A DNA stretch of 64,000 bases from Polaribacter sejongensis (GTDB taxonomy: Bacteria; Bacteroidota; Bacteroidia; Flavobacteriales; Flavobacteriaceae). The DNA lies in contig NZ_CP150667.1 in the NCBI RefSeq assembly GCF_038024065.1, positions 2,859,501 through 2,923,500 on the forward strand. The letters run 5' to 3'. Within the stretch, counting starts at the first letter, position 1, and each line of letters starts with the position of its first letter. Below the pieces are notes generated by a model. The model was not told the origin of the DNA, made no database searches, and was given only the letters and a program-made list of their open reading frames with translations. The translations under genes and the position numbers were made by a program. This document shows positions 1 through 64,000 of the stretch, piece after piece.

Positions 1-1
1 A

Positions 2-685
2 AGACTTACAGAAGAAAGTTTTGAAGAGAAAATGAGTCAGCAAAAGATAATCTCTAGTAAGATTATTGAGAATCAAGAAAAGGAGCAAAACAGAATTGCT
101 AAAGATGTGCATGACGGAATTGGGCAAATGCTAACTGGATTAAAGTACAATTTAGAAAGCATCAATATGAATGATATTGAGAAGACCACTTTAAAAATTG
201 AACACCTAAAAGAGTTAACCACAAATATTATAAAAGGCGTTAGAACTGCTACTTTTAATTTAACTCCGCCAGAATTATCAGACCACGGAATTGTGCCTGC
301 AATTACCAAGTTAACACACGAATTAGGTAGATTGACAGGAAAAGAAATCATATTTTTTAATAAAACAGATTTTAATGAACGTTTAGATTCTTTAGTAGAA
401 ATTAATATTTATAGAATTGTACAAGAAGCAATTAATAACGCTATTAAATACGCAGATTCGTCACATATTTTAGTGTCACTTTCTCATAGTCAAAATATTT
501 TAAGTATAAATATTGATGATGATGGCCAGGGTTTTGAGCCTTCTAAAGTAAAAAAAGTTAAAAACGGTGATGGTGGCATGGGTATGACTTTTATGAAAGA
601 GCGTATTAAATATATTAATGGTCGTTTATTCTTAAATTCTGAATTAGGAGAAGGAACTAGAGTTACATTGAATATTCCTATTTAA
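2..685 (+). CDS. Sensor histidine kinase, NarX/DegS type (5' end outside window)
   Basis: The reading frame is open to the left edge, so the ATG at 32 is probably internal and the true N-terminus lies outside. What is visible is the kinase core: a HisKA_3 dimerisation box with KDVHDGIGQ (His 27 counted from the ATG at 32), then a HATPase domain with an N box ([11 protein letters not shown]), a G1 box (DDDGQGF) and a glycine-rich GGMGM segment, ending [13 protein letters not shown]. This order is typical of kinases that phosphorylate LuxR-type regulators, and such a regulator is the next gene. The sensor part is not visible, so the signal is unknown. The downstream nitrate genes make a nitrogen signal possible, which is inference only. 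Confidence 0.9.
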
Positions 686-769
686 TAATCTATCTTAATC
701 TTCTTAAAGGGAAGAAAACAACGCCTTGAGTATTTTGTGTTTCAGCAAAAAAAAACAGTATTAACCAAT

Positions 770-884
770 CAGTTTGTCATTTCGACATGAGCTTTTTTTA
801 AGCGATTGAGAAATCTCACAAGAAAAGAAAACACTGTTTAGCAGCCTTATGAGATTTCTCCCAAAAGGTCGAAAAGACAAACTG
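770..884. repeat. Inverted-repeat intergenic element, copy 1
   Basis: A 115-bp element bounded by a perfect 9-bp inverted repeat (CAGTTTGTC and GACAAACTG), with a second complementary pair inside (TGAGAAATCTCA and TGAGATTTCTC). It carries no ORF and would fold into a long imperfect hairpin. Together with the next copy it fills most of the 397-bp gap between the kinase and its likely response regulator. Confidence 0.7.
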
Positions 885-898
885 TACGTAAAAATAAC

Positions 899-1007
899 CA
901 CTCAACTTGTCACTTCGAAGTATTGAGAAGTCTCATAACAGTGATAACGTAAAGTGCAGCAAACTTTATGAGGTTTCTGAGAAAAAGTCTAAAAGACAAA
1001 CTGAGTG
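899..1007. repeat. Inverted-repeat intergenic element, copy 2
   Basis: A diverged second copy of the element at 770-884, in the same orientation. Its ends are CACTCAACTTGTC and GACAAACTGAGTG, which pair with two mismatches. The inner TTGAGAAGTCTCA and TGAGGTTTCTGA segments correspond to those of copy 1. It is noncoding, and the divergence suggests an old insertion or duplication. Confidence 0.65.
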
Positions 1008-1052
1008 TAAAAACTCCACCCTATATAAATACGTAGTTTTACTTAAAAACCT

Positions 1053-1060
1053 TATTTTTG
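1053..1060 (+). promoter_or_regulatory. Candidate -7 promoter element of the response regulator gene
   Basis: TATTTTTG fits the Bacteroidota -7 consensus TANNTTTG and lies 22 nt before the ATG at 1083. No clear -33 TTTG is seen at the usual spacing. This suggests the regulator has its own promoter downstream of the two repeats. Confidence 0.45.
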
Positions 1061-1082
1061 TACGTATAAAATAGTTGCAATT

Positions 1083-1742
1083 ATGATAAATGTAGTTTTA
1101 GCAGACGACCATGTTTTGGTAAGAGATGGAATAAAAGCACTTTTAGAAGATCAAACAGGAATTACTGTAATTGATGAAGCTTCTAACGGAAAAGAAGCGC
1201 TAGAAGTTATTGCTAAAAACAAACCACACGTTCTTATTGTAGATATCCGTATGCCAGAAATGAACGGAATTGAAGTAGTTGCAGAAATTACTAAAAATAA
1301 GATTGATGTAAGAACGCTTGTTCTTTCTATGCATGATTCTGAAGAATACGTAGTAAAATCTATACAAGCAGGTGCAGATGGTTATTTATTAAAAGGAGCG
1401 AGTAAAGAGGAGTTTTTAAAAGCTGTAAATAATGTTGCAGCAGGAGATAAGTATTTTACGGGTGATGTTTCTACCATTATCATGAACAATTTTGTAAACG
1501 GAAATACTGCGACAAAAGAAGAACAAAAAACAGCAATAAAAGAACTTCCTTTTAAATTAACAAAGAGAGAAAGACAAATACTGACTTTAGTTTTAGAGTT
1601 AAAAAATAATAAAGATATTGCTGATGAACTAGCAATTAGTAAACGTACTGCAGAAGTACATCGTTTTAACTTAATGAAGAAACTAGAAGCTAAAAACCTA
1701 CAAGAATTAACCAATAAAGCGAAAGAATATCAGTTAATATAG
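1083..1742 (+). CDS. LuxR-family response regulator (NarL/FixJ type)
   Basis: A 219-residue response regulator of normal length for the family. The N-terminal receiver domain (about 1-120) begins MINVVLADDH, with the acidic pocket at Asp8-Asp9, the phospho-acceptor Asp54 in LIVDIRMPE, and a conserved Lys in GADGYLLKGA. The C-terminal LuxR helix-turn-helix (about 155-215) reads LTKRERQILTLV...NKDIADELAISKRTAEVHR. It should be phosphorylated by the HisKA_3 kinase upstream and then bind DNA. Its targets are not shown; the nitrate genes that follow are plausible, but I saw no defined binding site before them. Confidence 0.93.
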   Translation: MINVVLADDHVLVRDGIKALLEDQTGITVIDEASNGKEALEVIAKNKPHVLIVDIRMPEMNGIEVVAEITKNKIDVRTLVLSMHDSEEYVVKSIQAGADGYLLKGASKEEFLKAVNNVAAGDKYFTGDVSTIIMNNFVNGNTATKEEQKTAIKELPFKLTKRERQILTLVLELKNNKDIADELAISKRTAEVHRFNLMKKLEAKNLQELTNKAKEYQLI

Positions 1743-1771
1743 AATAAACCGCAAAGCTCGCAAAAAAAAGA

Positions 1772-1813
1772 ATCTCTGTGCATCTCTGAGTTTCTTAGCG
1801 CATCTCTGTGTAA
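1772..1813. repeat. Short direct-repeat remnant
   Basis: An AATCTCTGTGCATCTCTG segment is followed by GCGCATCTCTGTGTAAC, giving two GCATCTCTG copies 26 nt apart in noncoding sequence after the response regulator. It resembles low-complexity intergenic remnants. I see no function. Confidence 0.35.
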
Positions 1814-1823
1814 CAACTAATAC

Positions 1824-2003
1824 TTACTTTTTCGTTTGATTTTTTTTTAATTTATCAATTACAAATACACTGTATATCATAATTAGTAAGCCAAGAATCA
1901 TAGAGCTATATTGTAAAGTTCTATAATCAGCTAAAAATGTCATTCCGATTGTAGAAAGTGACATTCCTAGTACAAATAGGTTTATTCCTTTATTATTTTT
2001 CAT
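1824..2003 (-). CDS. Small hypothetical membrane protein (59 aa)
   Basis: A complete lower-strand ORF from ATG at 2003 to TAA at 1824. It begins MKNNKGINLFVLGMSLSTI and ends with a lysine-rich tail (KLKKNQTKK). Two hydrophobic stretches (about residues 8-26 and 33-50) are separated by a short polar turn (ADYRTLQYS), which predicts a two-span inner-membrane hairpin with a basic C-terminus. I do not recognise the family. The codon usage is AT-rich like its neighbours, and it is the only convincing coding sequence between the response regulator and the nitrate transporter. It is convergent with the regulator and divergent from the transporter. Confidence 0.6.
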   Translation of the reverse strand: MKNNKGINLFVLGMSLSTIGMTFLADYRTLQYSSMILGLLIMIYSVFVIDKLKKNQTKK

Positions 2004-2232
2004 CTTTGTTCCGTTTATTTACAATTGATTAGTAGTGTAATAGAACTATTTGTTACACTTTGTCTCATGATTTTTAAATGAATAGCATCATTTTATATAA
2101 TACACCTTTTTCATACCAATTATTTTTAAACCCCAATTTTATCAAATTCATAAATTCGATACTACGTAATTATTAATCTAGTAAATTTTAAATAATACGT
2201 ATTTTTTAGGTAGTTAATTAAGTATTTATACT

Positions 2233-2240
2233 TAGTTTTG
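2233..2240 (+). promoter_or_regulatory. -7 promoter element of the nitrate transporter gene; decides the start codon
   Basis: TAGTTTTG matches TANNTTTG exactly. Transcription from it would begin a few bases after 2240, so the in-frame GTG at 2240 cannot be the start and the ATG at 2261 is preferred. No good -33 TTTG is seen, so an activator may be needed. Confidence 0.55.
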
Positions 2241-2260
2241 TGTATCTAAAAATATGTATT

Positions 2261-3694
2261 ATGATAAATCTAGCTCAAGAAAAATCAACAAAATTAAGTT
2301 TATTCGACTTTAAGAATGTGGCCACTCGTACATTCTGGATTACTTCAATATCATTCTTTTTATGCTTTTTTGCATGGTTTGGTATTGTACCATTTATGCC
2401 AGATGTTGTAAAAGATTTAGGTTTAACACCAGATCAAAAATGGAACTCTATAATTTTAGCCGTTTCAGGAACCGTTTTTGCACGTTTACTTATTGGTAAA
2501 TTATGTGATAAATACGGACCAAGATTATGTTATACTTGGTTATTAATGTTAGGTGCAATTCCTGTAATTTTATGTGGATTGGTACAAACACCGACTCAAT
2601 TTTTAGTTTGTAGACTATTTATTGGTTTTATTGGTGCGTCCTTTGTAATTACACAAGTACACACTTCTTTAATGTTTGCGCCTAATATTGTAGGTACTGC
2701 AAATGCAACTTCTGCAGGTTGGGGAAATTTAGGTGGTGGAGCTAATAGATTAGGAATGCCTTTAATTGCTGCAGCAGTTGTTGCTTTTGGTGTTGCAGAT
2801 GGTGAGGCTTGGAGATATTCTATGGTAATTGCTGGTATTGTTTGTTTTGCAATGGGTATTGTATATTACTTTTTTACAACAGATACACCTAAAGGAAACT
2901 TTAGCGAGTTAAAAGAAGCTGGAGAAATGGTGGTTACTAAAAAAGACCAAGTTGGTTTTTTAGAAGTGCTAAAAGATTATAGAGTTTGGATTCTTTTTGT
3001 TGTGTATGCAGCAAGTTTTGGAATTGAATTAACAGTTTACGGTACCATGGATGATTACCTTCAAAATACCTTTCAGTTAGAAAGAGTTACAGCTGGTAAC
3101 ATTGTATTGTCATTTGCATTGATGAATATTTTTGCAAGAACTTTAGGTGGTTTCTTTGGAGATAAATTTGGGAAGTTAAAAGGCTTAAGAGGTCGTGTTT
3201 TATTCTTATCTTTCATTTTAACTTTACAGGGAGTAATGTTGATATTTTTCTCTGGAGCTACAAGTTTGGTTTTAGGAGTTGTATTGTTAATTTTGTTTAG
3301 TTTAAGTGTTCAAATGGCAGAAGGAGCAACGTTTTCTGTAGTACCATTTATCAATAAAAAAGCAATTGGTTCTGTGTCTGGTATTGTTGGAGCAGGAGGA
3401 AACGTAGGAGCATTTTTAGCAGCAATGTTATTAAAATCGAAATCTGCATTGGCAGAAAAATCAGCAATTTTATCTAGTGAAGGTTTAAGTGCAGAGGTTG
3501 TAAAAGCCGCACAGTCTGCAGCATCTTCAAGTGCAGTGTCTAGCGGATATTTACTAATTGGTTTTGTAGTTGTAATTACAGGTATTGTAGCTTTAACAAT
3601 TAAGTTTTCTACAGAAGAAGAAGGAGCAGAAAGCTTTAAACAAGATGTAGATGGTCTTCAGCCAGAATTAATACCTATAAAAGTAAAAGCTTAA
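2261..3694 (+). CDS. narK: Nitrate/nitrite transporter, MFS family
   Basis: A 477-residue major facilitator protein, beginning MINLAQEKSTKL, with about twelve hydrophobic segments. The nitrate-porter signature is visible as GWGNLGGGANRLGMP, and the loop 2-3 MFS motif as GKLCDKYGPRL. It should import nitrate across the inner membrane, possibly exchanging nitrite. The next genes encode nitrate reductase and associated electron-transfer domains, which supports an assimilatory role. The start is set at ATG 2261 because a -7 promoter element overlaps the upstream GTG at 2240. An AT-rich hairpin follows at 3694-3731. Confidence 0.9.
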   Translation: MINLAQEKSTKLSLFDFKNVATRTFWITSISFFLCFFAWFGIVPFMPDVVKDLGLTPDQKWNSIILAVSGTVFARLLIGKLCDKYGPRLCYTWLLMLGAIPVILCGLVQTPTQFLVCRLFIGFIGASFVITQVHTSLMFAPNIVGTANATSAGWGNLGGGANRLGMPLIAAAVVAFGVADGEAWRYSMVIAGIVCFAMGIVYYFFTTDTPKGNFSELKEAGEMVVTKKDQVGFLEVLKDYRVWILFVVYAASFGIELTVYGTMDDYLQNTFQLERVTAGNIVLSFALMNIFARTLGGFFGDKFGKLKGLRGRVLFLSFILTLQGVMLIFFSGATSLVLGVVLLILFSLSVQMAEGATFSVVPFINKKAIGSVSGIVGAGGNVGAFLAAMLLKSKSALAEKSAILSSEGLSAEVVKAAQSAASSSAVSSGYLLIGFVVVITGIVALTIKFSTEEEGAESFKQDVDGLQPELIPIKVKA

Positions 3695-3731
3695 ACAATA
3701 AAAACAAATTAACTAAAATGTTTTTATTGTT
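3694..3731 (+). terminator. AT-rich hairpin after the nitrate transporter
   Basis: AACAATAAAAACA pairs with TGTTTTTATTGTT across a 12-nt loop, directly after the stop codon. It may be a weak terminator or a processing site between the transporter and the reductase gene. Confidence 0.45.
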
Positions 3732-3835
3732 CATTTAAAAACTCGCTGTACTTTTAAAAGTGTATTCAGATTAATAAAATAGAATTTTGGTTCGTAAAAT
3801 TTTAATGTCGTATTTAGTATAAAATATTGGTCTAA

Positions 3836-6800
3836 ATGATTAAAAATGAAATTAAAACAACGTGTTCTTATTGTGGAGTAGGTTGTGGAATTATCGTAAA
3901 AAAAGACATTAACAACAAGGTTTTTGTTGAAGGTGATAAAGACCATCCTGTTAATAAAGGAATGTTATGTTCTAAGGGGATGAATCTTCATTACGTTGCC
4001 AATGATACTTCAGACAGAATTTTATATCCAGAAATGCGATGGTCTCGTTCGCATCCGCGTGAGCGTGTTTCTTGGGATACTGCTTTAGATAGAGCAGCCA
4101 GTGTTTTTAAATCCATTATAAAAAAACATGGTCCGGATTCAGTAGCATTTTATGTTTCTGGACAAAGTTTAACAGAAGAATATTACATAGCAAATAAGTT
4201 AACAAAAGGATTTTTAGGAACCAATAATATAGATACCAACTCACGTTTATGTATGAGTTCTGCCGTGGTTGGTTATAAGAAAACATTCGGAGAAGATAGT
4301 GTGCCAATTTCTTATGATGATATTGAATTAGCAGATTGTTTTTTAATTACAGGGGCAAATCCTGCTTGGTGTCATCCAATTTTATTCAGACGAATAGAAA
4401 AACGGAAAGAAGAAAATCCGAATGTAAAAATCATTGTAATTGATCCTCGTAAAACAGATTCTGCAAAATTTGCTGATTTGCATTTACAATTAACACCAGG
4501 AACAGATGTTGTTTTATACAATGCAATTGGTAGGTGTTTATACAAAAGTGGTTTAATTGATGAAGATTTTATCAAAAAACACACACAAGGTTTTGATGGT
4601 TACAAAGAAATAATTTTTGGAACAACTTTAAAACAAGCTTCCAAAATTTGTGGAGTTCCGGCAAAAGAAATTCAGAAAGCCGCAGAAATGATTGGTCTTG
4701 CAAAAGGGTTTATCAGCATGTGGGCAATGGGTTTAAACCAGAGTGTAATTGGTACAGACAAAAACACCTCACTCATAAACTTATCTTTAATTACTGGTCA
4801 AGTTGGTAAACCAGGTGCTGGTCCTTTTTCATTAACAGGGCAACCAAATGCAATGGGCGGACGAGAAGTTGGCGGAATGGCAAACTTGTTAGCAGTTCAT
4901 AAAGATTTAGGAAACGAAGAACACAGAAGAGAAGTTGCACAGTTTTGGGGCGTAGATAAAATATCTGCAAAACCAGGCTTAACAGCAACAGAATTGTTTG
5001 ATGCTTTAGAAAGCGGAAAAGTAAAAGCTGTTTGGATTGCGAGTACAAATCCGTTGGTGAGTATGCCAAATTCTCATCAGATAGAAAAAGCCATGGCAAA
5101 ATCTAAATTTGTGGTGGTGCAAGAAATTTCTCACAAAGCAGATACTTTAGCTTTTGCAGATTTGGTTTTACCAGCTGCTGCTTGGTTAGAGAAAGAGGGG
5201 ACCATGACCAATTCGGAACGTAGAATTTCTTATTTACCAAAAGAAATAGAAGCTCCAGGAGAAGCAAGACCAGATGTAGAAATTTTCTGTGATTTTGCAC
5301 AAAGAATGGGCTTTAGAGGTTTCGATTTTAATGGAGCAGAAGAAATTTACGACGAATATGCGTCTATGACCAAGGGAACTAATATTGATGTTTCTTTCTT
5401 AAATTATGATCGATTAAAAAACGAAGGGACTTTTCAGTGGCCTGTAAATGAATATAGAAGTAAAGGAACACCGCGTCTTTTTGAAGATAAAAAGTTTTAT
5501 ACACCATCTCAGAAAGCAATTTTTAATACACCATCTACCATAGAAAATACTTCTGTAAAAACAAACGATGAATTCCCTTTAATTTTAACCACAGGTCGTA
5601 TTAGAGATCAATGGCACACGATGACGAAGACGGGGAAGGTAGCAAGATTAAAAACACATTATCCAAAACCTGTTTTAGAAATTAATCCGGTTGATGCTTT
5701 TTTAAACAAAATTAAAGAAGGAGATATTACCGAAATAAAAAGTGCAAACGGAGTTGTTAGGGTCCGTGCTAAAATTACAGATGACATTAAAGAAGGAGTT
5801 GTTTTCTTGCCAATGCATTGGGGTAAAGTTTTAAAAAGCAATTTAAATAGAGCCAATAATTTAACCAATACACATGTAGATCCGGTTTCTAAAGAACCCG
5901 ATTTTAAGTTTACATCTGTTTCTGTATCAAAATATAAAAAACCGAAAGACAAAATTATTATTGCAGGTGCAGGAGCCGCTGCTTTTCGATTTTTACAAAA
6001 TTATAGAGATTATAACGAGGTTGATGAAATTCATGTTTTTTCTATGGAAAAGAACTTGTTTTACAACCGTGTTTTATTACCAGAATATATTACAGAAGAA
6101 CTTTCTTGGGAGCAATTATTGAAAATAAAAAACGCTGAATTAAAGAACTTAAATATAAAAATTCACCCAGAAACAATTATCAATAAAATTGATAAAGAAG
6201 CAAAAATTGTTACAGATTCTAACGGAGAAACACATTCTTTTGATAAACTAATTTTAGCAACCGGAAGTAGACCTTTCATCCCGAAGGATGTACAAATAGA
6301 ATTACCTGGTCGTTTTACCATGCGTAATAAAAGTGATGCAGACAGATTTAAAAATTACCTAGACAGTACAGGTTTACCGCCAGAAGAACAACATGTTGTA
6401 ATTGTTGGTGGAGGTTTGTTAGGTTTAGAGTTGGCAGCTGCTATGAAGCATAAGAATGTGAAAATTACAATCATTCAGCGTGCATCTCGATTAATGGAAC
6501 GTCAGTTAGATAAAATTTCTAGTAAATTATTATCTCTAAATGTACAAGAAAGAGGTATTCAAATTTATTTTGATAATGAAGTAAGTACTGTTTTTGATGA
6601 TGAAGATACGGGCGAATTAACCATCAACCTAAAATCTGGAAAATACATTACAGCAAACGCAATTGTGTATGCCATTGGTACAAGACCAAATATAGAAATT
6701 GCTAAGAATAACGGAATACTTTGCGGAAGAGGTGTAAAGGTAAATCAGCATTTACAATCTTCTCATCCAGATATTTTTGCCATCGGAGAAATAGCAGAAT

Positions 6801-7357
6801 TCAATAATAAGTTATTCGGAATTACTTCTGCAGCAGAAGAGCAAGCAGGAATTTTAGCCAACTTTATTGCTGGAGATATCAGTGAAGCTTACAAAGGTTC
6901 TGTTTTGATGAATATTTTAAAATTCAGCGATTTAAACTTGTGTAGTATTGGTGAAATTAAAGTGCCAGAAAACGATCCGAGTTACGAGGAAATTATTTTT
7001 ACAGATATTTCTAAAGGATATTATAAAAAGTGTATTGTTAAAGACGATTTATTAATTGGTGCTGTTTTAGTAGGTGATAAAAACGAATTCGCAGAGTTTA
7101 AAACCTTAATAGAAAGTAAGATTGAAATGTCTGACAAACGAGATACTTTGTTAAGAGGAGCCTCTAACGATACGCCAATGTTGGGCGAGTTGGTTTGTTC
7201 TTGTAGCCAAGTTGGATCGGGTAATATAGAAGAAGCAATTGCTGGTGGATGTTCTGATTTTACAGAATTATGTAATAAAACCGGAGCCGGTTTAGGGTGT
7301 GGAAGTTGTAAAACGGAAGTAAGAGATATTTTGAATAACGCAAAAGTAACGGTATGA
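3836..7357 (+). CDS. Fused nitrate reductase: molybdopterin catalytic domain, FAD/NAD(P)H reductase and BFD [2Fe-2S] domain
   Basis: A 1173-residue protein in three parts. Residues 1 to about 690 form a molybdopterin oxidoreductase with [4Fe-4S] ligands Cys10, Cys13, Cys17 and Cys45, a probable Mo-ligand Cys139 (NSRLCMSS), and the C-terminal molybdopterin dinucleotide-binding domain near TTGRIRDQWHTM. Residues about 703-1060 form a pyridine-nucleotide-disulfide-type reductase with an FAD motif (IIIAGAGAAAF), an NAD(P)H motif near residue 854 (VVIVGGGLLGLELAA) and DIFAIGE. Residues about 1118-1173 are a BFD-like domain with C-x-C and C-x2-C ligands. It should reduce cytoplasmic nitrate to nitrite using electrons from NAD(P)H. 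In many bacteria the catalytic and electron-transfer parts are separate proteins. The next gene overlaps the stop by 4 bp, so the two are translationally linked. No sirohaem nitrite reductase domain is present. Confidence 0.9.
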   Translation: MIKNEIKTTCSYCGVGCGIIVKKDINNKVFVEGDKDHPVNKGMLCSKGMNLHYVANDTSDRILYPEMRWSRSHPRERVSWDTALDRAASVFKSIIKKHGPDSVAFYVSGQSLTEEYYIANKLTKGFLGTNNIDTNSRLCMSSAVVGYKKTFGEDSVPISYDDIELADCFLITGANPAWCHPILFRRIEKRKEENPNVKIIVIDPRKTDSAKFADLHLQLTPGTDVVLYNAIGRCLYKSGLIDEDFIKKHTQGFDGYKEIIFGTTLKQASKICGVPAKEIQKAAEMIGLAKGFISMWAMGLNQSVIGTDKNTSLINLSLITGQVGKPGAGPFSLTGQPNAMGGREVGGMANLLAVHKDLGNEEHRREVAQFWGVDKISAKPGLTATELFDALESGKVKAVWIASTNPLVSMPNSHQIEKAMAKSKFVVVQEISHKADTLAFADLVLPAAAWLEKEGTMTNSERRISYLPKEIEAPGEARPDVEIFCDFAQRMGFRGFDFNGAEEIYDEYASMTKGTNIDVSFLNYDRLKNEGTFQWPVNEYRSKGTPRLFEDKKFYTPSQKAIFNTPSTIENTSVKTNDEFPLILTTGRIRDQWHTMTKTGKVARLKTHYPKPVLEINPVDAFLNKIKEGDITEIKSANGVVRVRAKITDDIKEGVVFLPMHWGKVLKSNLNRANNLTNTHVDPVSKEPDFKFTSVSVSKYKKPKDKIIIAGAGAAAFRFLQNYRDYNEVDEIHVFSMEKNLFYNRVLLPEYITEELSWEQLLKIKNAELKNLNIKIHPETIINKIDKEAKIVTDSNGETHSFDKLILATGSRPFIPKDVQIELPGRFTMRNKSDADRFKNYLDSTGLPPEEQHVVIVGGGLLGLELAAAMKHKNVKITIIQRASRLMERQLDKISSKLLSLNVQERGIQIYFDNEVSTVFDDEDTGELTINLKSGKYITANAIVYAIGTRPNIEIAKNNGILCGRGVKVNQHLQSSHPDIFAIGEIAEFNNKLFGITSAAEEQAGILANFIAGDISEAYKGSVLMNILKFSDLNLCSIGEIKVPENDPSYEEIIFTDISKGYYKKCIVKDDLLIGAVLVGDKNEFAEFKTLIESKIEMSDKRDTLLRGASNDTPMLGELVCSCSQVGSGNIEEAIAGGCSDFTELCNKTGAGLGCGSCKTEVRDILNNAKVTV

Positions 7358-8787
7358 GCAAGCAATTAAATAGATTGATAGTTAGAGGTGGCGTTTTATC
7401 TCCAGGAGAACTAAAATATATATGCGAATCCGTAGAAAGTTTAGGTCAAAAAACGATTTCTTTTGGGTCTCGACAAGATATTTTATTACCAAAAAAAATA
7501 AATCAAGAAGAGTTATCTCAATTTGATAAACTGCAGCTGGTAGAAGCAGATGATACGGGTACAGAAAACATTGTTTCGTCTTATGTTTGTGCAGATATTT
7601 TTCCGAGTACTTCTTGGTTAACAGGAGATCGATATTTGTATTTATTAGAACAGTTTCGATCAAAATCAAAATTAAAAATAAATTTAACAGATCCAAAACA
7701 ACGTTTAGTTCCTTTGTTTACAGGAAACATCAATTTTATAGCTTCAGAACACGAAGATTATTGGTATTTGTATGTGAGGCTTCCAGAATGGAAAAACACA
7801 CAAATGTATCCTGCTTTAATTTATAGTTGGGATTTAGATAAGGTTGAAACAGCTATAGAAAACATCTTACAAGAAGAACCAGAAACCATAGAAATGATTT
7901 TTGATTTGGTAAGTGATGCCATAGATACCAATAATAGAACGGTTGATAAACCTTTAGAAGTGCCTTTTTATCCTTTTCCTTATTTTGAAGGAATGAACAA
8001 AATTGGTATGGATAAATATTGGTTGGGTTTGTATTGGAGAAACAATAAATATGATATTTCTTTCTTAAAAGAAATGTGCGAATTGTGCTCTGAAAATAAG
8101 ATAGGAAAAATTTCTATTACACCTTGGAAATCTTTTGTAGTGAAAGGGATTCCGAAAGAATCTAAACTGGTTTGGGAGAAGTTTTTAGGCAAGCGAGGAA
8201 TCAACGTCCGCCATTCTATGTTAGAGTTAAATTGGCATATTCCGGTTGCCAATAAAGATGCTTTAAATTTAAAGAAATACTTGGTTTCTAACTTCGATCA
8301 GAATGATATTAGTACGTATGGTTTAACCTTCGGAATTACAGATTATAGTAAAGCAGCTTATTATTTTACATCTATTGTTGTCGAAAAAAATAAACAACCA
8401 GAAATGATTGGAAATTTTCAAACAAGAGATACCTATAATCTTTTGTATGCTAAGAATTTTGATCCAAATACAAGACAATATATTATGCACGTACAAGACG
8501 TGGATAAGGTAGAATTACCTGGTTTGTTAATGGAGTTAAGTCAGTTGTATTTTGATCAATTAGGTAGTGAAAAAGAAGTAGAGAAAGAGGCCGAAACTAA
8601 AAAAGAAACTACAGCGTTAGAGGTTTATCAATGTACAGATTGTTTAACAATTTATGATGAAGCTTTTGGAGATATTACACAAGATATTGCTCCAAAAACT
8701 GTTTTTAATGATCTGCCAGAAAGTTATGAATGCTCGCTTTGCGAAGCTTCAAAAAGCAGTTTTCAAAAAGTAGTTTTAGTTAAATAA
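7354..8787 (+). CDS. Nitrite/sulfite reductase-like protein with C-terminal rubredoxin domain
   Basis: A 477-residue protein overlapping the nitrate reductase stop by ATGA. The N-terminus (RLIVRGGVLSPGELKYIC...SFGSRQDILLP) resembles the ferredoxin-like half domain of nitrite/sulfite reductases, and the middle part keeps the general fold pattern. I cannot find the C-x5-C...C-x3-C ligand set for sirohaem and [4Fe-4S]. The C-terminus (about 430-477) has two rubredoxin-type pairs, CTDC and CSLC, which should bind one iron. A likely role is electron transfer to, or assembly with, the nitrate reductase. A direct nitrite reductase role is doubtful without the ligands. The confidence is for the domain calls; the function is inferred. 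Confidence 0.7.
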   Translation: MSKQLNRLIVRGGVLSPGELKYICESVESLGQKTISFGSRQDILLPKKINQEELSQFDKLQLVEADDTGTENIVSSYVCADIFPSTSWLTGDRYLYLLEQFRSKSKLKINLTDPKQRLVPLFTGNINFIASEHEDYWYLYVRLPEWKNTQMYPALIYSWDLDKVETAIENILQEEPETIEMIFDLVSDAIDTNNRTVDKPLEVPFYPFPYFEGMNKIGMDKYWLGLYWRNNKYDISFLKEMCELCSENKIGKISITPWKSFVVKGIPKESKLVWEKFLGKRGINVRHSMLELNWHIPVANKDALNLKKYLVSNFDQNDISTYGLTFGITDYSKAAYYFTSIVVEKNKQPEMIGNFQTRDTYNLLYAKNFDPNTRQYIMHVQDVDKVELPGLLMELSQLYFDQLGSEKEVEKEAETKKETTALEVYQCTDCLTIYDEAFGDITQDIAPKTVFNDLPESYECSLCEASKSSFQKVVLVK

Positions 8788-8921
8788 AAACGCATTAAAA
8801 AATTTAAAATATTCTTTTATGCTAGCCATAAATATGACATTTATCACAAAAAAGATGTTTTAGTCTTTTTATATTACACCTTAAATAAAAAATAAAATCA
8901 GAACTTAAAATAGAATTAAAA

Positions 8922-10199
8922 ATGAAAAAACAATACATAGTTTTAGCGTTGTTGTTAGTGAGTTTCCAATTTGTAAACGCACAATTTACGTTAGATGGAG
9001 AGTTTAGACCACGTACAGAATATAGAAATGGTTTTGGAAGTTTAATTCCGGATGCAGCAGATGCAAGTTTTGGAATTTCTACAAGAGTACGTTTAAATAC
9101 GAGCTACATGACCGATAATTATTGGGTATATGTTAGTTTACAAGATGTAATGGTTTGGGGAGAAAATAGACAAATTTTGCCTTACGATCAAAATAATTCT
9201 TTTGCCGTTTTTCAGGCTTGGGCAGAATTAAAGTTAGGCGAGAATACTTCTACAAGAGTTGGTCGTCAAGTTTTATCTTATGATGATCAAAGAATTTTAG
9301 GAGGTTTAGATTGGGCGCAGCAAGGTAGAAATCACGATGCTGCTTTATTAAAGTATAGAAAGGAAAATTTCATGTTAGATGTTGCTTTAGCATTTAATCA
9401 AGATTACTCAAATCCAACCGGTTTTCAATCCGCAGGAACTGCGTACAACACAACAGGTTATTTCTCATATAAAACCATGCAGATGTTGTATATGAAGCAA
9501 AAATGGGAAAAATTATCTGGTAGTTTATTGTTATTAAACAACGGTTTTCAAGAATTTGATGCTGTAACAAATGAAGCAGACGGCGTAAGTAATTTACAAA
9601 CTTTAGGAACGCATTTAGAATACAAAGATGGAAGTTTTGGTTTGTCTGCAAATGCATTCTTACAAACAGGAAAACGTCAGGGAGATGTTGATGTAAAAGG
9701 CGCTTATTTAGTAGGTTTGGACGCCACTTACAAAGTAGCTCCAAAAGTAGGTTTAGGAGCCGGTTTAGAGGTAATAAGTGGTAATGATGGCGCTGCAGGA
9801 GAAACCGGAGCTTTCTTTCCATTATATGGAACAAACCATAAGTTTAATGGGTTTATGGATTATTTCTATGTAGGTAATCATGCAAACTCAGTTGGTTTGG
9901 TAGATTATCATGTAAGCGCAAAATTTACTATAAATGATTCTTCTAGTTTAATGGTAAAAGCGCTTAATTTTAGAGGAGAACAAGCCTTAGCAAGTGGAGA
10001 AAAATCTTTAGGAACAGAAATAGACTTGGTTTATAGTAAGAAATTTAAAGGCTATTCTTTAGCACTTGGGTATTCTCAAATGTTTGCAAGCGATGGTATG
10101 TATGAATTAAAAGGAATTACAGAAACTGCTGCTGCAGGAACACAAAATTGGGCTTGGGCAATGTTGGTCATTAAGCCTAAGTTTTTAAGCGGAAAATAA
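8922..10199 (+). CDS. Outer-membrane beta-barrel protein, alginate-export (AlgE-like) family
   Basis: A 425-residue protein with a signal peptide (MKKQYIVLALLLVSFQFVNAQ) and a run of alternating amphipathic strands typical of an outer-membrane barrel. The N-terminal GEFRPRTEYRNGF and the later RVGRQVLSYDDQRILGG are characteristic of the alginate-export domain family. Many members are not alginate-specific. The position after the nitrate genes, with the same orientation and a 134-bp gap, suggests a passive channel for nitrate or another small anion, which is inference. A strong terminator follows at 10272-10299. Confidence 0.75.
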   Translation: MKKQYIVLALLLVSFQFVNAQFTLDGEFRPRTEYRNGFGSLIPDAADASFGISTRVRLNTSYMTDNYWVYVSLQDVMVWGENRQILPYDQNNSFAVFQAWAELKLGENTSTRVGRQVLSYDDQRILGGLDWAQQGRNHDAALLKYRKENFMLDVALAFNQDYSNPTGFQSAGTAYNTTGYFSYKTMQMLYMKQKWEKLSGSLLLLNNGFQEFDAVTNEADGVSNLQTLGTHLEYKDGSFGLSANAFLQTGKRQGDVDVKGAYLVGLDATYKVAPKVGLGAGLEVISGNDGAAGETGAFFPLYGTNHKFNGFMDYFYVGNHANSVGLVDYHVSAKFTINDSSSLMVKALNFRGEQALASGEKSLGTEIDLVYSKKFKGYSLALGYSQMFASDGMYELKGITETAAAGTQNWAWAMLVIKPKFLSGK

Positions 10200-10271
10200 T
10201 AAAGTAGTACAGTAAACTATTAGTATTATAATTCCTTTTAGTGTTAAGAATTATAATAACTAATGTTTTTA

Positions 10272-10299
10272 ATCCCTCTTTTAGAGGGATTTTTCTTTT
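10272..10299 (+). terminator. Rho-independent terminator after the porin-like gene
   Basis: ATCCCTCT pairs perfectly with AGAGGGAT across a 3-nt loop and is followed by a T-rich tract (TTTTCTTTT). It ends the nitrate and porin transcription block. Confidence 0.85.
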
Positions 10300-10608
10300 A
10301 GATAATATTTCTAGTGTCTACTAAAAACATCACGTTTTTAAGTTGGCTTTATGAAATTCAATTTGGTTAGATAGAAACTATTACGTGAAGATTTGAATTA
10401 CGAATATTTTTTTAAAAACGATTTTTTAACATACAAAATACTTAAAAACAGTTAGTTGATAGAGTCTTGTTTCTTATGTCTTTTAGAGCAGCGGTCTTAA
10501 TTCTTTTTAAGATACGCTAATGATAGATTACTTTATAAAATAGAGCAGAAAATCTTTATTATTTTCAACTTTTAATCATGATATTATTAGTAATTTTATC
10601 AAAAAAAA
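10300..10608. other. Noncoding gap before the HAD phosphatase gene
   Basis: AT-rich sequence in which I see no ORF, repeat element or clear regulator site. TAATTTTA at 10591-10598 is a one-mismatch -7 element shortly before the next start codon. Confidence 0.4.
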
Positions 10609-11259
10609 ATGAAGTATAAAGCTGTTATTTTCGATTTAGATGGAACGCTTGTTAACTCAATAAAGGATATTGCCGATGCAATGAATATTGTACTCGAAAA
10701 ACGCAAATATCCTACTTACAATTATGAAACTTACAAAACTTTTGTAGGTAGTGGAGTTAGAAGTTTGGTGGTAAAGGCACTTCCAGATGAAAACCCTAAG
10801 GATGAAGAAGTAGCAGCATGTTTGAAAGATATGATGCAGGTGTACAGTGCAATTTGTACTAATAAAACTGAACCTTATGAAGGGATCTTAGATTTATTAC
10901 ATCAATTAAAGGCTAAGAATATTAAAATAAGTGTGCTTTCTAATAAAGAAGATACTTTGACTAAAAAAATATCGGCCTTTTTGTTACCAGAATTTTTAAG
11001 TCCGGTTTTAGGATTGAAAGTTGAGGTTGATAAAAAACCAAATCCGAAAGTAGCTTTGGAAATCTGTGATGAAATACAGATAAAACCAGAAGAAACTATT
11101 TTTGTTGGCGATACAGATGTAGATATTCTTGTTGCTAGAAAAGCAAAAATGCTTCCCGTTGGTGTGTCTTGGGGATTTAGAGATAAAAAAGGATTGATAG
11201 AAGCTGGAGCAGCGCATATTTTAGAACATCCATCAGATTTGATGAAAATTATATTGTAA
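10609..11259 (+). CDS. HAD-superfamily phosphatase, phosphoglycolate phosphatase-like
   Basis: A 216-residue haloacid dehalogenase hydrolase. Motif I is FDLDGTLVNS with nucleophile Asp9 and acid/base Asp11. Motif II is VLSNKED, motif III is the Lys in KKPNPK, and motif IV is VGDTDVDILVARKA. A helical cap domain lies between motifs I and II. The sequence fits the Gph/PGP branch, which dephosphorylates 2-phosphoglycolate or similar small phosphates, but HAD specificity is not readable from motifs. It stands alone between terminators and is not clearly part of the nitrate cluster or the PUL. Confidence 0.85.
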   Translation: MKYKAVIFDLDGTLVNSIKDIADAMNIVLEKRKYPTYNYETYKTFVGSGVRSLVVKALPDENPKDEEVAACLKDMMQVYSAICTNKTEPYEGILDLLHQLKAKNIKISVLSNKEDTLTKKISAFLLPEFLSPVLGLKVEVDKKPNPKVALEICDEIQIKPEETIFVGDTDVDILVARKAKMLPVGVSWGFRDKKGLIEAGAAHILEHPSDLMKIIL

Positions 11260-11375
11260 TACCAATTTAATATCCTTCGACATGCTCAGGAAGATATTTT
11301 TGAGTTTTAATTGTTTTACGAGATTATATAATTTAACTGGTATACTATATCTAGTATAGAATGAATTGAATAAAA

Positions 11376-11405
11376 AAAATCGTCTAAATTTCTTTAGACG
11401 ATTTT
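11376..11405. terminator. Bidirectional terminator between convergent genes
   Basis: AAAATCGTCTAAA pairs with TTTAGACGATTTT around a TTTC loop. A-rich sequence on the left and T-rich sequence on the right allow it to act on both strands. It sits between the HAD gene and the lower-strand symporter. Confidence 0.85.
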
Positions 11406-11429
11406 TGTTATAAACTATTTCGATAACTC

Positions 11430-13058
11430 TTACCAGAATAAACAGTACAATACGGTTAATAAAATACACACTGTAATAGATCCCATATTAAATAATGGAG
11501 ACGTTTTAAATAAGTCTTTCGTAATTTCAATTCCTTTAGGATCATCTGCTCCTTTATTCTGAATATTACTCATTATCATAATAATAGCCAAAGTTAAAAG
11601 CGTTGTAATCCCCATTTGATGCATCCAAGGTTCGAATACTGCAATTGGAATAAACTTTAATGCCAATGCAATCGGAATTGATAAAATCGCTCCCCAAATT
11701 GCTGCATTATTGGTTGTTTTTTTCCAAAATAAACCTAACATAAATACTGCTAAAATACCAGGACTTACAATACCTGTATATTCTTGAATGAATTGAAATG
11801 CTTGATCAATACCACCTAATAATGGCGCAACAATTACTGCAATAACCAAAGCAGCTGCAGCAGAAATTCTACCCACATTTACTGTAGTTTTATCATCTGC
11901 ATTTTTGTTGATGTATTGCTTGTAAATATCCATGGTGAAAATGGTAGATGTAGAGTTTAACATCGAAGCTAAAGAAGATACAATTGCCGCTGCTAAAGCT
12001 GCAAAAGCAACACCTTTTAATCCGGTTGGTAAAAATTGTAACAACCAAGGATATGCTTTATCAGCTTGATCTACAGAAGGTACATTTAACATACCCGCTT
12101 CACCTAAATTAGCCATAATAGCTGGATCATTTACCATTACATACGCTGCAATACCAGGAATTACTACAATTAAAGGAATTATTAATTTTAAAAATGCCGC
12201 TAATAAAATTCCTTTTTGAGATTCTTTTAAAGATTTAGCTGCTAAAGTTCTTTGAATAATATATTGGTTGAAACCCCAATAGTACAAGTTGGCAACCCAT
12301 AAACCACCAACCAATACCCAGATACCAGGTAAGTTTACATAGTTATCATTAGATTCTTCTAAAATCATGTGGAATTTTTCTGGTGCTGCTTCCCAAACTT
12401 TAGAGAAACCAGCTAACATTCCTTCTCCTCCAGAAACCGTATTTAAAGCTAAATAAGTAGTTATCAAACCACCAAAAACTAAAAATACTACTTGTATTAC
12501 GTCTGTCCAAGCTACTGCAGATAAACCTCCGTATAAAGAATACGCAGCTGCAAATAATGCTAAACCAATTATAGCGTACATCATATCTACGCCCATAATG
12601 GTTTCAATAGCCAAACCTCCTAAATACAGTACAGAAGCAAGGTTTACAAAGATGTAAAGTGCTAACCAGAATACTGCTAAGATGGTTTTAAGATTGGTAG
12701 AAAAACGTTTTTCAACAAATTCTGGAATGGTATACAATCCTTTTTCAATAAAAATAGGTAAGAAATATTTACCCACAATGATTAATGTTAAGGCTGCCAT
12801 CCATTCATAAGAAGCAATTGCAATACCTAGTGCAAAACCAGAACCAGACATTCCTATAAATTGTTCTGCAGAAATATTTGCAGCAATTAAAGAAGTACCA
12901 ATTGCCCACCATGGCAAAGATTTACTTGCCAAGAAGTAGTCTTCTGCATTTTTTTGGTGTCCCTTTTTATCTCGAGAAACCCATAAACCTACACCTAAAA
13001 TTAAAATGGCATATGCAATAAAAACTACATAGTCCCACATTTCAAAACCTGCTTTCAT
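11430..13058 (-). CDS. Sodium/solute symporter (SSS family), probable sugar transporter
   Basis: A 542-residue integral membrane protein with about 13-14 hydrophobic spans, the usual size for bacterial SGLT-like symporters. Recognisable parts are the N-terminal span (WDYVVFIAYAILILGVGLW), the linker EDYFLASKSLPWW and the SAEQFIGMSGSG segment around the sodium/substrate site. It should take up a monosaccharide or related solute with Na+ across the inner membrane. Its upstream region carries a PUL-type motif (TGTAACATAATTACTCCC) 60 nt before a perfect -7 element, so it probably imports a sugar released by this PUL. An ATG at 13040 is an alternative start. Confidence 0.9.
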   Translation of the reverse strand: MKAGFEMWDYVVFIAYAILILGVGLWVSRDKKGHQKNAEDYFLASKSLPWWAIGTSLIAANISAEQFIGMSGSGFALGIAIASYEWMAALTLIIVGKYFLPIFIEKGLYTIPEFVEKRFSTNLKTILAVFWLALYIFVNLASVLYLGGLAIETIMGVDMMYAIIGLALFAAAYSLYGGLSAVAWTDVIQVVFLVFGGLITTYLALNTVSGGEGMLAGFSKVWEAAPEKFHMILEESNDNYVNLPGIWVLVGGLWVANLYYWGFNQYIIQRTLAAKSLKESQKGILLAAFLKLIIPLIVVIPGIAAYVMVNDPAIMANLGEAGMLNVPSVDQADKAYPWLLQFLPTGLKGVAFAALAAAIVSSLASMLNSTSTIFTMDIYKQYINKNADDKTTVNVGRISAAAALVIAVIVAPLLGGIDQAFQFIQEYTGIVSPGILAVFMLGLFWKKTTNNAAIWGAILSIPIALALKFIPIAVFEPWMHQMGITTLLTLAIIMIMSNIQNKGADDPKGIEITKDLFKTSPLFNMGSITVCILLTVLYCLFW

Positions 13059-13147
13059 TATTTATTATAATTTGTTTATTACTTAATGGCTATTACATGT
13101 ATTGCTTAGCCGCACACTGATACTAATTATTGTTATAAAATTATAAA

Positions 13148-13175
13148 TATGCCTCAAAATAAATTAAGAGGCATA
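13148..13175 (-). other. Hairpin in the probable 5' leader of the symporter mRNA
   Basis: TATGCCTC pairs perfectly with GAGGCATA across a 12-nt loop, about 90 nt before the symporter start and downstream of its probable promoter. It has no T-tract, so it is not an obvious terminator. A role in mRNA stability or translation is possible. Confidence 0.4.
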
Positions 13176-13271
13176 CTGCTATTGGGGGATTCATATTTTG
13201 TCTAACTCTTTTCTTGGAGTTTTAATTTTTACACTGAAAATTACCTTCATTATGTAGTTCTCTATGCTTTA

Positions 13272-13339
13272 CAAACGTATTGTTAATTACTTGTTAAGAG
13301 GGTGGTGATTTGTATCTAAATGGGAGTAATTATGTTACA
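13272..13339 (-). promoter_or_regulatory. PUL regulator motif and -7 element of the symporter
   Basis: On the lower strand, TGTAACATAA-TTAC-TCCC-ATTTAGATAC begins at 13339. TACGTTTG, a perfect TANNTTTG, begins at 13279, 60 nt later. The motif matches the first half of the PUL consensus with few differences. The spacing is about one helical turn longer than the 49 nt seen at most sites. The rest of the 447-bp gap holds the leader hairpin and the terminator at 13443-13482. Confidence 0.6.
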
Positions 13340-13442
13340 TTCTAAATTATTTCCCTCCTTAATTGATTGATTTTTACAAGTTGTTTTAATCAATTTTAAG
13401 ATTCATTTATTTTAATTAAGTTGTAACTTCTATTAGTAGACC

Positions 13443-13482
13443 AAAAAATAAAGGGTAAGAAGTTTTAAACTTCTTACCCTTT
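13443..13482 (-). terminator. Terminator of the LamG-like T9SS gene
   Basis: A perfect 16-bp inverted repeat, AAAGGGTAAGAAGTTT and AAACTTCTTACCCTTT, lies just downstream of the lower-strand stop. On that strand it is followed by ATTTTTTT. It is a strong intrinsic terminator. Confidence 0.9.
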
Positions 13483-13505
13483 ACCAAATTCAAATAATAA
13501 TTATG

Positions 13506-14615
13506 TTATTCTTTAACCACTTTTAAGGTTTTTACTTCTAAATTGTTCGTATCAGTAGCTTTTAATAAATAGATACCAGCTTTTAAATCACTCATATCTA
13601 CACTGTTTGTTACTTTTTGAGAAAGTACTTTTGCACCTAATATATTATAGATTTCTACAGAAGAAACAGTATTTGTAGAAAAGTATAAAACATCTTTTAC
13701 TGGGTTAGGGAATGTTTTAAATGTTTCTTTAGATAATTGGTTAACTGCTAAAGTGCCGCCATTGAATAATTTTGTAACATCTGCATCTGAAATAGCTTTT
13801 TTATAAACTTGAATGTTATCCATTCTAGTTTGTAAATCTGCAATTCTTCCATCAGATCTAAGGCCATTAGTCGTAAATTCTCCAGTAGTAGCGTCTAAAT
13901 GGTCTGTTGTAGCATTATGATCTTGTCCTGTAAAACCTAGATAAATTTTTCTGTTATTCCACTCTCCACTAGCTTGAGCGGCATCTGAAGTACTTGCTAA
14001 AGCTCCATCTACATAAAAACGATACATTTGATCTGAAGCTGTGTATGTTAATACGATATTTTTAAAAACTGGTAGAACGGTACCATATGGAAATCCGCCA
14101 AAAGCTAATCCCATACCACTCGTATATCCACCATTTTTAGAAGTTATTCTATCAGATTTCCATACTCCAGTAGATTCCTCACCTACTATCGTAATAAAAC
14201 CACAACTAGTACTTCCCATTTTGTGACCAAATTGTTTGTAATCTAATCTAAGCGTAAAGTCATCAGCACCCAAAGCATTTTCGTCAATTATAATATGACC
14301 TGTATAATCTCCTTGAAAGGTTTTACTAGAACTATCTGTATCTGTAACAACAGTGTTTGCAAATTGAGCACGGTCAATAATCTGACCACCTGCTCCAGAA
14401 TCACTAACATATTGAATAATATCTCCTCCAGCACTATCAAAAATATACGAGCTTTCTGCAACATACGCTAGAACGTTTTCTGTTGGCTCTACATGTGTTA
14501 CTCCAGTTGGTAGGCTAGATAAAGGGTCAGTACCTTCAAAGTCTATTGTAAATTCTTGTGAAAACCCTAAAAAGCTAACACATAGTAAAGTAAGTAAAAA
14601 GTAATTTTTTTTCAT
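13506..14615 (-). CDS. Secreted LamG/concanavalin-like protein with T9SS sorting domain
   Basis: A 369-residue protein with a signal peptide (MKKNYFLLTLLCVSFLGFSQ), a beta-rich central part (about 25-285) and a C-terminal T9SS type A sorting domain (about 290-369, FKTFPNPVKDVLYFSTN...GIYLLKATD...LKVVKE). The centre has laminin-G/concanavalin traits such as TYTASDQMYRFYVDGALAST and MDNIQVYKKAISDADV. It probably binds or acts on the PUL glycan at the cell surface. No catalytic residues can be assigned. It is transcribed from its own promoter, which carries the PUL motif, and ends at a strong terminator. It could be a surface glycan-binding protein or a polysaccharide lyase-like enzyme; the former is favoured. 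Confidence 0.8.
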   Translation of the reverse strand: MKKNYFLLTLLCVSFLGFSQEFTIDFEGTDPLSSLPTGVTHVEPTENVLAYVAESSYIFDSAGGDIIQYVSDSGAGGQIIDRAQFANTVVTDTDSSSKTFQGDYTGHIIIDENALGADDFTLRLDYKQFGHKMGSTSCGFITIVGEESTGVWKSDRITSKNGGYTSGMGLAFGGFPYGTVLPVFKNIVLTYTASDQMYRFYVDGALASTSDAAQASGEWNNRKIYLGFTGQDHNATTDHLDATTGEFTTNGLRSDGRIADLQTRMDNIQVYKKAISDADVTKLFNGGTLAVNQLSKETFKTFPNPVKDVLYFSTNTVSSVEIYNILGAKVLSQKVTNSVDMSDLKAGIYLLKATDTNNLEVKTLKVVKE

Positions 14616-14643
14616 TTTGTTTAATTTAAATAGTTAATCTATG

Positions 14644-14711
14644 CTAATTTAAAAATAAACAAAATGAGATAGGGCATACTATTGTTTCACAATACGGTAG
14701 GAAATGTTGCA
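14644..14711 (-). promoter_or_regulatory. PUL regulator motif upstream of the LamG-like gene
   Basis: On the lower strand, TGCAACATTT-CCTA-CCGT-ATTGTGAAAC begins at 14711. The first ten bases match the consensus exactly and the downstream half is weaker. A one-mismatch -7 element, TAAATTAG, begins 60 nt later at 14651. Confidence 0.55.
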
Positions 14712-14797
14712 TCTTACTGTAAATTAGGTTATAAGAAGGTAAGTATAGGTGTTCTTATCTGAATTTATGTATGTTTGAACAGTAAAAGTATGTTTTT

Positions 14798-17700
14798 TTA
14801 AGAATCGTTATCCATAAAAGAAGTGTCACTATTTTCAATAGGTTCTTTGTGTTGTTTTATGTACTCTGAAGGACTAATGCCGTATTCTTTATTAAAACAT
14901 TTACTAAAGTACTTTTGATTATTAAAACCTGTTAAGTAGGCAACTTCAGAAATGTACATACTATTTTTCTTTAACAGTTGTTCGGCACGTTTTAGACGTA
15001 TTTTTTTTATAAAATTAACAGGTGTTTCGTTTAGAATAACCTTTAGTTTTCTATATAAATTTGCTCTACTCATACCTACTTCTGCAGCAAGGTATTCTAC
15101 ACTAAATAAATGGTCTCCCATAGAACTCTCTACAATACCGACTAGTTTTTTTATGAATTTTTCATCATTAGATTCTACTTCAATTTCAGAAGGAGCTGCT
15201 GTAATTACTTTACTATATTCGTTTTTAAGCTGTTTTCTAGATACCAAGGTGTTGTTAACTTTCCATTTAACAAACTCCATACTAAAAGGTTTTTCTATAT
15301 AATCATCGGCACCCATAGATAAGCATTCTATTTTTGTGTCTGGAGAATTTTTAGCAGTTAGCATAAAAATTGGAATGCTTTTAATTTTTGGATTTTGTTT
15401 TATTCTTTTTAACATAGAAATACCATCTTCTACTGGCATCATAATATCACTTATAACCAATTTTGGTTGTTCTTTTAAGACAATATCATAGCCTTCTTTT
15501 CCGTCTGATGCTTCTAATATATTATATTGACTTATTAACTCTTCTTTAAGCATTGTTCTTAATTCAGAATTATCATCAACAATTAAAATAGTAGGTTTTG
15601 CACTGTCTTTTGGAGTTGTTTTTTGATCGTATTCGGAAGAAATTTCTTCTATAACTTGAAATTCTGAATTTTTAATAAAGTTTTTTAATAACGGTGTACT
15701 TGTTTTTAAAATTTCATTTTTATGAAACCTTTTTTTACTAATTGGTAGGTAAAAAGTAAATTCGGTAAACTTGTTTTCTTCACTTTCTGCAAGAATAAGT
15801 CCATGGTGTCTTTCTATTAGTTTTTGAACCAATTCCATACCAATTCCTGTACCCGGAATTTGATTACTATAGGGTTTTGTTGCTTGGTAATATCTATCAA
15901 AAATATGTACTAAATCTTTTTCAGGAATACCTACTCCGTTATCTTTTACAATACATTTTATGTATTCGCTTTTAGGAAGGTTTAAATTAGTAAGCTCTTG
16001 GTCTTCTGTAGAAACTATTTTTGTTTCAACACTTATTTCTCCTCCTTCTTGAGTGTATTTGAAAGCATTTGATAATAAATTAAAAAGTATTTTTTCTAAA
16101 ATATCTACATCATACCATGCTTTTTTAGCAGGTTCGTCTGAAGTAAAGTTGTATGTAATATCATAGATTTTTGCAAAATCATTAAAGGCATTTTTTATAA
16201 TGCTTACATCTTTTATAATATCATTTTTAGAGATGTTTAATTTGAACTTTCCTTGGTCAAATTTTCGGATATCCATTATCTGATTTATAAGCCTGTGCAT
16301 TCTTAATGTATTATTGTAAATACGTTGAGAGGTAAGTGGACTTAGGGTAAACTTTTTTTCTTTTACTACTTTTTCTATCGTACCAAGAATAAGTGATAAT
16401 GGTGTTCTTAATTCATGAGAAATGTCTGTAAAAAAGATCATTTTCATTTTATTAAGCTCATTATCCTTTTCTCTACTCACAGTTTCTTTTACAAGGTTTT
16501 GTTTTAATCGGTACCATCTTCTAATTAATTTAATACTGATAAAAATGAGTATTACGCTAATTAGAAAGTAGGTTAAATAAGCCCAATTAGACCTCCAAAT
16601 AGAAGGCATTATTTTAAAAGTTAGTTCTGTTGGTATTTCATTCCAAACACCATCGCTATTAGAACTCTTTACTTTAAATTTATATGTACCAGAAGAAAGA
16701 TCATTGTAATTTGCATTTCTATTAGAAGCACTTGTGTATACCCAATAATTATTTAGACCTTCTAACATATAAGCATACTCATTTTTATATGGAGTTGTTA
16801 AGTCTAAAGAGGAAAAGTTTACTACAATATTGTTTTGATTATAAGGTAGCGTAATTGGTTCTTTTGCATCTACATTTAAGTGATTAGAAATGTGTAATTC
16901 TGAATTTATCTCGTTACTTTTTGTTGCTCCGAGTGTTGCAAAACTTGTGATTACTGTGGTTGGTAAGACACTTTTTTGAAAGAAATAATTGCTATGAACT
17001 GTGTAAAAACCTTCTGCACATCCAAAATAAATGGTGTTTTTACTATGGTTTGAAGCGCTAGAATTAAAACTAAACTGACTTTCTTTAATTCCGTCTTCAA
17101 TTTTAAAGGGAATAAATTTTTCTGTTGTTAAATCAAAACGAACCAAACCATCTTGTGTGCTTAACCAAATATTACCATCGTAGTCTTCTTCTATAGATGA
17201 AATAGTATTAGATAAAACTCCATTTAATTTTCTAAAACTTTTAAAGCTATTTGTTTCTTTAACGTATTGGTTTAAACCGCCACTTCTTGTTCCAACCCAA
17301 ATATTTTTGTTTTTATCTTCATACAAGCTTAAGATTGCATTAGATGTTAACTTATTTTCTATAGTTGGTGTATATTCTTCGATTGTTTCATTGTTTAAAT
17401 CTACTTTATAGAGACCTTCTCCCCTTGTTCCTATCCATAAATTTTGATCTTCAGTTAAAAGAAAAACTGAGGTATGGTTTTTAGCCAGTCTTGTAATAAT
17501 ATCTTGTTTAAATTTAGATATCTCATTCGTGTTATTTATAATATCTACACCACCGTTCCAAAGTGCAACCCAAATTTCGTTTTTATTAATTACTTTAATA
17601 TCAGTAATTTCATTTTTATAAGTTTTTAACTTTGTTAGTGCTAGCTTATTGGTGTCATTTTTATAAGGTTCAGATTCAAATAGACTATTACCTGATGTTA

Positions 17701-18970
17701 TATAAAGTTTGTCCTTCTCATTATTAAATGAGATATGTTTAATATTACGGATTCCAGTTTCTATTTTTGTTGATGTGTTTTTTCTAGTATTATAAGTGTA
17801 AAGACCTGTATTCATACCTACTAAGATATTATTAGGAGCATAAAAGAGTAAGCAATTTGTTAAATCATTAGCTATATTGTTAGGTGCTTTTATTTCGTTA
17901 TACTCAAAAATAGATGTTCTTACTCTGTATTTGTTAATACCTTTTAATGAGCCAATCCAGAGGTTACTATAAGTGTCAAAGACAATAGAAGTAATAAAGT
18001 TATTTTTTAAGTTTCCACTTTCAGATTCTTTAGAGTATCTAACAAAGGTGTAGTTATTATTACTTCTAGTTCCTTTAAACAATCCACTTCTAGTTCCTAT
18101 CCATAAATCTTCATTATTGGGGCTTATTGCTAATGAGGTTAGTGTAGTTTGTTCTTCTATAGAATTCGTAAAGTCAGGGTAATCTTCTATAGTTTCTACA
18201 ACTAAATCTGCTTTGTTATATTTTAAAATAAAAAAACCGTGAGGAGTAATTACAGCAAACCTATTGTTTCCAAGGTCTTTTACACTAACAATTTCTTCTT
18301 TAAAATTTGTCTCTGTGTAAGTGTTATCTTCATTTAAGATAAAAAAACCTTTGTTTGTCGCTATCCAATATCTCCCAAAATCATCTTCTATCAAAGAGTT
18401 TATCTGTGCCTTTAGTTTTGAGGCTGCAATACTGTTTGTATAGTTTTTTGTACTGTTTATTTTTTCAAAGTCTTTGTTACTATCTATTTTAAGTAGTCCT
18501 ATTCCTTTTAATTGAATAAAAATTTTTCCGCTTTTACTTTTGTATAAAACTTCTGAAGTAATGTTTTTATTAAACCCTTTAAACTTATTTTCTTTTCTGT
18601 TAAAGTGAATCAAATAACTCTCACTACCAATCCATAAATTTTTGTGCTCATCTTCTACTATAGAATTAATACTATTATTAGGTAGCGAAAAAGGTTCAAA
18701 AGCATCTTGTTGATAAGACACTAAATTGTACCCATCATATCTAAATAGCCCATTATTACTTCCTATCCATAAGTAACCAATACTATCTTCAAACAACACA
18801 TTTATCTTTTTATTAAATGCAGAACCTTGTATTATTAAGTCATTAAAATAAGGTTCATTTTTTTGTGAGAAACTTATTGTAGCAAAAGTTAGACATATAA
18901 ACAGGAATATTTTTTTTAATAGTGGTTTACAGGTTATAATCTTTGGTAGTTTTATAATCATAAAGTTCAT
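14798..18970 (-). CDS. Hybrid two-component system regulator (HTCS) of the PUL
   Basis: A 1390-residue one-protein sensor and regulator. After a signal anchor (about 20-36, ending ISFSQ) come many two-component propeller repeats (typical unit DSIGYLWIGSNNGLFRYD) to about residue 700. Then follow a Y_Y_Y domain (about 710-785), a transmembrane helix (about 793-815) and a HisKA domain with His852 in ISHELRTPLS. Next are a HATPase (NLLSNAFKYT, DNGVGIP, GTGIGMELV), a receiver with Asp1175 in VISDIMMP, and a C-terminal AraC helix-turn-helix (about 1275-1375, GMSRANLYRKL, YLTGFNNQKYFSKCF). Such proteins sense an oligosaccharide in the periplasm and activate PUL promoters. A shared promoter motif occurs before its own gene and most PUL operons. 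An ATG at 18961 is an alternative start. Confidence 0.95.
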   Translation of the reverse strand: MNFMIIKLPKIITCKPLLKKIFLFICLTFATISFSQKNEPYFNDLIIQGSAFNKKINVLFEDSIGYLWIGSNNGLFRYDGYNLVSYQQDAFEPFSLPNNSINSIVEDEHKNLWIGSESYLIHFNRKENKFKGFNKNITSEVLYKSKSGKIFIQLKGIGLLKIDSNKDFEKINSTKNYTNSIAASKLKAQINSLIEDDFGRYWIATNKGFFILNEDNTYTETNFKEEIVSVKDLGNNRFAVITPHGFFILKYNKADLVVETIEDYPDFTNSIEEQTTLTSLAISPNNEDLWIGTRSGLFKGTRSNNNYTFVRYSKESESGNLKNNFITSIVFDTYSNLWIGSLKGINKYRVRTSIFEYNEIKAPNNIANDLTNCLLFYAPNNILVGMNTGLYTYNTRKNTSTKIETGIRNIKHISFNNEKDKLYITSGNSLFESEPYKNDTNKLALTKLKTYKNEITDIKVINKNEIWVALWNGGVDIINNTNEISKFKQDIITRLAKNHTSVFLLTEDQNLWIGTRGEGLYKVDLNNETIEEYTPTIENKLTSNAILSLYEDKNKNIWVGTRSGGLNQYVKETNSFKSFRKLNGVLSNTISSIEEDYDGNIWLSTQDGLVRFDLTTEKFIPFKIEDGIKESQFSFNSSASNHSKNTIYFGCAEGFYTVHSNYFFQKSVLPTTVITSFATLGATKSNEINSELHISNHLNVDAKEPITLPYNQNNIVVNFSSLDLTTPYKNEYAYMLEGLNNYWVYTSASNRNANYNDLSSGTYKFKVKSSNSDGVWNEIPTELTFKIMPSIWRSNWAYLTYFLISVILIFISIKLIRRWYRLKQNLVKETVSREKDNELNKMKMIFFTDISHELRTPLSLILGTIEKVVKEKKFTLSPLTSQRIYNNTLRMHRLINQIMDIRKFDQGKFKLNISKNDIIKDVSIIKNAFNDFAKIYDITYNFTSDEPAKKAWYDVDILEKILFNLLSNAFKYTQEGGEISVETKIVSTEDQELTNLNLPKSEYIKCIVKDNGVGIPEKDLVHIFDRYYQATKPYSNQIPGTGIGMELVQKLIERHHGLILAESEENKFTEFTFYLPISKKRFHKNEILKTSTPLLKNFIKNSEFQVIEEISSEYDQKTTPKDSAKPTILIVDDNSELRTMLKEELISQYNILEASDGKEGYDIVLKEQPKLVISDIMMPVEDGISMLKRIKQNPKIKSIPIFMLTAKNSPDTKIECLSMGADDYIEKPFSMEFVKWKVNNTLVSRKQLKNEYSKVITAAPSEIEVESNDEKFIKKLVGIVESSMGDHLFSVEYLAAEVGMSRANLYRKLKVILNETPVNFIKKIRLKRAEQLLKKNSMYISEVAYLTGFNNQKYFSKCFNKEYGISPSEYIKQHKEPIENSDTSFMDNDS

Positions 18971-18996
18971 TATTAATAGTTTCTGTACGGGTACTA

Positions 18997-19053
18997 TAAT
19001 ATTATCTATTTTACCTTAATTCTATAGATGCTTAACGGAGGATAAATGTTGCA
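18997..19053 (-). promoter_or_regulatory. PUL regulator motif upstream of the HTCS gene (autoregulation)
   Basis: On the lower strand, TGCAACATTT-ATCC-TCCG-TTAAGCATCT begins at 19053. A poor -7 match, TAATATTA, begins 49 nt later. A second TGCAACAT begins at 19075, 22 bp further upstream, forming a direct repeat. The 516-bp divergent gap to the sulfatase holds further TGCAAC/CGCAAC cores at 19255 and 19372 (upper strand) and near 19336 (lower strand). Confidence 0.6.
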
Positions 19054-19371
19054 TCTTGGTGTTGTATATGTTGCAAAATTAGATTATTTGGGTTGATTTA
19101 TTCCTTTTTTAGTGTTTTTTAATTAATTGAACCACTGATTTACTTCTCTTTGCATGTTTTTCTGTTGCTTTTTTTCTAGTACTTAGCAAATTTTGTTAAT
19201 TAAATTTTGGAAAAAAGTATGAATAAGTCGCTAAATATATAAGGGGTTGTAAAATGCAACAAAATTAGTGTCTGTAAAATGAGACGTTGAATAAGGTTAG
19301 AGGTGTTTGTTGATACTGTACTGGGGTTTTAATGTTGCGTTTTTTGATTTTTTGTGATATTTGGCTAAAAA

Positions 19372-19428
19372 TGCAACATTAAGAGGGTGTTTTGTATATT
19401 TTTAAATATTCTTTTAATAATATATTTG
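19372..19428 (+). promoter_or_regulatory. PUL regulator motif and -7 element of the first enzyme operon
   Basis: TGCAACATTA begins at 19372, and a perfect -7 element, TATATTTG, begins exactly 49 nt later at 19421. The middle of the motif (AGAGGGTGTTTTGTATAT) deviates from the other sites. The fixed spacing supports it as a real site driving the sulfatase operon. Confidence 0.6.
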
Positions 19429-19486
19429 AACCTAGCGAATTTATTTCGTTATGCAAATCAGTAAATTAAAGTAAAATTAAAAGGAA

Positions 19487-20959
19487 ATGAATAAAAGTTT
19501 AAAATTTCTCTCTTTAGCGTTGTTAGTCTTCACTGTGATTTCGTGTGGCTCAAAAAGTTTAACAGAAAAAAGTAGTTTACAAGAGGTAGATACGTCTTTA
19601 AGAAAACCAAACATTATCTATATTTTAGCAGATGATCTTGGTTATGGAGATTTAGGTAGTTATGGACAGACAATGTTTAAAACACCAAATATTGATAAAT
19701 TGGTTACCGAAGGTTTAATGTTTACACAACATTACGCAGGTAATACGGTTTGTGCACCTTCAAGATCTGCTTTATTAACAGGTCAGCATACAGGGCATAC
19801 GCCTGTTAGAGGAAACAAAGAAATTATGCCAGAAGGGCAATACCCAATTCCTGAGAATACATTCACTTTAGCAGAATCGTTAAAAAAAGGTGGTTATGTA
19901 ACAGGTGCTTTTGGTAAATGGGGATTAGGATTTCCTGGTTCTGAAGGAGATCCTGTTAACCAGGGGTTTGATACTTTTTATGGATACAATTGTCAACGTT
20001 TAGGTCATAACTATTATCCAAACCATTTATGGTCTAATAGAGATTCTATTGCTTTAACAGGTAATGATAATGGTAAAAAAGAACAGTATGCTCCTATTTT
20101 AATTCAGGAAGAAGCTATTCAGTTTTTAGAAAAAAATAAAGACACCACTTTCTTTATGTATGTGCCTACTATTATTCCTCATGCAGAGTTAGCTGCACCA
20201 GAACACTTAATAGAAAAGTATAGAGGAAAATATTTACCAGAAAAGAAATTTAAAGGAACCGATAGTGGTCCAGAATTTAGATTAGGTAAATACGAATCTC
20301 AAGACGAATCTCATGCAGCTTTTGTGGCTATGATAGAAGTGATGGATACGCAAGTGGGTGAAATTATGGCTAAAGTAAAGGCTTTAGGTATAGAGGATAA
20401 TACTATTATTGTTTTTGCTTCAGATAATGGACCTCATGAAGAAGGAGGAGCAGATCCAAAGTTTTTTAATAGTGCTGGTCCTCTAAGAGGAGTTAAAAGA
20501 GATTTATACGAAGGAGGAATTAGAGTGCCAATGGCTATTAAATGGCCAGGAAAAATTAAACCAGGCACTAAAACAGATTTAATCTCTGCTTTTTGGGATG
20601 TGTTTCCTACATTTTCTGAAATAGCAGGTGTAGAGGTTCCAGAAAACTTAGATGGTATTTCTTTCTTACCAACATTATTAGACAAACCAGAAGAGCAAGT
20701 ACAGCATGATTACTTGTATTGGGAATTTCACGAAAGAGGAGGAAGACAAGCCATCAGAAAAGGAGATTGGAAAGCTGTAAAATATAATGTTTTAAAGAAA
20801 CCAAATGCACCAATGCAATTGTATAACCTTTCTATAGATATAGGAGAAAAAAATAATATTGCAGATGAACACCCAGAAATTGTTGCTCAAATGAAGGCTT
20901 TGTTTTTAGAAGCAAGAACTCCTTCGGATGTGTTTACTTTTGATCAAGTTTCTTTTTAA
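19487..20959 (+). CDS. Sulfatase, S1 (formylglycine) family, lipoprotein
   Basis: A 490-residue arylsulfatase-type enzyme with a lipoprotein signal (LALLVFTVISCGS). The metal-binding start reads PNIIYILADDLGYGDLGSYG. The catalytic signature is Cys89 in CAPSRSALLTGQHTGH, matching C-x-P-S-R, so Cys89 should be converted to formylglycine. FASDNGPHEEGG and DLYEGGIRVPMAIKWPG supply further conserved active-site positions. It should remove sulfate esters from PUL oligosaccharides, probably facing the periplasm. It opens an apparent operon with the genes at 21070, 23686 and 27023. A sulfatase-maturing enzyme is not in the window. The sulfate position it acts on cannot be told. Confidence 0.93.
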   Translation: MNKSLKFLSLALLVFTVISCGSKSLTEKSSLQEVDTSLRKPNIIYILADDLGYGDLGSYGQTMFKTPNIDKLVTEGLMFTQHYAGNTVCAPSRSALLTGQHTGHTPVRGNKEIMPEGQYPIPENTFTLAESLKKGGYVTGAFGKWGLGFPGSEGDPVNQGFDTFYGYNCQRLGHNYYPNHLWSNRDSIALTGNDNGKKEQYAPILIQEEAIQFLEKNKDTTFFMYVPTIIPHAELAAPEHLIEKYRGKYLPEKKFKGTDSGPEFRLGKYESQDESHAAFVAMIEVMDTQVGEIMAKVKALGIEDNTIIVFASDNGPHEEGGADPKFFNSAGPLRGVKRDLYEGGIRVPMAIKWPGKIKPGTKTDLISAFWDVFPTFSEIAGVEVPENLDGISFLPTLLDKPEEQVQHDYLYWEFHERGGRQAIRKGDWKAVKYNVLKKPNAPMQLYNLSIDIGEKNNIADEHPEIVAQMKALFLEARTPSDVFTFDQVSF

Positions 20960-20993
20960 AAAGAGAAGCTTAAAATAAAATAATAAAATTTTA

Positions 20994-21028
20994 CTTGTAG
21001 TTAGAAATTCTTTGTTTCTAACTACAAG
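20994..21028 (+). terminator. Hairpin between the sulfatase and the next hydrolase
   Basis: CTTGTAGTTAGAAA pairs perfectly with TTTCTAACTACAAG across a 7-nt loop, followed by AATATTTTT. It may terminate part of the transcripts or protect the upstream sulfatase message within the operon, since no separate promoter motif precedes the next gene. Confidence 0.65.
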
Positions 21029-21069
21029 AATATTTTTAAATAGATAAAAATTAATTCTTCTTTCTGTTT

Positions 21070-23661
21070 ATGATTTTAAAAAACACCTTTTTTATTACAT
21101 TATTTAGCATTCTTTTTGTGCACACTATTTTGGGGCAAGATTTAAAAAAGATAAATATTACTACCAATAATGGGCATGCTATAAAAAAAGGAGCAAGTGG
21201 CTTTAATGTTCGTATAGCAGACAAAATTTGGAGTTATACACATCCAGATTTTGTACAATCTGTAAAAGAATTAAAACCAGGTTGGTTGCGTTTTTTTTCG
21301 GGTACTATGGGCGATGCTTTTAGTAGTGCAACAGGTCAGTATGATTTAGATTACATTTCTATGTTAGATCATGAAAAACCATTTTTAAAAGGGTTTAGAT
21401 ATGTAAAGGTAAAAGGACCACACAGAGTTGTCGATTTATATGAACTTTTAAGTGAAGTAAACGGTAAATTAATTATTACTGTAAATGCATTTACAGAGTC
21501 GCCAGAAATGATTTTAGAATTGGCTCGTTTCTGTAAAAATAACAATATAGAAGTAGCTGTTTGGCAATTTTGTAACGAACCTTATTTTTACGTTCCAAAC
21601 AGAAATAGATTTTGGTGGAATGATGGTTTTGACTATGCTGCTAAAATGAAACCTTATGCAGAAGCTATTCAACAAATTTTTCCGGATGCGCAATTAACCC
21701 TTAATTATACTTGGGATGGCGTTTGGACTTTTATGAAAGAGATTAACCAATATCAAAAAGAACATGGAGTATATTGGAACGTTTTTTCTAAACATTCTTA
21801 TGCGCCACATACAGGGAAAAAAGATACGCAAGAACAAGCTTACAAACGTGCAAATACCAAATTATTAGAAGCAACTTCTAGTAATGCAATGTCAGAAATT
21901 GAAGATTATACTTGGAAAGATGTGCCAATGGTAATTACAGAATTTGGTGTTTGGAACAAACCTTTAAATGGTATTTATTCTAGTATTTATAATATTGAAT
22001 ATGTAATGCGTCAATTAGCACATACAAATACACAATATGTAGGTGCGCATGAGGTAAGTAACAAATATTACCCAGGTAAAGGAATGGGGAATGTAGTAGA
22101 AAATGCATTCGAAAATAAGTTGAAAATTGAAACAGATACGGTTTTAACAGGTATCCGAAGAGATTTAGAAGGTAAAGCTTATAAAATTTATAATGAAGCT
22201 GTTAATAATTCAGAATACTTATATCATGTAGAAATTGCCAACAATGTACAAGTTGATGGTTTAAAGAATACAAAAGTAAACGGAATGTTTGCGCAAGGAT
22301 ATAAAGGGAGTAACGGCTATAATTATTTAGTGGTAAGTAATAGAAGTGCTGTTGCAAATCAATATCAAATTAATATTGATGAAAAGTTGTTGAAAGACAA
22401 TTTATCGGTGACTTATATTGCAGCAGATTCTCTAAATACAAGAGATACAGAAATTAAAGAAACTCAAATTAAAAACGGAATTCTATCTGTAAAACCTTTT
22501 AGTTTATCTGTTTTAAAATGGAAAACAGATTCTTACAAATTAGAGCAACCAACCATTTATAAAGCTACCGTAGAAAAAGAAGGTGTTTTATTAAAATGGG
22601 GCGCTATTGCAAAAGCGAAATCCTATAAAATTCATTATGGTACGGATGCTTCAAACTTAAGTGAAACAATTAATGTATCTGCTACAAATACTTTTTTAGT
22701 GAACGGATTACATCCGAAGAAAAAATACTTTTTTAGTGTTGAAGCACAGAATGATGAAAAAATTAGTGAGCTATCTAACACAGTTTCTGTAACATATCAA
22801 TTACCTATTAAACCTGAAGTTTTTAAAGTTTCAAGAAGAGATAATAGTGTCACTTTATTCTGGAGAAGTGTTCCAAATGCAACGAGTTATTTAATTAACT
22901 ATGTTGATGCAAACAATAAAAGTATTGAAATAGATACAGACAATGTTTTTGGATATAGAATAGAAGATTTAAAAGATAATACAAATTATCAATTTACAGT
23001 TACCGCATACAATGGTTTGGGTAAAAGTATTTCTTCAGAAAAAGAAAAAGTATTTGTTTCGTCTAGAGTGCCATATAGTCCTAGAAATGTATCTGCAATA
23101 CATAGTGCATCAAATTCAATTGAAGTAAAATGGCATCCACAAGCTAAAGTATTGTCAAACACTTCTTATAATATATATAGAGGTACAGAATTACATGAAT
23201 TTACAAAAGTTGCAAGTGGTATAAAAGATACTGTTTATGTAGATGCTTCTATTAAAGAGAATACACAATATTATTATACGGTTAAAGCAGAAACAGAAGT
23301 TGGTGAGAGTAATTTTCATCCTAATATTGCTACCGCTTTTTCAAAAGAAAAAAATAATCAGGTTAAAATTCAAGTTGTAGAAACTCAAAAAGAAGGGTAT
23401 TTGGTTAAAGTAGTTTTAAATCAATTAAAATTAAAACCAGAAGATTCTTTCGGAGCAATTATTAACAATGTTTCTTACTTAAATGTAGAGCATATTAAAA
23501 TTTTAGGAATCCCAGACGCAGAAAGGAATAAATCTTTTCATGTTTTTATTCCTAATTCAAAAGTAAAAGTAAATTCAAAATACGCTATAAAAGCCTTTGT
23601 TGTAAAAGGTGGTAAGCAAATTGAAAGTGCCATTGTAAATCAGTTTATCAGTAAAAATTAA
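21070..23661 (+). CDS. Clan-A-like glycoside hydrolase with fibronectin type III domains, family not recognised
   Basis: An 863-residue secreted protein with a signal peptide (to about residue 22, ...HTILGQ). The catalytic barrel (about 30-370) has two glutamates placed as in clan GH-A retaining enzymes: Glu170 in WQFCNEPYFY (acid/base) and Glu291 in VPMVITEFGVW (nucleophile). A beta-sandwich (about 375-490) follows, then about three fibronectin type III repeats (about 495-770) and a C-terminal beta domain. There is no T9SS sorting domain, so it may be periplasmic or carried to the surface in another way. The overall look is between GH39, GH51 and GH79, but I cannot assign a family. It lies 24 bp before a GH2 gene and likely acts in the same pathway. 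Confidence 0.75.
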   Translation: MILKNTFFITLFSILFVHTILGQDLKKINITTNNGHAIKKGASGFNVRIADKIWSYTHPDFVQSVKELKPGWLRFFSGTMGDAFSSATGQYDLDYISMLDHEKPFLKGFRYVKVKGPHRVVDLYELLSEVNGKLIITVNAFTESPEMILELARFCKNNNIEVAVWQFCNEPYFYVPNRNRFWWNDGFDYAAKMKPYAEAIQQIFPDAQLTLNYTWDGVWTFMKEINQYQKEHGVYWNVFSKHSYAPHTGKKDTQEQAYKRANTKLLEATSSNAMSEIEDYTWKDVPMVITEFGVWNKPLNGIYSSIYNIEYVMRQLAHTNTQYVGAHEVSNKYYPGKGMGNVVENAFENKLKIETDTVLTGIRRDLEGKAYKIYNEAVNNSEYLYHVEIANNVQVDGLKNTKVNGMFAQGYKGSNGYNYLVVSNRSAVANQYQINIDEKLLKDNLSVTYIAADSLNTRDTEIKETQIKNGILSVKPFSLSVLKWKTDSYKLEQPTIYKATVEKEGVLLKWGAIAKAKSYKIHYGTDASNLSETINVSATNTFLVNGLHPKKKYFFSVEAQNDEKISELSNTVSVTYQLPIKPEVFKVSRRDNSVTLFWRSVPNATSYLINYVDANNKSIEIDTDNVFGYRIEDLKDNTNYQFTVTAYNGLGKSISSEKEKVFVSSRVPYSPRNVSAIHSASNSIEVKWHPQAKVLSNTSYNIYRGTELHEFTKVASGIKDTVYVDASIKENTQYYYTVKAETEVGESNFHPNIATAFSKEKNNQVKIQVVETQKEGYLVKVVLNQLKLKPEDSFGAIINNVSYLNVEHIKILGIPDAERNKSFHVFIPNSKVKVNSKYAIKAFVVKGGKQIESAIVNQFISKN

Positions 23662-23673
23662 ACCATCACTTAA

Positions 23674-26829
<3,156 letters not shown>

Positions 26830-26844
26830 TAAAAGTAATTTTAT

Positions 26845-26978
26845 AATGAGGTTGTCTAAAAAGGATTAAATCTTGTCATACTGAACTTGTTTCAGTATCT
26901 CAACTTATTGAGGTTTAAACTTCATAAGAATCTGAAATAAATTCAGATTGACAAAACAGCTTTTTAGGTAGCCTCATT
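26845..26978. repeat. MITE-like inverted-repeat element A
   Basis: A 134-bp noncoding element with 18-bp terminal inverted repeats (AATGAGGTTGTCTAAAAA and TTTTTAGGTAGCCTCATT, 3 mismatches). The core TCATACTGAACTTGTTTCAG pairs with CTGAAATAAATTCAGATTGA. It lies between the two GH2 genes. Related copies are at 30139, 51578 and 54320. It has no transposase and would have to be moved in trans. Confidence 0.8.
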
Positions 26979-27022
26979 TTTATATTATAAATATGCTTAA
27001 CTACATTTAAAATTTAAAAGAT

Positions 27023-30000
27023 ATGCGTATAAAAAATTTAATAATCCTTTTTGTTTTTAGTTTTATATTCTCTGGTTTTTCAACCGATAAAAACCCTAAA
27101 GATAAAATTGTACAGCGACTTAGTTTTGATAGCAATTGGAAATTTATTCAACAAGACATTACAGGAGCAGAAAAAGTTACCTTTAATGATGCCTCTTGGA
27201 GAACTTTAAATTTACCACACGATTGGAGTATAGAAGGAGAATATAGTGAAAACAATCCAATGGGAGCTGGAGCAGGTTATTTACCAGCAGGTTTTGGTTG
27301 GTATAGAAAAACCATTACAGTACCAGAGAATTGGAAAGGAAAACACGTAGAAATTGCTTTCGATGGTGTTTTTATGAATAGTACAGTTTATGCAAACGGA
27401 CAAGAATTAGGAACTAGACCTTATGGTTGGGTTTCTTTTGCCTATGATGTTAGCGAGATTGCTAAAACATCAGAAACTATTACGTTTGCAGTTCGTGTAG
27501 ATAATGACAAACAACCTGCTGCACGTTGGTATACAGGTAGCGGAATTTATGCACATACTTGGATTGATATTAAAAACAATACTCATGTTAAAAGAGATGG
27601 GATTTTTCTTAGAACAGAAGGTGATAAAGTTTTTGTAGAAACAGAATTATTCACCAAAGAAAATGAAGGCAAAGTAACGTTAATAACTTCTATTATTGAT
27701 AAAAATGGTGTTGAGGTTGCTTGTGATAAAGATAAAATCAAACTAGAAAAAGAAGGACTTGTAAAAACGGAGTTAAGCATTAAAAATCCAAACTTATGGT
27801 CTGTAGAATCGCCTTATTTATACACTTTAAAAACGGAGTTACTTATTGGTAATAAGGTTGTTGATGTTGTAGAAACTAAATTTGGTGTTAGAGATATTGA
27901 GTGGATTGCGGAGTCTGGAATGTGGATTAACGGTAAAAACGTAAAATTACAAGGAGTTTGTAATCACCAAGACGCAGGAGCTTTAGGAGCTGCAGTACCT
28001 TATAAAATTTTAAAGTTTAGAGTACAGCAGTTAAAAGATATGGGAGTAAATGCTATTAGAACTTCGCACAACCCACAAACACCAGAATTTTATGACATTT
28101 GTGATGAAGTAGGAATGATGGTGATGGACGAAATTTTTGATGGTTGGAAAAAGAAAGCCAAAAACGATTACGGCGCGCATCATTTTGATGAATGGTGGAA
28201 ACAAGATTTAACAGATTGGATTAAGCGTGATAGAAACCATCCTTCAATAGTTATTTACAGTGTTGGTAATGAAACTGGTGGTCCAATTGCTAAAGATTTA
28301 GTAGCAACTTGTAATCTTTTAGATCCTACAAGACCTGTAACTTCTGGTCACTCTGGTTCAGATCACATGAATGTTTTAGGAATTAATGGAGGAAGTGAAA
28401 AGAAAGGATTTATGGAAAATCTGGCAAAAAATCCGAAGGATAGAGTTTTTATAGGTACAGAAAACACACATACTTGGCAAGTTAGAGGGTATTACAGAAC
28501 TAAAACTTGGTATAGAGATGGATTTCCAAATAGAAATAACACCTACGAAATTCCTGATTTAACTGAAAAAGAAGTTTTTACTCACGATTGGATTCCAGAA
28601 GCTGGAAGAAAAAACAGAAAACAAATTTTTAATTCTAGTTATGATAATGCAACGGTTCGTGTTTCATCTAGATTAAGTATTGAGCAATTACGTGATGTTC
28701 CTGCTTATGCTGGTTCTTTTAGATGGACAGGTTACGATTATATTGGAGAAGCTGGTTACGTGCATGGTGGTTGGCCTTTTAAAGCTTTTATGGGAGGAGC
28801 AATTGATTTAGCAAATTTTGAAAAAGACTTGTTTTACTTATATCAAAGTCAATGGACAACAAAACCAATGGTTCATATTTTACCACATTGGACACATCCA
28901 AAAGTAGCGTTAGATACTGAAATTCCGGTTTGGGTATATTCAAATACAGAAGAAGTAGAATTGTTTTTTAATGATGTTTCTTTAGGAAAACAAAAACCAG
29001 GAACCGCATGGGATGAAATGCAATGCCAATGGATGGTAAAATGGCAACCAGGAACATTAAAAGCAGTTGGGTATAAAGATGGTAAAGTAGTTTCAGAGAA
29101 AATTATTAGAACTGCAGATCAACCTTCTAAAATTAAATTATCTGTAGACGGAGAAGCGTTACAAAATAGTTTAGATGATATTGTTCAAGTACGTGTAACA
29201 ACTACAGATGATAAAGGAGAGTTTTATCCGTATGGAGAAAATAGAACTTATTTTAATGTGTTTGGTGGAGGAAAAATAAAAGCACTAGATAATGGAAGTC
29301 CTGTAGATGTAGAACAACATGTTGGACCAAATCATAGAGTAGCATTTTACGGATTAACACGTGCGTATATTTCTGCGACTGATGAAAAAGGAGCTGTTAA
29401 TTTATTAGCAAGTTGTATTTTAGGAGAGAAAAAATTAATCACTTCTAATAAAGTAAGTATCGATACAGAAATGATCAATTTAAGAGGAAATAAAATCAAC
29501 CCTAAAATTGAAGTGTATTATACTACAAACGGAGACATACCAACAACAAACTCTACCGTTTACAATGGTGCTTTTGATATAGAAATGGAAACAACCGTAA
29601 AAGCATTAATTGTTGTTGATGGAAAAGAGACACAAATTTTAGAAGAGAAATTCGGAAAAGGTGAAGGTTTCACTTGGAATGAAACTTTAGAGAATTTAGG
29701 GCAAATTGGTGAACAAGCAGAAGAAGCAACGTTAGTGAATGCAACAGTTTCATTAAAAGGAAAAAACTTTAACGGAAAAGGTTTTGTAAGTCTTGCTAAA
29801 AAAGGAGCTTCTATTTCTTGGTATCAAGAAAATGATGGAAGTGCAGGTAATGCAGAATTAACGATTCGTTATAGCACCAAAATTAAAGATAAATCTGGAG
29901 CTTACATAAAAGTAATTGTAAGTGATAAAGTTGTTCGTAAAGAGGTTTTATTATCTAATACGCAGCATTCTGGTAATAACTGGAAAACGGTTAAAATTCC

Positions 30001-30088
30001 GATTAAGATTGGCCGTGGAGCAAACACAATCTTGATTGAGTCTTTAGGAAATGATGAGGTTTTAATTGATGAAATTCTGATAAAGTAA
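27023..30088 (+). CDS. GH2 beta-galactosidase-like enzyme with C-terminal accessory domains
   Basis: A 1021-residue secreted enzyme with a signal peptide (IILFVFSFIFSGFS). The N-terminal jelly roll (about 35-200), Ig-like domain and TIM barrel (about 295-600) are standard GH2. Glu417 in YSVGNETGGP is the acid/base, and Glu480 in FIGTENTHTW is the probable nucleophile. After PMVHILPHWTHP comes a DUF4982-type beta domain, then a chitobiase-like sandwich (about 825-880, VYYTTNGDIPTTNS) and a C-terminal CBM6/35-like module (about 885-1021). This is the long Bacteroidota GH2 type, different from the LacZ-like enzyme upstream, so the two likely act on different linkages or on substituted galactose. 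It is flanked by inverted-repeat elements on both sides. Confidence 0.9.
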   Translation: MRIKNLIILFVFSFIFSGFSTDKNPKDKIVQRLSFDSNWKFIQQDITGAEKVTFNDASWRTLNLPHDWSIEGEYSENNPMGAGAGYLPAGFGWYRKTITVPENWKGKHVEIAFDGVFMNSTVYANGQELGTRPYGWVSFAYDVSEIAKTSETITFAVRVDNDKQPAARWYTGSGIYAHTWIDIKNNTHVKRDGIFLRTEGDKVFVETELFTKENEGKVTLITSIIDKNGVEVACDKDKIKLEKEGLVKTELSIKNPNLWSVESPYLYTLKTELLIGNKVVDVVETKFGVRDIEWIAESGMWINGKNVKLQGVCNHQDAGALGAAVPYKILKFRVQQLKDMGVNAIRTSHNPQTPEFYDICDEVGMMVMDEIFDGWKKKAKNDYGAHHFDEWWKQDLTDWIKRDRNHPSIVIYSVGNETGGPIAKDLVATCNLLDPTRPVTSGHSGSDHMNVLGINGGSEKKGFMENLAKNPKDRVFIGTENTHTWQVRGYYRTKTWYRDGFPNRNNTYEIPDLTEKEVFTHDWIPEAGRKNRKQIFNSSYDNATVRVSSRLSIEQLRDVPAYAGSFRWTGYDYIGEAGYVHGGWPFKAFMGGAIDLANFEKDLFYLYQSQWTTKPMVHILPHWTHPKVALDTEIPVWVYSNTEEVELFFNDVSLGKQKPGTAWDEMQCQWMVKWQPGTLKAVGYKDGKVVSEKIIRTADQPSKIKLSVDGEALQNSLDDIVQVRVTTTDDKGEFYPYGENRTYFNVFGGGKIKALDNGSPVDVEQHVGPNHRVAFYGLTRAYISATDEKGAVNLLASCILGEKKLITSNKVSIDTEMINLRGNKINPKIEVYYTTNGDIPTTNSTVYNGAFDIEMETTVKALIVVDGKETQILEEKFGKGEGFTWNETLENLGQIGEQAEEATLVNATVSLKGKNFNGKGFVSLAKKGASISWYQENDGSAGNAELTIRYSTKIKDKSGAYIKVIVSDKVVRKEVLLSNTQHSGNNWKTVKIPIKIGRGANTILIESLGNDEVLIDEILIK

Positions 30089-30138
30089 ATTTTTAAAGGA
30101 GTAATAAAACTTTTGTTTATTTTGATATAAGCAAATGT

Positions 30139-30276
30139 AAAAGAGGTTATCTAAAAAGGATTAAATCTTGTCATACTGAACTCGTTTCAGTATCTCAACT
30201 TACTGAAGTTTAGACTTCATAAGAATCTGAAATAAATTCAGATTGATAAAAAAAGGCTTTCTAGACAACCTCTTTT
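30139..30276. repeat. MITE-like inverted-repeat element B
   Basis: A 138-bp noncoding copy of element A after the second GH2 gene. Ends are AAAAGAGGTTATCTAAAAAG and CTTTCTAGACAACCTCTTTT (20 bp, 2 mismatches). The core TCATACTGAACTCGTTTCAG is almost identical to element A. It takes up about a third of the 387-bp gap; the rest holds the PUL motif at 30358. Confidence 0.8.
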
Positions 30277-30357
30277 TATTGCACTAATAAGTCTTTTATC
30301 TAGCATTAGACGATATATACTTCTAAGCTTCAAAATAAATATCGTTATTTTAAATAC

Positions 30358-30424
30358 TGCAACATTTGTTACCCCTAATTGATATTTATAGGATCTATTA
30401 AGAATGCTATAATTGATACATTTG
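30358..30424 (+). promoter_or_regulatory. PUL regulator motif and -7 element of the acetylesterase operon
   Basis: TGCAACATTT-GTTA-CCCC-TAATTGATATTTATA begins at 30358 and matches the consensus closely. TACATTTG, a perfect -7 element, begins 59 nt later at 30417. A one-mismatch alternative, TATAATTG, begins 50 nt later at 30408. It drives the genes at 30476, 31985 and 33509. Confidence 0.7.
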
Positions 30425-30475
30425 TAAGGAAACCCATGTCCGTAGGTAATATGGATAGTAAAAAATGTATTACAA

Positions 30476-31969
30476 ATGAGATTTAAAAATTTTTTTAAAA
30501 GACCTTTCGTTTTATGTATTCTTTTATTTTCAATAGGTACCTTATTTTCAAACGACCTAAAATTAGGCTCGCTTTTTCAAGAGCACATGGTATTGCAGAG
30601 GAATATGCCTATTCAGGTTTGGGGGAAATCTTTACCAAATAGCTTAGTAAGTATTCAATTAAAAAATAAAATAGTAACTGTTTATGCAGACGAATCTGGA
30701 GCATGGAAAACAACATTACCAAAATTTAAAGCTGGCGGACCATATAAATTTGAAGTAACTTCCGGTGAAGAATCGATCAATTTTACAGATATTTTGATTG
30801 GTGAAGTTTGGGTTTGTGCTGGGCAATCTAACATGGTAGTGCCACACGCAAACATTCCTGAAGTTCACAAATTAGATGCTCTTGCAAAAAATATTCGAAC
30901 TTTTGAGGTTCCAAGAACGGTTTCGTTTTCAAAGGAAGAAAATATACAAAATGGAGTTTGGGCTTTAAAAAACCCATCGAGTGCGACGGCAATGACGTTT
31001 TCTTATTTCTTACAAAAAAACGCAGATGTGCCAGTTGGTATTATTTTAGCAGCATGGGGTAGTTCTTCTCTAGAAGGTTGGTTGCCTAAAGATATAATAA
31101 AAGAGTTGCCGCATTTTAAAACAATGATGGAAACTTTTGATGCAAATGAGACAAAACAGCAACGTATAAAATCAATTTTAAGCTCTAAAGAAAAAAGACA
31201 AAGAAAAGATGATATTTTTTTAAGAACACAACCAAATGTTATTTACAATGCCATGATGCATCCTTTAATTTCATATTCATGCAGAGGTATTGTATGGTAT
31301 CAAGGAGAGGCAAATGCAAAATCTAAAGAAGACATGTTACAATATCGTAAAACATTTCCTTTTTGGGTAGATTATTTAAGAACTCAATGGAAACAACCTT
31401 CTTTAGAATTTATTGTAGTAGCACTTCCGGGATATATTGGTAAAAAAAATAAAAAACCTCGTTTTGATGCAGAAAATCCTACAGAAGACTCTTGGGCTTG
31501 GATGCGTGAATCTCAATATTCTTTTGATAAAATTAAAAATGTACAAGTAGTTACTACTATAGATTTAGGAGAAGCTTTTAATATTCATCCAACGGACAAA
31601 TTACCAGTTGGAAAAAGAATTTCGCTTTTAGCAGAAAAAGCGACTTTACATAAAAAAGGGTTGGTTGATGGACCAAAATTTAAAAGTTATAAGGTTCGTA
31701 AAAATGAAATCAGTATTAAATTTTCTGATGCTAAAGGATTAAAAACGAAAGATGGATCTTCTCCAAAAGGTTTTTGGGTTTCAGATAAAAATGAAAAGTG
31801 GCATCAAGCGGAAGCAGTCATCAAAGGAAAAAAAGTAATTATTAAAGCAAAAGGAGTGGATGTTCCTGTACATGTACGTTATGCTTTTGCGGCAAAACCA
31901 ATGGTAAACCTTGTAAATAAGATAGGCTTACCAGCAAGACCATTTAGAACGGATAAATTTAAAAATTAA
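30476..31969 (+). CDS. Sialate O-acetylesterase-like carbohydrate esterase (SASA domain)
   Basis: A 497-residue secreted protein with a signal sequence (to about residue 25). An N-terminal beta domain (QEHMVLQRNMPIQVWG...) precedes an SGNH-type catalytic domain. Ser118 in WVCAGQSNMV is the nucleophile, GIVWYQGEAN is the conserved oxyanion/Gly-Glu block, and IHPTDKLPVG supplies the His and Asp near the C-terminus. Members of this family remove O-acetyl groups from sialic acid or other sugars. In a sulfatase-rich algal-type PUL a general sugar acetylesterase is more likely than true sialate activity. It begins an operon with a sulfatase 16 bp later and a GH29 enzyme. Confidence 0.9.
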   Translation: MRFKNFFKRPFVLCILLFSIGTLFSNDLKLGSLFQEHMVLQRNMPIQVWGKSLPNSLVSIQLKNKIVTVYADESGAWKTTLPKFKAGGPYKFEVTSGEESINFTDILIGEVWVCAGQSNMVVPHANIPEVHKLDALAKNIRTFEVPRTVSFSKEENIQNGVWALKNPSSATAMTFSYFLQKNADVPVGIILAAWGSSSLEGWLPKDIIKELPHFKTMMETFDANETKQQRIKSILSSKEKRQRKDDIFLRTQPNVIYNAMMHPLISYSCRGIVWYQGEANAKSKEDMLQYRKTFPFWVDYLRTQWKQPSLEFIVVALPGYIGKKNKKPRFDAENPTEDSWAWMRESQYSFDKIKNVQVVTTIDLGEAFNIHPTDKLPVGKRISLLAEKATLHKKGLVDGPKFKSYKVRKNEISIKFSDAKGLKTKDGSSPKGFWVSDKNEKWHQAEAVIKGKKVIIKAKGVDVPVHVRYAFAAKPMVNLVNKIGLPARPFRTDKFKN

Positions 31970-31984
31970 ATCATCATATATAAA

Positions 31985-33496
31985 ATGAAAAATTACATAA
32001 TTAAATCTTTAATCTTAGCAACTATTTTTAGTTTAAGTAGTTGCGCAACAAGTCATAGCCAGAAAAAGGAGGTTAAAAAACCTAACATTCTATTTATTTT
32101 TTCTGATGATCAAAGGGCAGATGCCTACGGAGCTAGTGGTAACGGTTATATAAGTACACCTAACATTGATAAACTTGCAGAAACGGGTACGCGTTTTAAA
32201 AACACGTATGTTATGGGAGGAAATCAAGGAGCAATTTGTGCACCTAGTAGAGCGATGTTAATGAGTGGTAAAAGTCTTTTTCATGTGTATGAGAAATTAA
32301 AAGGAGTTACTACGATGCCTATGTATTTTAAGCGTTATGGTTATGAATCTTTTGGTACCGGTAAATGGCATAATGAGCCTTCTGCTTTTGAAGCCAGTTT
32401 TGATAAAGGTAAAAATGTAATGACTATGGGGATGACAGATTATTTTAGTGCTCCTGTTAGAGATTTAGATGCTAATGGTAAATTAACAAAACCTGTAAAA
32501 AAAGGATTTACAACAGATATTTTTGCAGATTCTGCAATTGATTACTTAAATAATTATGCGAAAGAAGGTACAGAAAAACCATTTTTCTGTTATGTAGCTT
32601 TTAATGCGCCTCACGACCCTAGATCTCCAAGAGAAGATTATATAGGAATGTATAAAGAAGAAGCAATTCCATTACCAGGAAACTTTAAAGGATGGCATCC
32701 TTTTAAGTTTGATAATATGAATATTAGAGATGAAACGCTAGGTCCTTGGCCAAGAACTCCAGAATTAATAAGAGAATCTCTTGCAGATTATTATGCGTTA
32801 ATAAGTCATATGGATAATCGTATTGGAGATATTATTCAAACGTTAAAAGATCAAAATTTATTTGATAATACCATTATTGTTTTTGCTTCGGATAACGGAT
32901 TAGGTTTAGGAAGTCATGGTTTATTAGGAAAACAAAACTTGTATGAACACAGTACAAAAGTGCCTTTAATTATTAGTGGACCAGGAATTACTAAAAATGA
33001 AAAAAGTGATGCATTGCTTTATTTGTTTGATATTTTTCCAACATTATCAGATTTATGTGAATTACCAAAACCAACTACTACAGACGGACAAACATTTGCT
33101 CCTTTATTAAAAGGAAAAGAAATGGAAACTCGTAAATCTTTATATACCGTTTACAGAAATACAGTAAGAGCTGTTAGAACAGATGAATGGAAATTAATTA
33201 AATACCCAAATCAGAATTACCAACAATTATTCAATTTGAAAAAAGATTCTATAGAAATTAACAATCTAGCAGACAAACCAGAATACAAAGCTAAAATTGC
33301 TGAGTTATCTAACCTAATGGAAGATTGGTATAAAACTACAGATGATACTGCAAACATGTCTCCAGAAAAGATTTTACCAATGGAGTATGATTACACAAAA
33401 TTAAAACAAGTACCAGATAAAAAACAACCAAAATATACTTTAGACAAATATTTTAAAGGAGTAGACTTAAAAAAGGTTAAAAAAACAAATCACTAA
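31985..33496 (+). CDS. Sulfatase, S1 (formylglycine) family, iduronate-2-sulfatase-like, lipoprotein
   Basis: A 503-residue sulfatase with a lipoprotein signal (ATIFSLSSCATSH). Metal-binding residues lie in PNILFIFSDDQRADAYG. Cys85 in GAICAPSRAMLMSGKS is the formylglycine site. Other conserved parts are FGTGKWHNE, FNAPHDPRSPRE and FASDNGLGLGSHGLLGKQNLYEHS. The SDDQR and LGSHGLLGKQ patterns resemble the iduronate-2-sulfatase/choline-sulfatase side of S1, unlike the sulfatase at 19487. The two therefore probably remove different sulfate groups. It lies between the acetylesterase and the GH29 gene with short spacers (15 and 12 bp), so sulfate removal may precede fucose removal. Confidence 0.93.
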   Translation: MKNYIIKSLILATIFSLSSCATSHSQKKEVKKPNILFIFSDDQRADAYGASGNGYISTPNIDKLAETGTRFKNTYVMGGNQGAICAPSRAMLMSGKSLFHVYEKLKGVTTMPMYFKRYGYESFGTGKWHNEPSAFEASFDKGKNVMTMGMTDYFSAPVRDLDANGKLTKPVKKGFTTDIFADSAIDYLNNYAKEGTEKPFFCYVAFNAPHDPRSPREDYIGMYKEEAIPLPGNFKGWHPFKFDNMNIRDETLGPWPRTPELIRESLADYYALISHMDNRIGDIIQTLKDQNLFDNTIIVFASDNGLGLGSHGLLGKQNLYEHSTKVPLIISGPGITKNEKSDALLYLFDIFPTLSDLCELPKPTTTDGQTFAPLLKGKEMETRKSLYTVYRNTVRAVRTDEWKLIKYPNQNYQQLFNLKKDSIEINNLADKPEYKAKIAELSNLMEDWYKTTDDTANMSPEKILPMEYDYTKLKQVPDKKQPKYTLDKYFKGVDLKKVKKTNH

Positions 33497-33508
33497 AACA
33501 TATTTCTC

Positions 33509-34642
33509 ATGATAGATAGAAGAAAATTTATGCAACTTTCTGCATTAGGAGCAGCAAGTACATTTTTAATGACAGGCTGTAAGGGGTTAATTACAAATAC
33601 TAATAATAATGTGCCTCTTTATTTAAATGATTATAAAGATACATATGCAACCGATCCGCGTAAAGCGTCTATAGATTGGTTTAAAGATGCTAAATATGGT
33701 ATGTTTATTCATTATGGTTTGTATTCTCTTTTAGGAAGACATGAATGGGTACAGTATAATGAAAAAATTCATGTTGCCGAATACGCAAAATTAAAAGACC
33801 AATTTACAGCAGAAAAATTTGATGCAGATTTTATTACAGATTTGGCATTAGAGTCTGGAATGAAATATATCAATTTAACTACACGTCATCATGATAGTTT
33901 TTGTTTGTGGGATACAAAATACAGCGATTTTAAAAGTACAAACTCTCCAGCAAAAAGAGATTTAGTCGCGGAACTTTCTGAACAATGTAACAAAAAAGGA
34001 TTGGCATTTTTCTTATACTATTCTCATGGTAGAGATTGGCAACACCCGCATGCACCAAACAATGATAAATGGGGAGGAGCTGCAAGACCTAAATATGCAA
34101 CAAAAGAACCTGCTTATAAATACGGCGAAGAGCATGATCTAAACAAGTATTTAGAGTTTATGAACAACCAAGTAGATGAGTTATTAACTAATTATTCTCA
34201 AATTGCAGGTATTTGGTTAGATGGTCATGGTACACCAGCATCTGGAGATAGAAGCAAATTTAAATTACAAGAATTATACGATTTGGTGCATTCTAAACAA
34301 CCACAAACCTTAGTTTCTTATAAACAAGGTTTAACAGGTACAGAAGACTTTTTAGCACCCGAACGCAAATATAGAAATGAAGGAGAACCAAAAACACCTT
34401 TAGAAATTTGCGACCATTTACAACGTAAAGGTTGGGGGTATTTAAAATCTCAAGACGGAAAGCATAAACATAAAGATGAAGTAATTGCAATGCTTAAAAA
34501 AGCAGCAGATTATCCAGCAAATTTATTGTTAAATACGGGTCCATTACCTTCAGGTGAAATGCACCCAGAAGATGTAAAGGTTTTACGTGAAGTTGGTAAA
34601 GAAATTAGAAATAGAGGTTGGGAAGGAGTTCTAAATTCTTAA
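33509..34642 (+). CDS. GH29-like alpha-L-fucosidase family enzyme, putative lipoprotein
   Basis: A 377-residue enzyme of the GH29 fold. The N-terminus MIDRRKFMQLSALGAASTF...GCKG has twin arginines and a following Cys, suggesting Tat export with lipid anchoring. Catalytic-domain markers are DAKYGMFIHYGLYSLLGRHEWVQY, TTRHHDSFCLWDTKYSDF and the probable nucleophile Asp238 in IAGIWLDGHG. It is shorter than many GH29 enzymes and lacks a clear C-terminal beta-sandwich. It should act on alpha-L-fucose or, as known for some GH29 members in algal systems, alpha-L-galactose. It is the last gene of the operon that begins with the acetylesterase. Confidence 0.87.
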   Translation: MIDRRKFMQLSALGAASTFLMTGCKGLITNTNNNVPLYLNDYKDTYATDPRKASIDWFKDAKYGMFIHYGLYSLLGRHEWVQYNEKIHVAEYAKLKDQFTAEKFDADFITDLALESGMKYINLTTRHHDSFCLWDTKYSDFKSTNSPAKRDLVAELSEQCNKKGLAFFLYYSHGRDWQHPHAPNNDKWGGAARPKYATKEPAYKYGEEHDLNKYLEFMNNQVDELLTNYSQIAGIWLDGHGTPASGDRSKFKLQELYDLVHSKQPQTLVSYKQGLTGTEDFLAPERKYRNEGEPKTPLEICDHLQRKGWGYLKSQDGKHKHKDEVIAMLKKAADYPANLLLNTGPLPSGEMHPEDVKVLREVGKEIRNRGWEGVLNS

Positions 34643-34709
34643 CATTTTTTATATGTTAAATTAACCCTAAAGTTATTTATATTATTAGATAATAATTTGC
34701 AACAAAAAT

Positions 34710-34740
34710 CGCCAAAACGGCTAAACCCTTTGTTTTGGCG
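34710..34740 (-). terminator. Strong hairpin between GH29 and SusC, better terminator on the lower strand
   Basis: CGCCAAAAC pairs perfectly with GTTTTGGCG across a 13-nt loop. On the upper strand it is followed by A-rich sequence. On the lower strand it is followed by ATTTTTG, so intrinsic termination fits the lower strand better. No lower-strand gene is present, and it may serve as a 3'-end stabiliser for the upstream operon. A TGCAAC core at 34698 lies just before it. Confidence 0.5.
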
Positions 34741-34756
34741 AAAAAAAACATCAAAA

Positions 34757-34813
34757 AGCAACATTTTGAATCCCTAAATGAGAAATTTTACTCTTAATAA
34801 TATGTTAATTTTG
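34757..34813 (+). promoter_or_regulatory. PUL regulator motif and -7 element of the SusCD operon
   Basis: AGCAACATTT-TGAA-TCCC-TAAATGAGAAATTTTA begins at 34757. TAATTTTG, a perfect -7 element, begins exactly 49 nt later at 34806. The start codon of SusC is at 34968, giving a leader of about 150 nt. It should drive the five-gene transport operon to 45559. Confidence 0.72.
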
Positions 34814-34967
34814 TTCTGATTAGAAGAATGATTGAGAACACAACTCACTATAATCAAAAAAATAGGAGAATTGTCAATCAAAAAAATAATCAAAAACAAT
34901 TAATTAACTCATTAAGTATTATGATTGTGAGATTTCAATATTCTATTAATTCAGAAAATTTAAATTT

Positions 34968-37900
34968 ATGAAAAAACTCAATTTATTATTATTATTAATA
35001 TCCATTTCTTGGGGCTCTTTTTCTCAAGATATAATTAAAGGTATTGTAAAAGATTCTGGAGGAATACCTTTACCAGGAGTTAGTGTGGTCGAAAAAGGAA
35101 CACAAAACGGAACAAGTACAGATTTTGATGGTGTATACCAAGTTAAGGTATCTCCAAATGCTACTTTAGTTTTTTCTTACCTAGGTTTTAAAGAACAAGA
35201 AATTAAAGTTACCGGACAAGCTAGTTTAAATGTTATAATGAAAGAAGACACCGAAAGTCTTTCTGAAATTGTAATTATTGGTTATGGTCAACAGAAAAAA
35301 GAAAGTGTTTTAAGTTCTATTAGCCAAGTTAAAGGTGCGGAGTTACTAGAAACAGGGTCTCCAAATATTGCAAATGCCCTAAGTGGTATTGCACCTGGTG
35401 TAAATATCGTTCAATCTTCTGGGCAACCAGGAGCCGATGACGGTCAGATTTTTATACGTGGTAATTCAGATCCATTAATTTTAGTAGATGGAGTAGAAAT
35501 TGTGGGTGGTTTTTCTAATATAGATCCTAGAGATGTAGAGTCTATAAGTATTTTAAAAGATGGTGGAGCTACTGCTGTTTATGGTATTAGAGGTGCAAAC
35601 GGAGTTGTTATTATTACAACTAAACGTGGTAAAATAGGAAAGCCTATTGTAAGTTTTACAAGTGAGTATACTGTAAAAACTTTAAGTGAAGAACCAGATG
35701 TATTGGGTGCTTATGATGCTCAAAGTGCATTTAATGTAGGTATTTTAAACGATAAAGCTTATGATAAAGGATATTCTTCTGCAACAGATTTAGCGCATTG
35801 GAAAGATGGAGATTTACCATACATTTATGCAGATACAAATTGGGCAGATGCTGTATTAAGGAATTCAGCATCAAGTTTTAATCAAACAGTTTCTGTACGT
35901 GGTGGTACAGATTTTGTAAAGTACTATGCATCTGCAGGGTATTTAAGTGAAGGAGATATTTTTAAAACAGTTAAATATCATAACTACAACCCAGAGTATA
36001 GTTTTGACAGATATTCATTTAGAGCAAATCTAGATTTTACAATTTCTAAAACTACACAATTAAAAACAAGTGTTAGTAGTCGTTTAGAAGATAGAAATGG
36101 TGCTGGTAGTGGTACTAATGGAGGTAAAAGTCCAGATGTTTTACAAGTATATAATTTGGCACCAGGTAGTGTTCCTTCTATTTATCCAGCAGAGGTTATG
36201 GAACAATATCCTGATCCATTATTTCCAGGACTGGTAGAAGAGAGATTTAGTGCTGATAATATATATAGTACTATTAATAATAGTGGAGCAACAAATACTC
36301 AAAAAACAGTATTTTCTATAGATTTTGAATTAGATCAAAAATTAGATTTTATAACCAAAGGATTAAAATTTGTAGGTAAGTACAATTATATAAGTACCTA
36401 TACTTCTCAAAGAAAAACTACTTTTGCTAGTACCTTTTTTCTAGGGAGACCAAATCTTTATTTTTTAGATAGAAATGGAGAATGGAGTGGTTTAGATGGC
36501 GATAATGTACAAGAACCACTTGAGTATAATGTAGGAAATGAAAATGTTAATTGGAATAGTGAAATTGCTTATGTAAATGCACGATTGGCTTATAATAGAA
36601 GTTTTGGTTTGCACAATGTTACAGGGTTAGCACTTTTTAGTAGAAATAAAAAAATAACAAATACGCAATTTCCTTATTATAGTGAAGATTGGGTTGGGCG
36701 TGCAACTTATAATTATGATGCTCGTTACTTTTTTAGTGTAAGTGGTGCTTATAATGGAGATGAAACTTTTTATACAGGAGAGCGTTTTCAATTCTTTCCA
36801 TCTGTAGAAGTAGGTATTAATTTAGCCAAAGAAAAATTTGTAAAAGATAATATCCCTGCACTTAACAACTTTAAGGTAAGATATTCTTACGGACAATCTG
36901 GTTCTAAATCTGGTTTGGGTACAAATCGTTGGCAATATTTAAGTTTTTATGACTACGGTACAAGTAAGGCATCTCAAAGATTAAATTCTAGATATTGGTT
37001 TGGAGAAGATATAAACAATAGAATTACAAGTATAGAAGTATCTCAGTTAGGAAACACATCTCTTAGTTGGGCAACTGTTACCAAACAAAATATTGGGGTA
37101 GATTTTGGTTTATTCAAAAATAAAATATCTGGTGAGGTAGATTTCTTTAAAGACAGTAGAGTCGATTTAATAAATAGAATACAAACAGTACCTAGTTATT
37201 TTGGTTCTGATGCAGCATTGCCTTTTGCTAATATTGGAGAATCAGAGAGTCATGGTGTAGATATTTCATTAACGTATAAGAATACAACTTCTTATGGCTT
37301 AAAATACTCTATTACGGGTGGTTATGGTTTTTATGAAAACAGAATTCTTGTAAGCCCTTCTGATGGAGTAGGTACTCCAGAGTATGCTAAAATTGCAGGA
37401 AAACCAAGTGGATCTCAAGCATTAATACAAGCAGATGGTTTTTTCCAAAACATAGATGAATTGGTTAATTATCCTGTAATTGCAGGGAATCCTGGTTTGG
37501 GAGATTATAGATATATAGATTATAATGCAAACGGAGATATAACTGCTGGTGTTTTAGAAGATCAAGTAAGGTTCGATTTACCAAAATCGCCTAAAAATAG
37601 TTATAGTCTTAAAATGAATTTTGCATACAAAGGTTGGTCTTTAAGTGCTTTAATTAATGGAGTAGAAGGGCACAAAGGGCTTATTAATGGTAACTTAGCA
37701 TATCTATTACCTAATAGTGTTGCTTCTGGGCTTACAGAACAATTAGATTATTGGACACCTACAAATACAGATGCTAAATACCCAGCATTACACGCTGCTA
37801 CAGACCCAAATAGATCTTCTGTACATTCTTCTAGAATAGTAGATTTAGATTATATTAAATTAAGAAGTCTTAATTTAGGGTATACTTTTGATATGAGTAA

Positions 37901-38051
37901 TTCTAAAACCATTAGTAATTTAAAATTATATCTAAATGGTAGTAATTTATTTACAATTACCAATTTTATATATGGAGATCCAGAAGGGAATAGTCCAGGA
38001 AGTTATCCTATTTTAAGAAGGTTTAATCTTGGACTTAATATTAGTCTTTAA
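34968..38051 (+). CDS. susC: SusC-like TonB-dependent outer-membrane transporter 1
   Basis: A 1027-residue transporter of usual SusC size. It has a signal peptide (LLLLLISISWGSFSQ), a carboxypeptidase regulatory-like domain (about 22-95, IKGIVKDSGGIPLPGVSVVEKG), a TonB-box-like SEIVIIGYG, a plug domain (about 110-230, FIRGNSDPLILVDGVE, GIRGANGVVIITTKRG) and a 22-strand-type barrel to the C-terminus, ending LRRFNLGLNISL. It should import oligosaccharides across the outer membrane, with the SusD protein encoded 14 bp downstream as its lid. It heads an operon with a second SusC/SusD pair and a surface glycan-binding protein. Confidence 0.95.
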   Translation: MKKLNLLLLLISISWGSFSQDIIKGIVKDSGGIPLPGVSVVEKGTQNGTSTDFDGVYQVKVSPNATLVFSYLGFKEQEIKVTGQASLNVIMKEDTESLSEIVIIGYGQQKKESVLSSISQVKGAELLETGSPNIANALSGIAPGVNIVQSSGQPGADDGQIFIRGNSDPLILVDGVEIVGGFSNIDPRDVESISILKDGGATAVYGIRGANGVVIITTKRGKIGKPIVSFTSEYTVKTLSEEPDVLGAYDAQSAFNVGILNDKAYDKGYSSATDLAHWKDGDLPYIYADTNWADAVLRNSASSFNQTVSVRGGTDFVKYYASAGYLSEGDIFKTVKYHNYNPEYSFDRYSFRANLDFTISKTTQLKTSVSSRLEDRNGAGSGTNGGKSPDVLQVYNLAPGSVPSIYPAEVMEQYPDPLFPGLVEERFSADNIYSTINNSGATNTQKTVFSIDFELDQKLDFITKGLKFVGKYNYISTYTSQRKTTFASTFFLGRPNLYFLDRNGEWSGLDGDNVQEPLEYNVGNENVNWNSEIAYVNARLAYNRSFGLHNVTGLALFSRNKKITNTQFPYYSEDWVGRATYNYDARYFFSVSGAYNGDETFYTGERFQFFPSVEVGINLAKEKFVKDNIPALNNFKVRYSYGQSGSKSGLGTNRWQYLSFYDYGTSKASQRLNSRYWFGEDINNRITSIEVSQLGNTSLSWATVTKQNIGVDFGLFKNKISGEVDFFKDSRVDLINRIQTVPSYFGSDAALPFANIGESESHGVDISLTYKNTTSYGLKYSITGGYGFYENRILVSPSDGVGTPEYAKIAGKPSGSQALIQADGFFQNIDELVNYPVIAGNPGLGDYRYIDYNANGDITAGVLEDQVRFDLPKSPKNSYSLKMNFAYKGWSLSALINGVEGHKGLINGNLAYLLPNSVASGLTEQLDYWTPTNTDAKYPALHAATDPNRSSVHSSRIVDLDYIKLRSLNLGYTFDMSNSKTISNLKLYLNGSNLFTITNFIYGDPEGNSPGSYPILRRFNLGLNISL

Positions 38052-38065
38052 AAAATTTAACGATT

Positions 38066-39979
38066 ATGAAAATAAATAAATATATAGGTGTTTTATTAAT
38101 AGTTACGCTTTTCTTTAGTTGTGAAGCGTATCTAGATAAAGAACAAGATTTTGAAGGTTTGCAAGAAGAAGATGTCTTTGGTGATATTCTTACGGCAAAA
38201 TACTTTTTAGACGGAGCTTATGGTAAGTTAATTACAGATGTAAGTGCAAAGGGTAATTCTGCAGATTATTTACCAGACATGACAATGTCTGGAGAAGGAT
38301 ATCCAGGAAGATTAAATAATAATGTCCCAGAAATATATAATTATTACGCTCAAGGAGATTATTTAAGTTTAATGAACTGGAATAAGAACAATGGTCAAGC
38401 TCCAAATTTTGTAGTTAGATATTATGAGGCTTGGAAAGGGATTAGAATTGTAAATAGCTTTCTAGAAAATGTGGATTTAATTACAAATAGTAACGAAGAA
38501 GAAATAAACGGTCTTAAGGGGCAAGCTTATTTTTTAAGAGCCTTCTTTTACCATCTTTTAACCAAACGTCATGGAGGATTAATTTACTTAAAAAATAATT
38601 TAGACCTTAACGAACCTTTAGATAGAGCAAGAGAAACGTATGCAAGTAATTATGCCAATATTATAGAAGATGTAAATTTAGCAATAGACTTATTACCTAT
38701 TCGTTGGAAGTCAGAAAATGTGGGGCGTCCTACTAAAGGAGCTGCAATGGCATTAAAATCTCGTGCTTCTTTATTTGCGGCAAGTCCGTTGGTAAATACA
38801 ACAAATGATAAGCAAGCATGGATAGATGCTGCAACTGCCGCTTCAGATTTAATAAATTTTGCTAATAATAATGGTTTGTATGCGCTTGCAGATGCTAGTG
38901 CAGCGGCTACTTTAGATGTGGGACATAATGGAGCAGATTTATTTGTTTCAGAACCAGAAGCAATGAAGCCTTATAGAAGTATTTTTGTAGGCCCAGGTAT
39001 CTCTAAAGTAATACCAAACGAAGTTATTTTTATGGAGGTAAATCAGTCAATTATTGCTGCTGGTGGATTCTTACATCCAGAGCCAAGGCTAGCTTTAACA
39101 GTTGGTTTTGATATTATTAAAGGAAATGGTGGTCCAATGAATATTGGTGCAACTGCTAATTTTATTGCGAAGTATGAAACTAAAAATGGTTTGGCAATAG
39201 AAGATGATCCATCGTATAACCCACAAGAGCCTTTTATAAATAGAGATCCTAGGTTTTATAATGATATTTTATTTGATGGTGTACCTTGGAAGGCAACAAG
39301 TGCAGGTGCAGTAAACAAAACAGGTTTTACAGATTTGGCTTTTGTTAATGAACAAGGTAAAAGAGGTTTAGATTTAGTAGATCCAACAATTGCAGGAGCT
39401 TTGCTTTGGAAAGTGAGAAACACAACAGGTTTACGTATTAGAAAATGGATACCTAATGGTCTTAACTGGAGAGGTGGATGGAATGGAGATTTCGATTTTC
39501 ATATAAATAACAACATCTTTAGAATGGCTGAAATTTATTTAAACTATGCAGAAGCTGCTAATGAAGCGTATGGCCCAGGTGGTGTAGCTCCAGGAGCAAG
39601 TTTATCTGCTTTAGATGCGGTTAATAAAATTAGAAATAGAGTTGGTATGCCAAATGTAAATGCAACTTATGCTGGTTCTACAGATAAATTAAGAGAACGT
39701 ATTAGAAATGAAAGAGCTATTGAGTTAGCGTATGAAGGGCATCGATATACAGATATGAGAAGATGGAAAACGGCACATTTAGATGAAAACCAAAAAGTAG
39801 AGTTTTTAGAAATGCGTTGGCAAGGAGAAGAATCTTCCATATATCCTACTGGTTTTAGTTATGATTATGTGGATCAGGCGGATAAAAGAAAAACATTTAC
39901 AGACAGACATTATTGGTGGCCAATTCCAAGTTCAGAATCTGAAGTTGCTCCATCATTTACTCAAACAACAGGCTGGTAA
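38066..39979 (+). CDS. susD: SusD-like glycan-binding lipoprotein 1
   Basis: A 637-residue lipoprotein (signal LLIVTLFFSCEAY) of the RagB/SusD family. Typical parts are the N-terminal tetratricopeptide-like region (GLKGQAYFLRAFFYHLLTKRHGGL), an internal MAEIYLNYAEAANEAYG segment and the C-terminal RIRNERAIELAYEGHRYTDMRRWKTA, which marks the family. The long insert (about 270-440) probably forms the glycan-binding surface. It works as the lid of the SusC transporter encoded just before it. Its partner is fixed by the 14-bp spacing and the same orientation. Confidence 0.94.
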   Translation: MKINKYIGVLLIVTLFFSCEAYLDKEQDFEGLQEEDVFGDILTAKYFLDGAYGKLITDVSAKGNSADYLPDMTMSGEGYPGRLNNNVPEIYNYYAQGDYLSLMNWNKNNGQAPNFVVRYYEAWKGIRIVNSFLENVDLITNSNEEEINGLKGQAYFLRAFFYHLLTKRHGGLIYLKNNLDLNEPLDRARETYASNYANIIEDVNLAIDLLPIRWKSENVGRPTKGAAMALKSRASLFAASPLVNTTNDKQAWIDAATAASDLINFANNNGLYALADASAAATLDVGHNGADLFVSEPEAMKPYRSIFVGPGISKVIPNEVIFMEVNQSIIAAGGFLHPEPRLALTVGFDIIKGNGGPMNIGATANFIAKYETKNGLAIEDDPSYNPQEPFINRDPRFYNDILFDGVPWKATSAGAVNKTGFTDLAFVNEQGKRGLDLVDPTIAGALLWKVRNTTGLRIRKWIPNGLNWRGGWNGDFDFHINNNIFRMAEIYLNYAEAANEAYGPGGVAPGASLSALDAVNKIRNRVGMPNVNATYAGSTDKLRERIRNERAIELAYEGHRYTDMRRWKTAHLDENQKVEFLEMRWQGEESSIYPTGFSYDYVDQADKRKTFTDRHYWWPIPSSESEVAPSFTQTTGW

Positions 39980-40076
39980 TTATTTTTTCTAGATAAATTA
40001 TAAAAAAACAAAGGCATAGTAATTATTTTATTTCAATAAGAAATAGATATATATAACTTAAAACAATAAAAAACGG

Positions 40077-42869
40077 ATGAAACTAACTTTAACAGAATTA
40101 AAAGTTTTTATTTTCTGCTTAATTAATACAGTAGCTATTAATATGGGTGTTGCTCAAAACACCCCCTTAAATAGTATAGCTGTACAAGATTCGCTACAAA
40201 TAAAAAGTAATGACGAGATACTTGAAACTCCATTCGGAACTTTCAATCTAAGTCAAACAACAGGGGCTGTTTTTAGAATTTCTGGAGACGAACTTAGAAA
40301 AACAACTGGAGATAATCTTGCGGAGGCATTAAGAGGAAGAATACCTGGTTTAAGAATTGTAAGAGGTTCTAATACACCTGGAAATAACGGAGGGTATTCT
40401 TTTATTTTAAATGGAGGAACACCTTATGTTTTGGTTGATGGTCAACCAAGAGGATTACAAGTAGATTTAAGAGAAGTAGAAGAGGTATTGGTACTTAATG
40501 ATGCTACGTTTAACTCTCTTTTAGGTAACTTAGGAGATAACGGACTTATTTATGTAGTAACTAAAGGAGGTAAACCAGGTAAACCAACTATAGAAGTAGG
40601 GTACCAAAGAGCAATAAATAAATCTACAAGATTACCAAATTTATTATCTGCTTCAGAATATGCAAATGTTATTAATAGAGCAGCTAATAATGATGGTTTA
40701 GCAGCTGTTTATAGTGCAGATGCTATAGCAGCATATCAAAATGGATCTGACCCAATTAAATATCCAAATGTAGATTATCAAGATACTTTTTTAAATGATT
40801 TTTCTAGTTCTAATTTTGCTTCATTAAATATTTATGGAGGTACAGAAGATGTTTCTTATAGTGCTTTTATAGGATATTCAGATTGGCAAGGTTTAGAAAA
40901 AGTAGGAACTCAAATAGATGGACGTGACATTACTTTTAGAACTAAAATTAAAACACGTATGAATGATTTAATTTCAGCTCATGCAAGTGTTTATGGTAAA
41001 TTTGGAGAAAATAAAAGACCCGTTATAGGAGCAGATGATACTTTTAATAGAATTTCTAGTACACCTTCAAATGCTTTTCCTTTACAGGTAGAAGATTCTT
41101 ATATTGTAAGTAATCAATTTGGAAATAGCTTATTATCAGAATTAGAAAACGGAGGTTCAAGAACAGATTATTCTGCGAATATGATTTTTGATTTAGGTTT
41201 AGATTTTGATTTTAAAGAATATGTTCCTGGTCTTAAATATCAAACTTATTTAATGATGAGAACAAATAATTCTCAAGTATTACTTACAAATAACAGACCA
41301 GAATTAAATACTATAGAATATTTAGAGGATATACAAGGTAAAGATTCTTTAGCATTAAAATTACATACAACAGAACTTATAGATCTTTCAGTTGGTAGAA
41401 ATTCTAGTGGAATACAAAGGATTTTTACATATGCTGGTAATTTTAGTTATGTAAAAAAAGGAAGAGAAGGTGTTTTAAACCTTAACCTTAACCACATGTT
41501 GTATTATGAACCAAATACAAATTCATCGAATCCAGATAAACGTAACCTAACATTTAACTTAAACGGATCGTATGCATTACGAGATAAATATATCATGTAC
41601 GCAAATATGAATATGAGTGGTAGTAATAAATATATAGGAAGCAATAGAACAAAGCTTTTTCCTACTATGGGAGTTGCTTGGGTAGCCTCTAATGAAAATT
41701 TCTTAAAAGATAGTGATGTTATAGATTACTTAAAATTTAGAACTTCGTATGGTGTTGTGGGTACAGAATATACTGCTTCTTCTTATTATTTTCTAGATAC
41801 TTGGTCAGGTGGTAAAAATAATGGAACAGCTTATTTTGGAAACAATACTGCAAGTCAAGCTTTATATGGGTATAGTTTATCTCAAGTAGGAAATAGTGAT
41901 TTAGATTGGGTTGTTTACAATCAACAGTTTGTAGGTTTCGAATTAAAAATGTTTAAAAAATTAAGTTTAGATTTTAATTATTTTAACATAGAAATAAACG
42001 GTCAAGTTATTAAAGCAGGTGAGTTATACGCAGATGCTTTAGGAAACGATGTTTATTTACCACAAATAAACTATACAGAAAGAACCAACAAAGGTTTTAA
42101 TGCAAACTTTACGTTTAATGATAAAGTAGGAGAATTCAATTATTATATAGGTGCAAATGCAGGATATAATAAAATTACGAAAGATAAAATTTCAGAAGTT
42201 CAACATTTAGAAACGTATAGATTACAACAAGGACAAGCAGACGATAATATAATGGGTTATATTAGTGATGGACTTTTTACTGCTGATAATATTGGAAGCG
42301 CTTTACCTCAATTTGGTACTGTACAGATTGGTGATGTTAAATATGTAGATCAAAATGGAGATAATGTTATTGATGTAAGAGATCAAAGAAGTATTGGGAA
42401 TAGTACTCCAAGATTAAACTACGGAATTAGTTTAGGTGCAGAGTATAAAGGATTCAATTTTGATGTTGTAGGTATGGGAGTAGCTGGTTATGATATGAAC
42501 ATGAACTCTATGGCTTATTATACACATTATGGTTTAGGTAGCTATTTTGGAAGTGTAAATAGTGATTTACCAAACGGTAATGCAAACCCAAGACTTAGTA
42601 CAAGTAAGAGCTTAAATAATTATGTGAATTCAGATTATTGGACATTAGATGCAAGTTACTTTAGAATTTCTAATGTAGAACTTGGGTATACATTGCCAAA
42701 ATCGTTCTTATCTAAAGGTGCTTTAAAAGACGTTAAATTATTTTTAAGAGGTAATAATTTAGCATTATTTAGTAAAATGAAAGATTTAGATCCAGAGGAT
42801 ATTAGATCTGGTGTTTATGAATACCCTATGATGAGAACTTTTGTTTTAGGAGCTTCTGTAACATTTTAA
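40077..42869 (+). CDS. susC: SusC-like TonB-dependent transporter 2, without the N-terminal carboxypeptidase-like domain
   Basis: A 930-residue transporter with a signal peptide (to about residue 26, GVAQ). After about 45 linker residues the plug domain starts at once (GAVFRISGDELRKTTGDNLAEALRGRIPGLRIVRG). I see no carboxypeptidase regulatory-like domain and no clear TonB box, which explains its being about 100 residues shorter than the first SusC. The barrel ends MRTFVLGASVTF. The plug motif LVDGQPRG is kept, but the ALKD-type segment is altered to VLNDATFNSLLGNLGDNGLIYVVTKGG. It probably imports a second oligosaccharide together with the SusD protein 30 bp downstream. How it contacts TonB is an open point. 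Confidence 0.88.
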   Translation: MKLTLTELKVFIFCLINTVAINMGVAQNTPLNSIAVQDSLQIKSNDEILETPFGTFNLSQTTGAVFRISGDELRKTTGDNLAEALRGRIPGLRIVRGSNTPGNNGGYSFILNGGTPYVLVDGQPRGLQVDLREVEEVLVLNDATFNSLLGNLGDNGLIYVVTKGGKPGKPTIEVGYQRAINKSTRLPNLLSASEYANVINRAANNDGLAAVYSADAIAAYQNGSDPIKYPNVDYQDTFLNDFSSSNFASLNIYGGTEDVSYSAFIGYSDWQGLEKVGTQIDGRDITFRTKIKTRMNDLISAHASVYGKFGENKRPVIGADDTFNRISSTPSNAFPLQVEDSYIVSNQFGNSLLSELENGGSRTDYSANMIFDLGLDFDFKEYVPGLKYQTYLMMRTNNSQVLLTNNRPELNTIEYLEDIQGKDSLALKLHTTELIDLSVGRNSSGIQRIFTYAGNFSYVKKGREGVLNLNLNHMLYYEPNTNSSNPDKRNLTFNLNGSYALRDKYIMYANMNMSGSNKYIGSNRTKLFPTMGVAWVASNENFLKDSDVIDYLKFRTSYGVVGTEYTASSYYFLDTWSGGKNNGTAYFGNNTASQALYGYSLSQVGNSDLDWVVYNQQFVGFELKMFKKLSLDFNYFNIEINGQVIKAGELYADALGNDVYLPQINYTERTNKGFNANFTFNDKVGEFNYYIGANAGYNKITKDKISEVQHLETYRLQQGQADDNIMGYISDGLFTADNIGSALPQFGTVQIGDVKYVDQNGDNVIDVRDQRSIGNSTPRLNYGISLGAEYKGFNFDVVGMGVAGYDMNMNSMAYYTHYGLGSYFGSVNSDLPNGNANPRLSTSKSLNNYVNSDYWTLDASYFRISNVELGYTLPKSFLSKGALKDVKLFLRGNNLALFSKMKDLDPEDIRSGVYEYPMMRTFVLGASVTF

Positions 42870-42899
42870 TAAAAGATAATGGTTAAAAAATATAAAAAC

Positions 42900-44627
42900 A
42901 TGAAATTAAATAATAATAAAATATTAGTAATTTTAGCCTTGTCACTTTCTGTATTTGGATGTAGTGATTTCTTAGAAGATCCAATTCAATATACAAGTGA
43001 AGAGGAAGTTATAGATATGAGACTAAATTCTCGTGGTTTAGTAGAAGATATTTATACAGATTATGCATTTAAATATTTTGAAGATTTTTCTGTAGAATAT
43101 TTAACAGATAATGGAGTATTAAATTCTAGTGAAACAAATTTAGCAACTGGTTATTGGGGGCCAACAAGTAACCCTTATAATTATGTATGGCAACAGTCTT
43201 ACAATAACATCAGACAAGTATACCAATATATAACATTGGTACACGATATTGGTCTTCCAATTTTTGCGGAAGAAGGAGATGAAGTTAGAAACGAGAATGT
43301 AATTAGAAGGTATTATGGTGAAGCGCACTTTTTAAAAGCTTGGGCAGAATGGGATTTACTTAAAACTTTTGGAGGTCTTGCAACAGACGGACAGATGTTA
43401 GGTTTTCCTATTGTAAACGGCATTTTAGAAAATGAAGCATATGCTACTTTAAAAAGAAATACTTATGATGAATGTGTAGCTCAAATTATGAAAGATTTAG
43501 AGGTGGCTATCGAGTATCTGCCTCTTACTTATACAGGTAATGATCTTGGATTAACCGCAACAGAAACTGGTAGAGCAAGTGGTTTAGCAGCGTATGCATT
43601 AAAGGCTAAAGTGGCGTTAATGGCAGCAAGTCCTGCTTTTAATATAACTAACGATATAACAAAATGGGAGTTAGCAGCAACGTATGCACAAGAAGTAATT
43701 GTTAAAAACGGTGGTTTAAAAGATTTAAAGGCTTATAATTTTAGTAACGTAAATAATCCAGATCATATTTGGAGGTTGCGTACTGGTGAAAAAAATAATA
43801 GTTTAGAAAATCGTTTATACCCTCCAACTTTATATGGTCAAGGAGAAGTAAATCCGTCACAGAATTTAATAGCAGCTTTTCCAGATGCAAATGGGTATCC
43901 AATTACAGATGCTATGAGTGGTTTTGATGCAACGACACCGTACGCTTCTAGAGATAAAAGATTTTATAAGTTTATATTTTATAATGGAGACCAATGTTTC
44001 GAATCTGAAACATGTACGGATTACAGTCCTTTAGAAATTTATGAAGGAGGGTTAGATAACTTTGGTGGTTTTATAGCTAATGAAGGAACTAAAACAGGGT
44101 TTTATTTAAAAAAGTTTTTAAGTAATTTAGATTTCGATCCATCTTCTGTAGATGCTACTACAAACCTTCCTAAAATTTATGTTCAATTAGGGCTTACAGA
44201 TATTTATTTATCTTATGCAGAAGCCGCAAATGAAGCTTTTGGTCAGCCAAATGCAGTACCAGCAGGTTTTAATTTCTCTGCTAAAGATGTTTTAGCTAAA
44301 GTAAGAAAAAGAGCAGGTTTAAATACCGATCCTTATTTAGATATTACAGCGGCAAATACTGATGACTTTAGAAAATTAGTTAAAAATGAAAGACGTATAG
44401 AGCTTTGTTTTACAGCAGAAAGATTCCATGATTTAAGAAGATGGAAAGATATTGTAAATACAGAAAATGTAGAAGGAGTAAGTATTACAAAAAATGCAGA
44501 TGATACGTTTACGTACCAAAATAAAATGGTAGAGGAAAGAGCGTATGAAGCTAAAAATTACTACTTACCTTTACCTTATTCAGAGTTATTATTAAACTCT
44601 AACTTAAAACAAAACCAAGGATGGTAA
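42900..44627 (+). CDS. susD: SusD-like glycan-binding lipoprotein 2
   Basis: A RagB/SusD-family protein of 575 residues from ATG 42900. This start is preferred to 42879 because it gives a clean lipoprotein signal (ILVILALSLSVFGCSDF). Family markers are YGEAHFLKAWAEWDLLKTFGG, IYLSYAEAANEAFGQP and the C-terminal VKNERRIELCFTAERFHDLRRWKDI. It should pair with the second SusC upstream. It is only distantly similar to the first SusD, so the pairs look like separate acquisitions with different glycan preferences and not a recent duplication. Confidence 0.93.
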   Translation: MKLNNNKILVILALSLSVFGCSDFLEDPIQYTSEEEVIDMRLNSRGLVEDIYTDYAFKYFEDFSVEYLTDNGVLNSSETNLATGYWGPTSNPYNYVWQQSYNNIRQVYQYITLVHDIGLPIFAEEGDEVRNENVIRRYYGEAHFLKAWAEWDLLKTFGGLATDGQMLGFPIVNGILENEAYATLKRNTYDECVAQIMKDLEVAIEYLPLTYTGNDLGLTATETGRASGLAAYALKAKVALMAASPAFNITNDITKWELAATYAQEVIVKNGGLKDLKAYNFSNVNNPDHIWRLRTGEKNNSLENRLYPPTLYGQGEVNPSQNLIAAFPDANGYPITDAMSGFDATTPYASRDKRFYKFIFYNGDQCFESETCTDYSPLEIYEGGLDNFGGFIANEGTKTGFYLKKFLSNLDFDPSSVDATTNLPKIYVQLGLTDIYLSYAEAANEAFGQPNAVPAGFNFSAKDVLAKVRKRAGLNTDPYLDITAANTDDFRKLVKNERRIELCFTAERFHDLRRWKDIVNTENVEGVSITKNADDTFTYQNKMVEERAYEAKNYYLPLPYSELLLNSNLKQNQGW

Positions 44628-44647
44628 AAAATTTAAAAACAAAGATT

Positions 44648-45559
44648 ATGAATAAAAGCAAGTTAACAACTGTTACCCAATTCTTAATGTTGGTAATAAT
44701 TGCAGGATTAGGTTTTTCATCTTGTGCCTACGACGATTTTGTAGAAAATGAATTTGATTTTACATCTGTTTATTTACCTTATCAACAAATAGATAGAACC
44801 TTTATTATGGGCGAAGGAATGCGCATAGGTGTAGGGGCTGTTTTAGGAGGAAGATTAGATAATACAGAAGATGTAGAAATTACATTTTCTTTACAAGATG
44901 ATTTAGTAAATGATGCAGGTTTAACAGTTTTACCAACTAGTCACTATCAATTAGTAGATGCAGATGGTAACCCAGCAAATAACAAGATTACAATTCCTGC
45001 AGGTAGTTCTCAAGGTTTTGTATATGTAAAAGCAGATTCTATTAATTTTCTTGGAGACACCGAGTCTTTAGGTAATAAATATGCTTTAGGTTTTCAATTA
45101 GAGAATGTTGTAAAAGCAGATTCTATTTTATCTAATTTAAAATCTACCATGATAACGTTTACTTATATAAACCAATTGTATGGTAAATACATTCAAAAAG
45201 GTAGCTTTGTAAAAGAGGATGGGGCAAGTTCAGAAACTTTAACATATTCTGGCGTTATAACAGATGAAATAGAATTTACTATGGCAGCACCTAAAACATT
45301 TGTTTATAATGGTCTTGCAGAGTTTAGAGGAGGAACACAAAAAATGCACGTTATATTAGCGGATGATAACACAATTACTTTAGAAAGTATTGCGGGTTCT
45401 GTTGCTATTATAGATGATGGAGGTTCTATTTACAATCCAGACACAAGAGAAATAACACTTAATTATTCTTTTGATTATAATGGTGCAAATTATAAAGCTT
45501 CGGATGTTTTAGAGTTTAGAAACAGAATTGTAGATGGTGTAAATCAAACAGAAATTTAA
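44648..45559 (+). CDS. Surface glycan-binding lipoprotein, DUF1735/DUF4361 type
   Basis: A 303-residue protein from ATG 44648, chosen over 44621 because it gives a lipoprotein signal (LMLVIIAGLGFSSCAYDD) and avoids overlap with the SusD gene. An N-terminal beta domain (about 30-160, VYLPYQQIDRTFIMGEGMRIGVGAVLGG) resembles DUF1735, and the C-terminal part (about 170-303, YGKYIQKGSFVKED...) resembles DUF4361. Such proteins follow SusC/SusD genes and bind glycan at the cell surface; they are thought to have no enzyme activity. It is the last gene of the transport operon, with a terminator at 45589-45623. Confidence 0.82.
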   Translation: MNKSKLTTVTQFLMLVIIAGLGFSSCAYDDFVENEFDFTSVYLPYQQIDRTFIMGEGMRIGVGAVLGGRLDNTEDVEITFSLQDDLVNDAGLTVLPTSHYQLVDADGNPANNKITIPAGSSQGFVYVKADSINFLGDTESLGNKYALGFQLENVVKADSILSNLKSTMITFTYINQLYGKYIQKGSFVKEDGASSETLTYSGVITDEIEFTMAAPKTFVYNGLAEFRGGTQKMHVILADDNTITLESIAGSVAIIDDGGSIYNPDTREITLNYSFDYNGANYKASDVLEFRNRIVDGVNQTEI

Positions 45560-45588
45560 TATATTTAAGTTTCAATTGATTATAATAA

Positions 45589-45623
45589 CAAAAAAGGCCA
45601 GTATGTATATTGGCCTTTTTTTT
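45589..45623 (+). terminator. Terminator of the SusCD operon
   Basis: AAAAAAGGCCA pairs with TGGCCTTTTTT across a 10-nt loop and continues into a T-tract. The 418-bp gap otherwise holds only AT-rich sequence and the PUL motif at 45897. Confidence 0.9.
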
Positions 45624-45896
45624 GTGCAAAATAGTTTTAATAAAAAAGAAATTTAAAACGAATTACCTAAGTGCAATTAAGATGAAGTTGGTTTAATGTA
45701 TATGTTATCAGTTGTTTATGGTTTTATGTAATTCTAAGAGAAATAAAGTTTATCAAATAGAATTGTTGTATAAAATGATTCAAAAATTATAGGTGTTGTC
45801 AATGCGCTAAGTTGTATTTATAGGTATTAATGTTTCGTTATAAGTATCATTTATTTTTTACACTTTGGAGTTTTTCGAATGCAAAAGGCTTCTTTA

Positions 45897-45953
45897 TGTA
45901 ACATTTGTACCCCTTAAGTTGGAAAATGAAAATTTAAAAATGATTTAGCTTTG
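45897..45953 (+). promoter_or_regulatory. PUL regulator motif and -7 element of the fucosidase operon
   Basis: TGTAACATTT-GTAC-CCCT-TAAGTTGGAAAATGAAA begins at 45897. TAGCTTTG, a perfect -7 element, begins exactly 49 nt later at 45946, 32 nt before the start codon at 45978. Confidence 0.7.
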
Positions 45954-45977
45954 TAATATTCAATTAAATTATATCAC

Positions 45978-47345
45978 ATGAAAAAAATTATTCTAACCAC
46001 CTTATTTTGCCTTACCTATTTAATGTCTAACGGGCAACAAAAGAAAATATGGGATGAAACCGAGCAAGAAAAAACAGAAAGATTAGCTTGGTGGACCAAC
46101 GATCGTTTTGGAATGTTTATCCATTGGGGAGCTTATTCTCTTGCAGCTAGACATGAATGGGTAAAAACGCGTGAAAAAATTTCTGATGAAGACTACCAGA
46201 AATACATAGATAATTTTAATCCTGATTTATACAACCCGCAAGAATGGGCAAAATTAGCAAAAGCAGCAGGAATGAAATATGCTGTAATTACCACAAAGCA
46301 TCATGACGGGTTTACGTTATTCGATTCTAAATACACGGAATATAAAGTAACAAATACCCCGTATGGTAAAGATGCCATAAGGGAATTTGTAGATGCTTTT
46401 AGAGCTGAAGGAATAAAAATTGGTTTTTACTATTCAATTATCGACTGGAAACATCCAGATTACACTATTGATAGAATACATCCATTAGCACCAAAAAACG
46501 AGAAAGAGTATAAAACTATCAATAAAAATCGTGATATGGGTGTTTATCGCGAATACCTAAAAAATCAAGTTACAGAAATTTTAACCAATTACGGACAAGT
46601 AGATATGCTTTGGTTAGATTATTCAATTCCTGGAAAGCACGGAAAAAATAAGGACGATTGGGGTTCTGTAGAATTAATGAAACTAATTAGAAAACTACAA
46701 CCAGGTATTATTGTAAATGATAGATTAGACATACAAGATTATGCTGGTGGATGGGATTTTACAACACCAGAACAATTTAAGGTAACCGAATGGCCAACGT
46801 ATGAAGGTAAAAAAATTCCTTGGGAAACCTGCCAAACATTTAGTGGTTCTTGGGGATATTATAGAGATGAACTTACATGGAAAGATAATAAGCAACTATT
46901 AGTATTATTAATTGAGTCTGTGAGTAAAGGAGGTAATGTGTTGTTAAATGTTGGTCCAACAGGAAGAGGAGAAATAGATTATCGAGCGGAGGGTGCCTTA
47001 TTAAAAATGGGAGATTGGATGAAATATAATGGACGTGCAATTTACGGATGTACACAAGCCCCAGAAGAATTTGAAACCCCAGAAAACTCTATTTTAACCT
47101 ATAACCCAACTACGAATAGACTTTATATTCATTTAATAGATTATCCATTACAAAACTTTACCTTAAAAGGGATGAAAGGAAAAATAAAGTACGTTCAGTT
47201 CTTGCATGATATGTCAGAAATTCAAATTAAAAATCCTCATGGAGCTTGGGGGAAAAAAGACTTGGCAGCGCAAGATGTAAACTTAAGACTTCCTGTTACT
47301 AAACCAAATGTTGAGATTCCGGTAATTGAAATCATTTTAAATTAA
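45978..47345 (+). CDS. GH29 alpha-L-fucosidase
   Basis: A 455-residue secreted enzyme (signal MKKIILTTLFCLTYLMSNG) with a full GH29 layout. The catalytic barrel (about 25-345) includes NDRFGMFIHWGAYSLAARHEWV, TTKHHDGFTLFDSKYTEY, the nucleophile Asp214 in QVDMLWLDYS, and GNVLLNVGPTGRGEI. A C-terminal beta-sandwich (about 350-455) follows. It should cleave terminal alpha-L-fucose from PUL oligosaccharides, most likely in the periplasm because no T9SS domain is present. It is longer and more typical than the GH29 enzyme at 33509. It is followed 12 bp later by a hydrolase carrying a fucolectin-like domain, which supports a fucose-containing target. Confidence 0.93.
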   Translation: MKKIILTTLFCLTYLMSNGQQKKIWDETEQEKTERLAWWTNDRFGMFIHWGAYSLAARHEWVKTREKISDEDYQKYIDNFNPDLYNPQEWAKLAKAAGMKYAVITTKHHDGFTLFDSKYTEYKVTNTPYGKDAIREFVDAFRAEGIKIGFYYSIIDWKHPDYTIDRIHPLAPKNEKEYKTINKNRDMGVYREYLKNQVTEILTNYGQVDMLWLDYSIPGKHGKNKDDWGSVELMKLIRKLQPGIIVNDRLDIQDYAGGWDFTTPEQFKVTEWPTYEGKKIPWETCQTFSGSWGYYRDELTWKDNKQLLVLLIESVSKGGNVLLNVGPTGRGEIDYRAEGALLKMGDWMKYNGRAIYGCTQAPEEFETPENSILTYNPTTNRLYIHLIDYPLQNFTLKGMKGKIKYVQFLHDMSEIQIKNPHGAWGKKDLAAQDVNLRLPVTKPNVEIPVIEIILN

Positions 47346-47357
47346 AAATATAAAATA

Positions 47358-48932
47358 ATGAAAAAAGCAATTTTTACAATTTTAGTGCTGGTTTGTTGTG
47401 TGAATATCAACGGACAAAACCATACATCTGAAATCTACACAAATGATATGGATTATGTTCTAGGAGATGCTAAACAAGCATTTATTCAAGATAAAATTAA
47501 AACAAAAGAACAAGCAGATAATTTATTACAAGGTTTTATCAATCTTAAAGTTAATGGGATTCGTATTCCTATTTATGCCGAAGGATTGAACCCTAACAAA
47601 GAAATGTTCGATTATTTCTATACAATTGCTGTAGAAGCAGGTTTTCCAATTTTTGCAAATCCTGCACAATCTAGTGGAGGTCATAGAATAGCCTGTGGTG
47701 TTTTAAATACTACAGAAAGTTTATGTGATGTTAAAAATGATGCAAATGCAACTAATATTTTAATTGAAAGAATAAAAGACTTCGCTGCAGAGTATAAATG
47801 TAAATGGATTAATGCTTTTAATGAGGATGGAAGAACTAATAACCCTTGGACTCCTAGTCAAATGAATACTATTTATTCTTCTCTTTACAATAATGTAAAC
47901 GGAGCAGAACTAATAGGTTCTTGTGCTTGGGGAATTCCTGCAAGTATAGATGTTATGAACAATACCAATATAGAAGATTATATAACAGTTGCAGCAACGC
48001 ATAATTTAGGTTTTAATCATTCTTCTTGGCCAACATTTATCAATTTAGCAAAAGCAAAAGGATTGCCAGTTTGGGATTCTGAAGTAAACCATAACGATGC
48101 TAAAGGAAACGGTACTCGTTTAGAAAAAGCATTAGAATATAAAGTAGATGGTTTGGTAATGTACAATTTATGGAATAGCATTAATTTAACCGATGGTTCT
48201 GTAAAATCTAGTGGAGAAACTTTGATGGCATTGTATTTAAAGCCAGAAGCAATACCAGAAAATATTGCGCTTACGGGTACAGCTACACAATCTTCTACAA
48301 ATCCACAGTTTAACAAACCAGCTTCCTTGGCAATAGATGGCGATACAAACGGTAATTATGGTAGTGGTTCTGTAACAGTTACAAATAATGAAGAAAACCC
48401 TTGGTGGCAAGTAGATTTGGGTACAGAACAAAAAATTGGTGAAATTAAAGTGTTTAACAGAACAGATGCATGTTGTGCTGATAGAATGTCTAACTTTACA
48501 GTATCTGTTCTTAATAGTGCAGGAGTATCACAGATTTCCCAAACATATACAACACATCCAAATCCTTCAATTACATTTGATGCAGGTGGTGCTCTAGGAC
48601 AGATTGTAAAGGTTCAATTAAATATTACACAGGCATTAACTTTGGCTGAGGTACAAGTTTTTGCACCGGACGCACCTTTGTCTACAGAAAACCATCTAAT
48701 TAGCAACGTAAATATTTATCCAAATCCAGTTGCAGATAAATTAGTTGTTTCAGATCCAGATGCTGTATTTAATCAATTTACAGTTTATAATATAAATGGA
48801 CAGGTAATTAAAAGTGGTAAAATTTCTTCGGAAAAAGTTGAAATTAATACAGTTAAATTTTCTAAAGGAATTTATTTTATAAAATTAGAAGGAGTAAAAT
48901 CTTCTGAAACACATAAAATAGTTAAAAAATAA
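47358..48932 (+). CDS. Secreted clan-A-like hydrolase with fucolectin-like (CBM47/F5-8 type C) domain and T9SS sorting domain
   Basis: A 524-residue protein with a signal peptide (to about residue 20, NINGQ). The catalytic part (about 25-295) is a compact barrel with two glutamates in clan-A positions: Glu156 in WINAFNEDGRT and Glu242 in LPVWDSEVNHN. Residues about 303-435 form a discoidin-type lectin module of the fucolectin/CBM47 kind (NIALTGTATQSSTN...PWWQVDLGTEQKIGEIKVFNRTDACCADRMSNF). Residues 441-524 are a T9SS type A sorting domain. I do not recognise the catalytic family; a distant link to GH128-like small barrels is possible. The lectin domain and the GH29 partner suggest an endo-acting enzyme on fucosylated glycan. 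The sorting domain is nearly identical to that of the protein encoded at 51863. Confidence 0.72.
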   Translation: MKKAIFTILVLVCCVNINGQNHTSEIYTNDMDYVLGDAKQAFIQDKIKTKEQADNLLQGFINLKVNGIRIPIYAEGLNPNKEMFDYFYTIAVEAGFPIFANPAQSSGGHRIACGVLNTTESLCDVKNDANATNILIERIKDFAAEYKCKWINAFNEDGRTNNPWTPSQMNTIYSSLYNNVNGAELIGSCAWGIPASIDVMNNTNIEDYITVAATHNLGFNHSSWPTFINLAKAKGLPVWDSEVNHNDAKGNGTRLEKALEYKVDGLVMYNLWNSINLTDGSVKSSGETLMALYLKPEAIPENIALTGTATQSSTNPQFNKPASLAIDGDTNGNYGSGSVTVTNNEENPWWQVDLGTEQKIGEIKVFNRTDACCADRMSNFTVSVLNSAGVSQISQTYTTHPNPSITFDAGGALGQIVKVQLNITQALTLAEVQVFAPDAPLSTENHLISNVNIYPNPVADKLVVSDPDAVFNQFTVYNINGQVIKSGKISSEKVEINTVKFSKGIYFIKLEGVKSSETHKIVKK

Positions 48933-48953
48933 GTTACTTATTTAAATAAATAT

Positions 48954-48989
48954 AGCAGCATCTAAAATTAATTTAGATGCTGCTTTTTT
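48954..48989 (+). terminator. Terminator of the fucosidase operon
   Basis: AGCAGCATCTAAA pairs perfectly with TTTAGATGCTGCT around a short loop, followed by a run of six T. It is a strong intrinsic terminator. Confidence 0.92.
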
Positions 48990-49055
48990 GTGATATAAAG
49001 TGAGAGGTACTTTTTTATAAATATTTCGATTTTTTATTATAATGATAGTAGTAAT

Positions 49056-49112
49056 TGCAACAATTTCACCTCCTAAATGATATTTATAAAGTGAATAGTT
49101 ATTGTAGTTTTA
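49056..49112 (+). promoter_or_regulatory. PUL regulator motif and -7 element; decides the start of the first tandem hydrolase
   Basis: TGCAACAATT-TCAC-CTCC-TAAATGATATTTATAAA begins at 49056. TAGTTTTA, a one-mismatch -7 element, begins exactly 49 nt later at 49105. The site lies inside a longer reading frame from 49055, so that upstream start is rejected in favour of ATG 49136. Confidence 0.68.
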
Positions 49113-49135
49113 AATGTATCTCTAATACTAAAAAA

Positions 49136-51556
49136 ATGAAAACAAAAATTACTTTTATCTTTTTTCTTCTTTTTACGTTAACCTACTTTGCACAAACCAA
49201 TCCTTGTGGTACTGTTGTTAATGATACGTTTATTGGAACAGGAGCTTTGCCTTCTGAATGGACAGAATACAATACATCTGGCAGTGTTACTGTTACGGAT
49301 GGTAAGTTAAAGTTTGAGCATAGTAATCAAAAACCTGCTGCTTACAGAACTATTACTCCAATAACAAGTAATGCTAATTTTTCTTTTGAAGTAAATGCTT
49401 CTCGTAACTCTGTAAATTGTCAGATTCACTTGGTGTCCTCAACAGGAAAACACCTAACAACTATTTCAGTTGGTAAAGGGACAGCATCCATAAAAATTGC
49501 AACAGCAATGGAAAATGGAGTTCCAGGAGGTTTTGTAGAAGGAACACCACAAGTAACTTTAATTAAGGATACAGATTACAAGATTTCAACTAAAATAGAT
49601 TTTACAACACAAAAAGTAAATTTTTATAATGATGGCGCATTGGTTTATGAAGGTGCTCCTTTCTTAGAAGCGGCAGAAGATATTGCCAAATTAGATATTC
49701 AATTATTGTATATGTATTCTAATACTGGACAATTCTATTTCGATAATATTACTTTTTTTACAAGTGAAGCTCATCAATTATTGTCAGAAGAAATAATTAT
49801 AGCGAATGCTATGCTAGATACTGCTGTTATTGGTACCAACAGTAGAGAATATTCACAGAATGATTATGATGTTTTTAAAACAGCTATAAATACCGCAATT
49901 TCGGTAGAGCAAAACTGTTCTGCTAGTCAATCTGAAGTAAACCAAGCTCTTGAAAATTTAAAAGGTGCAATGGTAAATTTTAAAGCTTCTGCTGTTCCAT
50001 TTGACGGAACAATAGATATTGATGCTTTAGACATTGAACAAAAAATTGTAATGATGGGTGGAGATATGGAGCGTAATGCTCCTGCCTTATTAGATGCTCC
50101 CGATCCACAAGAAATAGTAGACTGGTATTTTAAGGATATTCCATTAAATACTTTTAGAGTTAAATATGATAAAAAACAAGAAATGACTGAGGGTGTTGTT
50201 GATATGGATGGTACTTATGCAGAACAAGTTATGAGTATGAAACTGATACTTAAAACAAATCCTAATATTAAATTTTTTGCTACCATGAAATCAGATTATA
50301 ATGGGTATAGCCAAGGAAACAGAAATAATTTACCAACATTTATTTATGATTATGATGTTACAGAAGGAGTTACTACAGGAACAAAATCATTTGATGGGGT
50401 TAAATATGGTCGTTTTTTAGCAGATTATATAGAGTATATGAGTGATAATGAAGTACCGATAAGCTATTTATCAACCTCTAAAGAATGGACACAAGTAATG
50501 ACGGCAGCTAGAGCTAAAATGGCAATTGAATCTTTAATTAGTAATTTGGCTGCTAGAGGTATTGCTATGCCATTGATTGTAGATTCTGGTGCTTGGTCAC
50601 TAAATCAAGGTATTCAAACAGTTAATACATATATTTCTAATAATGTAGATCAATATGCTTATGCCTATTCAGCACATAAATATGGAGGAAATAATACATG
50701 GTCTCAATATGGCAATGCCGTAAAAAAAACAGGAAAAATGTTTTTTAATGATGAAGCATCTCACGGTGCAGGTGGTCAAATTACAGAATGGGAGGTGCCA
50801 ATAGCTGGTACTTTAGATAAGTATGCAGACAAATGTGATGGCTATGCAAGTGGTCTTAATGGTGAAATGCTTTTTGAAGTTTGGATGAAAAACACCAACT
50901 TTAATCAGTATTACTCAAGGCCAGTAGTTTTTACAGCAACAGAAAGTAGACGTATGAGATCTTATTTTATCTTTAAAAAATTTGCAGAAAATGCTGTTGA
51001 TGCTAACTATGTAAATCAAGCACTTAATAAATTCGAAGATGTGTCTTCTATGGCTTTTGTTAAAGACAATAAAATGGCACTATGGATTGTAAATTCTAGT
51101 GAGTCAGATTATTCTGGTTTTTCAATAAACGTTAGTAATTTAGGGTTGAAAGAAGGAATGAAGGTCCAGCAAGTTTATTGGGACGATGCTACAGCAATTG
51201 AAGGAGCTGAGATTAATATTACCTCGAATGCAAATAACCAGTTTAAAGCAAATATAGCACCTCTAAGTATTAGCTGTTTTGTCATCGATATAAATTCAGA
51301 ACTGTCTACAAATAATCATCAAATTAGTAACGTAAATATTTATCCAAACCCTGTGGCAGATAAGTTAATGATATCCGCCCCAAATGCAGCATTTAAGCAA
51401 TATACAATTTACAATCTTAACGGACAGGTAATGAGTAGAAGTAAAATAAATACCAAAGAAATTGAGGTTAATGTAACGAAGCTTTCAACAGGAATTTATC
51501 TTCTAAAATTAGATGTAGATCAAACTTCTGAAACACATAAAATTATTAAAAAGTAA
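49136..51556 (+). CDS. Secreted clan-A-like hydrolase, tandem family member 1, T9SS-sorted
   Basis: An 806-residue protein from ATG 49136 (signal MKTKITFIFFLLFTLTYFAQ). Order of parts: an N-terminal beta-sandwich module (about 20-210, beginning TNPCGTVVNDTF), a FIVAR-like helical spacer (about 215-290), a catalytic barrel starting KIVMMGGDMERNAPAL (about 300-600), a beta-sandwich (about 610-715) and a T9SS sorting domain (about 722-806). Likely catalytic glutamates are Glu450 in STSKEWTQV and Glu540 in FNDEASHGAGG. The barrel plus C-terminal sandwich looks like GH30 or GH39-type layouts, but I cannot assign a family. It should be a surface or secreted enzyme attacking the polymer. Its N-module is closest to that of the GH128-like protein at 61729, not to its tandem neighbours. 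Confidence 0.75.
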   Translation: MKTKITFIFFLLFTLTYFAQTNPCGTVVNDTFIGTGALPSEWTEYNTSGSVTVTDGKLKFEHSNQKPAAYRTITPITSNANFSFEVNASRNSVNCQIHLVSSTGKHLTTISVGKGTASIKIATAMENGVPGGFVEGTPQVTLIKDTDYKISTKIDFTTQKVNFYNDGALVYEGAPFLEAAEDIAKLDIQLLYMYSNTGQFYFDNITFFTSEAHQLLSEEIIIANAMLDTAVIGTNSREYSQNDYDVFKTAINTAISVEQNCSASQSEVNQALENLKGAMVNFKASAVPFDGTIDIDALDIEQKIVMMGGDMERNAPALLDAPDPQEIVDWYFKDIPLNTFRVKYDKKQEMTEGVVDMDGTYAEQVMSMKLILKTNPNIKFFATMKSDYNGYSQGNRNNLPTFIYDYDVTEGVTTGTKSFDGVKYGRFLADYIEYMSDNEVPISYLSTSKEWTQVMTAARAKMAIESLISNLAARGIAMPLIVDSGAWSLNQGIQTVNTYISNNVDQYAYAYSAHKYGGNNTWSQYGNAVKKTGKMFFNDEASHGAGGQITEWEVPIAGTLDKYADKCDGYASGLNGEMLFEVWMKNTNFNQYYSRPVVFTATESRRMRSYFIFKKFAENAVDANYVNQALNKFEDVSSMAFVKDNKMALWIVNSSESDYSGFSINVSNLGLKEGMKVQQVYWDDATAIEGAEINITSNANNQFKANIAPLSISCFVIDINSELSTNNHQISNVNIYPNPVADKLMISAPNAAFKQYTIYNLNGQVMSRSKINTKEIEVNVTKLSTGIYLLKLDVDQTSETHKIIKK

Positions 51557-51577
51557 CATCCACTCCTATAGAATATT

Positions 51578-51710
51578 GGAGGCTGTCTATAAAGGTTTAC
51601 ATCTTGTCTTACTGAACTTGTTTCAGTATCTCAACTTACTGGAGTTTAATCTTCATAAGAATCTGAAATAAATTAAGATTGACAAATATCTTCCTTTTTA
51701 GACAACTTCT
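51578..51710. repeat. MITE-like inverted-repeat element C
   Basis: A 133-bp copy of the family seen at 26845, just after the first tandem hydrolase gene. Ends are GGAGGCTGTCTATAAAGG and CCTTTTTAGACAACTTCT. It is almost identical to element D, including flanking sequence, so C and D derive from a duplication that included the element. Confidence 0.75.
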
Positions 51711-51776
51711 TTTTTTGGAATAGAGAAAGAGATATTTTTATTAAAATTGAGAATACTTCCCTCTTTTAGCACTACT

Positions 51777-51833
51777 TGCAACATTTACATCTCTTAAAAG
51801 ATAACTTTAAAACTAATAATTAAAATAACTTTG
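51777..51833 (+). promoter_or_regulatory. PUL regulator motif and -7 element of the second tandem hydrolase
   Basis: TGCAACATTT-ACAT-CTCT-TAAAAGATAACTTTAAA begins at 51777. TAACTTTG, a perfect -7 element, begins exactly 49 nt later at 51826. The 306-bp gap is filled by element C and this site. Confidence 0.75.
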
Positions 51834-51862
51834 AAGATATAACCTCCAACTAATACTAAAAA

Positions 51863-54298
51863 ATGAAAACAAAAATTACTTTTCTCTTTTTTCTGGTTTT
51901 TACACTTACTCAATTTGGGCAATCCAATACTTGTAACAGTGTTGTTAATGATATGTTTGATGAAGCCGGATCTATACCTACAGAATGGACAGAGTACAAT
52001 ACTACTGGCAATGTAACTGTAGATTCGGGGCAATTAAAGTTTGATTTTAATGCAACACTACCAGCTGCCTATAGAACTTTTACAGCTGTTTCAGAAAATG
52101 TAATTTTCTCTTTTGATGTATCGGCAAGTAAAACCTATTCTCGTTGTCATGTAAATTTAATTTCTGCTACAGGTAAGTATTTGTCAACAATAGATGTTGG
52201 CGCTAAATCATCAAGTATAAAATTTGCAACTACCATGTCAGAAGGTGTTCCTAGTAGTTTTTCTGATGGTTCATCCAAAATAACTTTAATTAAAAATACT
52301 ATTTATACACTTTCTGCCAGCGTAAACTTTACCACACAAACAGTAGATTATTATGCGGACGGTGCATTAATAATGTTAGATGTTCCGTTTTTAGAAACGG
52401 CTAATGATGTAACTAAAGTAGATATTCAATCATTATTTATGTATAACAATAATGGTAATTTCAATTTTGATAATATTACAGTTTCTATCAGTAATGAAGG
52501 CCGATTATTACTTTCAAATGCAGTAAGAAATTCGGAATCTATTCTTAATGCTGCCGCAATTGGTACTGAAGGAGGAGAATATGCTCAAAGTGATTATGAT
52601 ATATTTCAGACTGCTATAAACACAGCTATTGAGGTAGAAAATAACTGTGCTGCTAATCAATCAGAATTAAGTAAGTCACTTGAAGATTTAAACACAGCAC
52701 TTACAAATTTTGAAGCTTCTAGTGTTCCGTTTGTACAATCTGTTAGTATAAACGCATTAGATACCAAGCAAAAAGTATTAATGATGGGTGGAGATATGGT
52801 TCGTAATGCACATAACATTCAAGAAGCCCCAAATAAAGAAGAAATAGTAGATTGGTTAATTAAAGACATTCCTTTTAATACGTACAGAGTTAAGTATGAT
52901 AAAACACAAGAATTGGTTGAAGGAAATAAAAAATTAGACAGCGTTTATGGCGATATGATTTTAACCATGAAAATGATGTTAAAAGTAAATCCAGAGCTTA
53001 AGTTTTTTGCTCACATGAGATCTGATTATCATGGTTACGGACAAGGGAATAAAAACAATTTACCAACTTTTATTTATGATTATGAATACGTTAGTGCTAC
53101 AGATAGTTTTTTAGGAACAAAATATTTTGATGCCGTTAAATACGGACTCTTTTTAGCAGATTATGTAGCATATATGAGTGATAATGGAGTGCCTATAACT
53201 TATTTGGCAACTTCTAAAGAATGGTCTGTAGTAACCGCAGAAATTGCAAAAACTACTATAGAAACTTTAATTAGCACTTTAGCTGAAAGAGGTGTTGCTA
53301 TGCCTTTGATAATAGACCCAGGCTCATGGTCTTTAAGTAAAGGAGTTAGTACCGTTAATGCTTATGTTGCTAAGGATGTTAATAAATATGTGTACGGTTA
53401 TAGTAGCCATAATTATAACGGAGGAGATACTACAACATGGACCGATTTTGGTGATGCCGTAAAAAGTGCTGGGAAGCTTTCTTTTGATGATGAATCTTCC
53501 CATGGAGGTGGCGGACAAACCACAGAAGCAGAAGTGCCAATTACAAAAGTATTGTTTCAATATACAGATCGTGCTAATATGTATGCAGGCGGAATTCAAG
53601 GAGAATGTTTTTTTGATTTAAGTGTAAAAGCCAATAATTTTAATAAGTATTTTGCCAGACCAATTGTTTATACGGCGTCTCAAAACGGTAGACGAATGAG
53701 ATCGTATTACATCATGAAAAAATTTGCAGAAAATGCAGTTGATGCAACGTATGTAAGTCAAACCCTTAATAATTTTGAAGATGTTGTTTCCATGGCATTT
53801 CTTAAAGATGATAAAATGGTGTTTTGGATAGTGAATTCCAGTGAAACTGCATATTCAGATTTTTCAATAAACATCAATAATTTGGGGTTGAAAGCAGGCA
53901 TGAATATTCAACAAATTTATTGGGATGATACAGCGCTAATTACGGGTAATGAAAATAGTATAGAAGCAAATTCAGACAATCAATTTAAAGCAAATATAGC
54001 ACCGCTTAGTATTAGTTATTTTATGATAGACCCAAAAGCGGCGTTATCTACAGAAAATCATCAGATTAGCAATGTAAATATATATCCAAATCCAGTTGCA
54101 GATAAATTAGTTGTTTCAGATCCAGATGCAGTATTTAACCAATTTACAGTTTATAATATAAATGGACAGGTAATTAAAAGCGGTGAAATTTCATCAGAAA
54201 AAGTTGAAATAAATACCAGTAAACTTTCTAAAGGATTTTATTTTCTAAAATTAGAAGGCATAAAAACTTCTGAAACACATAAGATAATTAAAAAGTAA
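51863..54298 (+). CDS. Secreted clan-A-like hydrolase, tandem family member 2, T9SS-sorted
   Basis: An 811-residue paralog with the same domain order as its neighbours: signal (MKTKITFLFFLVFTLTQFG), N-terminal beta module starting SNTCNSVVNDMF, FIVAR-like spacer, catalytic barrel (KVLMMGGDMVRNAHNI), beta-sandwich and T9SS sorting domain (728-811). Likely catalytic residues are Glu453 in ATSKEWSVV and Glu544 in FDDESSHGGGG. It differs from its paralogs near the substrate side (HMRSDYHGYGQGNKNN in place of TMKSDYxGYSQGNRNN; SHNYNGGDTTTW in place of SAHKYGGNNTW), which may change specificity. The last 84 codons are nearly the same as those of the protein encoded at 47358. Confidence 0.75.
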   Translation: MKTKITFLFFLVFTLTQFGQSNTCNSVVNDMFDEAGSIPTEWTEYNTTGNVTVDSGQLKFDFNATLPAAYRTFTAVSENVIFSFDVSASKTYSRCHVNLISATGKYLSTIDVGAKSSSIKFATTMSEGVPSSFSDGSSKITLIKNTIYTLSASVNFTTQTVDYYADGALIMLDVPFLETANDVTKVDIQSLFMYNNNGNFNFDNITVSISNEGRLLLSNAVRNSESILNAAAIGTEGGEYAQSDYDIFQTAINTAIEVENNCAANQSELSKSLEDLNTALTNFEASSVPFVQSVSINALDTKQKVLMMGGDMVRNAHNIQEAPNKEEIVDWLIKDIPFNTYRVKYDKTQELVEGNKKLDSVYGDMILTMKMMLKVNPELKFFAHMRSDYHGYGQGNKNNLPTFIYDYEYVSATDSFLGTKYFDAVKYGLFLADYVAYMSDNGVPITYLATSKEWSVVTAEIAKTTIETLISTLAERGVAMPLIIDPGSWSLSKGVSTVNAYVAKDVNKYVYGYSSHNYNGGDTTTWTDFGDAVKSAGKLSFDDESSHGGGGQTTEAEVPITKVLFQYTDRANMYAGGIQGECFFDLSVKANNFNKYFARPIVYTASQNGRRMRSYYIMKKFAENAVDATYVSQTLNNFEDVVSMAFLKDDKMVFWIVNSSETAYSDFSININNLGLKAGMNIQQIYWDDTALITGNENSIEANSDNQFKANIAPLSISYFMIDPKAALSTENHQISNVNIYPNPVADKLVVSDPDAVFNQFTVYNINGQVIKSGEISSEKVEINTSKLSKGFYFLKLEGIKTSETHKIIKK

Positions 54299-54319
54299 CA
54301 TCCACTCTTATAAAATATT

Positions 54320-54452
54320 GGAGGCTGTCTAAAAAGGTTTAAATCTTGTCATACTGAACTTGTTTCAGTATCTTAAATTACTGGATTTCAATCTTCATCA
54401 GAATCTGAAATAAATTTAGATTGACAAATAACTTCCTTTTTAGACAACCTCT
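54320..54452. repeat. MITE-like inverted-repeat element D
   Basis: A 133-bp copy with ends GGAGGCTGTCTAAAAAGG and CCTTTTTAGACAACCTCT (about 1-2 mismatches). It lies at the same place after the second tandem hydrolase as element C after the first, and the sequence on both sides is shared as well. Confidence 0.78.
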
Positions 54453-54518
54453 TTTTTTGAAATAGAGAAAGAGATATTTTTATTAAAATTGAGAATATTT
54501 CCCTCTTTTAGTACTCCT

Positions 54519-54575
54519 TGCAACATTTGTGCCTCCCATGTGATAATTGTAAAGCTTAGATTTTAATTAATTTTG
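54519..54575 (+). promoter_or_regulatory. PUL regulator motif and -7 element of the third tandem hydrolase
   Basis: TGCAACATTT-GTGC-CTCC-CATGTGATAATTGTAAA begins at 54519. TAATTTTG, a perfect -7 element, begins exactly 49 nt later at 54568, 35 nt before the start codon. The 304-bp gap holds only element D and this site. Confidence 0.75.
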
Positions 54576-54602
54576 AAAATATAACTCACTAATATTCAAA
54601 AT

Positions 54603-57032
54603 ATGAAAGCAAAAATTACTTTTCTCTTTTTCCTTCTTTTTACACTAACTCATTTTGCGCAATCTAATACTTGTGATAGTGCAGTAAATGACACGTTTGA
54701 TGGTACAGGAGCTTTACCAACCGAATGGACAGAATACAATACTTCTGGAGATGTAACTGTTGTTTATGGAGAGTTAAAATTCAATCATAGTCAAACAATG
54801 CCTTCTGCGTATAGAACATTTTCAGCTATTTCAAACAATGTAACTTTTTCTTTTGATGTTTCTGCCTCTCGTTCTTATTCAAGTTGTCAGGTAACATTAC
54901 TTTCATCTACTGGTAAGTATGTATCTACCATAGATATTGGTTCTAAGTCATCTAGTATAAAATATGCAACAAGCATTTCTGCAGGTGGTGTTCCTAGTGG
55001 TTTTACAGATGGAGCTTCAAAGGTTACTTTACAAACAAATACTATTTATGTAATTACTGCTAATATTAATTTTACTTCCAAAACAATAGATTACTATGCA
55101 AATGGTGTATTAATGGCGGCAGATGTAGCGTTTTTAGAAACTGCAACGAATGTATCTAAATTAGATATCCAGTCTTTGTTTATGTATAACAATAACGGTA
55201 ATTTTAATTTTGATAATATTACTTTATCTACAACAGATGAAAACCGTTTATCCTTATCTAATGCAGTAATCAATGCTCAGAATTTATTAAATTCTGCCGT
55301 AATTGGTAGTGCTGGTGGAGAGTATTCACAAAATGATTATGATGTATTTTCAACGACTATAGAGGCAGCAGTTGTAATAGAAAATAATTGTGCTGCAAGT
55401 GAATCAGAAATAAACCAGGCAACCGCAGACTTACAAACAGCAATTTCAAATTTTGAAGCTTCTAGTAACCCGTTTGTGCAATCTGTAAGTATTAATGCAC
55501 AAGATACCAAACAAGAAATTCTAATGATAGGTGCAGATATGGAACGTAATGCTGCTGCCTTACAAGATGCTCCAAATAAAGAAGAAATAGTAGATTGGCT
55601 AATAAAAGATATTCCGTTTAATACATTTAGAGTGAAGTATGATAAAACTCAAGAAATGACGGAAGGAAATGTAGATATGTTTGGTGCTTATGGAGAGCAA
55701 GTAAAAAGTATGAAAATGATTTTAGAAGTAAATCCTGAAATAAAGTTTTTTGCTACCATGAAATCAGATTATCATGGGTATAGCCAAGGAAACAGAAATA
55801 ATTTACCAACATTTATTTATGATTATGATAATACAGGAGGTAATGAGTCTGGCTCAAAAGCGTATGATGGTGTTAAGTACGGAAGATTTTTAGCCGATTA
55901 TGTAGAGTATATGAGCAATAATGGTGTGCCAATTACATATTTATCAACTTCTAAAGAGTGGACAGGTGTAATGACAGCTTCTAGAGCTAAAACAGCTATT
56001 GAAAGTTTAATAAGCAATTTAGCTGCTAGAAATATTGAGATGCCATTAATAATTGATTCTGGAGCATGGTCTTTAACAGGAGGTATTAAAACCATTAATA
56101 CGTATGTTTCTAATAATGTAGACCAATATGTACATGCCTATTCGGCACATAAATATGGAGGAAACAATACTTGGGCTCAATATGGGAATGCGTTAAATGG
56201 TGTAAATAAAATGGGAATTAACGATGAAAGTTCTCATGGTGGTGGTGGCCAAACTACAGAAGATGAGGTGCCAATGACCAATGCACTTTCTTGGTATAAA
56301 GACAAGTGTAATAGTTATGCAGGTGGTATACAAGGAGAGTTGTTTTTTGAAGTTTTTATGAAAAATAATAACTTTAATAAGTATTACGCCAGACCAATTG
56401 TTTTTACAGCATCTCAAAACGGTAGACGTATGAGATCATATTACATCATGAAAAAATTTGCAGAAAGTGTACACGATGCTACCTATGTAAAACAGACGCT
56501 TAATAACTTTGGTGATGTAAATTCTATGGCATTTATTAAAGATAATAAATTAACCTTATGGCTAATTAATTCTAGCGAAACTACCTATTCAGATTTTTCT
56601 ATAAACATTAATAATTTTGGATTGAAACAAGGCATGACTATTAAGCAAACAAATTGGCACGAAGCTGCAGCAATTACAGGAGATGAAGACCAGGTTATTG
56701 CAAACGCAGATAATCAATTTAATGTAGGTATAGCACCACTTAGTCTTACTAGTTTTGAGATAGATTTAGACGATGCATTGTCTACAGAAAAGGCTCTTGT
56801 TAATAGAGTAAACATTTATCCGAACCCGGTTTCAGATAAATTAACAATTTCAGATCCAGATACTTTGTTTAAGCAATACATCATTTATAATATGAATGGA
56901 CAAGTAATGAGAAGTGGTAAAATGACAACGAATAAAGTTGGTGTTACTTTACATAATTTATCAACAGGGATTTACCTATTAAAGTTAGACGGAGACACAA
57001 CTTCTGAAACACATAAAATAATTAAAAAATAA
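54603..57032 (+). CDS. Secreted clan-A-like hydrolase, tandem family member 3, T9SS-sorted
   Basis: An 809-residue paralog: signal (MKAKITFLFFLLFTLTHFAQ), N-terminal beta module starting SNTCDSAVNDTF, FIVAR-like spacer, barrel starting EILMIGADMERNAAAL, beta-sandwich and T9SS sorting domain (about 725-809). Likely catalytic glutamates are Glu452 in STSKEWTGV and Glu542 in INDESSHGGGG. The catalytic domain is closest to that of the first family member, with one 84-bp tract differing at a single base, while the N-module is closer to that of the second member. The first residue of the GGDM motif is varied (IGADM). It has its own promoter and a terminator at 57057. Confidence 0.75.
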   Translation: MKAKITFLFFLLFTLTHFAQSNTCDSAVNDTFDGTGALPTEWTEYNTSGDVTVVYGELKFNHSQTMPSAYRTFSAISNNVTFSFDVSASRSYSSCQVTLLSSTGKYVSTIDIGSKSSSIKYATSISAGGVPSGFTDGASKVTLQTNTIYVITANINFTSKTIDYYANGVLMAADVAFLETATNVSKLDIQSLFMYNNNGNFNFDNITLSTTDENRLSLSNAVINAQNLLNSAVIGSAGGEYSQNDYDVFSTTIEAAVVIENNCAASESEINQATADLQTAISNFEASSNPFVQSVSINAQDTKQEILMIGADMERNAAALQDAPNKEEIVDWLIKDIPFNTFRVKYDKTQEMTEGNVDMFGAYGEQVKSMKMILEVNPEIKFFATMKSDYHGYSQGNRNNLPTFIYDYDNTGGNESGSKAYDGVKYGRFLADYVEYMSNNGVPITYLSTSKEWTGVMTASRAKTAIESLISNLAARNIEMPLIIDSGAWSLTGGIKTINTYVSNNVDQYVHAYSAHKYGGNNTWAQYGNALNGVNKMGINDESSHGGGGQTTEDEVPMTNALSWYKDKCNSYAGGIQGELFFEVFMKNNNFNKYYARPIVFTASQNGRRMRSYYIMKKFAESVHDATYVKQTLNNFGDVNSMAFIKDNKLTLWLINSSETTYSDFSININNFGLKQGMTIKQTNWHEAAAITGDEDQVIANADNQFNVGIAPLSLTSFEIDLDDALSTEKALVNRVNIYPNPVSDKLTISDPDTLFKQYIIYNMNGQVMRSGKMTTNKVGVTLHNLSTGIYLLKLDGDTTSETHKIIKK

Positions 57033-57056
57033 ATTCAAGTTTTTTTTTAAATATAG

Positions 57057-57082
57057 AGCACCTTTTTTAAGGTGCTTTTTTT
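57057..57082 (+). terminator. Terminator of the third tandem hydrolase
   Basis: AGCACCTT pairs with AAGGTGCT around TTTT and is followed by seven T. It is a short, strong intrinsic terminator. Confidence 0.9.
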
Positions 57083-57154
57083 ATAAAAACACAAATCGTA
57101 ACCAATTCAATTGTATTGCCATTTTGCTATGTCTCAATCTTATTTTGGTTAGTT

Positions 57155-57211
57155 TGCAACATTTTCATCTCTAATTCGAGAATTATAAACTGAATACTTT
57201 TAATAATTTTG
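57155..57211 (+). promoter_or_regulatory. PUL regulator motif and -7 element of the SGNH esterase; decides its start
   Basis: TGCAACATTT-TCAT-CTCT-AATTCGAGAATTATAAA begins at 57155. TAATTTTG, a perfect -7 element, begins exactly 49 nt later at 57204. This overlaps the upstream in-frame ATG at 57209, so translation must start downstream, at 57263. Confidence 0.75.
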
Positions 57212-57262
57212 ATGAAATCAATTAGCAACATTTTTTCTTCAATAAAAATAAAACGAAACATA

Positions 57263-59026
57263 ATGAAAAAACAAAATTACATTCTTCTTCTTCTTCTTCT
57301 TTGTCTAATAAATATACAATTTGCCTTTGGACAATATCCAAATCTAATAGAAAATATTCAATTTGAAGATAATATTGATGGGACTTGGACTTTAGGGCTT
57401 AACTCAGGATCAGAAGCAACTCTTGCAAGTATTGTAGAGCCTAACTGGCAAAATGTAGATATGCCTAGAGGGAAGGTTTCTGTATCTATTGCAAATGGAA
57501 TGGAGTCCGTTTATATTACAAGTGACAATAAATTTGTATTACACGCAGGCGATATATGTACTGTTAGATATTACTGTAAATCAACAGTAGCCGGATCTGT
57601 ATTAAAATCTGTATTACATCGTATAGATTCTCCTGAAGGGGAGGAAACTTCTATTGATATTAGTGAGATGGATTTAAAAACATCTTGGAAAAACGAGCAA
57701 TTAAATGTTACAATTCAAGAGTCTGGTACTTATGAGCTTAGGTTAAATACGGGTGCAACGGTGGCAGATTATACCTATAATAATATCTCTCTTAAAGTAA
57801 AAGATTATGAGGCTGTTGGTGCCCCTAAAATAAATTCATTTTCTATTGCAATAGAACAACAAGGAGGAGAAGGAGAACAAGGAGTTAACCAAATTATAGG
57901 ACGAGTAGATGCTTATGATGCTGAAGGTGATGATTTTACTTATGAGTATAATCTTATTTATGGAAAAGGAAGCATTACACCAATTGATGAGACTTCATTT
58001 ATTTACAATAAAGATGGTTTTGGCGTTGTTTATATAAAAGTAACCGTTAAAGATGTCCATGGAAATATTAGAAGTAAAATTCAAGAATATATTGTACAAG
58101 GTTTTGAAATTAGCGAACTTTATTTTAATGAAGACGTTTGGGATTTAGTAATGGAAATAAATGGATACAGTAATCATGCTTCCTTTGATTTTCCGGAGAA
58201 CAATCCAGAATTACCAAATGTATTATTAATGGGGAATTCAGTATCTATAGGATATACACCTTTTGTTAGAGAACAATTAGAAGGCGTAGCCAATGTGTAC
58301 AGAATTCCTGATAATGGAGGAAGCACTTTAGATATGTTTGAAAACCAAGAACTTTGGTTAGGAGATACACATTGGGATGTAATACATTTTAACTGGGGTC
58401 TTCATGATTTAAAATACTTACTTAATAATAATCTTAATTTAAACGGAACGCAAGTTGTTCCGGTAGATGAGTATGCTGTTAATATGGATTCAATTGTAAA
58501 AATATTACAACCCACAGCAGATAACCTTATTTTTGCAACTACTTCTTATGTACCATCAGGAGCAGGTGGTAGAAAACGTGGTGATGAAGTAACATACAAT
58601 ACAGCTGCCTTATCTGTAATGGCTAATTACCCAGAAATTCTTATTGATGACCAGTTTACAACAACATTAAACAACTTATCTGAACAAAACACAAATGATG
58701 TGCATTTTAATTTAGCAGGTCGTGAACGTCAGGGAATACAGGCTGCAGAAAAAATTAAAGAAGCATTGGCAAGTTTATCAACTAAATCAATAACAAGTGA
58801 TGCCTCTAATAATTTTTATTATGTAAAAACTAAAGAGGCATTATTGGTAAAAACTAAAACAGAAATTGCAGAATTATTGATTTATAATATCAATGGTAGC
58901 GTGGTTAAAACAATAAAAAGTCCAAACAATCAAATAAGTCTTTCTGGTTTGCCTCAAGGGATATTTATTATTGTTGCAACATCTGTTGAAGGGGATGCTA
59001 TCACTCAAAAAATATTAAAAAATTAG
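57263..59026 (+). CDS. SGNH-type carbohydrate esterase with N-terminal beta modules and T9SS sorting domain
   Basis: A 587-residue protein from ATG 57263 (signal MKKQNYILLLLLLCLINIQF). An N-terminal carbohydrate-binding-like sandwich (about 25-185) and an Ig/PKD-like domain (about 190-285) precede the esterase domain (about 305-495). The block I serine is Ser326 in LLMGNSVSIGY. Block II is the Gly in PDNGGST and block III is HFNWGLHDL. The C-terminal acid/base region reads TNDVHFN (Asp479, His481; a strict D-x-x-H reading places Asn at the acid position). A T9SS sorting domain (about 510-587) ends the protein. It probably removes acetyl or similar esters from the polysaccharide outside the cell, complementing the SASA-type esterase at 30476. 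Confidence 0.82.
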   Translation: MKKQNYILLLLLLCLINIQFAFGQYPNLIENIQFEDNIDGTWTLGLNSGSEATLASIVEPNWQNVDMPRGKVSVSIANGMESVYITSDNKFVLHAGDICTVRYYCKSTVAGSVLKSVLHRIDSPEGEETSIDISEMDLKTSWKNEQLNVTIQESGTYELRLNTGATVADYTYNNISLKVKDYEAVGAPKINSFSIAIEQQGGEGEQGVNQIIGRVDAYDAEGDDFTYEYNLIYGKGSITPIDETSFIYNKDGFGVVYIKVTVKDVHGNIRSKIQEYIVQGFEISELYFNEDVWDLVMEINGYSNHASFDFPENNPELPNVLLMGNSVSIGYTPFVREQLEGVANVYRIPDNGGSTLDMFENQELWLGDTHWDVIHFNWGLHDLKYLLNNNLNLNGTQVVPVDEYAVNMDSIVKILQPTADNLIFATTSYVPSGAGGRKRGDEVTYNTAALSVMANYPEILIDDQFTTTLNNLSEQNTNDVHFNLAGRERQGIQAAEKIKEALASLSTKSITSDASNNFYYVKTKEALLVKTKTEIAELLIYNINGSVVKTIKSPNNQISLSGLPQGIFIIVATSVEGDAITQKILKN

Positions 59027-59122
59027 CATTTGTTTTTCGATAAATTATCGAATAGGTAAAAAACAGTTTGTATTGAACTGCCGCTAAAAAGTTAGACAGA
59101 TTATTAAAAAATTAATTTATAC

Positions 59123-59151
59123 AATGAGCTCGATATTTTATCGGGCTCATT
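59123..59151 (+). terminator. Hairpin after the SGNH esterase gene
   Basis: AATGAGCTCGATA pairs with TATCGGGCTCATT (one G-T pair) around a very short AT-rich loop, about 100 nt after the stop codon. The following sequence, CCATTT, is a weak T-tract, so termination strength is uncertain. Confidence 0.65.
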
Positions 59152-59643
59152 CCATTTAATAACTGTAACACAAACCCATAATTTGTAAGTTGATTAACTT
59201 AAATTAAACTATGTTAAACAAACAAATCGGCACGAAATAGCAGTAATAATAGGTGATAAAAAATAGATTCTAATAAATGCAAATAATCTATTTTATTTAG
59301 ATACCACCCATTTAGTATTAGCTCTTTTGTAATAGATACAAACAACAACTTATCTACTGGCTATTAATAAACCAACAAAATTAATGTTTACCATAATTTA
59401 GTTCTATATAAATTGATTCATCCCCAAATACTTTATTCAAACAACACATGGTTTTATGGACAAGAATACAACTCATTCTATTGTATATTATATTAGTTCA
59501 GATATTTTCTGCTTTCTCTTTTTTAAAACAGAAAAAAAAGTTATTTATGCAACTTATCTACCCTGTTATTGAGATAATTAAAATAAAAACAAACAATATC
59601 TTTATTTTGAATTTCTTACTAGATCCTAAAATTAACTTAAACA
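59152..59643. other. Noncoding gap before the GH43-like gene, without a clear PUL motif
   Basis: AT-rich sequence with no repeat element and no convincing copy of the PUL motif. TGTAACACAA at 59164 is the nearest match, but it lacks the CYCC part and has no -7 element at 49 or 59-60 nt. A reading frame from 59448 overlaps the next gene and looks spurious. Confidence 0.45.
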
Positions 59644-61287
59644 ATGAAAAACGCAATATTACAACCGATATTATGCTTAGTAACAACACTTCTATCTTTA
59701 TATAGCTGGACTCAAAATTCAATCAATCCAATTCTAAGGAATGTTGATGAAGGTTTTTTATATGCAGCAGATCCAGCAGCAGAAGTATACAACGGTAAAG
59801 TTTATGTTTATTGTTCTCACGATCAACCCGATGCAACGGGTTACTCTAGTATGCAAGATTATATGGTATTAGAATCCGAAGACATGATTAACTGGGTAAA
59901 TCATGGTGTCGTATTAAAACCACGAGAATACTCTTGGGCTAGTGGACAAATGAACGCCCCTGATGTAGCCTATAAAGATGGTTGGTATTATTTTTACTTT
60001 CCTTATGATAAAACTCATGTAGGAGTAGCTAAAAGCCGTAATCCAGAAGGTCCATGGGAAGAGGCAGTTTCTGATAAAATTACAACTATTTTTGATCCTA
60101 CAGTGTTTGTTGATGATGATGGGCAGGCGTATATTTATGGTAGTGATAACAAAGTAAATATTGGTGATGAAGGTAGGCATATCTATGGTGCCAAACTAAA
60201 AGACAATATGACAGAGTTAGACAGTGATTGGGTACGATTAACAGAGGAAACTGTAGACGAAGCTGCTCACATTTTTAAACGTAATAACATTTATTATTTA
60301 AATGCTCGTGTTGGTTCAGTTACCAAATACTGGATGTCGGATAGCCCATTGCCAAAATACGCTACTCTAGCTGGTGAGCTTGCTCCAAATGCTCCAGGTG
60401 CTCCAAATCATGCATCGGCAATTGAATTTAATGACCAATGGTACTTTTTTTATCAACGAGCAGATGTGAACAGTGGTACCTATCATCGTAGATCAGCAGG
60501 TTTTGAAAAAATGTATTTTAATGACGATGGAACAATTCAACCTATAATTTACTCTTTAGATCCAAGTTATATTAATAAAGAAGATATCGTTCCTGATTAT
60601 ATATATTATCCAGGTGACACTTTGTATTTTAAAAATGTTGACAATTTATTCCCTGCTGATGGGTCTGGTGTAAAAGTTGAATCAGCAGGAAATATAGGTT
60701 TTACTAAAAACCAAAACTATGTTGAATTTGATTCCATTAACATACCAACTCCTGCACAATACCTTTTAACTTTAAATGTTTCGCACAAAGTTCCTTCAAG
60801 TTATAATACAGGAATCTTACAAGTTTTTGCAAATGACACTAAAATTGGATCTCTAGAAATTAATGGTACTGGTAATTGGAATGACTTTGTTGATTATACG
60901 GGGACACTAACTACAACAGAAAGTTTAAAAAATGCTACTTTAAAGTTTCTTTTTGATGTAAACGATGATCAACTTTATCTCGGAAACTTTTTATCTGCAA
61001 AATACGAGCTAATTCCGTGTACAGAAACCAACCTAAGTAACAAAACCTTCAACCTTTCTTCCATACAAGTTACTCCTACTTTAGTTAGTGAAATTTTAAA
61101 CATAAGTAACATAGAAGAAAATACTATTACTTATAAAATATACAATTTAGAAGGTAAATTATCACATCAGGGTGTTTTATTAAAAGACCACTCTGAAATA
61201 AATGTAGCGTTTTTAAAAAACGGAGTTTATTTAATTAAATTAATGAGCAACGATAATTCTTTAGTCAAAAAATTTGTTAAAATTTAA
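59644..61287 (+). CDS. GH43-like glycoside hydrolase with CBM6-like module and T9SS sorting domain
   Basis: A 547-residue secreted protein (signal MKNAILQPILCLVTTLLSLY). The five-bladed propeller (about 28-310) shows the usual acid triad: Asp43 in YAADPAAEVYNGKVYVY (base), Asp151 in IFDPTVFVDDDGQAYIYG (pKa modulator) and Glu206 in VDEAAHIFKRNNIYYL (acid). A beta-sandwich resembling CBM6 (about 330-450) and a T9SS sorting domain (about 465-547) follow. GH43 members release arabinose, xylose or galactose, and specificity is not readable here. Unlike most PUL genes around it, it lacks the shared promoter motif, so it may be expressed differently or by read-through. Confidence 0.88.
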   Translation: MKNAILQPILCLVTTLLSLYSWTQNSINPILRNVDEGFLYAADPAAEVYNGKVYVYCSHDQPDATGYSSMQDYMVLESEDMINWVNHGVVLKPREYSWASGQMNAPDVAYKDGWYYFYFPYDKTHVGVAKSRNPEGPWEEAVSDKITTIFDPTVFVDDDGQAYIYGSDNKVNIGDEGRHIYGAKLKDNMTELDSDWVRLTEETVDEAAHIFKRNNIYYLNARVGSVTKYWMSDSPLPKYATLAGELAPNAPGAPNHASAIEFNDQWYFFYQRADVNSGTYHRRSAGFEKMYFNDDGTIQPIIYSLDPSYINKEDIVPDYIYYPGDTLYFKNVDNLFPADGSGVKVESAGNIGFTKNQNYVEFDSINIPTPAQYLLTLNVSHKVPSSYNTGILQVFANDTKIGSLEINGTGNWNDFVDYTGTLTTTESLKNATLKFLFDVNDDQLYLGNFLSAKYELIPCTETNLSNKTFNLSSIQVTPTLVSEILNISNIEENTITYKIYNLEGKLSHQGVLLKDHSEINVAFLKNGVYLIKLMSNDNSLVKKFVKI

Positions 61288-61313
61288 CACATCCTTAAAA
61301 ATTAGGAATTAAA

Positions 61314-61356
61314 AAACTAATCAATAACTATGGTAACATAGTTGTTAATTAGTTGT
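61314..61356 (+). terminator. Hairpin after the GH43-like gene
   Basis: AAACTAATCAATAACTATG pairs with CATAGTTGTTAATTAGTT around GTAA with a few mismatches, about 30 nt after the stop. The long stem and following TTTAATG suggest a terminator. The rest of the 441-bp gap holds the PUL motif at 61554 and a leader of about 110 nt. Confidence 0.65.
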
Positions 61357-61553
61357 TTAATGCAAAATACCAACACCCTTTTAACACATTTATTCACCGC
61401 TTCTTATAATAAAAACTCGCCAACAGCACCCTCAAAAAACAACTTACCTATCTCTTATATAATTTTGACTTCGGTATCTTAAAAAACATTCCTGTGCTGT
61501 TTTTATTTAATAAATCATAGTAAAAATTATGTTTACTTATTTATATACCTACT

Positions 61554-61610
61554 TGCAACATTTATATCTCTTAAATGAGAATTATAAAATAAATGGTTTT
61601 GATAATTTTG
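61554..61610 (+). promoter_or_regulatory. PUL regulator motif and -7 element of the GH128-like gene
   Basis: TGCAACATTT-ATAT-CTCT-TAAATGAGAATTATAAA begins at 61554 and is the best match to the consensus. TAATTTTG, a perfect -7 element, begins exactly 49 nt later at 61603. Confidence 0.78.
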
Positions 61611-61728
61611 AGGAAATCAATTAACAATATTTTTCTATTGATGATAAATTGTTAGCAGCATTTTTTCTGTTTTTTAAGAAGTCGATAGAGAAGTAAAATA
61701 ACATATTAACATTATAAAATGTAAACTT

Positions 61729-63906
61729 ATGAAAACAAAAATTACTTTTTTTCTACTACTTTTTTCACTGACTTATTTTGCACAAACCGACCCTTGTGGA
61801 AGTATACTAAATGACACTTTTGATACAGCAGGCGCTTTACCAACTGAATGGACAGAATACAGTACCACAGGAAGCGTAACAGTTGCAAATGGTAAACTAA
61901 AATTTGAGCATAGTACAGCACTACCAGGAGCGTTTAGAACACTTACTCCAATAACAAATGATGCTACTTTTTCTTTTGAGGTAAATGCTTCTCGTAACTC
62001 GGTAAACGGTCAGGTGCATTTAGTTTCATCTACAGGTAAATACCTAACGGGTTTTTCAGTAGGTAAAGGTACAGCATCTATAAAAATTGCTACTACTTTA
62101 GAAGATGGTGTTCCTGGTGGTTTTGCAGAAGGAACTCCGGTAGTAACATTAAATAAGGATACAGATTACAATATTTCTGCTAAAATAGATTTTACTACAA
62201 AAAAAGTAAATCTTTATAATGGAGGTGAGTTAGTTTATGAGGATGCTCCTTTTTTAGACGAAGCTACAGACATCGCCAAAATAGATATTCAGATATTTTA
62301 TATGTATAATAATAATGGACAATTCTATTTCGATAATATTTCTTTTTTAAACGCAGCAGAAAACCGTTTAAGCTTAATGAGTAATGTAGGTTCTGCCGAA
62401 ACGCAAATTTCTTCTGTAAAGGTTGGTGATAAGTATGGTCAATATAGACAATCTGATATAGATACATTTCAGGCAGCAATAAACAATGCTAAAGTAGTAC
62501 TTGAAAATTGTGCTGCTAACGTTGCAGCAATAGATCAGGCTATAGCAGATATAGAAGCTGCAAAAGTAGCTTTTGAAGCTGTAAAAGTAAATGATCCTGT
62601 TTTAAAAATGTATTCAGGTTATGGTTTTTCAGGCGAAGAACACCAAATTTATTGTGGGTATTATAATGGAGGGCTAGGAGTATACGAAGATTGGGCGGTA
62701 TCTTTTAAATTAGAAAAAGGATATATGGCAACTTTTGCACAAGACGTTAATGGTTTAGGTGTTAGTAAAGTATATGTTGCACAAGATAATGATTTAGCTA
62801 TTAATTTACCAGAAGCGCTACAGAAATCAATTTCATTTATACGTGTGAGCCCTTGGTTTCCAGTTGGTAAAAAAGGAAGTTTAGGAAATACAAAATGGAC
62901 TACTGCAGATACCTATAATGTGACCTGGCATTATAACTGGACCTTAGCGGCATCTGATAAAAATTCAGGAACGCAATTTGTGCCAATGTCTTGGACTAAA
63001 TCTAATAATAATGCCTATATAGAAAAGATGGAAGAGATTGGAAAAGATATGACCTTAAATCACCACATGGCATTTAATGAACCCGATAACTCAGATCAAT
63101 CTAACTTAACGGTAGCACAAGCTTTAGAAGCCTATCCAAAACTATTGGCTTCTGGTCTTAGAATTGGTGCTCCAGGTGTAGAGAATATACAATATAGTGC
63201 AAATAACGATTCATTTAATGATGATGCTTGGATTAAAGAATTTATGGATTCTTGTGTAGTACGTGGTTATCGTGTAGATTTTATTCCAGCACATGATTAT
63301 GTTCGTCGTTCAAAATCTACTTTTATAGAGCGATTTAAAGCGCTTCATGATAGATATAATCTTCCAATATGGGTAACAGAATACAACTATGGAAACCCAA
63401 ATATGGGATCTGCAAATATTACCCAAGAAAAGGGGTATAATAATATAAAAAGCTTAACAGAAGCTCTAGAAGAGACAGACTTTATAGAGCGTTACAATTG
63501 GTATTATTTCTTCGGGCAAGCTACTGGTATAGGTGGTATGACGGATGGTCAACTAAATATTACAGGACAATTTTATAGAGATCTAGAATCTCCTGCACCT
63601 TCATACATTCAAGAAGTATATGAGCAAGGGGTAAACTTAGCAGTAAGCAATTTCGAGAAATCTAATGTTGGTCTTTATCCAAACCCAGTAACAGGTCGTT
63701 TATTAACTATTAAGTACACAGAACCTTCTTTATATACAAATGCAATTGTTACGATATATAATGTGTACGGTAAAGAAGTTTTAACCAAATCAAATGGAGC
63801 TAATCAAGTAGATGTTTCTCATTTAAGCAGTGGTGTTTATTTAGTTCAAATTGTATCTGGTGATATAAAAACGACTAAAAAAATTATCATTTCTAGTCAA
63901 AACTAA
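61729..63906 (+). CDS. GH128-like secreted hydrolase with beta/gamma-crystallin-like module and T9SS sorting domain
   Basis: A 725-residue protein (signal MKTKITFFLLLFSLTYFAQ). The N-terminal beta module (about 20-208) and FIVAR-like spacer (about 212-285) are shared with the tandem hydrolases at 49-57 kb. A beta/gamma-crystallin-like module follows (about 294-375, YSGYGFSGEEHQIYCGYY...). The catalytic barrel (about 378-640) differs from the tandem family and fits the GH128/Glyco_hydro_cc group, with Glu451 in HHMAFNEPDNSDQ and Glu551 in LPIWVTEYNYGNP. A T9SS sorting domain (about 650-725) ends it. Characterised GH128 enzymes cut beta-1,3-glucans; in this sulfated-glycan context the substrate may differ. 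The next gene starts 11 bp downstream and has the same N-terminal pattern. Confidence 0.82.
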   Translation: MKTKITFFLLLFSLTYFAQTDPCGSILNDTFDTAGALPTEWTEYSTTGSVTVANGKLKFEHSTALPGAFRTLTPITNDATFSFEVNASRNSVNGQVHLVSSTGKYLTGFSVGKGTASIKIATTLEDGVPGGFAEGTPVVTLNKDTDYNISAKIDFTTKKVNLYNGGELVYEDAPFLDEATDIAKIDIQIFYMYNNNGQFYFDNISFLNAAENRLSLMSNVGSAETQISSVKVGDKYGQYRQSDIDTFQAAINNAKVVLENCAANVAAIDQAIADIEAAKVAFEAVKVNDPVLKMYSGYGFSGEEHQIYCGYYNGGLGVYEDWAVSFKLEKGYMATFAQDVNGLGVSKVYVAQDNDLAINLPEALQKSISFIRVSPWFPVGKKGSLGNTKWTTADTYNVTWHYNWTLAASDKNSGTQFVPMSWTKSNNNAYIEKMEEIGKDMTLNHHMAFNEPDNSDQSNLTVAQALEAYPKLLASGLRIGAPGVENIQYSANNDSFNDDAWIKEFMDSCVVRGYRVDFIPAHDYVRRSKSTFIERFKALHDRYNLPIWVTEYNYGNPNMGSANITQEKGYNNIKSLTEALEETDFIERYNWYYFFGQATGIGGMTDGQLNITGQFYRDLESPAPSYIQEVYEQGVNLAVSNFEKSNVGLYPNPVTGRLLTIKYTEPSLYTNAIVTIYNVYGKEVLTKSNGANQVDVSHLSSGVYLVQIVSGDIKTTKKIIISSQN

Positions 63907-63917
63907 AACTTAATAAA

Positions 63918-64000
63918 ATGAGAAATTTACTAAAGTTAATAGTCTTTTTATTCACTTTCTATGGATTTTCACAAACAAATCCATGTGGAACAATACTAAA
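63918..64000 (+). CDS. Start of another T9SS-type enzyme with the shared N-terminal module (cut by window edge)
   Basis: An open frame from ATG 63918 to the right edge, too short to be found by length alone. It encodes a signal peptide (MRNLLKLIVFLFTFYGFSQ) followed by TNPCGTIL. The same pattern follows the signal peptides of the proteins encoded at 49136 (TNPCGTVV) and 61729 (TDPCGSIL). It therefore most likely begins a further member of this module family. Its catalytic part is not visible. It starts 11 bp after the GH128-like gene with no promoter motif between, so the two are probably co-transcribed. Confidence 0.75.
   Translation, partial: MRNLLKLIVFLFTFYGFSQTNPCGTIL

Follow-up and report, generated by a model that had tools for sequence, protein, structure and literature searches.

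A 22-bp direct repeat at fixed distance from the -7 element marks the promoters of a putative sulfated-polymer PUL in Polaribacter sejongensis and is the probable operator of its HTCS

Results

The window, a stretch of 64,000 nucleotides from this marine flavobacterium, includes a large gene cluster for the putative digestion of a sulfated sugar polymer (PUL), and the sites described here sit within it. The cluster contains a hybrid two-component regulator (HTCS) gene that adjoins susC/susD and CAZyme genes and encodes, in one polypeptide, a periplasmic propeller sensor, HisKA, HATPase_c, REC, and an AraC-type HTH; its relatives in the PDB are 4a2l and 12aw. A Pfam scan of the proteins encoded between 11.4 and 64 kb found no other regulator. 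The regulator gene and the promoter features of the window are as follows.

13305..13339, minus strand: weak candidate upstream of the SSF symporter gene (11430-13058), with TACGTTTG at +60
14677..14711, minus strand: weak candidate upstream of T9SS-tail protein 13506-14615, a one-mismatch repeat of period 22, with TAAATTAG at +60
14798..18970, minus strand: HTCS gene, presumed motif binder (Reg_prop propeller, Y_Y_Y, HisKA, HATPase_c, Response_reg, HTH_18/AraC; Pfam)
19046..19075, minus strand: HTCS gene's own promoter, direct repeat TGCAACAT-N14-TGCAACAT, period 22
19372..19406, plus strand: site upstream of the sulfatase/fn3/GH2/GH2 genes (19487-30088), variant center GGGTG, kept in two Polaribacter loci (L158, L159)
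19421..19428, plus strand: -7 element TATATTTG, +49 of site 19372
30358..30392, plus strand: site upstream of the SASA esterase/sulfatase/GH29 genes; its probable counterpart in relative G121 is spaced at +59 too
30417..30424, plus strand: -7 element TACATTTG, +59 of site 30358
34757..34791, plus strand: site upstream of the first SusC/SusD pair; -7 TAATTTTG at 34806
45897..45931, plus strand: site upstream of a GH29 gene; -7 TAGCTTTG at 45946
49056..49090, plus strand: site upstream of T9SS-secreted protein 49154; -7 TAGTTTTA at 49105, one mismatch
51777..51811, plus strand: site upstream of T9SS-secreted protein 51863; -7 TAACTTTG at 51826; duplicate of 54519
54519..54553, plus strand: site upstream of T9SS-secreted protein 54603; -7 TAATTTTG at 54568
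57155..57189, plus strand: site upstream of gene 57281-59026 (57209 with a TTG start); -7 TAATTTTG at 57204
59548..59582, plus strand: site upstream of a GH43 gene (59644); -7-like TATCTTTA at 59597
61554..61588, plus strand: site upstream of the Glyco_hydro_cc gene 61729 and the genes that follow; -7 TAATTTTG at 61603

Apart from the HTCS gene's own, ten promoters in the window are well supported and one more lies outside it, the regulon extending as far as 68462. The 193 nt that precede the second GH2 gene (27023) hold no evident site. The GCAACA words at 19255 (plus) and 19338 (minus) were left out, as L158 and L159 lack them at the corresponding position.

The original prediction named about twelve motif sites. 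All twelve anchors exist, but only eight are strong by weight matrix: in leave-one-out scoring, 30358, 34757, 45897, 49056, 51777, 54519, 57155, and 61554 rank 3 to 9 among approximately 128,000 positions. The matrix also recovered a ninth strong site, 59548, on the plus strand upstream of the GH43 gene, which the original prediction had missed. Box 1 and the -7 element account for most of the resemblance of site 19372 to the motif (leave-one-out score of -0.6 bits, with 63 positions scoring equally high), and 13339 and 14711 on the minus strand are weak (7.2 bits; outside the top 40) and are kept as candidates only. The SSF gene of P. vadi has no word like that of 13339 in its upstream region. 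The 35-letter consensus first proposed proved over-specified, since the window holds just two sites at up to three mismatches, and searches with this pattern were dropped as too strict.

The spacing rule, under which eight plus-strand sites begin exactly 49 nt before a -7 element, is literally right: TANNTTTG is exact at +49 for 19372, 34757, 45897, 51777, 54519, 57155, and 61554 and has one mismatch for 49056. The new site 59548 follows it with one mismatch. A few sites show a longer spacing of +59/60, one helical turn more; for site 30358 the exact -7 element lies at +59 and another, with one mismatch, at +50, while +60 carries an exact element for 13339 and a one-mismatch element for 14711. 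The sites overlap or abut the upstream core element at a fixed distance and in helical phase, as in class II activator promoters. The accompanying remark that the sites lack a -33 TTTG is true (TTTG in 2 of 24), but this absence was discarded as an informative feature and carries no weight, because only 30 of 226 other promoters have TTTG.

The motif had also been placed before the HTCS gene itself. What lies there, at 19053 on the minus strand, is the second box of a repeat whose start is 19075, with no -7 element at +49. The element is corrected to a direct repeat of period 22 that stands at either of two distances from the -7 element; this promoter shows the repeat most clearly. In most target sites box 2 matches box 1 only partly. 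The period of 22, or by eye 21 in some relatives, agrees with the approximately 21 bp between half-sites of HTCS operators. The exact form GCAACAT-N15-GCAACA occurs twice in the genome, one occurrence being the HTCS promoter; allowing one mismatch gave 8 matches versus 23 in the reversed control, so the search speaks for the two exact matches alone. Among 19 HTCS orthologs, including our own, GCAACAT is repeated upstream of the HTCS gene with all seven letters at 22 bp in seven and at 23 bp in one, and with six of seven letters in two, that is, with at least six letters in 10 of 19. A GCAACA word on the HTCS strand is absent from this promoter in 4 of the 19 (G323, G348, G207, and G235).

Repeated upstream elements could be unconstrained copies left by duplication of paralogous genes together with their upstream DNA. 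Genes 49154, 51863, and 54603 are indeed paralogs (57 to 64% identical), 49154 and 51863 share about 280 N-terminal residues with gene 61729, and the flanks of 51777 and 54519, which are clear duplicates, are 93% identical upstream; those of 57155 and 61554 reach 56% downstream. Flank identity stays below 50% in 39 of 45 site pairs (6 reach 50%; medians, 37% and 40%). Moreover, in relatives with 48 to 64% HTCS identity, the site and its +49 spacing are kept without the flanks, before genes for GH2, SusC, sulfatase, and secreted proteins. This largely refutes duplication, which we consider very unlikely as an explanation.

Widespread occurrence before unrelated genes had been named in advance as the result that would speak against a regulon; instead, the 4.5-Mb genome is almost empty of the motif outside this locus. 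With a nine-site profile, for which 150 of 8908 first-look candidates were scored, the nine PUL sites used for training reached 22.1 to 32.6 bits and the next match 16.7 bits; this match, at 3,962,100, lies inside a coding frame and was rejected. An exhaustive search with the conserved-column pattern at up to three mismatches gave seven matches in the genome, six of which fall in the PUL, whereas the reversed control had no match; the sole outsider, at 114657 on the minus strand, has three mismatches. Profile and pattern alike restrict the motif to the cognate PUL, as for an HTCS operator. An alternative sigma-factor or extended core promoter, with no activator site, would account for the rigid spacing to the -7 element. 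That reading is extremely unlikely given that the -7 element is an ordinary sigma-A TANNTTTG, that the motif is restricted to a single locus, and that the second spacing lies one helical turn away, as for a separately bound protein.

As an independent test of the spacing, motif columns 0 to 34 alone were used to scan the HTCS neighborhoods of 15 relatives, in 36 stretches totaling 701,799 bases. There were 23 matches of at least 15 bits, found in 10 of the 15 relatives, and TANNTTTG was exact at +49 in 11 of the 23 and had at most one mismatch in 20; the next best offset had 3, and the base rate of exact elements is 0.00063 per position. In Mariniflexile fucanivorans, all three such matches have an exact -7 element at +49. 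At a threshold of 11 bits, 33 matches were obtained versus 3 in reversed sequence. Five relatives (G011, G212, G235, G236, and G382) gave no match of at least 15 bits, and GCAACA words adjoin the HTCS gene in four of them. The 10-kb flanks of both Polaribacter loci likewise lack a matrix match of at least 15 bits; only the variant promoter of the 19372 type, conserved in both, was seen there by eye. Its center has GGGTG (GGTG in M. fucanivorans) in place of CYCC, which the simple repeat model does not explain. One unrelated record (L187) among the 79 named loci holds a 19.5-bit match.

An HTCS ortholog is present in 16 of 397 sampled genomes of the family (L160 and G162, being one contig, were counted once). 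Profile matches (E ≤ 0.01) occur in 8 of these 16 (7 of 15 without our own genome) versus 11 of the 381 others, and at least two matches in 6 of 16 (our own included) versus none of 381; the remaining 8 HTCS genomes had no match at this threshold among at most 17 scored candidates per genome. All 19 orthologs share the HTH residues GMSRA.LYRK and TGF.NQ.YF.KCF; the nine paralogs used for comparison diverge there. The motif is assigned to the HTCS because of this co-occurrence, the repeat in its own promoter, and the recognition helices conserved in orthologs. A different DNA-binding protein might recognize the motif, the HTCS being merely co-located: the tie between the two rests on sequence, and the genome encodes nine full-length HTCS relatives, partial ones, and other AraC-type proteins. 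However, motif clusters occur in genomes with the ortholog, on the HTCS contig; the repeat precedes the HTCS gene in over half of the orthologs; the scanned proteins include no second regulator; and the repeat structure fits HTCS motifs (PMC3878776). We regard a different binder as unlikely.

According to the available text of PMC11253607, the REC-HTH of HTCSs has an inhibitory interface, S/CHIP-DK, and deviating natural HTCSs have been reported. Our protein reads KSIP at this interface, which is typical of HTCSs but not defining. As in the interface of that source, all 19 orthologs retain I, P, and the K in recognition helix 1, and 14 of them retain D at its presumed column. Unlike it, this clade lacks the S/C-H pair: a single ortholog among the 19 has both residues, as against 7 of the 9 paralogs compared.

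Discussion

We consider it highly probable (about 0.88) that these sites represent the operator-promoter architecture of one HTCS regulon, in which a dimer on the repeat over the -33 region would activate transcription; the paired tag is most likely where the cluster's own HTCS docks. The AraC-type output domain of the protein encoded at 14798-18970 would bind in dimeric form, its two half-sites lying in tandem at a distance of 22 bp and on the same DNA face. Box 1 reads TGCAACATTT and continues with CYCC; box 2, TGAGAATTAT, is a degraded copy of it. Since box 2 ends approximately 14 to 17 nt before the -7 element, the dimer would cover about -61 to -27, with box 2 over the place of the -33 element. 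From this position it would contact the sigma factor or RNA polymerase and activate in the manner of class II AraC-family activators, and the HTCS gene would be autoregulated through its own near-perfect repeat.

Part of this geometry may be general. Across 27 upstream regions at other HTCS loci of the same genome, one clear 22-bp repeat was found before a -7 element (TAATACCCCC, 384153 on the minus strand); its distance is about 55 nt, so that 49 as an exact value does not hold generally. We surveyed 204 other promoters, from loci around HTCS-like genes, for direct repeats of 8-mers that tolerate a single mismatch and start between -65 and -38, after cleaning of an 8-bp tandem repeat. Periods of 21 or 22 accounted for 11 repeats versus 10 over the other 19 periods together (60 shuffles: mean, 1.08; maximum, 4), although 11 overstates independence because a 29-bp element (L227) is counted twice and one case is palindrome-like (L208). 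Among the four word settings, 10-mers also show the excess (6 and 6; other periods, 0 to 5), 9-mers hardly do (9 and 6; others, 1 to 6, with equally many further upstream), and 7-mers gave too few repeats. It is possible, though we hold it only tentatively, that Bacteroidota HTCS activators share a direct repeat of 21 to 22 bp that starts some 48 to 62 nt before the -7 element, phase-locked to it or one turn further and replacing the weak -33 box, and that this clade, natively without the S/C-H latch, may bind DNA unphosphorylated. If the geometry is indeed shared, HTCS target promoters become readable by sequence search, and if the rule is general, activator action at weak -33 promoters becomes directly testable.

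The open-licence literature says little about HTCS operators from outside Bacteroides; here, a regulon is delimited from sequence together with its geometry, which is conserved in other genera. In class II activation by AraC-family proteins of proteobacteria (XylS at Pm, AraC at I1-I2), tandem half-sites about two turns apart overlap the upstream core element. The present sites share this arrangement and differ in that they serve a Bacteroidota sigma-A with -7/-33 boxes and an activator fused to a membrane sensor kinase.

HTCSs can be numerous in Bacteroidota. The closest comparison is with Bacteroides, where published HTCS motifs take the form of direct repeats with a mean of 21 bp (Ravcheev et al. 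2013, PMC3878776) and, in B. thetaiotaomicron, were predicted for 16 of 36 HTCSs. As in those regulons, an AraC-type HTCS is paired with a predicted direct-repeat operator before PUL operons, several per regulon; unlike them, the sequence here is TGCAACATTT...TGAGAATT, with a 22-bp period, in Flavobacteriaceae. The available text of that study reports neither a fixed -7 distance nor a second spacing one turn away, and no statement of a fixed distance between HTCS site and -7 element was found in titles, abstracts, or passages of the open-licence PMC literature. For the arabinan HTCS BT0366, a REC-HTH fragment shifts its PUL promoters in gel assays, and predicted BT0366 sites are marked together with -7 boxes according to the legend of a supplementary figure (available text of PMC5061871). 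As HTCS direct-repeat operators are known in Bacteroides (PMC3878776), the system is of a known kind, to which the strict -7 spacing adds a detail.

Motif sites and their spacing in the window

The original prediction placed a -7 element 49 nucleotides (nt) after the motif, first base to first base, at eight upper-strand sites, one of them with a single mismatch, and reading each listed anchor confirmed this. A further site, 59548, was found when a weight matrix built from the window sites was scanned over both strands; it scored 19.2 bits before its inclusion.

19372, 34757, 45897, 51777, 54519, 57155, 61554; upper strand; motif with exact TANNTTTG at +49
49056; upper strand; motif with -7 element at +49, one mismatch
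30358; upper strand; motif with exact -7 element at +59 and one-mismatch element at +50
59548; upper strand; motif directly upstream of a GH43 gene, with TATCTTTA at +49

In leave-one-out matrix scoring, eight sites ranked 3 to 9; 19372 was not recovered, as 63 positions scored equally high. On the lower strand, 19053 scored 12.3 bits and 13339 7.2 bits, and 14711 fell outside the top 40. The spacings of 49 and 59/60 are one helical turn apart, and a whole-turn difference would be expected of a protein that must face polymerase. If the -7 box is taken as -12 to -5, as given for Flavobacterium psychrophilum in the excerpted text of PMC9723704, the predicted operator spans -61 to -27, with the second half-site (box 2) from near -39. 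The predicted lack of a -33 TTTG was borne out (2 of 24 have one), but this does not discriminate, since only 30 of 226 other promoters have it.

One motif site precedes each of three tandem T9SS-secreted paralogs (49154-51556, 51863-54298, 54603-57032; ~800 amino acids, 57-64% identical). A Pfam scan of the three gave no recognised catalytic domain, and they are a candidate new polysaccharide-active family.

The motif is specific to the locus, which extends past the window

A sequence profile, R1, was trained on 30358, 34757, 45897, 49056, 51777, 54519, 57155, 59548 and 61554. On the 4,504,946 bases of the genome, with 150 of 8908 first-look candidates scored, these sites reached 22.1-32.6 bits and the best other match 16.7 bits; the latter falls in a coding frame and was rejected as a regulon site. 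An exhaustive search with the conserved-column pattern (at most 3 mismatches), which misses the too divergent 34757, 45897 and 59548, gave 7 matches, 6 of them in the sulfated-polysaccharide degradation cluster (PUL), and none for the reversed control; the sole match elsewhere has 3 mismatches. By both searches, the motif was not found genome-wide before unrelated genes, and it is not a genome-wide promoter feature.

Beyond the window end, a site at 2,927,963 (window-equivalent 68462), with TATATTTG at +59, precedes a same-strand run of genes with DUF2961, sulfatase (three genes), GH43, GH95, GH29, SASA and DUF6786 domains. The PUL runs on for 20 kb or more beyond the window (L079:4462-19865), and this gene content suggests a very large locus for a fucose-containing sulfated glycan.

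The motif as a direct repeat

On sequence, the motif is a direct repeat. As predicted, it precedes the gene of the hybrid two-component regulator (HTCS; 14798-18970) itself, where TGCAACAT stands twice, at 19075 and 19053, 22 bp apart. Across 19 orthologs, the GCAACAT repeat at the HTCS promoter is perfect at 22 bp in 7, perfect at 23 bp in 1 and has one mismatch in 2; the word GCAACA is absent from this promoter in 4. Exact GCAACAT-N15-GCAACA occurs in the genome at the HTCS promoter and 2,927,963 only. The one-mismatch list includes 14711 (lower strand) but is no richer than the reversed control, and 14711 is therefore kept only as a candidate.

Target promoters carry box 2 in degraded form, TGAGAATT. 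By eye, it starts at 21 rather than 22 in several relatives, with a -7-like element at 48; what stays constant therefore seems to be the distance from box 2 to the -7 element. The nine strong sites carry CYCC or near it between the half-sites, whereas the centre of the divergent HTCS/sulfatase promoter is GGGTG or GGTG in this genome, P. vadi, Polaribacter sp. DS7-9, Mariniflexile fucanivorans (GGTG in L161), G002 and G383.

Conservation in relatives

An HTCS ortholog (E ≤ 1e-250, 48-64% identical) was found in 16 of 397 sampled family genomes, this one included. An R1 search of the 397, with stricter filters and 17 candidates scored per genome, gave matches at E ≤ 0.01 in 19: 8 of the 16 with the HTCS and 11 of the 381 others, each of these 11 with a single match. 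The seven relatives among these 8 each had at least one match on the HTCS contig, up to ~87 kb from the HTCS gene; G121 and G348 each had one more elsewhere.

With a matrix limited to motif columns, 36 stretches around the HTCS genes of 15 relatives gave 23 matches of at least 15 bits, in 10 relatives. An exact -7 element stands at +49 in 11 of these, and allowing one mismatch raises the count to 20; the sole other offset of an exact element was +59, once (chance rate, 0.00063 per position). By coordinates, 22 lie within ~250 nt upstream of homologs of window genes (GH2, SusC, sulfatase, F5/8-domain, fn3 and Glyco_hydro_cc, and once the HTCS itself); the exception, 20679 in G169, had no listed homolog over 1.8 kb. 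The +59 match (G121, 3743839) stands before a sulfatase/GH29 pair with homologs behind 30358; inheritance may therefore extend to the longer spacing as well.

HTCS identity is 74-75% in the best segment for DS7-9 and P. vadi, and 61% for M. fucanivorans. All three matches of at least 15 bits in M. fucanivorans have an exact -7 element at +49. DS7-9 and P. vadi had no such match within 10 kb of the HTCS locus; a 19372-type promoter was spotted in both by eye. Separately, an unrelated record, Bacterium BMS3Abin04 (L187), holds a single 19.5-bit match.

The regulator

The HTCS has the standard Pfam domain order. The 19 orthologs have both helix-turn-helix recognition regions in common, and the nine full-length paralogs with which they were compared differ there; the genome's two weaker HTCS-like genes lie outside this set of nine. 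In Bacteroides HTCSs, according to the excerpted PMC11253607, an S/C-H pair in REC keeps the DNA-binding domain inactive. Seven of the nine paralogs have this pair, in contrast to 1 of the 19 orthologs; the present HTCS has KSIP in place of S/CHIP. Eighteen orthologs lack it, and unphosphorylated members of this clade may bind DNA more readily.

Generality and comparison with known systems

The survey covered 204 further TANNTTTG promoters, taken from loci retrieved around HTCS-like genes in many Bacteroidota. Direct 8-mer repeats that begin between 65 and 38 nt ahead of the -7 element numbered 8 at period 21 and 3 at period 22, with 10 in total at the other 19 periods; shuffles averaged 1.08. 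The 10-mer setting agreed with this excess, the looser 9-mer setting hardly did, and 7-mers were too few. Given these mixed results and repeat starts scattered over -48 to -62, the evidence for a phylum-wide HTCS promoter geometry is suggestive only; the exact spacing is particular to each HTCS, or to the way in which the repeat is anchored.

Elsewhere in this genome, another PUL promoter (384153, lower strand; L065) has a 22-bp direct repeat, TAATACCCCC/TATTACCCCC, ~55 nt ahead of TAATTTTG; it probably serves another HTCS as operator. At a Parabacteroides locus (L227), the same 29-bp element stands at 9854 (upper strand) and 14214 (lower strand), in opposite orientations, upstream of an HTCS gene and the gene on its other side.

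As shown by Ravcheev et al. (PMC3878776), Bacteroides HTCS motifs are direct repeats, on average of 21 bp, shared across several operons; the present regulon, likewise built on a direct repeat, belongs to this kind. A fixed -7 distance, a second spacing and cross-genus conservation were not found stated in the literature searched, supplementary figures apart; one such figure, of PMC5061871, shows HTCS sites alongside -7 boxes. The fixed distance, the second spacing one turn off and the conservation over genera are what this regulon adds to the known HTCS motifs.
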